A stretch of 64,000 nt of DNA, from the NCBI GenBank assembly GCA_004369085.1, contig ML210177.1, positions 164,885-228,884 of the forward strand, read 5' to 3'. Shown in pieces: positions 1 through 64,000 of the stretch (the first letter of the stretch is position 1; every line of letters begins with the position of its first letter). Both the position numbers and the translations under genes were made by a program. Below the pieces are notes generated by a model. The model was not told the DNA's origin. It made no database searches and saw nothing but the letters and a program-made list of their open reading frames with translations. The DNA is from Coprinopsis marcescibilis (taxonomy: Eukaryota; Basidiomycota; Agaricomycetes; Agaricales; Psathyrellaceae).

Positions 1-40
1 TTAGAGCAGCAATCAGAATTGATAGTGAGTGACAACGCAC

Positions 41-809
41 TCTGCATTCCACAAGCGCGTCAATCATATTGTGAACGATTTTAGTCTCTCTCAATAGACC
101 CTTCTCAACCGTCATTGATCTTAGTTTACGTCCCGCCAGAGTTTTGCTACGAGTTGGGAGCGAAGGCTTGTCGTTATTCCGTTGCTTCCGAGATTTCTCG
201 AGGTCCTCGTTTATAGAGACTGAATTGCGGATGTCACGGTTGGTGTCTGACTGGACTCGAATGGCATCGTGCTTCAAGTCCCGGTATGCACGTATCCGTG
301 AATCGAGATACTTCGCGTAATGTTGGATAGTTTCAGGGGCGGCATAGCCTAGATGGGTGTGTGGATCAGCTCCGCGATAGGTTGGGCAGAGGGGATCGCT
401 GTACCTTCCCAGTTTACTGCTGAGACGTTCTTGAGCTTGAGGATGTCGGCCTGAGATAGAAACGAGAGAACATTGTCCGTGGAGCCATTACGAATCATTG
501 TGTGCAAGACGAGCAGGGCTTTAAAGACGATCTGGGTAGCTCGGGTAAGACTGGCATTATCAGAAACTGAAAGAGGTAAACATACAATGTGGTTTGGCTC
601 GCGGATACGGGGTACGAGCGCCTTGCAAACATCTGATACTGCGCCGTCGTCTGACCAGGTCGCTGCAATAATTGGATCAATATACTGCCAACTGTGTTGT
701 TAGCCACAAAACTCTGGGGAAGATGACGAGAATGAAGACTTGCCTTTGCCTTTGGAGGAGCATTTTTTGGCTTGCATGCCAGTTTGACAATTTTGTCGAA
801 ACTGGACAT
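41..809 (-). CDS. ANTH-domain clathrin adaptor (AP180/CALM family), 3' part outside window
   Basis: Endocytic adaptor of the AP180/Yap1801 family, expected to bind phosphoinositides and clathrin at the plasma membrane. The visible part is an ANTH domain: the start MSSFDKIVKLACKPK, then KYIDPIIAATWSDDG, the helix with VLHTMIRNGS, and YAAPETIQHYAKYLDSRI. Exons on the minus strand are 744-809, 586-684, 405-531 and 41-348, and they join in frame. Positions 1-40 are the start of the next intron, so the C-terminal clathrin-binding part is missing only because the window ends. The first intron (685-743) starts with GCAAGT, a GC-AG intron. The family call is firm; the function follows from the family. 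Confidence 0.9.
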
Positions 810-1204
810 GATTTGGCTGCTACTAGTTCAGGTCTTTGGACCGTCTATGAGCTCTTGAAATAGCGTGAAGGATGAAACCGATGTTACCCAGTCCTTATGG
901 ATGTCCCTGTCAGTGTCACCAACACCGACACACTCCGCCATCATGCCGCTTTCAAACTCAGATGATTAGTCAGAACCTATGTACCAATGGGCGTTCTGGA
1001 GGTTACCGAGTATCCGCAGCTCCTCATCATCAACTTTACACCTCTGCCCGTGTTGTAGGCCTTAATATCCCTCACATCTACTACTGCTACATAGCAGCCT
1101 ACCCTCTGCATCGACCGCCCCGTTCTTCCCAGCCTCATGAAGGTCTGAGAACACGCCAATTCAATCCCAATACAGAAGACGTCATTGAGATCAGCTTCTT
1201 CAGG
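810..1204. promoter_or_regulatory. Divergent intergenic region, AP180 gene / GH47 gene 1
   Basis: The two flanking genes diverge, so both promoters should lie here. An open frame in phase with the mannosidase runs upstream to an ATG at 872, but it encodes a Cys/His/Pro-rich stretch unlike the family. No clear regulatory motif was recognised. Confidence 0.35.
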
Positions 1205-3521
<2,317 letters not shown>

Positions 3522-3762
3522 TGTATATTGGATAGCGTTACCCCTAATGCGGAATTCATGCGGACCGGTATCAATCGCGTGAGTACGGAGGAAATATGTT
3601 GCGACGAAGAACCGCGAAGTCTGCTGAATGTAATTGATGTTCACGTTGTTCAGATCCGCTGCAAAATGGACGGGCCCGAGCCGTCTTTGCCTCCATAACT
3701 ACTCCTTATTTCCCCGACCTCAATTATACCCCACTGCTGCATTTTCCCTGTTTTCCCCTCGA

Positions 3763-5888
<2,126 letters not shown>

Positions 5889-6433
5889 TAAACCTTCCGT
5901 GTATAGGTGCTTAATTTTTATTTGTCATGCATTTTCTGTGTTTCAACGATGACAGTCCCGCGATTCACACTGTAGCAACAATATTATTGTACTCTGTGGC
6001 TTTGAGCTTTGAAGCAACCATAAATATTCTGCGGTTGAATATTGAATGTTCGCGTCAAATGTTTTCGAGGCTATCAGAGTCGACACAGTCAGTACCTTTG
6101 AATCGGCTACAAATGTCAAGTTGGGTAAGGACGCTAGGCTGGAAGGAACGCGTCGAGGTACCAATGGCAGCTGGCCAACGACTGGCACGTCCAATTTTTG
6201 TCTATCTCGTTGATTCTGCCAATGGGAGGTGCATGAAACCGCACTATTTATCTTGATTCTTTGTCTGTTTGTCCTTGGTTCTGACTATGGCCTTTTCTCT
6301 CTTGGAGGATAGTTGATTGGATCACTCAGTCTTCTATTAGGTCTCGTGCGCTGACCTCTCACTCTCAGCGACGATCTCTTTCCCCGTATGTTGGTACTGA
6401 AATAGTTATTTACAACTTCGATGAAATACTCAA
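5889..6433. other. Convergent intergenic gap between GUT1 and DBP9
   Basis: About 545 bases between two convergent genes. It should hold both 3' UTRs and terminators. Short open frames occur on both strands but look random. No RNA gene or repeat was recognised. Confidence 0.4.
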
Positions 6434-8720
6434 CTACCTAAACTTTTTCAACGGGTCAGACTTTTTCCGCCCACGTCCGGATGTATGACCACCGCGCCCT
6501 CGGCCACGTCCTCTCTGAGCTGGCTTTTTGAAAGGAACGAATCCACTCGGTTGACCTTCCGAAGTCACTGGTTCAGCAGGACCGTCTGAGACGGGCGCTA
6601 TTCTTGGAAGCAGATATTTCGGGACATGCTTCATATGCGGCTGTATGCGGGTTGGGTGGAGAGGTTTGTCGTGCCTCAAGTACTCTAAATCAAGAGGATT
6701 ATCTTCGAAATGTGCCTAAGCCACATATCAGTTTCACAAAACCAGATGATAAGGTTGCAACCGACCTTGAGCTTATCCGAGTTCAAAATCTCAGCCTTGA
6801 GTTCCTTCACCCTCGCCTCTCGAATGGCCGAACGAGTAACACTCCGGATAGCATCCTGCATGCGGTATCTAAATGCTTCCACCTGCTTCATATCGAACTG
6901 GTAATGCTTGATCGCGCTCCCTCTCGCGCCTTGGTCCTTCTCTATCCTCTTAAACACTTTCTCATCCTTCACCGCGCTCGGCAAGCATCCAACAATCTTG
7001 TCCTTCCCCCACTGCTCCTTTGGAACAACGAACGAAAGGGACATGCCCGTACGCCCAGCCCGTGCGGTTCTTCCAACCCGATGGGTGTACGACCTCGATG
7101 ATGTTGGAAGGTCAAAGTTGAGCACACAAGCAACATCGACAAAATCGACGCCACGAGTGACACCATACTCTTTATCTTTGGACCCTTTGTGGTGCTTGCG
7201 CTTCTTTGACTTTGAGGAAAATTCCTCAGCGACTTGGCGTTTACGCTTTTTGTTCTTTGAGAGCGTTTTTGGTTGCTCCTCCTCCTCCACGTCCTCGCCT
7301 TCTTCGTCTTCGGAACCGTCACTGCCTCCTTCCTCCCCCTCCCTCTGTGTTGAGGTGACTAAACAGATGTGAGTTGTTGACCTGTTGGTGAGTGTTAGAG
7401 GTAACTTACATTCTTCACTTTCGTCATCCTCATCATCCTCATCGTCAGAATCGTGTTCCTGGACACCAGCCTCGTCCGTCGCAATGATATAGTCATACAC
7501 GCCCTTGTTGAATTCTTGCACAGTGTGGTACCTATACAATATACCGTCAGCGATGTACAGTAGCACAGGGTCCACACCACCAACCTTGAATTCAATGGCA
7601 ATTCAGAGTTGAGAACACAACTCTTGATCGAAAATTGCTCCAGGAACAGCTTTAACCGGTAACACCGGTCAACATCGTTCACAAAGATGATACATTTGCC
7701 TTTGATGAGCTTGAGCTTGAGGATAACGTAGGTCAGAAGGAATTTGTCGACTTCTGAGCACCTGTAGACACGGAAACTTGAGAGGTGATAAACAACTTTA
7801 AACGGAGAGCTCACATTACGGAGTACTGGGTTAACAACGCCGCTTCGTCCTCTCCTTCTTCAAGTTTGAGAATGGCCTTTGCAAAATCCAGTGAGAAATG
7901 TCCAAATGTCAGGCGAAAATATGCGTACGGGATTTCGAAGCGTAAGTCCTTTGAGCATTTCAACATCCTCCGTCATGGTTGCACTCATCAAGAACGACTG
8001 GTACACTTTGGGCAGGTATGACCCCTTGAACAACTGCCGCACATCGTCGTCGTGTCCGTAGGACAGGATGAGGTCGGCTTCATCGATGACCAACGAGTCG
8101 ATGGAAGACAGTGAAAGGGCTTTTGATTGTGCGAAGGAGAGGGCTCGCGAAGGTGTTGCGATAATAATATCAGGTTGGTCGGAGAGCAAAACCCTAAAAG
8201 AATAGTGAGAAAACAAGAGCAAGAGCAAAAAGGAAGTATTTACCTCTGGATATGCGACGTTGATCCAGAAGTCACATTGCATACTGTAACATCCTCGTTA
8301 CAGTACACTAGGAGCGTCTTCAGGTACCCCGTAATTTGTTCTGAAAGTTCCCTCGTTGGAACTAGAACCAACGCCCTCGTTGCTCGTCGCTTTGGATCAT
8401 CCTCGTCCAAGCCCTATGTAAGATAGAAAAACACATTCAGCAATCACACCCAGACAAACTAACCAACAAGGCGTACCTACGTTTTTCGCGCTGAGAATCT
8501 TCTGCACTACCGGTATACAGTATGCCGCTGTCTTCCCACTGCCTGTTCGCGCACGCGCTAGGATATCCCGACTCTCCAAAGCCAATGGTATCGCCTTCGC
8601 CTGGACCAAAGTCGGCCTAGCAAAGCCCGTATCAGCTAAAGCCCGCAAGATGCGACTATCCAAGATGTTGGAAAAGCTGGAGAATGTAGCTTTTTTGTCT
8701 ACAAGATATTCTGAAGCCAT
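6434..8720 (-). CDS. DBP9: DEAD-box RNA helicase DBP9 (DDX56 family)
   Basis: ATP-dependent RNA helicase for assembly of the large (60S) ribosomal subunit in the nucleolus. Eight exons on the minus strand (8481-8720, 8244-8413, 7929-8193, 7815-7876, 7585-7761, 7410-7531, 6766-7358, 6434-6715) give about 636 residues. Motifs in order: Q-motif region near residue 40, ARTGSGKT (57-64), PTREL, TPSRAL, DEAD in [30 protein letters not shown]. An acidic/lysine-rich insert separates motifs V and VI, and the C-terminus is a basic RGRGRG tail ending [10 protein letters not shown]; both are typical of Dbp9. All catalytic motifs look intact. Confidence 0.94.
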
Positions 8721-9970
8721 TTCGATGCTGGAGCATTTGCTAGTACGCTGAGGAGCTCGGAGACTCCGACCTCGACGATCACTGAAATTTCTGAGCTTAT
8801 GTAAGCATGCTCCCTAATTTGACTTGAGGCCTTGAGGCCCCTATCTCAATCCAGGCTCAATCGGACGATGGCAACGTGAAGAACATATATCAGAGTGGAA
8901 GTCGAGAAACCTGATAGGGGGAACAGCCGTGTACACGTTGACTGAACCTTACTAGCCGACGTGAGCCTCGGATCCCAGAGAAGCAGAGTTAGTTACTAAT
9001 ACTCGACAATACATAAGTGTAGTACCACAGCCCCACCTTTAGTTTGAAGAGAAGTTCTTGAGCGCTTGATATCCTTTTTGGTACGAGGCATATCTCCGAG
9101 ATCCATGCTTCGGTATGGAGACAACTATCAGGCAAACTTAATCAAAAATAGGCCGTTCAAGCCGTTTCTCTTCGCAAAGCAGAGTATGGACTAATATTAA
9201 TAATGGCGCAATCCGAGGGGTAGAGTTTTCGAACATATCCGAGGTTTCTCATAGGTACATACCAGTGATACCACGAGTAAAAATCAAAGCTGGGTGCTCT
9301 TTTCTGCTGGTAGAATCCTTTTCAGAAAGCTTGTCTGCAACGTTAACGGGCCCATGCTGCATAAATATCACTAAATGAAAAGACATTGCAATGTTTGTGG
9401 TTGGCGCTTTTGCTGATGTACTACTTATCAGGTACACAGAAACCGCGTTCTCAGAAGAACCGCTGGGTGGACAGGTTGTGAGTATGTATCATTGATTCGG
9501 ACCTGAGAATAACTTGCGTCAGACCCTGCACAAGCAGTCCTCTTACCAAACCCTTGCCTTTTCGGACACGTTCCCAGTCAAACCTTAAACTCTAAGCGCC
9601 AAACGCAGCAAAAGTCCTGGATTCAAAAAACAACAGATAGCGATGTTGGTTACACCTATTTTACAACCCGTCAGCGCGGGGTATCCTGTCCAATCTATTA
9701 TGGCAAGTAGTCTGCTGTCTCTTTTGGAGAAAATCGAATCTAAGATGCTCCGAGTATATATTTCCGGATGTTGGTCGGCATTGGAATGTCGAGGAATACA
9801 GAGTGTCCACGTTGTAAATCCGCTGCGCAGTACCCATCCAGTCCACCTTGCACAACAGGGGATATATGGCCGTCTTGTTAATATGGGAGGATCATTGTCG
9901 GGTCATAATACAAATAATGAGCATCGTGAAGGAGACATATATGGCGGAACTGCAAGAAAGGTTGGTCCGG
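8721..9970. other. Long intergenic gap upstream of DBP9
   Basis: About 1250 bases without a convincing gene. It holds the DBP9 promoter on one side and the ZIP transporter 3' end on the other. Open frames such as 9643-9999 (+) and 9249-9437 (-) show no domain, no splice support and unremarkable composition. I saw no tRNA, transposon end or tandem repeat. Confidence 0.4.
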
Positions 9971-11532
9971 CTAAGCCCATCGTCCCAAAAGAGACATGAG
10001 TCCAGCGCCAAGCAGCATGGCACCAATTGCAAGACTGAGCTTCTTGTTCGATGCGTTCATCATCTCCTTGCTGAACAAGAAGTCGTGTGCGAGAAGCTAT
10101 ATGGAGCTGATTAACGACAGCGTATGAAAAGAATCCTGACCGGACAAACCTCGACCAAGCCCGTGTACAACAGTATACCGGCACTTATGGAGTCCAGGAC
10201 ACCAGCGACGATGCTGGCAGTTGCGCTGTGTGCGTTGTAGGTCGTTCGAGCACCCAATCCAGCAGCAATACCAAGGGGCGTCGTCACGCCGTAGAGGATT
10301 GCACCGGCGTACGGGACCCACTTGTATTTCGGGGGCAAATCCATATACGCCAAGCGCGAACCGATACCAATTCCCTCAAACGTTTCTATGAAACGATTAG
10401 ACGATCGGGAAACGGAAACATGGTTATAAGGATGACATACGATGGAAGAGCACGACGACAAACAAGACCTTGAAATCGTGATCGACGGCAAGAGTGAGCC
10501 CGATCAGAATGCTATTTCCATCGTTGAGGACCGTGGTTTCCGCGTAGAAGGGAACAAAACGGACCTGTGCAACACAACACCAAATTCCAAGATGGCGATT
10601 CCAATGATCTGACCCAAAGTGTTCTCATTCATTCTGAAAGGAACAGATTGGGCGGACGATCCATCGTCACTCTTGTCGCCCTTCTCCATGTCCTTGGGTG
10701 GCTGAACGAGACCTCCTTCAGGACCATGGGAAGAATGTGCACCGATTCCGTGACCATGAGCGTCTAGAATAAGTCAACATTAGCACAAGTTATTATTAAA
10801 TCATCAAAGAACAAATCCGTCAATGTTGAAACAAAGTTCTGAAAAGGATACCAAGGGGACATGGATACCCACCGTGTGTCTTTCCGAGACTCGCCAGCTT
10901 GGCAGTTCCCCATCGGAATGCAATAAGCTCGACAATGAAAAGACAAAATATACTGGCCATACAAATGGCGAGGGCGTATGGCTAAAGAAAACAGAGAAAA
11001 AAAAATTAAATTAAAGGGAAGTTACGTCGGCAGGCTCGAGAGCGACGACGAACATAAAGACCCCAGTCCTCCGACAAGCACGGCGATTCCAAGGAATGAA
11101 GTGCATGTCCGAGTAGGTGGATAAAGGCGGTTGAGATCTAGCATCAATTGTCAGCAACGAGGGAGAAAAAGATGAGGAATGGCCATACGATAATTCCGGA
11201 GCCGAAATACTTTGCGAAACTAAACGGTCGTTGTGAGCGATTGACACGAAAGAACAAGGGGTCACATACTCAAAAACCGCCTTAGGGATATGTATGAAGG
11301 ACGCCCGGCGAGCGATGACGGGGAAGAGAGCACCGAGGGTGGATCCGACGAGGAGAACGAAGACGGCTGCAATGCGCAAGCTCATATAATCGTGTTCTTC
11401 AGCTTCGAACTCGCAACTCCCAGAGCCATGACTGTGTCCACCGCCGGTCGATGGGGCGTCGTGGTCGTGGTCGTGGTCTTCGTGGCCTTCCTCTTCGAGG
11501 ACCTGGCGAGCAAAATGCATGATATAGTCCAT
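9971..11532 (-). CDS. ZIP-family zinc/iron transporter (ZRT-like)
   Basis: Membrane carrier bringing Zn2+ (possibly Fe2+) into the cytosol. Eight exons on the minus strand (11270-11532, 11189-11219, 11054-11137, 10873-10981, 10565-10763, 10441-10511, 10150-10385, 9971-10096) give about 372 residues and about eight membrane spans. Family signs: a His-rich N-terminus with HEDHDHDHD and GGGHSHGSG, KYFGSGIIISTAFIHLL in an early span, a His-rich cytosolic loop, then HSILIGLTLAVD and HQTFEGIGIGSR in the metal-binding spans, and the C-terminal GLMSLLGRWA. The third intron donor (GTTCGT at 11053) is unusual but is the choice that keeps WGLYPYALAI in frame. It is transcribed towards the 8.7-10 kb gap. 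Confidence 0.9.
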
Positions 11533-11950
11533 GGCGAATGTCGACTTGGCTCGGTCGATGCAAAGGAAGGCGAATAGGGCACCGGGGTAGGCTGGGCGAG
11601 AGAAGGGAGGGGAAATCCTGGAGATTTAAATGACGGTAAAGCCTTAAATATTTTATTGGAATTGGGAGCAACCGCACCAGACATGCCAGCCTGAGTCCCC
11701 TGACAGTGGTCGATGGCACCGGTAGGGTACTCGGAAAAACACGACCCACGTCACTGGTTCCTCGGGAATCACTTGGCATCACGTGTCAGCAATTTACTCC
11801 GCCTTGGCTTCGCACAAATACTTTGGCTTCCACCGCCATTATTGCCTGAAAGAAGATAAGCAGGTTGAATACCATGCAATCCACAATCGGAGAGAGAGGG
11901 AACACCTCAGTACCGAGACCTTCCAAGACAGTAATGCACAACGTTTTGAA
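11533..11950. other. Intergenic gap between HIT-finger gene 3' end and ZIP promoter
   Basis: About 418 bases. It should contain the ZIP promoter (the ZIP gene reads away to the left) and the 3' UTR of the HIT-finger gene. Open frames on the minus strand here overlap the ZIP start in other phases and look spurious. Confidence 0.35.
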
Positions 11951-13488
11951 TTAGATTGTCGTTACGGTTATAGCCTTTTCTCTAGGCACAGGATTGCTGA
12001 GGTCCTCAATGCGGTTGTTTGACTGTGAAGGTCGCCCGGAGTTGGCAGTCAACGTTTCATCTAGCTGCTTTCGCGATTCTGCGTCGGCACGATAAGCCTT
12101 GCCTTTATCCTCCAACTCATGTGCAACTGCTCTAAGAAGAGGCGATGGCATTGTGACCACGTGCGCCGCGTAAAATACGAGTTTGTGCGTCAAGTGTTTC
12201 CTGGACTGTGGGACCCGGTGTCTTTCCAAACCGGTAGAGAAGAAGTTGTAGATGTCAGACAGAAACAGGAGGGGAAGTTGATGTGGATGAGATGAGAGAT
12301 CCAACTCTGACGTGGGCTTCGTTGAGATCTGGGTAACCTTTTTCGGGGTCATCATTTCACTTGAATCCTGAAGCAGGACAGAGAAGAGGTCAGATGTAAT
12401 GATGTTCTGTGAGGGGTATCAGCGTCCCGCAGTTAGGTTGTTAGCAATTGACATACCGAAGCAAAACGGGAGGCAAGGTCGGTGATGACCGCGTCAAGAG
12501 TTTGAAAGACCACAGTCGATTTCCGGTCAATGAGAAACGGAAGGGATCGGGCAAATATTTGATAAGCAACTTCGAAATCTTCATCGGCCAATATTTCGGA
12601 CATGGAGGACAATCCCAAGTGGCGCACAACAAAGGCGTACACGATGCTTCAAGGCCGAGTCAGACATTTTCAAGAAGAACGGCATCACACGCACCTGATC
12701 GCAGATATATTATAGGCCAACAGGGGTCTATTAGGCACCGGTTTGAGTAGTGCTTCTGGAATACTGAAGGAGATGCGGGGCTGGTGATCAACGTTCGACC
12801 GTTTGACAGCTTCTTCTTCCGGAACCAAATCCACACGAGCCCACCAAGGCTCGGAAATTTGTTTATGCAGCTCGTCACTGGATAGCAATTGTTGTGCGAG
12901 CTCTGATGACGGGTCGTTGAGAGCCTTGACGAATCTTTCTCGCTCTTTCGGTGTTAATGCTGACCACAAGGCATCTGGAGAAGCATTGTCTACGAAAGAC
13001 AGGTAAGGCAACGTGCTGACAGGATAAAAGCCATACATACCCAAGTCAATGAATGAGAGACGACGTGCAAGGTCCGAATTGTCGTCATCATCTTCCACAT
13101 TGAAACCTTCGTCAGCGTTCTCTTCTTCGAAACGTCTGAGAAGACCCAACATAGTAGAACGCTCCTCTGCGGTCTTTGAAGGCTCAGCTCGAATCCCAGT
13201 CTCCAACTCATTCTTGTAGAAAGGCTCTGAGCATTGGGAATGGCTCTAGATGAGAAACTCAGAACAGTCACATCGGCGATCCGAGTCAACTTACATCTGA
13301 CCGGAAGCAGGTCAGAGAGCAATACGGTGTGTTGCAACCCGGGCAGGTGTACTTTGCGAATTGGCGATGACATCTGATGGACAAAGTCAGTACTCTGGAT
13401 GCGGGGTAGACAAAGAACAAGCATACAGCTTACAGACGACTTTCTCGTCAGCATCGCGCGGGCTGGCTGCAATTGAGATCGAAGCCAT
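11951..13488 (-). CDS. HIT-type zinc finger protein (ZNHIT2-like)
   Basis: Probable adaptor for R2TP/HSP90-linked assembly of RNPs or U5 snRNP, inferred from ZNHIT2. Six exons on the minus strand (13427-13488, 13295-13373, 13041-13245, 12695-12989, 12457-12646, 11951-12406) give about 428 residues. The N-terminal zf-HIT finger reads VVCKLCHRQFAKYTCPGC, then CSLTCFRSD and HSQCSEPFYKNE, with all Cys/His ligands in order. The rest is helical, with a long acidic stretch after the finger and PWWARVDLVPEE in mid-protein. The first intron donor was placed after CT of exon 1 because only this gives the CxxC spacing. Function is inference from the finger. Confidence 0.78.
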
Positions 13489-14296
13489 AGCCAAGTCTGT
13501 GCGGGGAGATGTGTCTTGGCAAGATCCCCGAGGGCGAGGAGACACAAGGACAAACAGCGGCATGCCAAGAGAAATTAACGGCTGGTTTAAAAATATCATT
13601 CGACAAGAATTTGCCCTTCTGCTGTTATGCCTTGTTCTGTTCAGCCATGCACACCATACCCATCGCCAGAACAGCTTTTCGAGAACGTTGCCTTGATCTC
13701 GTATCTATGACTGAAATCGGGTTCATGCGTCCATATCAGTAGCGCACTGGTTCAGGAAGGTGTGGATCATTACTGTCACCTTTTCCGCATTTCGTTAAAC
13801 TTTGGGTGTCGCAGGTTGCTGGATATCCAGGTCTGTGTCGCACAAAATAGTCGTAAGATTGCCTCGGGACGATCGGGAGGGCAACACTTGCTATAAATTC
13901 ATGGGTCACAAGCAGTGTCGTCACACACGCTATCACCGATTCTATTGTCAGCAAGCACATATATGGACGCGGCACAGGACGCGCGGCACACCATACCGCA
14001 AAAGAGAATGTTCGGTGGAGACCAATGGTTTCGTAGAGGAGGCGGTGAGGCCAGGCTGAGCAGGACATTGTCGGAGTGGTGGCAGGTGGTTGGTGTTGTT
14101 CGGAGTCTGTGGAAGGACAACATTAAAGGACAGGAGCTATAATTGATCAAAGTCCCGTGAGAGGAGACATTATTAGGTCCCATCAACGCCGACCATTCTA
14201 TTCTAATTGGGCACTTCTTCGCCTTCCTACCACACCTCCCGTCCCCTCCTCCACGTCTCCTCCCTTTCTTGTCGTTCCTGGCCATTCCAGGCGACC
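13489..14296. promoter_or_regulatory. Divergent region upstream of HIT-finger gene and RBR-A
   Basis: About 808 bases between two divergent genes, so both promoters are here. Overlapping open frames on both strands (for example 13899-14420 minus, 13802-14059 plus) lack any recognisable domain. Just before the RBR-A ATG is a pyrimidine-rich tract, common in basidiomycete leaders. Confidence 0.4.
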
Positions 14297-16545
14297 ATGG
14301 ACCTCCAACCTCACTCCCCCGTGCGCAGCATCGCAGAGAGCAAGAGGCAGTTAAGGGAATCGATATGGCTAAGCGCGGACATCGACACCAAGGAGATCCT
14401 TCGACAGCTCTCGCTCTCAAATCCCTGGCCAGAGCTTATCACTTATGACGGTTCGGCTTGTTCGTGCAACACTCAGAAGCATGAGACAAGCTCCTCAGCC
14501 TCAGGAACGAGCTCATGCGCCCTCATATCCATGTTTTGTGCGCGCACAATCCTGGATCTTGAGAAGCAGGTTAGGGCCCGCGAATACAGAAGCGAGGGTC
14601 TTTCAAAGGAAGACGAAGCATCTGGCCTCCTTGATGACATCTTGTCTGAGCGCACCGTCCAGGTCGGTATCTGACATGCATCACCATCTCACAGTCCATG
14701 AACCCGCCAACTGATATCCAATAATAGAGAATCGTTTCTATCGGACAGCATCTAAAGGGTGCTTTACGGATGAAACCTGCAGAGTTATTGGACGTCCCTA
14801 TGTTCGAGCAAGTTTTCCTTTCCCAGAACAGGCTCGAGCAATTCGCGTCTTACGAAGAGATCTTGACTGTGTTAGAGTAAGCATGTTTATCTCAGATTAA
14901 TATAAGCTTAATATAACCCTTTCTGACTTCCAAACCTTAGCCACCTATGTAACGATGGCGTCAAGCGAATTGCATCCACAGTCATAACTCAGGGTGGTCA
15001 GAGCGTTGTTTGTGTGCGAATGTCAGTACTCGAGGAGGACCTGTTCGTCTTGTTTGATCCCCACCGCCGGCACGACCACCCGAATGGCCCAAGCTTTATG
15101 CTCAGTACCTGTCGCAAGACCACTGCGAAACACCTTGACCGTATACTCGACGACCGTTCGCTCGAAGACTCAATTAGTGACATCGCAACCCAAACTTCCG
15201 CGGAAAATCATCGCCATATCGCTGCCCAGGTACTGAATACGAGGGATTCCTATCATCGGATATCATCCTATCAAAACGAACAAATGCTACGAGACTCCTT
15301 CCTGTGCATCCATGAAGAGGCTCTCAACGCCAGTGTCGACTACGTGAACTTCTGGAATCATTTGTTAACACCCGACGTTGGGCCAAGTGGTGCGAATAGG
15401 GCCCAGAGCAGTCATTTTGCTCCGTCGATCTCTCTGTCTTCAAGTGCCAGCTCAACCTATGACTCGGCCAACGCTCATCCACTCCCGCCACAGCCTCCAA
15501 CGGTGCCGCTCGCTTCCTCTAGAACCACCCATGTGTCAGAATCGTGGCGTCCTGACGTCCTTTTCGGACAGTCGTTGCTGGACTCGTTCAGTCTCAAGAC
15601 CTGTGAATTTGCGATGAAGGGAACCTTTGACTGTGCAGTATGTATCGACACACTCCCACTTAGTTCAAGCGTACAGCTTTCCGGTTGTGATCATCGGTTC
15701 TGTAAGGAGTGCTTGTGTGGTCACGTCCAGAGCTTCTTGAGCAATGGCCGCTTTCCGATCGAATGTCCTGTATGTCTGCTTGATCGAAGCATACCGGACC
15801 CTGGAAGTGAGTTTTTCATGTACGCTTTAAATTCTACTACTGACACGAAACACATCTTTTTCATTAGATGTGAACAGTTTTGTGCTGGATCGACTGCAGC
15901 TTCCCAAGGAGTGTTCCGACAAGTTCCAAGAACTTCAGATACTGCAACATTCCGTTCGTCTCGAGTGCCCCAAGTGAGAAGTACCGTGCCGTCGGCGTAT
16001 ATTGTAGGCTAACCACGGACACGGCTCTAGGTGTCACAACTCCGATCTTGTGCCACGGAAGGAGTACCTTCAGGCCAAGGTGCTCGCTTGTTCATCCAGG
16101 GGATGTCTAAACAAGTGGTGCAAATATTGCTCCAAGCCCATCACAGATACCAAAGGGAAGCATTCTTGCAAGGGGGACGGATTTGACAAAATGATGAAGA
16201 AGAAGGGGTGGAGATATTGCCCGGGTATGTGTCCCGTTGTTCGATCGCATTTACGACCTCAGCTTATTTACGCCATGTGTAGGGTGCACCATGCCCGTCC
16301 AGAAAGATAGTGGGTGTAATCATATGGCCTGCACTGCACCTGGCTGCCATTCGTGAGTGGTATTGACAGCAGAATTGGGGATGTACTTGTACTAACTGAC
16401 GCGCTGTAGCCATTTCTGCTATAAGTGCGGTAAACTTATTCTTACTTCTGCTACCGGGAGGGGCGTTGGAGAAGAGGTAACTTCACATTACGCCACTAAT
16501 TCTTGTCGACAATTCGAAAGAAAGTTCAAGTGCAGCATTCAGTAA
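14297..16545 (+). CDS. RBR-A: RING-between-RING E3 ubiquitin ligase with protease-like N-terminus and CaaX box
   Basis: Predicted RBR-type E3 that takes ubiquitin from an E2 onto a RING2 Cys and then to substrate. Seven exons (14297-14662, 14728-14876, 14941-15806, 15868-15973, 16031-16224, 16283-16352, 16410-16545) give 628 residues. N-terminal domain (about 50-300): Cys74 in TSSCALISMF and an Asp211-x-His213 pair in VLFDPHRRHDHPNG, a layout like a papain-type cysteine protease. A Ser/Pro-rich linker follows. RING1 starts at Cys403 (CAVC...CDHRFCKEC...CPVC), then IBR (RKEYLQAKVLAC...WCKYC). RING2 has catalytic Cys572 in SGCNHMAC, then HFCYKCG. The C-terminus is CSIQ, a CaaX box. First of three tandem paralogues. 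RBR call firm; protease-like call is inference. Confidence 0.87.
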
Positions 16546-17288
16546 TCCCTTTCGATCCGGAGCTTTCTACACTGCCCTCGGCCAGTGTAACACTCATTAC
16601 CACAACATTCGCTATCACTCGCGCCAGTAGTCTCGCATTGCTGCCTTTTAACGCTATCGACCACCAACAACAATTTCATGCAACATCCTGTTTTTCTGTT
16701 TTCTTCTGTTCTTGTTGTACAACACTATGTAGAACTATATCACCAGTCACCAAACCCCAGTGACCACAAGGTTACTATCAGCTCCTGTATTCTTACGACG
16801 ACTATCGCATTCACGACAATATGTACTATATGATCGCAATGAAATCAGCTTCCTTCCCAACTTCTTGACTTCCCTTTACCGTATGTAGTCATCCTTGACA
16901 TAAATAAATGTTCCTGACCACATGGCACACAGCCTCGGCTTTGCAGTCCATTTTGTTTCGTGCAGCTTGGAGGTCGATCGATCACTGTAAGGGTGCTTAC
17001 ACGGACAGCTCTCGCCTGGGAATTATACCTGGGGATCGTGCCGCTCTCACAGTGCAACGTTGCCTTTAGCTCCCAAGTAGGTTATGACACGGTTACAGCA
17101 TTCGGTGGTAACAATCTTTGCTAGAATGGTCAACGGGCGCTTCGCCACTGATGAAGCCGACTGCACACCTTCTTTCTTATCCTCCAACTGGAAAGACCCT
17201 ACCAACATTCCCACTCTTCACTTGAACCCTGTGTAGCGCACACAGTGGCCCGAACCTAGGAAAGAGGTGAAAGACGGCAGTCACAACG
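16546..17288. other. Intergenic spacer RBR-A / RBR-B
   Basis: About 743 bases between two tandem genes: RBR-A 3' UTR and RBR-B promoter. A short minus-strand frame (16845-17057) shows nothing recognisable. No repeat shared with the other RBR spacers was noticed by eye. Confidence 0.35.
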
Positions 17289-20109
17289 ATGGAGTCCACG
17301 GACACGCGGCAAGACGATGTTGAGATGCGGATGAGCCTTGACGACCTGGAGGAGCAGAGCCCGTTGGAAGGTCTTTATGACAACATGTCCGTGAACCCTG
17401 GGTCTATTGCTCGCGAGATTGAGCGTGTAGTGATTTTGCTACACGGTCAGAACTGTGGGTGCAACCCTAGGACGTCGCCGCCTATTGGATACAGAAAGAA
17501 ATGCCTGGCACTCGCTATGAAGACTGCGAGTGAGATGGTCGAGGCGGCTGAGCGCCATGCGGAGAAGAAACTGTCCTTTGGGAGGAATTGGAGCAGAATG
17601 AAGAACGCGGATGAGCTGGTGAAGGAGATGCTTTCGCATGATACACTTCAAGTATGTTGAATTGCTATGCTGTAAAGAATCATGCCAGGACTGATAGATG
17701 ATTTGCGCTAGGCATGCGACGTGCTAGAAGAGATCTGGACGAGACCCACAAATAACGTACTGGCGTTGGTCAACGTAGAGCCCTTCAAATCGAGGTTTCC
17801 TACGGTTATACCTTCGACTCATAGAGTGAGCTACAATGGCCTTCTGGAGTTCTTCCAGTATGTTTCTCCTAGTTTGTTTTCTTCATTTATTCTCAACAAT
17901 GTTATAGCGATATGTGGGCCAAGGCCAGCGATCCCTTCATTGTCGCCGGCGTCCTCCAATACAGGGAGGAAACCATACTATGTCTCCGACTCCAGCTCAA
18001 CTTGATTCCTTCCACATATATGGTCTTCGATTTCCACCCTCGCTCGAAAGAGATGCGGCAACCTGCATGCGTCATTCTCGCTTCCAAGGAAAACGCTGCA
18101 GAATACATCACGGCCCTTTTCACCTCAGAAGGCGGGGGAGATTCCAGGGAACTTTCTGCTCTCATCCTTCACCAGGGCTCTGGAGCCTCCCCCAAGTTCA
18201 CAACCTCTCCCATGCGCCCTCAGCCCCCACCACCACTCTTCGGAGATTTTCCAGCGACACCACCAGCATACCCTACCCCACCCAACTCGGCATCCAAGGT
18301 AACGCCAAAGGATAAGGAGGATAAGCCACGCAAACGGATCACCGCCCCAAACCCGGTTACATCTCCCAAGAAGAATCCGTCGAAAGCTCGGGTTCAGAGC
18401 GAGTTTGGGTGGCAAATGGCGTTGCAGAACCAGCGGTTGACTTTTTCAACCCCACCCGACTTGCACAAGGTTGAGGAGCCACCAGGTGCCCCAATGATCC
18501 ATATCGAATCCGTGGACGACGATGGGAGCGACGACCCACCAATCATCCAACACAAGGGAATCACAGATGCGCGCAGTAGTGCAAAGTCAGTTGTGTACGC
18601 TCAAGGTTTCGTCGCGTCCGACTCCAGCAAGGCGAAAGAACTTGCATCGAAGGATATAGGCTGGCAGCTGGCGCTTCAAAATATCACCATGGGCCAAACA
18701 GAGTCGAATATTAGCATTGACCAGGACGAATTCTTGCCCCCCAACCCGGCATTTCTGGGACACAGAAGAGGTTCCTCCGACAATATCTTGTTGAACTCGG
18801 GGAAGGCTGAAAGAACACTCCTATCTCAAACTCATTCCTCGCAAACTCTCCGGTCTGATGCTCAGCGACAGAAACCCGTACGCGATGATTTTAGTTGGCA
18901 GCTTGGCTTAGCCGCAAAGTCGCTGACGTTGCCATTGACGCGGACTACCTCTAATATACTGGGAGGCAGCGACAGCGTGAAACGGTCGGATTTCGGTGAG
19001 CTCTTTGTCTCGGGAAGCTCGGCCTTGGCCACCGGCAGTAGCCTTGAACAAGGAAAGGGCGCCAGGCCAGGAATAGTGACTGCAAAGCAAGAAAAATCAA
19101 CAAGCCGCATGCGCATCACGATCGACGAAGGCCATGCACGAGAAATGTGTTCTCAGTGCCTTGATTTTTTCTCCACTGATAACCTCGTCGTAATGGGGGG
19201 TTGCGGCCATTGCTTCTGTGTCCCCTGTGCGCGACGGCTTATTTTGGATAAACTGGAGCTTGCGACGTTTCCAATAACATGTGCAGCATGCATTCGGTTT
19301 GGAAACATTTTCCCTGGCCGTGAGTGATTACCTGCATGGCTCATTTTCGGTTTTTCATTTTTGCTTATGAACAAACAGAGGTTAGTGTGGAACTCCTATA
19401 CATGGTTAACCTTCCCGAGAGGGAGGCGGACAAGTTCCGTAGATTTCAGTTGGCCTCTACAACCATCAATGTAAGATGCAAAGGGTGGGTGCTTGCATTC
19501 TTGATGAAAGTATGCTATGGGCGTTGACTCCTCCTAAATAGGTGCAAGACTGAAGGTCCCATAAGTCGTGAAAGATGGTACTACGGCAAAATACAGCGCT
19601 GTCACAATATGGAGTGTGAATACACTTGGTGCAAAGCGTGCCACGAGGAATTAAAGCCAATGAGCAAGCATGAATGCAAAAATTACAAGATAGACGCACT
19701 TCTCAAACGAAACGGTTGGCGTCGTTGTCCTGGTAAGGATCCGTGCCACGTGTGTCCCAGTACTCCTGTGCTTAGTACCGATTTCCAGGCTGTCAGACAT
19801 CTATTCAACGGCCAAGAAACCCATCTAATCACATTGTGGTAAGCCATTGATTATCCGCCACTGTTTCTACTCGTAACAGCTCACTGATCCTCCTGTCGCT
19901 GCGCCTCCAGTGTCCGACCCCAGGTTGCCTATTGTAAGTGACCATCTCGACAACTTTTAGATCACAGCTTAATATTAAACAGCCATTTCTGCTACAAATG
20001 CGGAGATATCATTGCCGATGAGATGACTGTGTCCCCTGGGGTGCTTGCAGAAGCAGTAACTCTTCACTATAGGCGCTGCTCTCCGGAAGCAAAATGTGTC
20101 ATTCAGTAA
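17289..20109 (+). CDS. RBR-B: RBR-type protein lacking the RING2 catalytic Cys, CaaX box
   Basis: Paralogue of RBR-A, probably a pseudo-ligase. Eight exons (17289-17651, 17712-17857, 17908-19319, 19379-19484, 19542-19732, 19789-19838, 19911-19933, 19983-20109) give 805 residues. The N-terminal domain keeps Cys72 (YRKKCLALAM) and the Asp211-x-His213 pair (MVFDFHPRS). The linker carries three copies of the W motif: EFGWQMALQ (about 335), DIGWQLALQ (about 419), DFSWQLGLA (about 497). RING1 begins CSQCLDFF with CGHCFCVPC. In RING2 the family GCNHM is PSNHIV: Ser752 (TCT) replaces the catalytic Cys (TGT). HFCYKCG follows and the C-terminus is CVIQ. It may still bind E2 or ubiquitin, or act as a decoy; that is inference. 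Confidence 0.84.
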
Positions 20110-20494
20110 ACAACACACTAAATACCTCATACTCGGACTAATCTTCTCTAATTGGACTTTGCTCGGACACTGTACATTTTACTTCTTGGGCAATCATATC
20201 GTGTACATTCAGACTGATTTTATTAAGAATTATTGTTTTTATTATTATTAATCCAACAACTGGCGTAGACAGTCGTATACCCTAGACAAATGATTCTTCA
20301 AATTTCCCCGTTTTTGCCAAGACACGATTTCAACGTTGTCACCGCACGCAACTCACTGCATTGTTAGCGCCCACTACTGCTTTAGTCATTCAGGTTCATT
20401 TATAGTAGGCATCACGCTATGGAGGCAATGGTAGTAACTTCCTTCAAACCAACTCTTTTATCCTAATCCCCGTTACAACGAGCCATCATAGCCC
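20110..20494. other. Intergenic spacer RBR-B / RBR-C
   Basis: About 385 bases holding the RBR-B 3' end, an AT-rich stretch around 20215-20255 and the RBR-C promoter. Nothing else seen. Confidence 0.35.
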
Positions 20495-23375
20495 ATGGTC
20501 AAAGCCACAGCGCAAGAAGACGCGAGCAACACAGCGACAACAAACGAAACGAAAGTTGACAGCTCACACGGGAATGTCGTCAACGGTCAAACGAAGGGTA
20601 AGACTCGCCTGATGCACCTTTCAGCGGCTGGATCCCGTACCATCTCTCCCTTACTAGAAGAACATTCCGAGGCGATGTGCCCTCTGCTCGGTCTACTAGC
20701 AATCCAAAGCTTGTATTCAGCATGGGAAAGCAGCAAGTGGCTCCCCAGCGATGGCCAAGTTAAGCAACTAGAGGAGGTACTGAACAAAGAAAAGGATGCC
20801 ATTCAGGTCAGTAGGGCAATTTCCAACCGACCGTTCAATGTTCATCACTGACTGGATGGCAACCACAGTCACAATTTCGTCGTATCAAAGCCGTCCAGGA
20901 TTGTAACTCCACAGTGTCAGCACTTTTAACGACCCCTGTGCTTTCTTCTACTTTGGCCTCGTGTCAGGGTCAAGGCAACGAACCTGATGAGATTGCTCTC
21001 ACCTTCCAAAATGTTGTTGACAAGCTCAAGTACGTCGGTATGCACGAGTTGGATTCGGGACCCAACTGATCACAATCAACATCTAGCACAACCGGCCTTG
21101 TACCCACTGAGAGTCTACCAATTGCATCTCTTTTCTCGATTACATCGTCAGGAGGTAGCTCCAGCTTTCCGAGAGGGCACTCAACACTCGTGGCCATCTC
21201 GTTCAGGTTCCAATCTGCATTCAAAACACGCTTTCTGGTTGCAGGCTACCTTCTCACCGCCAATCATGACGTATCCAACTTCCAGGTCGAGGTTTTCGAA
21301 AGTGATAAACTTGCAGCTGATTGCATTATGGGCTTGCTAGAGAAACTGGATGCAACCGCATTCCGGCCTTACTTCGTCGCCCAAACGGGTGGACTACCGA
21401 TAGATCCAGCCTCGAACGGTACTGGAGATCGGGGGATATTTAACGATGCCACGCCTCGATCCACGCCATCCAATGAAGGCACCTCAGAAGACACTGTCAC
21501 ACCACCAGCAAAGTCCCCTTCGCCAGCCGTATCCTCCAAACCAAAGCGCCGCAAAGCAGCGCCATCACAAAGCAAGGTTCCTCGGAAATCTGGGGACGAC
21601 TTTAGCTGGATGCTCTCCCTTCAGAATCGGTCCGTCGTGCCAAAGCCCTCAGACGTCGAAACCCAACCATCGACCGAAGACAACGAACCAGATTCCCCTA
21701 GCGTTGACCTCAAGGTGCAAATGCACAGTGAAGATCAGCTGCAGCTGCTTTTCGGGCGCCCACAACAACGAACCGGCAAGGGCAAGCCTGCCGACAGTCC
21801 CTCTGATACCCGTGCGGGGAACGCAAATGTGGAAGCATCCAGCGAGTCTGTAGAGGCCAGCTCTACTGGACGTGGTGGCGCCGGTTCTAGCAAGCCGAAG
21901 GACAGTTTCAAGTCAACGAAGTCCCAGGACTTCCAATGGCAACTCAACTTGATGTCTCTCCAACCAATTGTTTACGAAAACGTTTCAAACGTTTCTCGTG
22001 GGTCAACTGCTGGCACCAAGCGAGCCCCAAAAGTCAATGGCTCTTGGTCGCCATTGATGCTTCGACCGGAACTTGCGGACGACGGGGAGGACTGGGTCAA
22101 TGATACGGAGCTGAATCCATTCTACGACGCGAAAGACAAAGGAAAGGGAAAGCAAACAACTCGCCAAGGCTCGGGAGAGCTGACGGTAGCAGAAGCGTTC
22201 ACGTATCGCAGGGCCCGCAACGAATTCGCATGGCAATTTGCTTTGGCCTCCATGTCCTTGAAACCATCGGAAGATTATATGAAGGAGAGAGAGGAGCAAA
22301 TCAAGATGTTGAAAATAGAACTTGGGCAAATTCCTTTCGACTGTCTAATCTGTTTCGAGAAGATTGAATGGGATGACGGGGCACGGATGAAAGAATGCGA
22401 GCATTCGTTCTGCAAGAGCTGTGCCTCGGGACATGTTGTTTCCAAATTACAGGAGGGGGAGTTTCCCATCTTTTGTCCTGTGTGCTTTTGTGATAGGGAT
22501 AGGAAAGGCCCGAGAGGAGGTAAGCATTTGTCTATCCGTTTGGCAGACATGACCGAAGTTGACCCATTTCTTGCAGTCGTTGACGAAGCCCTCATGTTCG
22601 AACTTGACCTTTCGCAAAAGGACCAAGACAAGTACGTTGAGCTCCAGATGGCTCAGGTGTCTATCACGCTCGACTGCCCAGCGTAAGTTTTATTGCTGCC
22701 TACTAAAATGATTGCCGAAGCTCATATCAATGTCCAGGTGCAAAAAAAGCATGCAGATTGCTCGAGAAGATTACCTGGCAGAACCTTTCATCGTTTGCCC
22801 ACTTCCCCCTTGCAAAAAGAGGTTCTGCCGCGCCTGTCAGCTCCTAGTTGCAGGGACTGAAACGCAACATGCGTGCAAAATTGACGAAGCACTCGATGAA
22901 CTCATGAAGGCCAATGGGTGGCGATACTGTCCGGGTAACTAGCTTGGGCTCTCCCATTAAGTGCTCAGAACTAATTTGATCTTCTGAAGGTTGCAAGACC
23001 CCAGTTCAAAAGGAATCTGGCTGCAATCATATGACCGTACGTAATGACTTCAGATCTAGAGTTCAACGCCAGATACTGATTGGCATTGGTTTACAGTGCA
23101 GGACGCCTGGATGCTCTGCGTAAGTTTGCCGTACTCTGGATCTCCGTCAGCTGCTGATTATAACTCGATAAATGCTCAGTCACTTCTGTTACACGTGTGG
23201 CGAGATGATATGGGACGCGACCTACACGAATACTTTGGGACTTGAAATTTCGAATCATTATAAGAAGTGTTCTCAATTCGACACGACTCCCCCGGTGCCA
23301 GTGAATGTTGCAGTAAACGCTGCTGTCAATGCAAATCGTGGCCGACGAAGGAATGGCGAGTGCTTGATTCAATAA
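20495..23375 (+). CDS. RBR-C: RING-between-RING E3 ubiquitin ligase with W motifs and CaaX box
   Basis: Third tandem paralogue. Eight exons (20495-20806, 20869-21029, 21087-22519, 22577-22682, 22738-22934, 22990-23036, 23097-23119, 23180-23375) give 824 residues. The N-terminal domain keeps Cys62 (AMCPLLGLLAI), and the first intron falls after the same Gln as in A and B, but the Asp-x-His pair is gone (GYLLTANHDV). W motifs: DFSWMLSLQ (about 329), DFQWQLNLM (about 439), EFAWQFALA (about 537). RING1 begins CLICFEKIEW, with CEHSFCKSC and CPVC. IBR follows, then RING2 with catalytic Cys748 in SGCNHMT and HFCYTCG. The C-terminus is CLIQ. It should be an active ligase that has lost any protease function. 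Confidence 0.86.
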
Positions 23376-23635
23376 ATTCTTTGTGATATCTTTGTATACA
23401 TGCCTCATTTTCTCGCTTGCATATGCTGCAATCGTCTACATTGTTACCACGTAGCTACGGACAATCTGTTTATACTTCTTGTACTATGTGTCCTCAAATA
23501 CCATGAACATTCAGACCAACGAGCAGGGCATAAGCAGTACGTCATCAAATTGTACTGAAATCAGAATCTCAGTAAGCCAAAATGTCAGCACCGCGGTTCC
23601 GATTCTACAGTTTACAAGCTTAAACCGTGACCATC

Positions 23636-24322
23636 ATGGCTGTCGCTGCTGGGACAACGAGTTCCTCTTCCTCGGATGGCCAACCTAAGACACCCCTGCC
23701 TCCTGGAATGGTGATGGGACCGGATGGAAAGCCATGCAAGATCTGTACCGCGTTTCGCAACTGGAAACCCGGGACAACCGACAATATCCAACCAGATACG
23801 CAGAGGGAAAAGGCAAGGACCGCCGCCACAGCAAGACAGGCTTCAGGTCAAAAACGCGCAGCAACGGGTGCAGGGTTCGCGGGATTCGCGGCTGCAACGG
23901 CGACGACCGACTGGACGACCACGAACAAGTCACAAACTGCACCTCAAAACGTGGCTTCGCACACGAGCAACGAGCCACCAGCAGACTGCCCTCCTGACGT
24001 CGAGGTGCTCGGACGAGCGACATGGACGTTCCTGCACACAGCTGCCGCGTACTACCCCGAGAAACCGTCCCCCAACCAACGAGCCAATATGCTGATGCTC
24101 ATTCGCTCCCTTCCTGTGGTCTACCCGTGCGCCTGGTGCGCTCAAGACTTTGGAAAGTGCATTGCGCACAGTCCGCCTGATGTCAGCAGCCGAGAGAAGC
24201 TGAGCCTGTGGTTGTGTCAAAGACATAATGAGGTGAACGAGAAGCTGGGGAAGGAAATGTTTGATTGCGCGCAGGTGGATGAGAGATGGAAAGATGGGCC
24301 AGCGGATGGTAGATGTGATTGA
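23636..24322 (+). CDS. ERV1: FAD-linked sulfhydryl oxidase (Erv1/ALR)
   Basis: Oxidase of the mitochondrial intermembrane space that reoxidises Mia40 in the disulfide relay. A single exon gives 228 residues. The N-terminal shuttle pair is CKIC in GKPCKICTAFRNW, followed by an Ala/Thr-rich linker. The Erv domain reads GRATWTFLHTAAAYYP, then the active-site CAWC in YPCAWCAQDF, CIAHSPPDVSSREKLSLW, and HNEVNEKLGKEMFDC, which gives the structural Cys. It sits between RBR-C and the second mannosidase, and lacks introns, unlike nearly all its neighbours. The ATG at 23636 is the first in frame. Confidence 0.93.
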   Translation: MAVAAGTTSSSSSDGQPKTPLPPGMVMGPDGKPCKICTAFRNWKPGTTDNIQPDTQREKARTAATARQASGQKRAATGAGFAGFAAATATTDWTTTNKSQTAPQNVASHTSNEPPADCPPDVEVLGRATWTFLHTAAAYYPEKPSPNQRANMLMLIRSLPVVYPCAWCAQDFGKCIAHSPPDVSSREKLSLWLCQRHNEVNEKLGKEMFDCAQVDERWKDGPADGRCD

Positions 24323-24701
24323 TATCTATTATCCTCAATAAATACGTTCTCCCAAAGTGTGGAGCGTCAATGTAGGGCCCGACGCGTCCGAGTTCTGCGG
24401 TTAAATGCTGTTTATCTTCAACGACCACGAATAAGCCCCTCAACATTCCATATGTCATAAGAAATCTCCGCTATGGAATAAGGGCCAGTCCGCTGATTCG
24501 GTGTCCAGCGGGCAGGGGTTATTAGGCTTGGGAGTAGTACTTGGCCAAAAGGGAAGAACTGCGGAAGATAACTTGAAGCAAGTCCTCAATCAAATATTTC
24601 CCAGCGGAAGTGGTCGCCTACCGCTTGTTCCTTCCCGCCATTATCTCGCCTGGCGGTCGTTGACGTCGTGGTATCCGGCCACCGTTTTCGTTACAGAGTA
24701 T
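24323..24701. other. Intergenic gap ERV1 / GH47 gene 2
   Basis: About 379 bases: ERV1 3' end and mannosidase promoter. The mannosidase frame stays open upstream of its first ATG, but without another ATG start. Nothing else seen. Confidence 0.35.
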
Positions 24702-27169
<2,468 letters not shown>

Positions 27170-27348
27170 TAGATAGTCCGGATTAACACCATAGTTCGTC
27201 CCGCAATAATAATCATTCACAGCTGCATCGTTAGATCATATCCCTCACATTTACCCTCATGTATCCTAACTCGTGTTTTCAGGGCTCTCGCTTTCATGTT
27301 GTTTCTCCGCTTGTTATATATACCATCTTTCTGTTGGGACTTTGGGTG

Positions 27349-28949
27349 TCAAACCGCTTCTACTACTTTCTCAACACCAGGAGGGAAGACGTAGTTTCCT
27401 TGCTTTCGGACCTATGGTTACAAACATCAGCAACGGGAGAATCAAAGACCTCGGGAAACCCACTTCATCAAATATCTCCATCTCCAGCAAGCTTTTGTCA
27501 TGTCCCCACAGATTGCTCTCTAACTTGCCCTGGGAGATGCATCTGGCGACTTCGTCAGCCTGGAAATGCCAGCCCTTGCCAACATATTCAAACGTCTTCG
27601 AGAAAGAGCCTTCACTAGCAGCCTTGGCTCCCTCCTGTTGCACACCCTTGTTGAGATAAGTTACTTTGAAGGTTTTGGGGCAGTAAATCGGGGGTTCAAT
27701 TGTGATGGTTCCCCGTTCGAAGCGGATTGTAACACCTGGGGTGGGAGCATCAAGTGTGATGCTACAGGAGAGGAGCGCTTGTGCAGCGAGTGACGACTCG
27801 GTATTCGAAGAGACAGTTGGGTCGAAAGTGAGGGTGAATCCCGTGCTACTGTCGACACCACTAATTGGGGTTTTCACCATCGCACCTGTAACGCGGCTTG
27901 GGTGGGCTTTGTTGTTTGCTGGGTTCTCGTAAAGCGCGATAATTGCCTGATAATTGCGTTGTTAGTCAGAGTGGAATCGCGCTAGCGAGTGATACGACGA
28001 ACCCAGACTAGGGGATAGGGACCACTGTGTCGGTTGAGTTAACAACAGTTGCACAACATAAGTGCAGTGGAGCGTACAGGTCAAGAAGGGCGCCTCCTCC
28101 CAGTGCAGGATCCAAAATCCGGTGGGTCGTTTGAATGTCTATGCAGACGAAAGCGTGAGCACGGTTTGAGAGTCACAGGTATGAATGGACTGACTATGGA
28201 TATCGAAGTCGCCAGATAGGTCTGCGTGAAGCACGACGGGCTTTCCAAGGTCTCCAGATTCGGCTATCTTCTTGACTTCCTTGACTAAAGGCTGGAAACG
28301 AGTCCACATAGCCTCCATAAAGAAGACACTGTGTTCCTTGGCTGCCGCGATGAGAGACCTGAGTTCTGCAGAGTTTGTGGTCACTGGCTTTTCGCAGAGG
28401 ACATGCTTTCCCGCCTTGATGGCAGCCAACGCATTATCGTAATGGAACGTGTGAGGGGTTCCTGTGTCGAAGGGAGTTAAGGCTCAAGAACAGTCTTGGA
28501 CAGATGAGGCCGCACCGATATAAACAGCTTGGACGGTCTGTGACGGGTTAGAACATTAACAACTAACAGTACGCCTTATACGTGGGTAGATTCACCTCAT
28601 CTGCAAACACGCCGTCATAACTTCCATAAGCTTTGACTTCATCGTTCTCAGGAATTAAGCGGTCGATGAAAGCTTGAGCACTTTCCACTGTGCGGGAGCC
28701 AACCGCGACGACCTTGTGTGCAACATCCCGAGTGTCGCGTCTACATTTTGATCACAGATTTAGTCAACGAAAGTCGAAAGTTGAGTGCCTGATCTACGTC
28801 TTGGGGTCAACCAAAAGGTCCTAAGAAAGAAGGATGTCAAGCTCGATGTTTTCAGCGATGTATACGTAGCCTACCTTCACAAAACTGGTAGCAATATAGC
28901 CAGTAGAGATTATTCCCCAGCGAAGCTGGTATAAAGAGTCTGAAGCCAT
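27349..28949 (-). CDS. NAD(P)-dependent Gfo/Idh/MocA oxidoreductase (dihydrodiol/xylose dehydrogenase type)
   Basis: Sugar or trans-dihydrodiol dehydrogenase of the Gfo/Idh/MocA fold. Nine exons on the minus strand (28875-28949, 28798-28820, 28596-28740, 28516-28537, 28195-28461, 28078-28138, 28003-28024, 27464-27946, 27349-27411) give 386 residues. The N-terminal Rossmann segment is RWGIISTGYIATSF. Family signatures are GTPHTFH, KAGKHVLCEKPVTTN (with the catalytic Lys of EKP), MEAMWTRFQP and LDPALGGGALLDLGPYPLVW. Three exons are only 22-23 nt, each needed to keep the conserved sequence in frame. It is head to head with the OHCU decarboxylase gene, 160 bases apart. Substrate is not resolved by sequence. 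Confidence 0.87.
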
Positions 28950-29109
28950 GGTATTATCTGAGAAGAAAGTGCAGACATCGTAAACACGAACGAAGGAGTC
29001 CAGCTCGGGGAATTATCGCAATGACGTCGGACGATTCGGGCCGAATTACCGGCCAATATCGGCGCCTCTCATCGTGCTTAGGGGGCGGCCGCTCTTGTCG
29101 TCCTCAAGT
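28950..29109. promoter_or_regulatory. Short bidirectional promoter interval
   Basis: Only 160 bases separate the start codons of the divergent dehydrogenase and OHCU decarboxylase genes, so they probably share promoter DNA. The interval includes a GC-rich stretch with a NotI-like GCGGCCGC at 29085-29092. No named factor site is claimed. Confidence 0.4.
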
Positions 29110-29721
29110 ATGTCGGGACTCCCAACGCTCTCCGAAATCCAAGACTTCCCGTCTTCCGAGGAATCTCCTCTGGCAACAGCTCTCTCAGCCCTATTCGAGC
29201 ATTCACCGATCCTTGTGTCCTTCTTGGAACCCCACCTCCATGATGTGTTGAAATCGGAGCCACCTCTGCAATCATATCAGCGCCTAATCGACTTATCTCT
29301 GCAAGAAATCTCTAAATGGGACATCCCTTCCCAGTCTGAATTCATTTCTGGTCACCCTCGAATCGGAGAAAGCACGAACCTCTCCAAGCTTAGCGCCAGA
29401 GAACAAGGACTGCAAGGGGTTAAACCGACACCCCCTGAAGTACTGGCGCGCCTAGCCTATCTCAATGCCGCATACGAACACAAATACCCCGGACTACGGT
29501 ACATCACATTTGTGAATGGACGGAGTCGTGCTGCTATTTCGGAGGAGATGGAGGATGTATTGGGCTGGGGGCATTCGTTATCTCCCACCGAGCCGAGCTT
29601 GGACACAATAAATCCGGTGTACTCGTCTTCTGATGTACAATGGAGGTTCGAGTTAGAACGTGCGGTGAGGGATGTCGGCTTGATTGCAAGCAGTCGATTG
29701 AAATCTCTTGGTGTCGAATGA
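29110..29721 (+). CDS. OHCU decarboxylase (uric acid degradation)
   Basis: 2-oxo-4-hydroxy-4-carboxy-5-ureidoimidazoline decarboxylase domain protein, which gives S-allantoin in purine breakdown. A single exon gives 203 residues. The family signature HPRIGE lies near residue 90, followed by LSAREQGL; upstream ALFEHSPIL and downstream LAYLNAAYEHKYPGLRYITFVNGR match the helical bundle. The ATG at 29110 is the first in-frame ATG. Most fungal members are stand-alone, as here. It diverges from the dehydrogenase gene. Confidence 0.85.
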   Translation: MSGLPTLSEIQDFPSSEESPLATALSALFEHSPILVSFLEPHLHDVLKSEPPLQSYQRLIDLSLQEISKWDIPSQSEFISGHPRIGESTNLSKLSAREQGLQGVKPTPPEVLARLAYLNAAYEHKYPGLRYITFVNGRSRAAISEEMEDVLGWGHSLSPTEPSLDTINPVYSSSDVQWRFELERAVRDVGLIASSRLKSLGVE

Positions 29722-30366
29722 TAGGATAGGCGAGTAATTCGTCTTCTGCATGAACATGATTCTGAATCAAGAATCATTAGGTGTGCTTGGAAGTGTAGAC
29801 CTTAGCCTATATTGTTGGGGGGAGTGATATAGCGAGAAGTGCTATGAAGTCTTTTGCTCAACAAACCTCATCATTCCCTGTTCTGCGAGAACTGTTCGAT
29901 ACCGGACAGTCGGACGCGCGTGACACTTAAGCTGGCGTATCGAGCTGATGTTTTTACAAGTGTTGAGCCAAGGCCAAAAAGATCGTGTGAGCAAAGAAAA
30001 CGTACCAATTGGAGATGGAACCAGGAACTAGGCTAAAAATGTAAATGTTCAAGTCAGAGGTAAATCATGGTACCAAACCAGCCTGAGCTCAGTCGTTTGA
30101 AACGTTCACGGGGATTTTTGCATATGTGGTAAGGGAGTGTGCAGGAATGGGTACTTGATAGTCTGTGAAGCAAAGTCTTAGGTAAAACAAGTTGCAAGTT
30201 CTACTTCCAGGTGCAGACGGAGGTGTCTTGATATAGGACAACACAGGGGTGAGTGTTTTATTTCCACATTAAGATTGATACACATAGTTACTGCAGGTGG
30301 GAAGGGTAAAATGGATAGAATGCGATAGGTTGGAGATCCATGGTAATGTTCAGGGTGTCGTTCAAG
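29722..30366. other. Convergent intergenic gap
   Basis: About 645 bases between the 3' ends of the OHCU decarboxylase and J-domain genes. A short plus frame (29854-30036) has no recognisable content. No repeat or RNA gene seen. Confidence 0.35.
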
Positions 30367-31256
30367 TTATGCTGTAAGCGGTGGCCGAATATTTACAGCC
30401 AGTTCTCTCTCTCTCGCAGCTTCCTCCCGTTCGGCTTTGCGCTGGGGTGAGTGAGGACAAGGTCACGACCGAGCAAAGAAGAGGTCCACGCACCTGAAGG
30501 GCAACCCTTCTTCTGACCTCAAAGTCAGCCAGCGTTTTAGAGAGATAATTGGTTTCTCGAGACGTGGGGTCTGCAGTTTGTGGTGGAACGGTGCTGGCAG
30601 TACTCTTGGTTCCTCGCGACGTGGGGTCTGTGGTCTTCAGCGGCACCCTAGTAGCGGCAATCTTCTTCTTCCTCAGGGCAATCTGCTGCTCTAGTTGCAT
30701 TTTACGATCTTCAAGCTGCTTGGTAAAAGCTGCCATTCTGCGGTCCGATATTTCTGCTTGCTGCCGTGCCCATTCCGCTCGATCGGCCATGAGGTGAGCA
30801 CTATGCTTTGAGATAGATTCGGGGTCAAATCTGAGGGCCGAGACAGCATCATAGCGCTATAATGTTGGAGCTTCAGTATTCGCGAATTAAGGTGGACGAA
30901 AAATTAGCATACCCTCTTCTTGGCAGGGTCTCCTAGGGTTTCGAAGGCGTCTTGAACCTGGCAGATTCAAAACCTTAATGCCACGAAGTTCGAACGGTCA
31001 CAGCAGGATATGCACCTTGTGAAATTCCCGTTCGGCTGCTTGCCTTTCTTGGTCGGTAGCTGCTGGATCAAGCTTGTCCGGATGGGTCTCTAGAACCTTC
31101 TTCCTGTAGGCCCGTTTGACTGAATACAGCGACCATTCATGAACATGACCGACTCATTCATGTTGAAACAGTCATCGACTCACCTTCGCTGGTTGAAGCG
31201 GATTTGTCAACGCCTAGAATGTCATATAGGTTTGGCAACTTCTTCCGGTCAGCCAT
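30367..31256 (-). CDS. J-domain (DnaJ-like) co-chaperone with coiled coil
   Basis: Type III J-protein expected to stimulate an Hsp70. Five exons on the minus strand (31184-31256, 31016-31119, 30913-30957, 30494-30856, 30367-30441) give 219 residues. The J domain opens LPNLYDILGVDKSAS, has the essential HPDK in LETHPDKLD, and ends DAFETLGDPAKKRRYDAV. It is followed by a charged, helical region (EWARQQAEISDRRM, LEDRKMQLEQQ) and two copies of a TDPTSR-type repeat. The layout resembles DNAJC8/DNAJC17-type nuclear J-proteins, but the match is not specific. Its promoter is shared with the CDK7 gene. Confidence 0.85.
30551..30646. repeat. Two-copy tandem repeat inside the J-domain gene
   Basis: Two units of about 39 bases, starting at 30551 and 30608 (period 57). 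Each contains GACGTGGGGTCTG and encodes the DPTSR repeats on the minus strand. It is a small coding duplication. Confidence 0.6.
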
Positions 31257-31523
31257 TCCCTCTTCCGGTGGCATACAAAGTTACAAGCAGCCCAATATCA
31301 TCAGCCCAGCTGAAGTAACCCTTTGTGAAGGACGAAATCCAACACAAGCATCACTGAACACGCGCTTGCAATGCTTCCGCGGTGCCTATGTCACGTGACC
31401 ACGTTAGAATCTATTATTGGAGTAGGTGGCTTGGCACATTGGTTGACCTCCTCCTCGTTCTTGCTGTTATCCCTGACATTCGTTACATTGCAATAGTCGA
31501 ACTGCGGGCAGGGAGGACTACAT
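31257..31523. promoter_or_regulatory. Bidirectional promoter, J-domain gene / CDK7 gene
   Basis: A 267-base interval between divergent start codons. No specific motif assigned. Confidence 0.4.
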
Positions 31524-33013
31524 ATGGATATAGTAGAACAGGAGAACGCTGACCGCCAAAGGAAATGGTGAGCGATGCCGTGCATTAACAAATAACGGGA
31601 TATTCAATATGTGGGACCCTGACAATAGGTTGAAGGACCGCAAGGTTGGTGAGGGGGCTTATGCGGTGGTATACCAAGGTGCGATAACGATGTGCATCAT
31701 AGCTTAAGACTCAACAAGCCTATTCATTCTCGCAGGGAGGGAAGCGTCCACTGGAAGGAAGGTCGCTATCAAAAAGATAAAAGTGGGACTATTCAAAGAC
31801 GGACTTGATATGTCCGCCATCCGTGAAGTCAAATACCTCAGAGAACTGAAGCACCCGAACGTAATTGAAGTAAGCTTTTTAATTCCAGCTCACTCTCGCC
31901 GTGTCGTGGCTGACGGTCTTCGTACAGCTCTTGGATGTGTTCTCTTCTAAGAAGAACCTCAATCTCGTACTGGAATTCTTGGACACCGACTTGGAAATCG
32001 TCATCAGAGATCGCTCTTTGGTGTTCTTACCCGCTGATATCAAGAGCTGGATGGCGATGACCCTACGAGGACTCGAGTTCTGTCACCGGAATTGGATTCT
32101 CCACCGCGTACGTCCTCGCGTGAATCATCTTACCGCATATCAAGCAAACCGTTCCTCAATTCCAGGATCTGAAACCAAACAACTTGCTCATTGCATCAGA
32201 TGGTCAACTCAAGATAGCAGATTTTGGTCTTGCCCGAGACTTTGCAGACCCAGGATACAAAATGACATGCCAGGTTATTACACGGTTCGTGGGGACAATC
32301 ATTGACCCTCCATTTGGTCATTGATATAATATTCCAGGTGGTATCGTCCTCCGGAGCTTCTGTGGGGATGCCGCTACTATAGCTCTGCTGTCGACATGTG
32401 GTCCGTAGGCTGCATATTCGCGGAACTCATGTTGAGGGTCCCCTACCTTACTGGTGAGACGGACATGGACCAACTGAAAGTAATATTCCGTGCGTTGGGC
32501 ACCCCAACAGAAGATGAATGGCCGGTAAGCATTTATACATTACATTGTCCCTGGGTGAGGATTGACAGCAGACCGTGATACAGGGCCACACAAAGTTGCC
32601 TGATTATGTCGCAGTCGGCCAATTCCCAAAGCAACCCCTACGGGAACTCTTCACCGCAGCAAGTGCAGATGCTCTAAATCTGCTCAGCAGGTGTCTTATC
32701 TTCGAGCCACGAAGGCGAATCACGGCAAAAGAGGTAAGGTTCCCTGCCTTCCATTTCAATTATATACCCAAATTTCACATACTAGGCGCTCCACCATCCA
32801 TACTTCCATGCGTTACCATACCCCACGCACCCCTCCAAACTTCCAAAACCAGTAATGAAACAAGCGACGCCACCATTGGCAGACCTGGAGAACGTGGAGA
32901 AAGATAGAAAGAAGAAAGGGACGAAGCGCAAGCTGTCGTCCCCTCTCGAGGCCAGCGCAGCGCGTTCGATAGCAAGAAGGCTGGATTTTGGCCAGGCAGC
33001 ATCCAGTTCATAG
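31524..33013 (+). CDS. KIN28: Cyclin-dependent kinase 7 (Kin28/Mcs6 type)
   Basis: Catalytic subunit of the TFIIH kinase that phosphorylates the RNA polymerase II C-terminal domain. Eight exons (31524-31567, 31629-31678, 31736-31869, 31928-32107, 32166-32284, 32338-32524, 32584-32733, 32786-33013) give 363 residues. Signs: [11 protein letters not shown] (P-loop), VAIKKIKVG (catalytic Lys), the helix [14 protein letters not shown] where CDK1 has [24 protein letters not shown], and a T-loop [19 protein letters not shown]. The C-terminal tail has a basic KKKGTKRK stretch. The first exon codes only 14 residues plus two bases; it restores the W of [10 protein letters not shown]. Confidence 0.93.
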
Positions 33014-33258
33014 CGTCGTTGTTCACCTAGATTCGTCAGAGATTTTGCCCTGTATTCCAATATCAAAAGAAGATGCAGCGTCATGATCGGGCTGCATTGA
33101 AATCAGTGTTCACTACCTACTGCTACCTACTCAGAACACAACAAAGGAGAGAGCAAAAAGACAAAGCAAAAAGCAGTACATACAAGATGCAAATGAGTAA
33201 TAAAATGAAACTACAATAACAGCGGTCTACATTTACCAAGTAACGATGTCAATGAAAA

Positions 33259-36200
33259 TTATCGCGGTGAATCGCAAAAGTTGCACTTGTCGGTAGTTGA
33301 CGCAGGGTTCGACAGCATACAAATTGAACAGTTCCATCCAGAGGCTGAAGGCTGTTTGAGTCCTGCTGCACCCCAGTCGAACGCTTTAGGAGGGGCCACC
33401 GGGAGTTTGGCGGCGCCTGGACGAGGCTCTTCACATGCAGTACATCTTTCTTTTGCACTGTCAGGATTCTGGACCATGCATGTAGAACATGTCCACCCAG
33501 AAGCAGCAGTCGGGGGCTTAACGCCAGCTGCACCCCAATCAAATGCCTTGACGGGAGCTACCGCAGGTTTCGTTGCGCCTGGTCGCGGTTCTTCGCACGC
33601 GGTACACTTGTCTGCTACGCTTTCCGGGTTTTGCACCATACACGTCGGACAACTCCATGTAGACCCCATAGACTTCATCATCCCGGCTGCCCCCCAATTG
33701 AACGCCGGTTTTGGAGCCTCCTTTGCAGCAGCACTGGGGCGCGGGGAATCGCAAACGGTGCATTTGTCCGCGACCGAATCCGGGTTCGAGAGCATGCATG
33801 TTCCGCAATTCCAGTTGGACCCGCTCGAGTCTGGTGCTTTAATGCCCGCACCAGACCAGTTGAAGCCAGCTGTTGCAGGTTTGGGAGGTGTTGGAAGCTT
33901 AGAAGGCCCAGCTTCCAATGCCTCGCGACTGAAATCGAAGGTTGGGAGGGACGACGCGGGCTTCGATCTGGCTTCCTCACGAGCAACAGAGTCCTGGGTC
34001 CTTCCGAACGCAGTCGCAGTGGAAGCAAAGCTGAAAACAGGGAGATCAGACACGTCCATGGCCAAAACCTGAGCTTTTGGGTCGACAGGGACCCTGGTTT
34101 CCTTCGCCTCTACTGGTTTCGACGCTGTCTCCGTAGCTCCATTCGCGAGTGCCGATGATTTAGAGAACGCAGACGGGAAAGACGGGAAGGAGGGCTGGAA
34201 AGTGGGTGGTGGCGGGGCGTCAAGGTCCATGTCCGAAATCGCGAAAGGCTTGTCTGGTTGCGAACTCGGAGATGCCGGCGTAGAGGTTCCTTCCGGTTTG
34301 TAGCTTTCCCGGAGTTTGCTAGGTCTGAAAGGGGCTGTTGTGGCTTTCAACCCACTGAACGATGACCTGGAGTTTAATCCATTCGAGGTGCTTGTTGAAG
34401 GGCCGGATCCGTTCCCCGAAATGGATGTCGTCGCGCCTGGGTCAGCTTTGGGCGTCTGAACCTCTTCGACAACGACATCCGGGAGCGACTGAGCGGGAGA
34501 GGCGGTTCCATTCCTGCCTTTCCTTTTCTTCGCCGAGCGGTCTTCATCGTCAACTTCTTCAACAATGTAATTGTCACTTGAGTTGTGTGAACCAGTGTCT
34601 GGTGAAGGGGAACGATGAGATTCTGAAGAAGTGGACTTTTGAAGGTGCGCTGGAGGACGCGAACGTTTGCTTCCCTAGATTTTTGAAGTTCAACATAATT
34701 CCACGCATGAGTTTACCAGATAACTTACCTTGGGAAGTGTGGCTTCAATGATTGCCTCTGCAGGATAATCCTTTAGCTTATCTTCCAATTCTTTCGCTTT
34801 TTTGTCGTCTTTTGAGTCAGTGGGCTGTCCTTCCGGTGCACTGGGTCGTCCTGTTGCCCTGGTCCTGCGGGTTGACCGCCGTGGAGGGCCAACTTTAGCC
34901 ACAGGGCTAGCCGTTTGGTAAGGATTGCTGAGATCCGGCTTCTTGGCGGGCGTCGCTTCCTTAATTAACTCTGACATGAAATTGGCTGCCTTTGTGGGCT
35001 TAGGTGGCAAGACGTCTGTTAGAGATTGGTCTGATTGAGAAAGATCTTCTTGTGACGCGTTTGGGCTTGCACCGGTCCAGGCTTGTCGCAGAGGTGAAGG
35101 GTGGGACGGAGTTGTGGGCTTCATCAATGTTGGTGTCCGCAGGCGTGAAGGAGTTTTGGGTACCGGAGGAATAAAAATCTTAGGGGGAGAAACGCCATTG
35201 GTAGTCGTGCGTGGGGCCGAGGAGGAAGAAACGGGGAAGGGCAACGCTTGCGGAGACGACTGTGCCGGAGAGTTGCGAACGGTCGTGGCTACCGAGACAG
35301 AGAACGAAGAATGGTCTGTATCCACTTTCCTTCGCTTCCCATCAGCCTTGCTAGATTCCCCAATGGCTGCGTTGTCCCTCAAATTTGAATTTTCCAGTGT
35401 TGATCGCGAAGCACCGAAAGCAGGCGAACCGTAGCGATTCCTCCGCGGTGTCTGCTTAGCGCTACCGATGCCTTGCCATCGATAGCTTCCATTGGGGTTT
35501 CTGGATAGAGTCTTTTTAGGCGTTGACGATGAGGAGCCCTGTGCCGGAGGAGGCGGTGAAAACGGTGTATTGCCTCGGCTAGGCGTTGCACTTTGGAACC
35601 TGAACGGTTCCGAGCGTTCGTCTGCGCTGGAGTTAGTATGACACGCGAAGCAAGACGTTGTGTGACTATTACATGGCATTTGCTTGCGCAGAATAGAGAC
35701 GATCCCCTCTACTTCAATTGCACCGAGCGGCCGCCCAGCAGTCTGAATCAACGCACTCGAGACTGTTTTCTCTCCAGGGATTCCCTTCTGAATCAGATTT
35801 ACAAGGGCTTGTGCCTCATCGCGTTTGAGGGAGCTATTGACAGTGCTACCCAAGAACTCGATTACGTTTTCCAATGTCGCGTGTGAGGTGGAACCCTCGA
35901 TTGGCCGTGGCCGTTTCGGAGACACCGTCTTCGAAGGTGACCTGGGGGGTCCAGCAACAAAACTACCAGGTTGCGATGCATCGATGTATGATGGCTCGTC
36001 GGCAACGATGTCGTCCTCCGGCGAAGATGATCTTCGAATCTAGGCAGGTTACACGTTTGTTTCGCGGACGAACACGAATCAATGGCTTGGACATACCTGT
36101 AAGCCCCTTCCTACATCCTCACTCGACGACCAATCTCCAAAAACACGACGGCGAATGGGTTCCAATAGCTTTTTAAAGCTCCATCCCTGACAATCCTGAT

Positions 36201-36318
36201 CAATTCCAGGAATTTAAAGTTTGGGCGGGATTCTTACCGAGTTCTGCGGCCTTGAATAGGGCGACGACTGAGCTTTGCGTGTCTGAGCACGTCCGTCATT
36301 GCGACGAACGACACTCAT
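33259..36318 (-). CDS. RanBP2-type zinc finger protein, nucleoporin-like (Nup153-like candidate)
   Basis: Probable nuclear-pore basket or Ran-binding protein. Four exons on the minus strand (36238-36318, 36097-36186, 34729-36039, 33259-34674) give 965 residues. The N-terminus is basic (KKLLEPIRRRVFGD), the centre is Ser/Pro-rich and disordered (PSRLRTPTLMKP, RRSTRRTRATG), and the C-terminus has four RanBP2 zinc fingers of the form W-x-C-x2-C-x3-N-x6-C-x2-C, spaced about 160 bases apart. FG repeats are few. An intron-like stretch near 35640-35690 must stay exonic to keep the frame. The finger identification is firm; nucleoporin identity is inference. It is head to head with NUXM. Confidence 0.75.
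33262..33825. repeat. Four tandem RanBP2 zinc-finger coding repeats
   Basis: Four homologous units, at roughly 33262-33340, 33430-33510, 33592-33660 and 33750-33825, code the C-terminal zinc fingers on the minus strand. The antisense strand is also open over the repeats (33281-34072), a by-product of their composition. Confidence 0.7.
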
Positions 36319-36541
36319 TTCAGCGACCGCAGCTGTGACTACGGGCGAGAGAGGCAAAAGCGATGGTTAAAAGAAGAACAAGGCTGAAGAAATCTTGTGC
36401 AACGAGGCGGGCAAATGCACACGCATAACTGTGGCCAAACTCCGATTTAGGGCCGGTACATAATACACATCACGTGACTAACTGTCGCCGTCAACGTCCG
36501 CGACGACCTCAACAAGTTCTGCACCGTTCACGACGACCACC
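36319..36541. promoter_or_regulatory. Bidirectional promoter, nucleoporin-like gene / NUXM
   Basis: A 223-base interval between divergent starts. It contains CACGTGAC at 36471-36478, an E-box-like core. Function not shown. Confidence 0.35.
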
Positions 36542-37264
36542 ATGGTGCATATCAAAGACACTTCGAGTCCCTATCCTCGCATAGACTCCGACCCCCATTT
36601 CTCAAGGGTAGTCAGGTACTTCAGGCCCTCAGACTATGCCGTCTGGGGAGGAACCGCTGCTGCATTCCCTGCAGCGCTGTACGCTTGGGGTCAGTGGCCT
36701 TGGCATATCCACAGTATATTTGCATTTTGACGCCTTCTTCAGAGATGGCAGACCCCACTAGGTTTTCTTTAAAGACCCCCATGCGCTTAGGTGGTCTCCT
36801 TGGCTTCGTTGGCGGCTTCCTCTTCGCATACCAAAGGACCAGCGGTAATTACCCTCTCTGTTTGGAAGCAATGAACACGGGAATAACTCTTTCAAAGCTC
36901 GTTTCTGGGGCTGGGCGGAAAACAAGCGTGAGCAAGATCTTGACTTTGAAGAACTCAGTCAACGCGCAAGCCAAGGCAAGCCTCTTTACGGCGAAAGCAA
37001 CCAACCGGGATGGATCCAGGATATGGCTGCGCGAACATCGACTTTCTCGCAGCTCAAGTTGTGTATGTTTTTACCCTTCTTAAAACCCAAACACATTCTA
37101 ACGGATATCCTCACAGCTGCCATTCCGATGTACGTCATTTTCGTTCACATACAAATACTCGAAGTTCATTCGTTCTCAGGTTTAACTTTGTCCAACACCC
37201 TCACCACGGAACTGATCCCGCCAAATATGGAGCCCAGTCCAGCTCAACCACAGAGCAATCATAG
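36542..37264 (+). CDS. NUXM: Mitochondrial complex I accessory subunit NUXM (21 kDa type)
   Basis: Fungal accessory subunit of NADH:ubiquinone oxidoreductase in the inner mitochondrial membrane. Five exons (36542-36689, 36743-36844, 36898-37062, 37117-37129, 37180-37264) give 170 residues. Recognised from FSRVVRYFRPSDYAVWGG, two hydrophobic segments (AAAFPAALYAW; GGLLGFVGGFLFAY), RFWGWAENKREQDLD, and the C-terminal FNFVQHPHHGTDPAKYG. The fourth exon is only 13 nt and codes part of SAIPM; skipping it breaks the frame. Its donor/acceptor pair was chosen because it joins QLKLSAIPMFNF. Confidence 0.86.
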
Positions 37265-37454
37265 ATGCCTTGCCTTTATCAATCTACGAAACCGCTTCTT
37301 CAGGCTGGTCTTGCTCAACACTATTTGGGCCCTGAAAGCTCCATATCGCTATGAACATAAACAATGGCCTATATATCCCTGGACTGTCGAAGAGCGCTTC
37401 TCACTATCACAGGATTCAACTTGGGCCAAGTGTATAATAGCCTGTGGCAAGTCC

Positions 37455-38890
37455 TTAGTTTCGGGAAAGCAATTCCTGGTGCAAAAAAAAAAAAAAAACG
37501 TACAGAGTTCCTTTGGAAAACACCGGAGTCGACCATAAACTCCTCAGGTTGTCCTTCCAACCAAGGTCGTACAACCGTTCGCCGTTAGGTACAGGGACAA
37601 CCACATAGGCTTCATCTGTCCCAGAAGCGAGTATCTGTGGGATAGCTATATACTTCCCCGATGGAGCTCCCTGAATCCTTCCGGACCTTTTCTTAGATTC
37701 GTAGCTCGTAGTCCCACGGAGCACGTCGCGTAAGGTCATGACTGCAAGCGACTTGGTGACGACAGCCATGCTTTTTAGGATATCGTTATGCATGATGGTT
37801 CACGAGCCACTCACCGCAGAAAAAGCTGCAAGAATTAGAAAAAGGCCTGCCACTGCTGCAACTCGAAGATAGGGTTCCTCTATCAGTTGTCCTGGATAAA
37901 GTTTGTGGTTGGCGGGACGTTCACTCGCGATTATCCGAAATCCAAGAACAGCTCCAACAATGTATCTCCCCAAAGGACCGGAGACAAGGACCCACGACCA
38001 GGGCCAATTCCACCAACTCTTCTGTGCAGCTAGATCGAAATATGACTCCCATAGTGCGGTATCGATGTGTGATATAAGAGTATCCGCCACAGGTGCGATG
38101 GCGATGGAGTAAGTCACCGTGAAGAATATGAGGAGGCTAAGGAACGCTTTCTGCCGTTGAATTGTGACGCAGTTGCCCAGCTGGTCATGGGGTTGAATTC
38201 AGTAGTTCCGCAGTCAGGACAAAAACCTTACCCATGGACAATGGTGGTCAAAATCAAGGCGACAAACGCCGCATACTGAACAGTGGTGTGACCTGGGAGG
38301 CTTCCAAGCAGATCCACAGTCATTTCTGCTGCAACTTGCGATGCCTCCTTGATGAGTTTCGCATGGATATGGATCAGTCAGGCTGCTTAGGTCGGGGATT
38401 TGGAGATTGTTAACGTTGTTGGTTTTCCGCCCGGTACACAGGTAAACGTAAAGGAAAACACAGGCGGTGATACCGACGTTTGTGACGAGTAGATATATGC
38501 CTGCTCGTCACCATTGCTGTCAGTCAGCTGGCACCAACACCAATCTTCTTGAGAAGCTTGTGATTTGCGCTACTATACTCACCTCCTATCACCCATTTGG
38601 CCTGGAGGTTAACAAGCCAGCCAACTATGAAAGACACTTCTTATTTGATTATCATTTTGAAATGTCGCAGAACTCACGCCCGATGTGAATGGTAACCAAG
38701 TACCAGCCGAACCTGGTTCAAACGCCTGTCAGAAAGAGTCGTTGGTTTCGGGATAATCGGCGAAGTAGACTGACCCAACTAAAGCAAGGATGCCGAGTTT
38801 GAGTGCATTCTCGAGATAGCGCTGAGCGGCACTATGTGACATTCGGAAGAAGGTTTGCCTGTCGGCACCGGCGCTGCGGAATAAGGTCAT
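37455..38890 (-). CDS. DHHC-type protein S-palmitoyltransferase
   Basis: Transfers palmitate onto Cys of membrane-associated proteins. Six exons on the minus strand (38775-38890, 38678-38712, 38583-38624, 38232-38500, 37815-38180, 37455-37751) give 374 residues. Two hydrophobic spans ([42 protein letters not shown]) precede the Cys-rich domain [17 protein letters not shown]...[12 protein letters not shown], with an intact DHHC, then two further spans. The C-terminal [18 protein letters not shown] resembles the family. The last residues are read through a run of 16 T on the coding strand (37483-37498), so the C-terminus is uncertain. Confidence 0.88.
37483..37498. repeat. A16 homopolymer in the DHHC 3' coding region
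   Basis: Sixteen consecutive A on the plus strand. On the minus strand it codes a Phe run just before the stop. Length errors or polymorphism here would change the C-terminus. Confidence 0.9.
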
Positions 38891-38984
38891 GCGGCTGGAC
38901 GGGTGCTAAATGCGAACTGATATAAACGCTCCACTGTACCTGGGCTTATCGCCTGAGATAACACTTTTTCTTCCTGACTTCACC
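38891..38984. promoter_or_regulatory. Very short divergent interval, DHHC gene / phosphatase gene
   Basis: Only 94 bases lie between the two start codons, so 5' leaders and core promoters must overlap. Confidence 0.4.
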
Positions 38985-39697
38985 ATGGTCTCATTTCCCA
39001 CTCAGAACTGGAAGACCGCACTGACAAAGGTTTCGCGCAAGGCCTCGGGGATGGTTGAGACAACTCAAGGCGCGAGTGAAATCAATCCACGGCTGTACCT
39101 CTCAGGGTACTGGCCAGCAACCAATGAGGAGGAACTCCGGAGACTAGGCATTACACATGTTATTTCAGCCATAGAACACAGACCGGCTATACCTCAGTCA
39201 ATCCCTCAAGAGAACCGCCTGCAGATATTTATTGCGGATCGCCCAGACGCGAACATCCTCGACCATTTAGAAGAATCAACCAAATTCATTAAGAATGCCC
39301 TTGCAGAGAGCGAGACAAACAAAGTCCTGGTGAGCAGAGAGTTAGTCTTAGTACATTGATTGTGTATCTGAACTGCTTCTTCTAGGTGCACTGTTTCCAG
39401 GGTATAAGCCGGAGTGCTACGGTCGTCAGCGCATACTTAATCGCTACAGAGGGAATGGAGGCGCACAAGTCCATCGCACGCGTCCAGTCCTTGCGAAATG
39501 TCGTCTGCCCAAATCTTGGGTTTAGACTGCAACTCTTGCAATACTCGGAACGGTTCCCAAAGAGAGATCGCTCAGACGGCAAGCCAATGACGTTTCGGAG
39601 GACAATTTCGCAACGATTCCGCAAATTGATGTCGCCGACGGTACCTGGCAACTCTGGAAGTCCGCCACCATTGCCCGTTACCCCGATTATTTCGTAG
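38985..39697 (+). CDS. Dual-specificity protein phosphatase
   Basis: Cys-based phosphatase acting on phospho-Tyr and phospho-Ser/Thr. Two exons (38985-39329, 39386-39697) give 218 residues. The early INPRLYLSGYWPATNEEEL is the usual DSP start. The general-acid Asp is likely in IADRPDANILDH. The P-loop VHCFQGISRSAT carries the HCx5RS signature with the catalytic Cys. A basic Ser/Pro-rich tail of about 50 residues follows. The ATG at 38985 sits in a good context (caccATGg); an in-frame ATG at 38910 would lie in the DHHC promoter. Confidence 0.9.
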
Positions 39698-39768
39698 TAG
39701 GTCGCTAGAAATATAGGTTGTATTTGTACCGTTTCCGCTTTGCTGTGGTGAATGCGATCTCCGTGAAG

Positions 39769-40637
39769 TCATAACTCGTCAAGATCTGGGTTCAGGTCCA
39801 AGTCAAAATCGAAGAACTGTGGCTGAGGTTCGCGGAATTCGTGGCGGTATGGATTGACACCTTGTGCGTGTTGGTTTGTTTCCGCTACCGGCGAAGGGGT
39901 GGGTGCTGTGGATGCAGCAATTCAGATGCGTAGGATAACACATTTATGAAACAAAGGTCCTACCTTTCACAATTGTATGTGTTTCTCCCAGAGTGCCCAG
40001 CGGGGCCTCTGCATTGAGCTTTCCGCGACGCATCGTTTCTTCGGTAGGGAACGGAGGGAGAAGGAAGGCTGGTAGCGGCTGTCCAGGAACCATCGTGTCT
40101 GGCATGTTCGGTGGAGCAGAGGTGAATACAGCGAGTCTCTCTGCATAGGCCAAGAGGGCGGGGTATGGAATGGCAGCTTCAAACACGGTTTAGAGGCGGG
40201 GAATTCAATGATTAGGTTAAACGCGTACCTTTCTTAGCGGTGTCAATGGCCTTTATTCTTTCGTTGCCGTCTTCAATGATCTGTTCCAATTCCCTCTTTC
40301 CTTTTGCTAGCTCAGTGCAGATATCTCGCCAACTGCGTTCCAGTTCCAGTAATTCTTGCTCGAGAGACTCAATTTTACGCTGCTTGACCTGATGCGAATG
40401 AGCAAGATTCACCGCAGCAGCAAGCTTTTGGTCGCACTCCAAGAAGGCAGAAAGCGGCGGTGGAGGTGGTGGTTTGGTCTGTGGTGGGGATAACGATTGG
40501 AAGAGGGTATGTGCCAGAGATTGGATATCAGTCAAAGGTGCGAGCAGTATCGCAGACATGGAGGCATCTTCATTCTTCTTCGACGATCCGGCGATTATAT
40601 GTTGCATTGGTGCAGGTGTAGATTGCGACATGGACAT
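39769..40637 (-). CDS. MED4: Mediator complex subunit 4
   Basis: Middle-module subunit of Mediator, bridging activators and RNA polymerase II. Three exons on the minus strand (40229-40637, 39964-40176, 39769-39905) give 252 residues. The centre is a coiled coil (KIESLEQELLELERSW, ELAKGKRELEQII), followed by the Med4 signature region AAIPYPALLAYAERLAVFTSAPP and PAFLLPPFPTEETMRRG. The C-terminus is acidic (FFDFDLDLNPDLDEL). It diverges from the CLC gene. Confidence 0.88.
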
Positions 40638-40866
40638 GGCGGCAACGTCAAAACGGCTTGAAGAACAACGACTGACGACGAAGTCGCGTCGAGCTCACTG
40701 TTGTTTGGCAATAGGTTCGCGTAACAATCAACAAGCACAGCCGCCAACAAAAGCCAAGCCTCTCGGTGACCAAGTTGTCCATTCATTACGAGCGCCCAGT
40801 TTCCTGTCTGACGGTCCATTTGCTGGTGCATACGCTCTTATCTCTATCGCCTTATGTCTATTTGAC
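40638..40866. promoter_or_regulatory. Divergent interval MED4 / CLC
   Basis: A 229-base interval between the MED4 ATG and the CLC ATG used here. The CLC frame is open far upstream, so its true start may lie inside this interval. Confidence 0.35.
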
Positions 40867-43800
40867 ATGTCCTTTGGCATTGGACAAAGCAGTTCTTCTC
40901 TGGGTGTAAACGGATACGACCACCATGAAGCACAACAATACGAGTTAACAGAATACGGCCTTCTCTCGAAGCCTCCACAGTATGGCGACAAATACCCAGA
41001 CGGATCGTCAATAGACTGGCTGCACGAGGAAGCTGTTGAAAGAGAGAGAAGCTATGCTCTTCAGTCTGAAGTTGGAATCCGCGGTGCCCTTCTTCCAGCG
41101 CTAGATTCGGTGCGGATGTGGATAGTCGTCATTGCGACCGGGGTTGCAATTGGTTTGGTGGGGGCATGGTTGGATCTTCTGGTGAAATGGTGAGCATACC
41201 GGTCCTCAGTGACTCCTTGGGTTCTCAATGAACGATGATAGGCTTGGAGATATCCGTGAAGGCTGGTGTGAGCACGGGTTCTTCCACAACTCTGTCTCGT
41301 GTTGCGCTGGGTTGGCCAGTAAGTTATTTTGGAAGCCGTTCCAATTCCCCTATTGCTCAACAATTCCATGTTTAGCCACTGTCGGAGAGCGCTGCGAGTT
41401 TTGGATGCGTTGGGGTGACCCCAGTATCCAATCCATGCTTGGACGGTCCTTGCTACAAGCCTTTATCTATGTCGCTCTGGCGGTAAGGATGCAGCAGCTC
41501 TGTGAAGAGCAACAGGATACTGACTTATATCAGGTTATTTTCGGTGGAAGCTCTGCCTTATTGGTGACGAGATACGCTCCTTAGTAAGGCAAAACTGTTT
41601 ATCTCTCCTGCATTGCTTACGAACGTCATTCTCTCAGTGCATTCCATACCGGAAGTGAGTCCTTCCGTATCGAGAAATAGTGTTTGTTTTCACGCGACTT
41701 CCACTTTCAGTTCCTGAAATCAAAGCCGTACGCAGGAGCACTCATAATGATTCCAGAGGTAGAGAAGCTGACGGATTTCCAAGATCCTAAGCGGTTATGT
41801 CTTCGACGCGTTCCTGACACCACGGACCCTGCTCATCAAGGCCCTTGGACTTGCCCTTTCCGTAGCATCTGGCCTCTCTTTGGGTAAAGAGGTACGCCAC
41901 TCGAACCCCGGTCGTATCGTCATCTTACTCTCCGCTCTTTAGGGACCCCTTGTCCATGTTTCCTGTTGTCTCGCCTCCCTATTCTCCCGTATGTTTACGC
42001 AATTCCGGCGTAACGAAGGTGAGGCAATTCACTGCAACAGTCATTGGAAGCGACATTAATCCAGGCTCCAGCTTCTAAACGACGATTGTTGGCTGCCGCT
42101 GCCGCTGCTGGAGTATCGGTGGCATTCGGCAGCCCCCTCGGAGGAGTTTTGTTCGGCTTGGAAGGTACGAACTCCTATCACAGAACGTGAAGGCTAAAAT
42201 ACTGACCACTCAGCTAGAGCTTGACACTTTCGCCAACGAGACAGATGTCATGTGGAAAGGTTTCGTGGCATCGGCTGTCGCCGCCGTGGCCTTACAATGG
42301 GTTAATCCGTTTGGCACGGCGAAACTTGTGTTGTTCCAGGTGCGTTGTAATATTGATAGTATGCGACCATGTGAATAACCGAGCATCTGGAAGGTTACTG
42401 CATTCAGTGACCAATGGAGAGGTTTCGAGTTGGTAGGTGTTTATTCGTGTTCAAATGGGCCCAGTAGCTCATCAAGTCTTTGCAGATACCTTGGATAGGC
42501 TTGGGAATCATTGGGGTACGGAGCCTTTGCTATCTAAATGAAATCGCATGCTGACCTGGTGACTTTAGGGTGTCCTGGGCTCATACCTCATCCGTCTCAA
42601 TGTGGAAATTGCGATCTATCGAAGACAGAGTGTAGTGGGAGATTGGCCCGTTCTTGAAGTTGTCGGGGCAAGTGCTATCACCGCCACCCTGAGTTATCTT
42701 GTAAGTCTCGTTCCTTTTTATGCCACTGTAGCGCTCATCCACCTCCTTCAGGTCGTTTTTGCCCGGTAAGGACATCGTTTAACAAGACTTTTGACGGATA
42801 ATTTACTCCAAAATAGCGTACCAACATCGGAGTTGGTAGCAAATCTATTTCAGGATTGCGACCCTAAAAAGCCAGATTATCATGGTCTTTGCAAGTAAGT
42901 ATTACCTCCTTTGCGATGATCAGCACGTTCACCTTTTTCAGCCCGAGCGCCATGAAGGAAAATATATTTTTGCTCATTCTCACCGCGTTCATCAAGATTC
43001 CATTGACAGCATGGACTTTCGGGATGAGTGTAAGTTCCTTTCGCCGTGGATCATTTCAGATGAAACTCAAGTTTAGTAGGTACCTGCAGGGATGTTCCTT
43101 CCAACCATTGGGATTGGGGCATGTCTGGGCCGAGCGGTTGGCCTTATCACGTACGTCATGTAGCGAAACCATCCGAGCCCCCTACCCTACTGACCACGGA
43201 CGCTCAGCCAAAGCTTGTATCGTGCATACCCCAAAGCATGGATCTTCTATTCTTGCCCTCCCGATCCCTCCATTCGGTGTATCTCACCTGGATTTTATGC
43301 GGTTATCGGAGCTGCAGGCATGCTCGGTGGTGTCACTCGGATGACGAGTAAGTACTAGCCTTTTCGGCATCTCCCATTTCGCCCGTGTTAATTTTAACTC
43401 TAATCAGTCTCACTTGTCGTCATTCTATTCGAAGTACTTCACTCCCTCTACTTCTTGTCTATTTATAGCTGACACTTCGCATTTAGCTGACTGGTGCACT
43501 TTCTCATGTCCTTCCAATCATGGTTTGCGTCATGACGTCGAAATGGGTGGGCGATGCCCTCGGAAAGGACGGTATTTATTCGGTGTGGATCGCTATGAAG
43601 CGATACCCATGGCTTCCGCCTGTAGACTACCGTGATAACGGGGAAACAGGGGCTCACCTTATGACACCTGTCCATAGGCTCATCCTTATCCGGGAAGGCC
43701 AGACCACAGTGAAGGAGCTAACAAAAATGCTCGACGAACACAACAGCTTCCATGGGTTCCCTGTTATCGACAGCCATCAAGAATTCATCGGATACGCCAC

Positions 43801-44251
43801 AAGAGACTCATTGCTACGAGCTATCGGTACAGTAGCATGTCACTCAATCAAACACGTTTGTTCATCTCACATTGCAGATGGAACACGATTCTCCGACGAC
43901 TACGAGAATGTGCACGGAAAGAAGTGCACATTCTCGAAAAACTTCATGCGAGTACCGGCGAGAGAGCGCGTGGACATGTCTTCAGCTTTGGAGCAAACGT
44001 TGATACAGCTGCGCAAAGAAGTTCCCCAGGAGTTGGTGGTTACAATGTTCCAAAAACTGGTCAGTTCCCTCGCTCTCTTGCTGCGCGTGTGGTAGCTTAT
44101 TCAGTTCTATTTTCAGAATACCCGGCAGATATTCTTTACGAACGCGGGGAAACTAACGGGAATGGTGACTAAAAGAGACGTTGTGACATTGTTAACCAGT
44201 CACTTCCCTCATGCCGGCACCCTGGCAAAGCCGCTGCCGCACCATACGTGA
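40867..44251 (+). CDS. CLC-type voltage-gated chloride channel/transporter
   Basis: Membrane chloride channel or Cl-/H+ exchanger, probably in Golgi, endosome or vacuole. I assembled 22 exons: 40867-41189, 41242-41318, 41376-41482, 41534-41583, 41638-41654, 41711-41727, 41784-41891, 41943-42018, 42072-42164, 42218-42339, 42394-42432, 42486-42515, 42569-42700, 42752-42765, 42817-42894, 42942-43029, 43080-43150, 43208-43347, 43408-43433, 43487-43826, 43878-44059, 44117-44251 (754 residues). Signs: FHTGIPEIKA at the first selectivity-filter segment, GKEGPLVH with the gating Glu, [24 protein letters not shown], and two C-terminal CBS domains ([26 protein letters not shown]). Several exons are 14-30 nt. 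The N-terminal start is uncertain. Confidence 0.87.
43903..43936. repeat. 13-bp perfect inverted repeat in CLC coding sequence
   Basis: Arms 43903-43915 and 43924-43936 are perfect reverse complements around an 8-base loop (ggaaagaa). In RNA this would form a stable hairpin between the two CBS-domain coding regions. Confidence 0.9.
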
Positions 44252-44609
44252 TTCTAGCCTATATTTAGATTTTGTCCTATATTTATTGAATGAATGGGAT
44301 TGTACAGAAGCCTTCCTTCGAAGCGTACCAGGCTCCGTCTGTCTGAAAACGGATGTCCACTTGATCAGCAATATCGCTTCGGCATTCAATTGACTTTTTA
44401 TGTACAAGGGGGAAGATAGGAACTTAGGATCCAACTGTTACACCAAAAAAATGCCCATGGCAGAAAATTAATGAAGAGAACCAAGCAGTAAAATGGACAA
44501 ACACGAAGATGCATACTCGTCCACAATGAGGGCGAACAACAGCGCTGTAGAGGGTTGGAGGAAACGAATGAACCTTGGTCCATTGATTTTGGGTCCATAA
44601 TCACAATGC
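44252..44609. other. Convergent gap CLC / DUF2408 gene
   Basis: About 358 bases with the two 3' UTRs. Nothing else seen. Confidence 0.35.
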
Positions 44610-46693
44610 CTACTCGTCAGAGCCATTGTAGTCGTAATCGTCATCATCTTCTTCCTCTTCTGTCTCTCCTTCGTCCATAGATTCCTTTAACTAGAAGGTA
44701 TAGGTCAGTGATGGATCCCAGTCATTTGTATGGCATCCTACCATTTCGACCAGTTCGTGGCATTCGTTCAGATTGGCCATAATAATACCTTGTCCTTCTG
44801 GAATGGAACCGTCGCTACCCACGAACCGTCCATCCCTTCTCATGGAATCGATTTGATGAAGGGCTAGTTGGTACTGAAGAAGAACAAACCCCGGGTGAAC
44901 ACGACAGAAAAGGGAAAGATGGAACGGACAAAAGGACTGACAGGATAGAGATCCCGCGTGTTGAAAGGTCCACCGCACTTCAAGACTTCATTCAGGCATT
45001 TCTTAATCGTATTCAGTTTGTTGGCCTACATATGCTGGTGTTAGACTGCTCATACAAGGACACAGAGAAAGCACGCGTACAATCGGCATCAACTCTTCAG
45101 AGACAGGTTCGCTTGAAGATAGCAGCCTGTATATGAGGCCATAGCATCTTCTGAGCAAGTAGAGCAAAACCTGGGTGACGACATAAGCCACAGACCGAGC
45201 TGAAGCAAAGAAGAACATTACATATTGACCCTCCGGACCCTCGCCATCAGAGTCGACAAACTTCCCGTCGACCCTCATCTTGTCGATCTCCTGCAGACTC
45301 AAGGAGTAGTTCCACAAATCTGTTTCGCGGAGGGTCCAACGATGAGTGAGAACCATACTCTCCAACTCGGCACGAAGATCTCGAAGGCGGTCATGGATAG
45401 GTTTTAGGGACGAAGAGACATTCTTGGAGTCCTCGTGCGCTTTGATCTCCTGGGCAATTTCGAAGCACTCCTCTAGCAGACTGCTGCATACAGCTTGGGA
45501 TGCTGGTACAACACCTCCAGGACCGAGAAACTTCCCATCAACCCGAGCCCTGTGGTCCAAAAAACGAGGTTTAGGGGTGAAACGGGGGCGACGGACGTGG
45601 TTGAATGGCCAGGGAAACATAGAGGTAATCAGAGCGAAAAGGAGGCAAGGAAGTCAGTAATGGTCGAAGGGACGAGGAGTCAGTCCTCCGAGGTTAAACG
45701 ATGGTAACAGACTTGATTAAATGAAAGAAGTACTCAACGAATCGACTTTTCGGAGCTCTTCCTGAATCGGTTTTAACTCGGCCTTATGCGTGCCCTCCTT
45801 TGCTGCAAGGGCCACCAATTGTCTCCGGATTGTTACCAGCTTCTCGTGGACTGGTACCAGTTCGGGAGAGAGGACGGAAAGTGATTCTATTAACTGCTTC
45901 ACCACGGCATCTATTAACGAAACGGTTAATTTGGATCCAAGATGCAATCGGCATAAGTCTGCGTACCGCATTCGTTGAGCTGTCTTTCGAGTAGCGTTGT
46001 CAGCGCGCTGGGGTGCTTCCCGTGTTCGGCATCCTGTTGCACAATGTGGCGGAGACCGGCAAGACGTTTGTGGAACGGTACGAGATCCCCCTCGTTGTAA
46101 ATGCCTGATTCGTTCATGTGATTCAATATTTGCTGAAAACGAAAGAGTAAGCATATAAAGGTAGCGGACGAGTTGTATGGAGCAGATGAGGTTCAGCCTT
46201 GTCCAGGAGAAAAGGAACCCGCACGGCGTCGGTGTGGATAGTGTCGGATCTACACCGCCGGTCTCTAGACTGGGAAAGGGAGCCAGAACACTAACCCGCA
46301 TAGATGCTATCTGACTGTACGTCGCCGGTGCCTCCCTTGTCTTACCAATAGTAAGGTAAAAGAGGGATAGCAAGGTAAAGACATCGGCAAGGGTGGTGTC
46401 CACTCGGTTGTTGTAGGTAGTGTTATCGTCTCGCACTCCGTTAAGTTTTTGAACTAGATAGGTGAGCTATCAGGGTATGAACCTGAGCGAGATAGAATTT
46501 GAGCCAACCTTGCTTTACGACCTGTTGATAGAGAGAATTGACATCGGTCGCTTTGATAAAGTCCCCCCGGTCTTTCTTGAGTGCTGTAAGTCTATTCCTC
46601 AAACTGAGATGATGTGACGGCAGTTCGTTCAGACAGCTGTTTCCTTGGTGGCTGGATAAGCTTACTTGACGAGAGCCTCGAGAATTGGGAGTT
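44610..46693 (-). pseudogene. DUF2408 / UPF0662-type protein gene with an apparent frameshift; 5' end unresolved
   Basis: Conserved fungal protein of unknown function. Supported minus-strand exons: 46666-46693, 46296-46603, 45967-46132, 45739-45910, 45222-45549, 45081-45170, 44942-45025, 44742-44873, 44610-44690. Two internal repeats contain MRVDGKFVDSDGEGPEGQ and MRRDGRFVGSDGSIPEGQ, plus a related RVDGKFLGPGGVVPASQ, each followed by a helix. The C-terminus is acidic (GETEEEEDDDDYDYNGSDE). Inside exon 46296-46603 the frame changes by one base near 46446-46460: IAHL is upstream in one frame and LNGVRDDNTTYNNRVD in another. No splice pair fixes this, so it is either a sequence error or a real mutation. 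Further 5' exons may lie up to about 47040. I use 'pseudogene' provisionally. Confidence 0.65.
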
Positions 46694-47420
46694 CTATTCA
46701 TAACAAAGAGCCAATCAATGTCGATTCGAGTATGTTGAAGAGTTGCAGCACCAACCCTCTTGAGGTACTGGTTCAGGCATAGATGAGTGCAGTCCGCAGG
46801 AAGAGGTTCAAGTACAAATGGTAGGTAGCCTGGAGGATGATTCGATATGTGGCGGTCGCGGTGGATGAGTTGGTCAGTGAAAGACCTTAGGAGACCCAGA
46901 GATCGTCTCCATCGATTTACACAATCAAGTTCCCACGCTGACCCACCGGCGCTAATCTTGCGTTTCTTCAAGCTTCGAAATGCACCAATGGTCGGTGTTA
47001 CTTCTACCGGCTCATTGGAGGAGAGATAGCATTGAGGCACGTACCATTTACATGGATTAAAGTCGCTTCGTGGGGACTGAAACGGCTAAACCATAACCGT
47101 TGTTGAGGTTGTCAGCTCAGACCGTAACATCCGCCACCCTGTGGCCAATTATAATGATGACCCAGTGTTATCGTTGTACATTGCACACTTCTCATTCATT
47201 CAGTGACATTCATAAAGTGAGACAGAAAGCACTCTACAAAGATTTCTTTCAGGCAGCGAGTCCGAGTTGTTCGGGAATACAGGGCGTGTGAAGATCTTGG
47301 GACTTGCCACAAGAGGGGATCTCTGATAATGCAAGCCAGCGCTCAAGCAATCTCAACCAACCCCTTCATCCACTGTACTCACCGCCAATCGATTGTATCA
47401 ACCTTATTTTCTAGCTCATC
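46694..47420. other. Gap between DUF2408 gene and tropomyosin
   Basis: About 727 bases. A long minus-strand open frame (to 47040) may contain 5' exons of the DUF2408 gene, but I could not join it in frame. The right part should contain the tropomyosin promoter. Confidence 0.4.
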
Positions 47421-48097
47421 ATGACCGATCGTATCAAAGCCGTTCGTACATTCCTTTATCGACCTAATCACCCCGTTCAACGTCACTGACAATCACGTAC
47501 TTGCTCGTCAATCACAGAAACTCGAACAGCTCCGCGGCGAGGCAGATGCTGCAGTTACACGCGCAGAGGATGCAGAGGCGAAGAACAAGCAAATCGAACA
47601 GGCCCTTCTTGTGAAGGAACAAGAACTTAACTCAACCCTAACTCGCGCTGCCCGACTCGAAACGGAGAACGAGAAACTTTCACAGGATCTAGAGACACTC
47701 AAGCGTACAAACTTGGATGGAGAAACGTCTCTGAAGGACGCTTCAAATAAGCAAAAGAAAATTGAGCTCCTGGAAGAAGAACTAGACAAAGCAGAGCAGA
47801 ATCTGAGGGAGACTGCGGAGAAGCGAGTATCTCCTTCCCTCGTCATTGACCACCTCTAATAAAATTGCTATCCAGGTTGCGACAGGTCGATGCCAAAGCT
47901 GAACAGCTCGAACGCCAGGTTCGTGTTTTGGAACAGGACAAAGAAGCTCTGGAGAAAAAATATAGTGCAAGTCGTGTTGGGTCCTTTCAAATATACTCCC
48001 CTAACTTTCTTGGCTCCATATACAGGATCTGGAAGACAAGTTCAGGAGGTCCCAAGTGGAGCTCGAAGAGTTGGAGAAGAGTTTGTCTGGATTGTAG
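47421..48097 (+). CDS. Tropomyosin
   Basis: Two-chain coiled coil that stabilises actin cables in hyphal tips and septa. Four exons (47421-47441, 47518-47822, 47876-47975, 48026-48097) give about 165 residues, the normal fungal length. The N-terminus MTDRIKAKLEQLRGEAD is followed by unbroken heptads (LETENEKLSQDLETL; IELLEEELDKAEQNL) and the diagnostic EKLRQVDAKAEQLERQV. The second intron (47823-47875) starts with GCGAGT, needed to give EKLRQ. The 3' end of exon 3 is ambiguous: the chosen donor adds SASR before DLEDKF. Confidence 0.85.
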
Positions 48098-48414
48098 ATA
48101 TACCATCGCCAATCATCCGCATCTCAACATGGTTCGCCTGTCGTACTGGAATCGCGCAGATCGTTCTCGGATCGCTTTGGTTTCCCGCATCTATTCAATC
48201 ACTAGTACAGCATTAATTAAGTCTTCCTCAACGTTCGAGTACATTGGTCCTAAGATAGGAGCTATTTCTGGCAATTCATATTCAGTCTTGAACGCCCAAA
48301 GGTACGATGATACATCTCCGCAGTCCATCGCCACCAAACTAGTTGTGGGGCTCCTACAGCACCTATTTCAGTGAGCAACCAGTCCAACTACCATCTGCCA
48401 GTTGTCAAGCTCAC
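48098..48414. other. Convergent gap tropomyosin / MsrB
   Basis: About 317 bases with the two 3' UTRs. Nothing else seen. Confidence 0.35.
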
Positions 48415-49110
48415 CTATTCGTTGTTGAATTTCAGGGATACTGAATTGACACAGTGACGCTCGTTCGCTAACGCATGTTCACATGTCGTTTCAAGGATCT
48501 GAGGTGATTGCACTTACTCGGTGTGGAGAAGCCTTCACCCTTGAATACATGTCCCAAATGGCCACCACAAGCGGTGCAGGTTATTTCCGTTCGGGTGACC
48601 CCAAAGCTTCTATCCTCGTGTCGGCTTACGGCCCCAGGAATAGCTAAGAGGTCGCACATCAAATCAATTCTTGCTTAAGACGTGCATCGCATACCGTCAA
48701 AGAACGCGGGCCAACCGCATCCGCTCTGCAATCGATTTGAGCAAATCAATTCGTAACGAAACAACGGATGAGACGCACATTGAACTTGGTGGAGCTTTTG
48801 TATAGAGGAGTTCCACATCCAGCGCATGCGTAGACGCCCTCTGCCGTATGTTTATCATACTCTCCAGTTCCAGCACGTTCGGTGCCCTTCTGGCGCAGAA
48901 TTCTGAACTGTTGGGAAGCGATCAGAAGAAATTTCGATGCATAGGTTTTTGGCTCACCTGTTCTGTAGATAGGACTGCCCTCCACTCATTCTCTGACTTG
49001 TCTACTGTCGTCATCGTACGAAAGTGTGTAAATCGGCTAATAGGTCGAACTTGTCTGCGTGTGATTGAGGAAGCAGCTGGAAGGAAATGATGCGAACGGA
49101 TAAAGTTCAT
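48415..49110 (-). CDS. Peptide-methionine (R)-S-oxide reductase (MsrB)
   Basis: Repairs oxidised Met (R-sulfoxide). Exons on the minus strand are 48958-49110, 48779-48907, 48695-48725, 48518-48643 and 48415-48467. Signs: the zinc pairs CAGC and [36 protein letters not shown], and the catalytic Cys in [13 protein letters not shown]. The first 30 residues from Met at 49110 ([21 protein letters not shown]) look like a mitochondrial presequence. A TATA-like box at 49121-49128 lies too close to that ATG, so the Met at 49014 (MTTVDKSEN) may be used instead, giving a cytosolic form. Confidence 0.88.
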
Positions 49111-49120
49111 AACAGTCCCC

Positions 49121-49128
49121 TTTTTATA
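49121..49128 (-). promoter_or_regulatory. TATA-like box near MsrB start
   Basis: TATAAAAA on the minus strand, 11 bases upstream of the ATG at 49110 and about 107 upstream of the ATG at 49014. If functional it favours the downstream start. Confidence 0.4.
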
Positions 49129-49434
49129 CCAGAAGTTCAGCACAGGTTCAGGACAAGACTACGGTGATAGATTCGGGGGATAGGGCGATGACATATACAG
49201 TCATGTGACGATGCTCGATAGGAGCGCGTATGGTACTATCAGGAATTGGTTGTAAAGCATTTCAGCAATAGAATCGCAGTTGTTAGAAATGCTGTAGAGA
49301 GTGGCGATGTCGCCAGGCGCCGAGGTAGCCCCTCGCCAGGGGGCCATGACGACATTGTATCGGCAATTCTTGAATCTTGAGCAAAGAATATATACGCAAT
49401 AAAGTAGATAGCCACACGACTACAAGCTTCAGCT

Positions 49435-50489
49435 TCAGGAGAGTGGTGTGCGATCGATTGCAGAATTTCTGAAGCTGGATTTGTCCTGCATTGAGTCTGT
49501 ACCAATGTCAGTTGGGTCTGCGCGGGACTGAGGGCCAACACGCACCGTTATTCGTCTTGTATTCCATGATGGTGGACGGTGGTAAGTTTAATACTTTTCG
49601 AATGGTATCCCTGTCCAAAATCTGAGCTTACCGCGCACAAGAAATAATTTACTGCTACTCACCGAATTTTTTCCCTCACTTGCCTGTCTGCTTCCACCCT
49701 ATTCCACAAACTAATGATGTCCTCGCTCTGCCGAACGCTGATAGTGCACCCGCAGATTTCTGGAAGCTGAGGCTCATCGCTTGAATTGTCGTCGTCTGCG
49801 CCGTCCTCCTCTTTTGCAGCACCTCGACACTCATCAAACATATCTCCAGCAACCGCGAGTACCAGGTCCTCCCACAAACGATCTGCAACACCCTTTCTCA
49901 ATCTGATAATCCACTTCCCACCAGATATGTTCAAAGGGTCTTCCCACACTGGTCGGCGTATACCAGAATGGAAAAGGAGATAGTCTGTAGTTGGTTGTAA
50001 CGCCGAAGGGGGCGTCAAATGTGTCCAAAGCGACCAGAACGACTCCACCTTGTTGCGAATTAGTACAGTGTTTACATTAAGCTATGGTCGTAAAACGTAC
50101 CGAGCTGAAGGCGGAGATCTTCTTGATTCCTTCTTCATAATCGATTACTTTATTACCCGGTGAGCGCTGTTGGCGAAACCAAAAGACCCATCTATGGTGA
50201 CAGAAGGGTCAGGCCACAACATCTCAAGAATACGCTTCAAAGTACAAACATACGTGTTTCTAAGGGGATGGACTTTGGGGGTATGGGAGACCGAGTTGCT
50301 TTCGGACGAGTCCTTCGACTTTGAACGTTCCCCGTTGTTCAGAGTTGTGGAGAAGTGTTTTGAGGATGAGACTCTGTTCCGATTAGTCGGGGTTGTCGGT
50401 GCAGGGTTTGCTGGTGAATTGGACTGAGTGGTAGCGTTGTTGGACAGAAACCTAGAGCCAGAATGGTTGGAAAAATAGTTGGTAGCCAT
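49435..50489 (-). CDS. eIF4E-family cap-binding protein (4EHP/eIF4E2-like)
   Basis: Binds the mRNA 5' cap; the variant may repress or fine-tune translation. Five exons on the minus strand (50254-50489, 50101-50191, 49663-50048, 49546-49610, 49435-49496) give 279 residues. A Ser/Asn/Thr-rich N-terminus precedes the core. Cap-binding region: HPLRNTWVFWFRQQ, VESFWSLWTHL, the segment PVWEDPLNISGGKWIIRLRKG with a cap-contact Trp-Glu, then LWEDLVLAVAGDMF. An acidic insert (EEDGADDDNSSDE) precedes ICGCTISVR. The C-terminus SFRNSAIDRTPLS fits the class II members. Confidence 0.86.
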
Positions 50490-50613
50490 TGCAAACGAGT
50501 CAATAATGTGAAATGAATGGTCGTTGAGAAAGGAAAAACTTGAAAGGGAGTCCCGTTACATAAGCGATCCTCCTCATCTTCGCTCCTCCACTGTGCTTGT
50601 GTATGAACTCTCT

Positions 50614-51788
50614 ATGAAGCTCATGCTCCGCCCTGAATGGCGAATCTGGCCATTGTCATCGTTTCTGGGCTTTGTTGACCTCAAAACTGGAGTCATAGTG
50701 GCCCTAATATTCGCGGTATGGTTTTAATTCGTTCGGGTTATAGCATCTAATTAACCCGTGACGCAGCTACTAAATAAAGTCGCAGGAGTTTACGGGCTTA
50801 TTGCAGTTCTTACTGGTGCAGGAGGCTCGTTTGCTCAAGTCAGCCTGTATATTTACTCTGTTCTGGCACTGGCTGCCCTTGCATGGGGCTTGCACTCGGT
50901 TCAGCAGGTCAGAGAGCTTTTCGCGGGTCTTCTTTAAACCTCCTCACACCGGTTTTCTACACGCAGGAAGATCCAAAGCACACATTTTACTTTGCTCACT
51001 TCTTCGCTGCCGACCACGTCTTCTCCACGTCATGGACCGTCTTCTTCGCCGTCGCCTGGTGGCTGTGGACACCCCACAACGGTGATCGTCAAGCAAATTC
51101 TGCGGCACAGCAGGCCATGGTTGAGCTTGCGAACGTGACAACACATCTCTCAACTGCGGAACGGGAGCAAGCTGCATTGTCTATATGGAACCACGAAAAG
51201 GGTAAAGCTGCTGCTATCATTGTGCTGTCGTGGCTGAGCAAGGTCCGTATTTCGACGAGACCGTCTGTGAAGCACTATTCCAATCTCACTTCTACGCAGA
51301 TATACTTTATCTTGCTCTTGTACTCCTACGGCAGCCATCTCCGGAAAGGATCTTATCGGTCCTTGCCCCTGACACGGAGTGCTTACGCGCCTCAAGGCTC
51401 CATGTATCCTGCCAACAACGCATATGAAGCACTGGCTGCACACGATGATGATCCAGAAGACTTTTACCGCGTTCCCCTCCAAACTCCACCAGTATCAGGA
51501 CACCGCAGGGGAGGTAGCCATCATTCAGTACCAAACATTTCCGCAGATTTCGTTAGTGCTCCAGGCCGGCAATCTCGGAAGAAGGGGTTTGGAAGTATGA
51601 GTCTATCATCGAATGGAGGCAAGAGGGATACGCGCATAGAGGAGGAGGATGTGTTGTTTGATGAAGACGAAATGACATATACCACGTCGAATTCTTCGCG
51701 AGGGCGAATAGATAGTAGCACCCTCGCAGGGAGCGGGAGTGAAGAAGATCAAGGAAAAGGAAAGGGTGGTGTCAGATCTATCCGTTAG
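50614..51788 (+). CDS. KEI1: Inositol phosphorylceramide synthase regulatory subunit Kei1
   Basis: Golgi membrane subunit needed for IPC synthase (with Aur1) in fungal sphingolipid synthesis. Four exons (50614-50715, 50767-50907, 50967-51242, 51300-51788) give 335 residues. Signs: WPLSSFLGFVDLKTGV at the N-terminus, NKVAGVYGLIAVLTGAG, LYIYSVLALAALAWGL, EDPKHTFYFAHFFAADHVFSTSWTVFFAV, then TPHNGDRQANSAAQ. Four hydrophobic spans are visible, followed by a long disordered Ser-rich tail. The third intron is 57 nt without a stop, so retention would add 19 residues within the last span. Confidence 0.9.
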
Positions 51789-52125
51789 AATCCTCGCCAA
51801 GTATCATTTCTAGCTGTATACACTCGAATCTCTGCTACATATCTAACAGGGCACGAATAATCCTTGGACAATCATGTTCTATGTTCTACGACTTAGATTT
51901 ACGAAACGTTCTTGTTGGCGATGTAATGTAATATTAATACACACTCCCCACGTCTCCTGAAAAGATCTACATACCCGTAGTACACGCAACCATGCATACT
52001 TGGCAGTTCATGAGCGAAAGAAGCGGGGCTGTTCTAAACTGATAGACCCAAGGAAAAACTGACTACTATACAAAATAAACGTGCGAAATCCGAAATAAAC
52101 TGTAGGCGTAGAAACTGAAGAAGAA
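51789..52125. other. Convergent gap KEI1 / sirtuin
   Basis: About 337 AT-rich bases with the two 3' UTRs. Nothing else seen. Confidence 0.35.
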
Positions 52126-53851
52126 TCAACTTGTGCAGGAAACCTCTTTCGTGAGGGCTTTCCGCCTAGCAGTTGGCTTCCCAGTTGTACGTGATGCTCC
52201 CGAGGCGGTCCTGGTGATTCGACTTGTAGCACCTGCTGGTTTCCCAAGCTTCAAAGGAGCAATTGTTCTTGCCTTCTTCTCTACTTCTTTAGCTATAATT
52301 TCTGTGACATCCTGCATCGATAAATCTGCAAGGCTAATGTCCATCTTTGAAGTTTCGCTGGGTTCAGCAGCGTGGTTGGTCGACTCCGTAAAAAGGAGCT
52401 TTCGTTCTCCGGCGGGCATAACACCCTTGAACGGGGAAGTGGATTGTCGTTTAGAAGGGCTAGAGTCGATGACATCGTAATGTGATGATTTCTGGCGGCG
52501 CTTGCTTGGAGAAGATGTGCATTTTTCGAAAGAATTCGCAGGTTGGTCGGTAGGTGGGATGTTTTCCTTTGGTTTCTTAGAAGAGGCTACATAGAGGTTT
52601 CCAGGATAAGTGGTTGAATTGGATGAGATTCCCAAAACGTACCTATTTTGGCAGCTGTAGTAGGCTTGGCCGCCTTGATACCAAAAGTATTCTCCCCATC
52701 CAACGTCTGTTGGATCTCCCAGTCCGCCGGTCTCATTTTTTTCCAGTCTTCTACTACCTTTGTAACCCAGGTGTCGGTATCACCAGCAACGTGATAGTCG
52801 ATAATGTCGGACCATTCTGACCCAGGTGCCGTTTTGTTAACGAAGATGACTTTGAACGGTTTTCTCGAGAGTGAAGACGAAGGGCTGGATGTGGCGGTGG
52901 TGACATTGGTAGCATGGAGAGATTTGGCAAATTCTTTTACTAGTTTCTTCAAGCCGTGCACTTTAAGTGATGTTCCCATGATGATGAGCATGTCGGGTTT
53001 CCTGGACAAATCTGTCGTTTGAATTTCGCCAATTTCATCTCCCAAAGGATGAGGTTCGTCATAGAGAACAATGCCTGGTCTGAGTGACCCAACCCGAAGT
53101 GCTCGCGCCGAGCGTGCCACCCGTGCCTCAGCTGTTAAGTGGGAGTATTAGAGACATTTCATGGAGTACCAGCGACAAAAACTTACAGCGCGATGCACAT
53201 TCGGGGCAGCCGGGCGCAACTCCTTGAAGGAACGAGTCCAAGTGCGATTGATCGCATGGGAATTCAGCCGCACACGCAATGCATCGAACCTTGTGAATGT
53301 CGCCATGAAGTTGGACATTGCGGACAGACTTGAGCCTGCTGTTGCCCTTCCCTCTGGTGTCGGACCCACTCTTGCTGCAGCCAACCAGGCCAACCCGCTC
53401 TTCGAAACCGTCGATGTTTTGCGTGTAAGAACGTAGGAGCTTGTTCTTGGTGTCCAGAGTCTTAATAAAATGGTGTGTAGCTGAAGGTGTCGCCACGTCG
53501 ACCTTCTTCTTCAACTCCGCGATGAAGCTGAAGAACACGGATGTCGAGGTTGTGTCACGGAAGAGGGATGCATCGAAAAGATCTCTGCCCTTGAGAACGA
53601 CATCGGGATATCTTTCCTTGACCAGATTGTATAGCCCATCGGAAGAGCGAAAGTCCTGAGGACGCCGTGAGCTTAAACAGTTGTCTCACCAATAAGCCAA
53701 CACCTACCGGAATGCCACATGAACACGATATACCAGCACCGGTCACTAGTACAATTTTCTTCCTCTTCGCAACGTACAGGGATAAATCGGAGAGCGCACG
53801 GCGAGTATGGGGGTCGGCAGTGGCGGCAGCGAGGTCGAGTGTTACGGTCAT
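52126..53851 (-). CDS. Sirtuin of the Hst3/Hst4 type
   Basis: NAD-dependent deacetylase; the fungal Hst3/4 group removes acetyl from histone H3 Lys56. Four exons on the minus strand (53708-53851, 53187-53655, 52643-53131, 52126-52586) give 520 residues. Signs: VLVTGAGISCSCGIPDFRS, SYTQNIDGFEER, NVQLHGDIHKVRC with the catalytic His, zinc pairs CIAC and CPEC, GIVLYDEPHP, MGTSLKVHG. The C-terminal 150 residues are basic and disordered (SSPSKRRQKSSHYDVIDSSPSKRQ), as in nuclear family members. The first in-frame ATG (53851) is used. Confidence 0.9.
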
Positions 53852-54124
53852 CGTTGTCACTGTCCAAGCCGATAAAACGTTCAACGTTCAACTTGTGGCA
53901 AGGCGCGTCAACGCGCTTGTCACGTGGGGATGATGATAATGTAAGTTGATTGAGTGATGGCCTTGATGCCGGGTGTGGGGGACATTGAAGCCGAAGTCAA
54001 GACGTGTACGGGTCGGCCATCCGTCTCGAGCAGTCTCGAGTCTTTACACAGGGCTTGCTTTTGCTTCTTATACCGCAACCAACAACGTCTTTCACCTACA
54101 CCCTACATCTCACGTATATCAGCT

Positions 54125-54578
54125 ATGGTCAGTATCCTTCGCCATGCCAATGTTGCACGCTAATTGTCCATACAGTCTGCTTACCCCGCGTACGCTATGG
54201 GAGGATTGTGCATCGTCGGTGGGATCACTGGCTTTGCTAGGACCAGGTCCATTCCATCGCTCGTGGCCGGTGTTGGGTGAGTCATATCCGATGTATTCTG
54301 GGTGCACTCGTTGAACATCTGCTCAGTGTCGGACTCCTGTATCTTTGGAGTGCAGATGCGATCCGCAAGGGAACTAACAATGGCATTGAAGGTGCTCTTG
54401 GTAAGTAGTCTCTCCTTCATCCCTATAGTATCTGACCTGCTACACTCCAGGCGCATCTGCCCTCTTGTTCCTCTCATCCCTTCCTAGAGTTGCTAAAGGT
54501 CCTGTGCCCGCAATTCTGGCCGTTACTGCAGCAACCTCTGGCGTGTACTACGGAAAGACCCTGTACAATATTCGATAA
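54125..54578 (+). CDS. TMEM14-family small membrane protein (UPF0136)
   Basis: Small protein of the TMEM14 family, linked to mitochondrial or ER lipid and porphyrin handling in animals. Four exons (54125-54127, 54176-54276, 54327-54400, 54451-54578) give 101 residues. Signs: SAYPAYAMGGLCIVGGITGFARTRSIPSLVAG, then KGTNNGIEGALGASALLFL and LAVTAATSGVYYGKTLY; four hydrophobic segments. The coding part of exon 1 is only the ATG, joined to SAYPAYAM by an intron beginning GTCAGT. Another start cannot be excluded but no other in-frame ATG precedes the domain. Confidence 0.82.
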
Positions 54579-55138
54579 ACCCACGTATTTCCGCTCTGCT
54601 CTGCTCTCCTGTCGATATATTTATGCTCAATCTCACTCAATGTGCAACGTTCTCTCTGGAGGAATCCCAGAATCACATGGACGCGACCCCTGTTTTGACG
54701 GAAGGAAATGGGAACGATCAGATTCTCCACACCTTGCGTACTACTGTTGAAGCGCTCGCGCCAAGGCTAATGTGCAGCTGCAAACAGCCCCAACGAATGC
54801 GTAACCATCCCTGCCCTTCTCCGCCGCACTGAAATTTTGAGTTTTGCTTACCGTTTGGCGGGTCTTGGATCATAGGGCGCTGAGCTGAGCCACTGATGTC
54901 ATGCCGGGATGCCTCCTGAGAAAGAGCCTGCTGCTCTCGGTGGGTCGTCTGACCACGTCCCACAATGTGACATTTCTCTGACGGTGTCGTTCACACCATC
55001 TATCCGTTTCAAGTGTCAGAACTGAGTATTGAGCAAACAGATTTTCTGCCTTCGGCAAACTGCGGCCGACGAAATGGTTTACATGGAGGGCGATACCCTT
55101 CTCTGTATGTAGCCGACTTGTGCTTACTTCCAGCGCTA
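54579..55138. other. Intergenic gap TMEM14 / PQ-loop gene 1
   Basis: About 560 bases. Open frames on both strands (e.g. 54870-55151 minus) have no recognised domain. It should include the PQ-loop 1 promoter. Confidence 0.35.
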
Positions 55139-56244
55139 ATGCCTCAGCCAAACGTTATTGTAGAGAACGTATTTGGAATCTTGGGTCAGTCGCTTACTTT
55201 CACCAAACCTGCAAAATTCTGTACAGGTTCTGATTCAAAGTACTTGGGAACCATTTGTTGGACAGGTCAAATTATTCCACAAATATGGAAGAGCTGGCGA
55301 CAAAAGTCTACTGTGGGCCTCTCAGATATGCTCATGTATGTAATTGCTGACCAGTGAATAAAGATACATGTATTAAGCCTTGCTTCAGGTTACTTTGGGC
55401 TATCTCTGGGATATTCCAAGGCACCTACACGGTGGTGCGATGGATCAACATTCCCCTCATAGTCCAGCCACAGCTTTTTAGCTTACTCGCATACATTTCT
55501 TGGGGACAGGTGCGCGTAAACTTCTGGAAAACGATTTTCCTATCATTGAAGCAGACAGTGTCAATTCTATTCTCACGGCGCTCGAAGAAGGTCGCCGTCC
55601 TTATGACCCTCGGCGTTGTTGTAGCTTCTGGTGTGGTCGAGCTCATTCTTATCATGGTCACTCGACCACTGAAAGAACATTCCAAGAATGTCGCCACTAC
55701 GGTGTATGGTGTCATTTCATCCATTCTTCTGGCCGTGGCCTTATTCCCTCAGTATTGGGAAATTTACAAACTCAAGGCTGTTATCGGGATATCCTTGGTA
55801 TTCATTAGCATCGACATCCTTGGGGGAGTGTTCAATGACCTGTCTTTGGTCTTCAAAGAGGAATTTGACGTGGTCGCATCCATTCAGTACTCTGTTGTAG
55901 TTGTAAGTCAACCCTTCCATGTGTCATTTATAATGGGAACCTGACGAAGGCGTCGATTCATGTAGGTGCTGGATTCCGTGATTCTGGTGCTCGCAGCTTT
56001 CTTCAAAATCAAGTCCTGGTTATCACAACGCGGAGAAGTGGAGACAAGTTCTGGAACGCTGGAAGAGATGCACACAGATAATCCACAAAGGAGTGACTGC
56101 AGGGCAGGCAAAGGACCTAGACCAGGATCCAGGACTATCACGCTTGTGGAAACATCTACCCCGAAATGCGGCGAAATTGAAATGGCTGGACCCGATAAAT
56201 CTACTTCAGTTACTCGTGTAGAGGATGCAGTCCCCAATTCATGA
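55139..56244 (+). CDS. PQ-loop repeat membrane protein, copy 1
   Basis: Seven-span PQ-loop protein, family of lysosomal/vacuolar amino acid exporters and sugar carriers. Five exons (55139-55184, 55227-55335, 55389-55509, 55555-55902, 55966-56244) give 300 residues. The two PQ loops are GQIIPQIWKSWRQKSTVGLS and ALFPQYWEIYKLKAVIGIS. The C-terminus is a charged tail. Exon 4 starts 4 bases upstream of the position used by copy 2, because a net 4-base deletion would otherwise give a stop; keeping the 45-nt intron also leaves the frame open. Tandem paralogue of 56484-57618, with identical exon 1 (46 nt) and exon 3 (121 nt) lengths. Confidence 0.82.
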
Positions 56245-56292
56245 AGTTAATGATCACTTCTTTGACGCCTGTGTTATCGAAACTCTCCTAGG

Positions 56293-56300
56293 TATATATA
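56293..56300 (+). promoter_or_regulatory. TATA-like box upstream of PQ-loop gene 2
   Basis: TATATATA about 184 bases upstream of the ATG at 56484. Position fits a promoter with a long leader. Motif only. Confidence 0.3.
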
Positions 56301-56483
56301 GTAGAGGGAATTCGCCAATTCTCAATTTCCCATTCTGACTCGTTGTTCGGAGAGTTTGGCCCCTTTCCGAGAGCTGAGTCATCGCCGACACCACTGAAAA
56401 GCTCCGAAGAGATCCTTCAAGCTTCAAGCTTCAGGTTGTCTCTTCACGGCGCCTGCATCAAGTCCAACTTCACCACGCCGATA

Positions 56484-57618
56484 ATGGTCCAGCCGAACGC
56501 TATAGCAGAGAATGTTTTCGGAATATTGGGCGAGTGTATTCTGACATTGGATTGTGTGGGGTGATCCTAGTATCAGATTCTCAACAGGAATGGCTTGCTG
56601 GGCAGCACAACTGATTCCACAAATATGGAAAAGTTGGCGAAGCAAATCGACCACCGGCCTTTCCGAGTGGCTAATGTGCGTAAAGATGCTCTTATATGCG
56701 GGAGTGCTAACTTACATATGCGTTCAGGCTTCTCTGGGGAACAGCTTCTGTGTTCCTCGGCGTATACATTGTCTCACAAAGGATCAACATACCACTGATG
56801 ATGCAACCTCAGCTATTTTCGTTTTTGGCTTTCGTCTCTTGGGGACAGGTGGGCATATCTACTCCTCACGTATTTTGGGCGCATGCTGACCCAGGGGACA
56901 GTGCCAATACTATGGGCGTGGACGGTCGTGCAAGGTCTCCGCCCTTTTGACGGTCGGGCTCTTGGTGTTCTTTGGTGTACTCGAATACCTTTTGGTTTTT
57001 GCCATGGACTCTATCGAGAATGACCGGTCAAAAAGTATTGCGACCAAGTTCTTTGGTATCCTGGCAATAGTCATCGACGCCTCCGCACTCTTTCCTCAGT
57101 ATTGGGAAATCTACAAGATCAAGGCTGTCATAGGAATTTCATTGACCTCCATTACCGTTGATATCCTCGGAGGAGTGTTCAGCAATCTTTCGCTCGTATT
57201 CAGGGAGGATATCGACGTTATTGCAGCAGTCCAGTATAGCTCCGTCATCGTGCGTCCCCTTCATTTCTTCTGAAAGTTATCCTAATGTCATCCTACCCAG
57301 TTCTTCGACAGCATGATCGTTCTAGCAGCGATTGGCTTTAAAGTGAAGCACTTGATGTCCAAGAGGAAGCGTGCAGGCGATGCGTCCGAGCTGCAGGAGT
57401 TCGAAGCTCTTCCACACCTCACCGTGCTTTCTCGGCTCAATTCACGTATTGAAGACGGACCTCCGGCGGGCTCTTGGCTAGTAACTGGGGTTCCGAGCGT
57501 GTTTTCGTATTCCGCTCCTTGTCTTCAGTCCCAATCCGAAGCTGGAAAGTTGACGTCCGCAAACATTATGTTTTCCACAAAGGTCGCGATGAAGGAGGTC
57601 GATACAAGATCCATGTAA
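56484..57618 (+). CDS. PQ-loop repeat membrane protein, copy 2
   Basis: Tandem paralogue of copy 1. Five exons (56484-56529, 56588-56675, 56728-56848, 56902-57249, 57301-57618) give 306 residues. PQ loops: AQLIPQIWKSWRSKSTTGLS and ALFPQYWEIYKIKAVIGIS. About seven hydrophobic spans, then a tail of about 80 residues unlike that of copy 1. The first intron (56530-56587) starts GCGAGT; GT alternatives here give a stop or the wrong frame, so it is read as GC-AG. Substrate unknown. Confidence 0.83.
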
Positions 57619-58261
57619 GGTTGTATGGACCTCAGGGTGTGTTAGCGTGGGATATAACTATCCGCCGAAAGGTGCCATAGTATACTAGAAGTACTGGTAT
57701 GTGCATTATATTAGGTTGATTATTTTCTTTTTCTCGTCCAATTTACGGGATCTTTGGTTGCATTCGATTTTCTTGAACATCATAATATCTTCTCGGAAGC
57801 ACGACTCTACTCTCCACTGGTGGTAATGGTAATTCCCGAGAAACAGGTCAGCTTTCTCCAACCCCAACCCAGGACCAATAGACGTCATAACAGTAACTTG
57901 AGGATGCCAGGGTAAACCGAGGTGATATTTTTTACGTGGAGATTATGGCCTCAAGGTTGCGAACTTCAAGCTGACAACACGGCTATCACACTGCAAGCCG
58001 CGAATGTCGCCAGCTGCCAGCTGTCTCTCAAGGTATAATGTTAAACTTCAAACAGATATTAGAGGGACATACACTATCCGTCTACTTGAAATGTACAACC
58101 TGAAGCACTATTTTCGCAATGAACTGTTCTCTGCACTGATATTGAGCGCTTAAACCACGGGCCGGAGTCTGTCCCTTCATGCTTCTGCTTCCCGTTCCTC
58201 TGGAATTGACAACTGATGGAATCAGACCTAATCAGACAGGGCATTTCTTCTGGCAACGCCC
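57619..58261. other. Intergenic gap PQ-loop 2 / F-box-like gene
   Basis: About 643 bases. Short frames only; no repeat or RNA gene seen. It should include the F-box-like gene promoter. Confidence 0.35.
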
Positions 58262-59569
58262 ATGATGAAGAAGAAGCAATCTGCCTCTCTATGCCTTCCT
58301 CAGCTCATTCTATTCAACGATCTCCCCCTCGAAATTATTGCAGAAATATTCCTCTTCTGGGCGGAGAATGGACGAAGAAGCCATTTGAGTTATCCATGCA
58401 TCTCCGCAGCTTACGATCCCAACAGCTACAGTCCTGTAATCCTTATATCTGTCTGTAAGCTGTGGCACACTATCTGCTATAACCTGCCCGCTTTATGGTC
58501 GTCGATCTCAATCCTCCACGCCGACGCAAGTTTCGAAACGTACCTCGGTGCGTATCCCGAGGACTATGACGAACCCCCGGCCGGTATGCTCTCAAAATGG
58601 CTGGCACGCTCTCGCAGCGCCCCACTCGAGTTCAATGCCGTTCAGGTCTACGAATCTGAAGCTATCGCCACTGCCCTACTATCAGAAGCACACAGATGGA
58701 AGACTATCACCGTCAATGGCGGATCCGGGTTACTCCAGCACCTCATATCACTACCACCGACCGCAACACCATCGCTGGAAGGAGTAGGCCTGTTGAACAT
58801 AGACCCAATAGCTTTCCTAAAGGAAAAAGAAGCATTCAATGCTCGACTTCGCAAATCCCCTTCTGTCACGCGAATGTTTTTGTCATTGAGGCCATCTCTT
58901 GTCGACATACTGGACATCCTCAGTGGTTGTCCTACCGAGCAGCTCACGGAGCTGAGGATCCTAGATCTCTCGGTTACTACAAGCGCATGCCTTGAAATAT
59001 TCAAGTGCTCTCCCAACCTTGTTCACGCCAGTTTCTCCACTGTGTTCCCTGAACCCCCCGAGAAACTGGCTGATCATCCACTTCCTCTTTCTCTCCCTAT
59101 CTTGCAAACACTCCACATACTGGCTAGTCAGGCGCCAATTCAGCTCCTCAAAAGCATAGTTTGCACATCACTTCGCTGCTTCGTCATTCAATATACACGC
59201 CTCGACCTAATGAAAGATGTTGAACCAGCCCGAATGCAACTCGAACGAAAGAACATCATCTTTAACGAATTTGTGGCGACGACAAGGTACATTGACCATA
59301 TGGCACCGCCATCCGCTCAAAGTCATATCAACCTACTTGCGCCCAACGTCTTTGAGGAGCTTGGGAGCGAAACTCTGCCAAGTCCAAGGAAGTACAAATG
59401 CCCAGTGGCTGGCTGTACACAACGCCATTCAGGTTGGCTCACCTCTCGATCGCCTGGATTGGCCAGGAGACTCCTTGAGCGTACCTCGTGGAATGGGCGA
59501 TTCTCACCAACGCAGGCGGAGCTCAGTGAGCTTTGGGAAGAAAGCATTGTAGCTTTCAAGAAAGGCTAG
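58262..59569 (+). CDS. F-box-like domain protein
   Basis: Probable SCF substrate receptor of the large agaricomycete F-box-like family. A single exon gives 435 residues. The F-box-like core is near residues 16-60 (LFNDLPLEIIAEIFLFW ... ISVCKLWHTICYNLPALWSSI), followed by Leu-rich repeats without sharp consensus (LTELRILDLS, LPILQTLHILAS). Near the C-terminus is a Cys/His patch, KYKCPVAGCTQRHSGW, of unknown role. It stands directly upstream of RBR-D. The target is unknown. Confidence 0.8.
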   Translation: MMKKKQSASLCLPQLILFNDLPLEIIAEIFLFWAENGRRSHLSYPCISAAYDPNSYSPVILISVCKLWHTICYNLPALWSSISILHADASFETYLGAYPEDYDEPPAGMLSKWLARSRSAPLEFNAVQVYESEAIATALLSEAHRWKTITVNGGSGLLQHLISLPPTATPSLEGVGLLNIDPIAFLKEKEAFNARLRKSPSVTRMFLSLRPSLVDILDILSGCPTEQLTELRILDLSVTTSACLEIFKCSPNLVHASFSTVFPEPPEKLADHPLPLSLPILQTLHILASQAPIQLLKSIVCTSLRCFVIQYTRLDLMKDVEPARMQLERKNIIFNEFVATTRYIDHMAPPSAQSHINLLAPNVFEELGSETLPSPRKYKCPVAGCTQRHSGWLTSRSPGLARRLLERTSWNGRFSPTQAELSELWEESIVAFKKG

Positions 59570-60191
59570 GGCAGATTATTAGACCGATCGCGAGCTTCTC
59601 ACAGCTTGACCTGCCACAAAGCTACGGAGCCCTCCCGCGACTTGCACACCTATGATGTACATACATCTTTCTTTATACACATTCTGAATTCATATAATTT
59701 CCAGCGCCTGCGTATTGCATAGCTGTATAATTTGGCATCGAAGACTGAGAATGACTCAACAAGTCAAAATCAGAGTCAATAGGCATAATATTCAAATCTC
59801 GAAGGACAAGAGCTAGCTGAACGGGTGGTATGCGGGACTTCTAACATACGTTCGTGGGTAAAATATCAATGCCCAGTCATTCAATGCTGTCGCAACGAGG
59901 CGGCAGCGAACCTTGACATATTTTCACGTACATCCTCGCACATATCCGAAAATGCAGTGTTACAGGAACGTGTCGGAAGCATTGCTTTACACACCCCGTT
60001 TGGGATTGCCTTCGTTCTGCTGCGACTTCATAATCGTACAGAATCCCCTCTTATGACCTTTATTTCACCCCTTTGAACTGTGTCAACCCTTCAAGCTGGA
60101 GACCAGACCGTCGTCGTTGCAGGTGCCCGGGGGCTGGCCGCAAGTTGACAGCTTACTATCCTCGCAGACAACGGCAGAGACTAGTACCACT
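59570..60191. other. Intergenic gap F-box-like gene / RBR-D
   Basis: About 622 bases. A short plus frame (59825-60076) includes a KYQCPVIQCC patch similar to the Cys patch of the F-box-like gene, perhaps a relic of a duplication. Otherwise nothing recognised. Confidence 0.35.
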
Positions 60192-61298
60192 ATGGATCCA
60201 CAGCCTCGTGCGTCGTCGTACAGCGACATATTCTCTGTTCTCGAGGCCACGACTTCCGACGTGAACAATGCCAACCCTTGTCCCCTCATACGTGAGGTTT
60301 GTGCTGTATGTTTCGACGAACACCACCCAGATGTGGTAGTGCGTCTTCCGGATTGCGACCACGTATTCTGCAGCCCTTGCCTGCTTTCGCACGTCCGAGC
60401 GAAGATGGAGGAGGGGATATATCCGATTGTGTGCCCGGTGTGCTCGATAGATTGGTCGAGGAGGGTGGAAGACAAAACTCGTATGTCACTACTGTATTTG
60501 TCGTACAATACGCGCATCTGACAATTCACAATCCACATTAGATATTGACCAGCGTGTGCTGGACAACCTGAGGGAAGACTTTCCAGACGAAGAATACGGC
60601 AAATTCGAAAACCTGCAGTTGACAATGTTTGCCATGGAGCTACAGTGCCCAGGGTATGTCCAAGCTCCCGTATCTCAGCTGCCGCTTCCCTCCTTAATTA
60701 TAACATCCTCAGGTGCAAGCAATGCATTAAGGCCGCTCGTGAAGACCTGGACAACGTGCTATTGACGTGTCCTGTTCCTTCTTGCGGATCGGTGTGGTGT
60801 CGAGCTTGTCAAAAGGTCATCTCAAGCTGTGAGAAGTCACATAGCTGCAGGCCAGATCGTAGGTTTAGGAGGATGATGCGGCTAAAGAGGTGGCGATTCT
60901 GTCCTGGTATGATATTGTGCTTCGAATGGTTGTGCGGGCGGCTAAGATCTGTGTTAGGATGCCATACCCCTATACAAAGGGCGGAAGGATGTCCGCACAT
61001 GACGGTAAGCAGCTGAACTGCCTCGACCCCGCTTGTCAGAGCATCTAGATACTGATCCCCACATCTTCAACACAGTGTCGCGTGCCTGGCTGTAGAACGT
61101 AAGCGGTTTAGGTGTCTTCTCACTGTGTTCGTCACGATGCTAACCGAATCCCTGGACCACTGTAACAGCCACTTTTGCTATCGCTGCGGGGGCACAATAT
61201 GGATGCCTGGCCACAGAGGGGACGCGTATGATGCGGCCAGCTTTCATAACAAGTGGTGTCGGGTGGTTTTTGTATTCAATTCTTGTTCCATTCAATGA
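60192..61298 (+). CDS. RBR-D: short RING-between-RING E3 ubiquitin ligase, CaaX box
   Basis: Minimal RBR ligase of the same family as RBR-A to C, without the N-terminal domain or W motifs. Six exons (60192-60480, 60542-60653, 60713-60906, 60958-61004, 61076-61098, 61169-61298) give 327 residues. RING1: CAVCFDEHHPDVVV, CDHVFCSPC, CPVC. IBR: CKQCIKAARED, WCRACQ. RING2: GCHTPIQRAEGCPHMT with catalytic Cys210, then HFCYRCGGTIW. The C-terminus is CSIQ. Exon sizes 194, 47 and 23 nt match RBR-A/C, showing common descent. The ATG at 60192 is the first giving a sensible N-terminus; 60117 is in frame upstream. Confidence 0.85.
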
Positions 61299-61868
61299 AA
61301 CCAACAACAGCCTACTTCCTTTATTTGCTTCAAGATTCGTCAAGTCAACGCGCATACTACATATCTGGCCATTCTTGTATATTAATATTGTTCCTCAATG
61401 ATGTATCAGTACTTGATCCTGACACCGGCAACAGGCATGCTACTCCGTGGAAATAAAAATGAACAACTAAAACGAGATCGGTACAACATGTCGATACAAG
61501 TTATCCGTGAGGATATCTTGCTTAGTACGATGACATATCCTCGAAAATGGCTACTGTATGATCATCTTCTCATATGTGAGCGGCCGCACTAACGAGCTCT
61601 GAATAGCTGTGCTTTGGAAGAGCGCACAGTAGCGGCGCAGACCAAGAGGGACGTCAAGCCTTATATAGGCGCCCAGACTTGGGCATCAATTGATCCCGGC
61701 CATAGCATTCCCACCACCACACAATTCAAGTTGCGCCATTTGATTGGTACCTGATCTGTCGAGCTCTTATATGATTCCTGTTGAGTTCTGCAATACGAGC
61801 CACTCTGGGCAATCACACCTTCTCTTCCGGTTCCCATCCAGATTCATCATTGAGCCCGTATCGGCATT
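61299..61868. other. Intergenic spacer RBR-D / RBR-E
   Basis: About 570 bases. I looked for an N-terminal domain exon for RBR-E here and found none. A TATA-like sequence lies at 61662-61668. Confidence 0.35.
61662..61668 (+). promoter_or_regulatory. TATA-like box upstream of RBR-E
   Basis: TATATAG, about 207 bases upstream of the ATG at 61869. Motif only. Confidence 0.3.
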
Positions 61869-63616
61869 ATGACGACCGTCAGTCCATCGCCCTCCGAGTC
61901 CCCGACCTCTACCACGACTCGAACGAGCAGGCATATCGACATCAAAGGAAAGCAGAAAGCGACCGTCTCAGACGACTCGGACGTCTGGGACGGTCTAGCC
62001 ATTGTACCAAAGAGCGAATTCGGACGGCAAACATGTTTACAAGCTCCTGATCCGTCCAAATTGAAGAGCTACCGCTCGAGTCAGCAGGAACGGTTGGCGG
62101 CATTGCGCAACAGCGACGGCTCTGACGACTTGAATGCCCCTCCAATGTATCGCGAAGACGATATCGACGAATTCCAGGCTTTAAGAACCAAGAAACACCT
62201 GGATCATATCTCGTCTCCTCCGAACTCGAAGCGCTACACACAAGACTTTGGATGGCAGTTGGCTCTCCAAGAGCTTTCTACCAAACCGACGCTGGTACCA
62301 GTCGGTATGGATGGCTTGGGGTCGAACTCATTGGCGAATGATGAAGACGTGAGCATACGGCCACCCTCAACTCCGTTTTCGACTCTCGACCTTGACAGTG
62401 CCGCAAAAGCTTTCTCCAGTTTCGCCACAACTTCGGAACAGAACCGGACTCAGCAACAGCCAGAAGCACCTCCTACCAATACCCACCCCCACGCCAGCGA
62501 TAGCCGTTACTCAACTCTCCTCCGCGAGAAAGATTCGAATCCTCATAAGCCTCGGTCTCAATCATTCCGTCGCGGTGAAGCGCTTCCACTGGTAATGGCA
62601 GAATCACCTGCCATTGCTGCGTTCCACTGTCAGCATTGCAGAGCTCAAATCCAAATCATAAATGCCGCACAAATTCCCAGCTGTGATCACATTGTCTGCC
62701 TCACCTGCCTTACAGATTACATCCTCGAGGAACTAGACAGCTCAAGATTTCCGATAAAATGCCCTGTATGCCTTGAAGACGACAATGGGTCACCATTGAC
62801 TGGTCATGGAAGTGCGTTGCCCATCATGTCTACTTCTTTCCCCTACGACGTCGACTTATTTCTTCCTTATGCAGTTATCACTCTTCAAGTTGCGGAGATT
62901 TGTCCACTTCCTTCAGGGGCCGTGACACTTCTTCAGGAATACGCGCTCGCTGCGAATTCTACTAAAGTATACTGTCCAAAGTAAGTCATCAGCGGGACTG
63001 GTGATTTCTCGGTCCACCACGGACACTAACTGCTTTCTAAAAAGATGTCAGGAAACAATGTTGGTAGACCGCCAACAGTACCTGGAGGAATCAGTCATTA
63101 CCTGTCCGTTGCGAAATTGCATGCATAGGTGGTGCAAGTTCTGTTTTAGGGATATGCCAAGCGGCAACCGGGGGGACCACAAGTGTAAGCCCAAGAACAA
63201 GGGCTCGCGAAATTGTCCAGGTATGTGGCAGCATGCAATGGCGTCTACTGTGATAAAGATTAGTCGGTTAGGATGCAGTGTGCCTGGGAAGCGTCTGATT
63301 TCAACCAACAACCACATCAAGGTAAGCCATTGTACTATAACAGTCTCTGGGAGGGCCTTTTGATCCAAGCCTACATTTTAACAGTGTCAAGGCATTGGTT
63401 GTCGAATGTAAGTCCCATTCGAAGTCCCATTCGATTTTGACCAAGGAAATTTAGGACTAACGAAACAATAGACACTTCTGTTACCAGTGCGGAGAAACAA
63501 TCGCCGACGAGGCCGCTATGGAGGATCAACAACTCGTCGACGACGCCATCATCATCCATTACCAGACTTGTAAACGGTCGACGATTCAGCAGGGGGGATC
63601 CTGTACTTTGATGTGA
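61869..63616 (+). CDS. RBR-E: RBR-type protein without RING2 catalytic Cys, alternative CaaX box
   Basis: Fifth family member. Six exons (61869-62811, 62875-62980, 63045-63220, 63272-63321, 63385-63407, 63472-63616) give 480 residues. The N-terminal 250 residues are disordered, with one W motif DFGWQLALQ (about 126). RING1 is divergent (CQHCRAQIQI, CDHIVCLTC, CPVC). IBR: CQETMLVDRQ, WCKFC. In RING2 the position of the catalytic Cys is Asn421 (STNNHIK), and the segment has one extra codon, as in RBR-B. HFCYQCGETI follows. The tail reads STIQ where paralogues end CxIQ, then continues to a new CaaX box, CTLM. Likely catalytically dead but still membrane-targeted. Confidence 0.83.
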
Positions 63617-64000
63617 TAGACCTGTGTCCTTAAGTTTTAATCTGGGACGCTTGTACTTATAGTGTAGGCCGGGATGATGGAATAGGGATACATGTTGACT
63701 GCTACATTTGACGAGAACGAACTTCGCTAATCTAATATATTAAGAGACAACGGGCTATGACGCAATATTATATAATATATTTACTAAGCAAAGAATCGCA
63801 CGGTCACTACATTGAGCTCGCCGCGCGTCGGCTTCGGACATGTCCGACTATGTGTTCCCACGTTCCTGCCGCGCGTGTTCGCGTTCGAGTTTTCGCCGTT
63901 TCGTGACATTTTTGTGCATTTTCGCCGTAATATTGCCTGCCCATCAGTTTTATCCTTCTTTTACCTCACTTTTACCACTCTGTATTGCTTCTTTGATACC
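63617..64000. other. Right-hand end, no gene seen
   Basis: About 384 bases: an AT-rich 3' region to about 63785, then more GC-rich DNA that may be a promoter of a gene beyond the window. Nothing recognised. Confidence 0.35.

What the first reader, a model, noticed from the sequence alone, without database searches (positions are those of the whole stretch)
14297..63616. A cluster of five RBR ubiquitin ligase paralogues that all end in a CaaX prenylation box
Read directly: the last four residues are CSIQ (RBR-A, stop 16543), CVIQ (B, 20107), CLIQ (C, 23373), CSIQ (D, 61296) and CTLM (E, 63614). Each has Cys fourth from the end, an aliphatic a2 residue, and X = Gln or Met, the X class preferred by protein farnesyltransferase. 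Five of five by chance is very unlikely. The mainstream RBR ligases (Parkin, HOIP, HHARI, RNF19 types) are not known to me as CaaX proteins. I infer a family of farnesylated, membrane-anchored RBR ligases.
Basis: partly seen in the sequence, partly recalled or inferred. Interest (0 to 1): 0.88.

Follow-up and report, generated by a model that had tools for sequence, protein, structure and literature searches.

The report
Lipid-tagged ubiquitin ligase gene cluster
A mushroom genome carries five neighbouring, related genes for ubiquitin-handling enzymes that all end in a short tag for attaching a membrane-anchoring lipid; close relatives in other mushrooms have the same kind of tag, and two of the five appear to have lost the ligase's active residue yet still keep it.

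Summary
All five window genes (Coprinopsis marcescibilis) can be spliced into open frames ending CSIQ, CVIQ, CLIQ, CSIQ and CTLM at the stated stops; C and D are identical to deposited proteins. The CaaX cysteine is separate from the last RING2 zinc ligand. Nine of 90 other homologues carry such a box: relatives of C (C. cinerea, Ephemerocybe) and of D (unnamed), and Gymnopilus, Flammula and Phlegmacium proteins. Two more CaaX-like ends are zinc ligands. Armillaria, Mycena, polypore and bolete homologues, and Crepidotus, lack it.

The genes belong to a known family, the agaricomycete fusion of a herpes-tegument-like deubiquitinase (VTD) with an RBR ligase (Erven 2022). New here: the CaaX box, a five-copy cluster, and an apparent split of activities. 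A keeps both catalytic sets. B keeps the VTD triad but has Ser for the RBR catalytic Cys. C keeps the RBR Cys but lost the VTD Asp-x-His. D is RBR only. E lacks VTD and has Asn for the catalytic Cys. All five keep 24/24 zinc ligands and the CaaX box, so "five ligases" is too strong. Prenylation is inferred, not shown, and several tails are short or hydrophobic for a prenylation linker. My literature searches found no description.

The parts
14297..16545 (+). Gene A: VTD domain + RBR, 628 aa, seven exons, ends CSIQ
   Evidence: spliced frame; Pfam IBR_1 above cut-off; VTD by alignment to homologues
14510..14530 (+). Gene A VTD cysteine motif SSCALIS (Cys74)
15053..15064 (+). Gene A VTD Asp-x-His motif FDPH
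16315..16317 (+). Gene A RBR catalytic Cys572 (GCNHM)
16531..16542 (+). Gene A CaaX box CSIQ, preceded by basic FERKFK
17289..20109 (+). Gene B: VTD-like domain + RBR, 805 aa, ends CVIQ; RBR catalytic Cys replaced by Ser
17496..17516 (+). Gene B VTD cysteine motif KKCLALA
18026..18037 (+). Gene B VTD Asp-x-His motif FDFH
19824..19826 (+). Gene B Ser752 at the RBR catalytic position
20095..20106 (+). Gene B CaaX box CVIQ
20495..23375 (+). Gene C: VTD fold without Asp-x-His + RBR, 824 aa (deposited FA15DRAFT_755248), ends CLIQ
23022..23024 (+). Gene C RBR catalytic Cys748
23361..23372 (+). Gene C CaaX box CLIQ, with basic RGRRR upstream
60192..61298 (+). Gene D: RBR only, 264 aa (deposited FA15DRAFT_667755), ends CSIQ
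60990..60992 (+). Gene D RBR catalytic Cys210
61284..61295 (+). Gene D CaaX box CSIQ
61869..63616 (+). Gene E: N-terminus without VTD + RBR, 480 aa, ends CTLM; RBR catalytic Cys replaced by Asn421
63307..63309 (+). Gene E Asn421 at the RBR catalytic position
63602..63613 (+). Gene E CaaX box CTLM

Best explanation
These are five duplicated members of the agaricomycete VTD-RBR family (an N-terminal viral-tegument-like deubiquitinase fused to a RING-IBR-RING ubiquitin ligase), in a branch of that family that carries a C-terminal CaaX box. Inferred mechanism: protein farnesyltransferase attaches farnesyl to the CaaX cysteine, the last three residues are removed and the end is methylated; the lipid, helped in some members by nearby basic residues, holds the protein on a cell membrane. 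There, A, C and D would take ubiquitin from an E2 onto the RING2 cysteine and pass it to membrane-associated targets. The VTD of A, and perhaps B, would cut ubiquitin chains, probably K6-linked ones as measured for two other fungal VTDs. After duplication the two activities were split: A both, B DUB only, C and D ligase only, E neither. B and E would act as membrane-bound E2/ubiquitin binders that regulate or compete with the active copies. Shown here: sequences, zinc ligands, catalytic replacements, CaaX in relatives, VTD fold of a homologue and of C (predicted models). Inferred: prenylation, membrane site, linkage type, regulatory role of B and E.
Against: No prenylation, localisation, ligase or DUB activity is shown. 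Known prenylation substrates have a small or hydrophilic flexible linker of up to 11 residues before the Cys (PMC1175975, passages): here only 5 (B), 8 (A, D) or 10 (E) residues separate the box from the last zinc ligand, and the D-type tails are hydrophobic (VVFVFNS, LVFPFG). Under gamma-distributed rates, which include slow sites, 624 of 5,243 simulated Cys sites (12%) stay unchanged, so the simulation excludes only an average-rate site. The single-branch placement has modest support, and B and E are long branches. Crepidotus P0044, same suborder as Coprinopsis and Gymnopilus, lacks the box; in the tree it lies among the rows without it. In A and B the Asn six residues after the VTD Cys, nearly invariant in the family, is Phe and Lys, so VTD activity is doubtful. 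The ICMT and alpha-subunit searches also ring in some prokaryote controls, so they say little. A, B and E have no transcript or deposited-protein support here.
Confidence: 0.62

Rival explanations
1. The CaaX-like ends are not prenylated; the C-terminal CxIQ is kept for another reason (C-terminal degron, protein-binding tail, palmitoylation or extra metal binding).
For: No modification data; 12 of the 14 boxes share the letters IQ at the end, which could be a peptide-binding tail; short or hydrophobic linkers in B and the D type.
Against: Cys is exactly fourth from the end in all 14 although in the window genes the preceding stretch varies from 5 to 30 residues; the two exceptions, CTLM and CRIM, obey the CaaX rule; basic residues precede the box in many.
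Confidence: 0.2
2. B and E (and perhaps A's VTD) are decaying duplicates whose CaaX is merely inherited, not used.
For: Lost catalytic residues and long branches (about 1.9 and 1.5-1.6 substitutions/site).
Against: Frames of 805 and 480 codons intact with introns bounded by GT..AG, 24/24 zinc ligands, and the CaaX still present after branches of that length.
Confidence: 0.2
3. The proteins are prenylated, but mainly by geranylgeranyltransferase or a mixture, with the lipid serving protein-protein contact more than membrane binding.
For: Some CaaX boxes are used by both enzymes (recalled); the genome has three beta-subunit loci, two of them not typed here.
Against: X = Gln/Met is the farnesyltransferase class; in Arabidopsis CVIQ and CVIM are 0.07 of CVIL for the geranylgeranyl enzyme.
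Confidence: 0.1

Closest known systems
VTD-RBR fusion protein of Agaricomycetes (Erven et al. 2022, PMC9741609; abstract and passages read)
   Same: Same domain order; [quoted passage not shown] the VTDs of Serendipita and Serpula cut only K6 di-ubiquitin of the chains tested; Asp-x-His motif as in A and B.
   Different: Five copies here; CaaX box (the word caax occurs 0 times in the paper's main text); loss of VTD or RBR active residues in some copies.
Parkin / ARIH1 / HOIP / HOIL-1 RBR ligases
   Same: RING-IBR-RING fold matches; RING2 catalytic Cys position in A, C, D.
   Different: None is known to me as a CaaX protein (recalled); other accessory domains.
FBXL2, a prenylated ubiquitin-ligase subunit (PMC7729025, passages)
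   Same: A ligase component whose location is set by prenylation.
   Different: SCF substrate adaptor, not an RBR; geranylgeranylated by GGTase3.
MUB membrane-anchored ubiquitin-fold proteins (PMC4996978, start of abstract in a listing only)
   Same: Prenylated part of the ubiquitin system, acting at the E2 step.
   Different: Ubiquitin-fold; no RBR or DUB domain (recalled).

Membership tests
RBR E3 ubiquitin ligases | RING1, IBR and RING2 with 24 Cys/His ligands | tested here: met
   24/24 in all five; Pfam IBR_1 above cut-off in A, C, D and below it in B, E
RBR E3 ubiquitin ligases | RING2 catalytic cysteine, genes A, C, D | tested here: met
RBR E3 ubiquitin ligases | RING2 catalytic cysteine, genes B, E | tested here: not met
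   Ser752 in B, Asn421 in E
RBR E3 ubiquitin ligases | ubiquitin transfer activity | not testable with these tools
   needs an in vitro assay
VTD deubiquitinases | VTD papain-like fold with tegument-type DUBs as best matches | tested here: met
VTD deubiquitinases | Cys + Asp-x-His triad, genes A, B | tested here: met
   A SSC + FDPH, B KKC + FDFH; but the Asn at Cys+6 is replaced
VTD deubiquitinases | Cys + Asp-x-His triad, gene C and its relatives P0002, P0003 | tested here: not met
   no Asp-x-His
VTD deubiquitinases | ubiquitin-chain cleavage | not testable with these tools
   needs an in vitro assay
CaaX prenylated proteins | Cys at -4, aliphatic a2, X accepted by a prenyltransferase | tested here: met
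   five of five
CaaX prenylated proteins | box conserved in close relatives | tested here: met
   relatives of gene C: P0002, P0003; of gene D: P0090, P0091; not in Crepidotus P0044
CaaX prenylated proteins | flexible, hydrophilic linker before the box | tested here: inconclusive
   long and basic in C; only 5-10 residues after the zinc ligand in A, B, D, E, hydrophobic in D; no predictor was run
CaaX prenylated proteins | lipid attached in vivo | not testable with these tools
   needs labelling or mass spectrometry

The most novel reading that the evidence does not exclude
A lipid-anchored ubiquitin editing system: an ancestral single-chain K6-deubiquitinase/RBR ligase acquired a CaaX box and was then split by duplication into a membrane-held set with both activities (A), DUB only (B), ligase only (C, D) and neither (E), in which the lipid anchor is the one functional feature, beyond the zinc scaffold, that no copy has given up.
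Probability: 0.37. Interest if true: 0.78.

Novelty: new variant of a known kind. Interest (0 to 1): 0.62.

Why it matters
If true, this is a family of RBR ligases anchored by prenylation, which I did not find described (searches), built on a ligase that carries its own chain-cutting domain. It offers natural single-activity versions (ligase-only, DUB-only, inactive) of one enzyme, which would make the purpose of a fused ligase and K6 deubiquitinase testable in Coprinopsis cinerea, whose homologue CC1G_01003 ends CLIQ.

Tried and rejected
CaaX Cys as the last zinc ligand: rejected for the 14 members; accepted for P0039 (Trametes, CTLM) and P0066 (Phlebopus, CQLF), whose Cys is that ligand. A hidden intron in A's last exon: a GTAACT..AAG stretch exists by eye, but using it would shift the frame and lose the match to Gymnopilus FEKRLKCSIQ. 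CaaX as a general property of RBRs: other RBR regions of this genome were read (six regions; one more). For most the 3' end could not be fixed because of introns; two frames on C161 and C10 end without CaaX (HGGYN, HGSFV), the C80 gene ends MFVD, but one on C161 ends CVVM, so this control is incomplete and partly against uniqueness. Pfam for the N-terminal domain: no convincing family in the 8 proteins given; a PDB sequence search with P0036 listed only RBR and RING/TRIM chains; structure was needed. The ubiquitin-interacting-motif idea for the WQLALQ repeats: by eye the spacing does not fit; left open. Searches (CC1G_01003, 0 papers; RBR + Coprinopsis, 3 papers judged from the listing) gave nothing relevant; PMC12778051 uses CAAX only as a GFP marker (passage). 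P0021 looks mis-spliced (15/24 ligands) and was left out of the careful tree with P0085, P0077, P0092, P0023, P0080 and P0082. In the quick tree P0001, P0089, P0081 and P0086 were left out. My first models of A were out of frame and were corrected. Change made on checking: I lowered the main confidence from a draft 0.68 to 0.62 and the novel reading from 0.40 to 0.37, because the linker result and Crepidotus had been left out.
Full report
Observation. The five genes were rebuilt by hand from the DNA with GT..AG introns (A corrected). C and D are letter for letter the deposited proteins FA15DRAFT_755248 and FA15DRAFT_667755 of Coprinopsis marcescibilis, whose contig length, 228,884, is that of the window's contig. 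In all five the last exon starts at the RING2 motif HFCY, and the CaaX cysteine follows the last zinc-ligand cysteine by 5 (B), 8 (A, D), 10 (E) or 30 (C) residues. The genes are all on the + strand, as a triplet and a doublet about 37 kb apart. A DNA pattern for HFCYxCG found six places in the 36.3 Mb genome: the five genes and one on contig C80, beside an RWD-type frame, whose end reads MFVD. Searches with P0007 and P0001 found the family at these five genes; other hits were weaker and mostly at other RBR loci.

Relatives. Three protein searches gave 92 proteins; all C-termini were read. Leaving out the window's own C and D, 90 remain. Nine carry a CaaX box beyond the last zinc ligand: C. 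cinerea CC1G_01003 (CLIQ), Ephemerocybe angulata (CAIQ), unnamed P0004 (CTIQ), Gymnopilus junonius (CSIQ), Flammula alnicola (CSIQ), Gymnopilus dilepis (CSIQ), Phlegmacium glaucopus (CIIQ), unnamed P0090 (CSIQ) and P0091 (CRIM). Two others (P0039 CTLM, P0066 CQLF) only look so, because the Cys is the zinc ligand and the protein simply stops there. Three (P0005, P0024, P0081) lack the final exon. The other 76 have none; in four of these (P0071, P0074, P0085, P0092) the RING2 end is not complete by a simple pattern, so 72 are informative. They include Armillaria, Mycena, polypores, boletes, Tulasnella, an RWD-type outgroup, and Crepidotus variabilis. Crepidotus belongs to the suborder Agaricineae, as do Coprinopsis, Gymnopilus and Phlegmacium, so the box does not simply follow the taxonomy.

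Trees. A quick tree of 93 rows, with the tail cut off before alignment, put 70 rows without CaaX and the two look-alikes into one group (support 89, Crepidotus inside it), with every true CaaX row outside it. A careful tree of 86 rows puts 13 CaaX rows and the two relatives without a readable end (P0005, P0024) on one side of a single branch, support 77/74. One gain is the simplest reading; a root on the other side (one loss) is not excluded by the gene tree alone.

Is the box kept by selection? Along the subtree of the 14 CaaX rows (12.5 substitutions per site), AliSim under LG kept a Cys in all rows at 1 of 5,144 sites that were Cys in gene C; with gamma rates (alpha 0.72) at 624 of 5,243 (12%), because that model contains slow sites. 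The tail before the box varies in length from 5 to 30 residues in the window genes, so it does not look like a slow region. Across the 14 boxes a2 is I or L, and X is Q (12) or M (2). The 12 residues before the last four have mean net charge +2.6, against +0.5 in 78 other homologues, among them the two look-alikes.

Against prenylation. An analysis of known substrates finds a linker of up to 11 small or hydrophilic residues before the box (PMC1175975, passages). C and its relatives fit; A, B, D and E have only 5-10 residues after the last zinc ligand, and the D-type tails are hydrophobic. No prenylation predictor was run.

Prenylation machinery. The genome has three loci with the prenyltransferase beta domain; the one I compared matches solved farnesyltransferase beta subunits best (Cryptococcus, E 1.5e-43). 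Alpha-subunit repeats and ICMT-like loci are present, but those families also ring in 2 and 5 of 14 control genomes. Arabidopsis farnesyltransferase ranks CVIQ above CVIM and far above CVIL, and the geranylgeranyl enzyme prefers CVIL (PMC3017772, passages).

Mechanism, marked. Shown: sequences, ligands, replacements, conservation, predicted folds. Inferred from known pathways: farnesylation, removal of aaX, methylation, membrane anchoring. Inferred from the cited paper: K6 preference. Speculative: that B and E regulate the active copies by binding E2 or ubiquitin at the same membrane.

Novelty. Searches of the held library for RBR with CaaX or farnesylation, for prenylated membrane-anchored proteins with ubiquitin ligase, for VTD with RBR, and for Agaricomycetes with farnesyl found no description; hits were judged from listings (searches listed 15 of 17 and 12 of 23), and two were checked in passages. 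The library holds open-licence papers only. I call it a new variant of a known kind.

Noticed in passing
window genes B (aa 335, 419, 497), C (aa 329, 439, 537), E (aa 126): A repeated short motif of the form [DE][FIYL]xWQLxL in the low-confidence middle region; 22 pattern matches in the 14 CaaX proteins against 0.09 expected by shuffling, and 5 of 78 other homologues. By eye it resembles a VTD stretch of homologues (LQWQAQLL). Function unknown.
   Followed up: partly
L042 = G000:C161 minus strand, stop codon at contig 10991-10993: Another RBR of a different type in the same genome has a 995-residue open frame ending GGWCVVM, again a CaaX box; conservation not tested.
   Followed up: partly
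window 63616-64000: The contig ends 384 bases after gene E, so the tandem array may continue beyond the assembly.
   Followed up: no
gene C and relatives P0002, P0003: The VTD region of gene C still models as a VTD fold although the Asp-x-His is gone in all three, which suggests a kept pseudo-deubiquitinase.
   Followed up: partly
window 869-3089 and 24435-26678: Two stretches that look like related glycosidase-type proteins (by eye, not searched), flanking the A-C triplet.
   Followed up: no
window 33259-34674 (-): Long frame with four repeated W..C..C...N......C..C units, like RanBP2-type zinc fingers (by eye), perhaps a nucleoporin.
   Followed up: no
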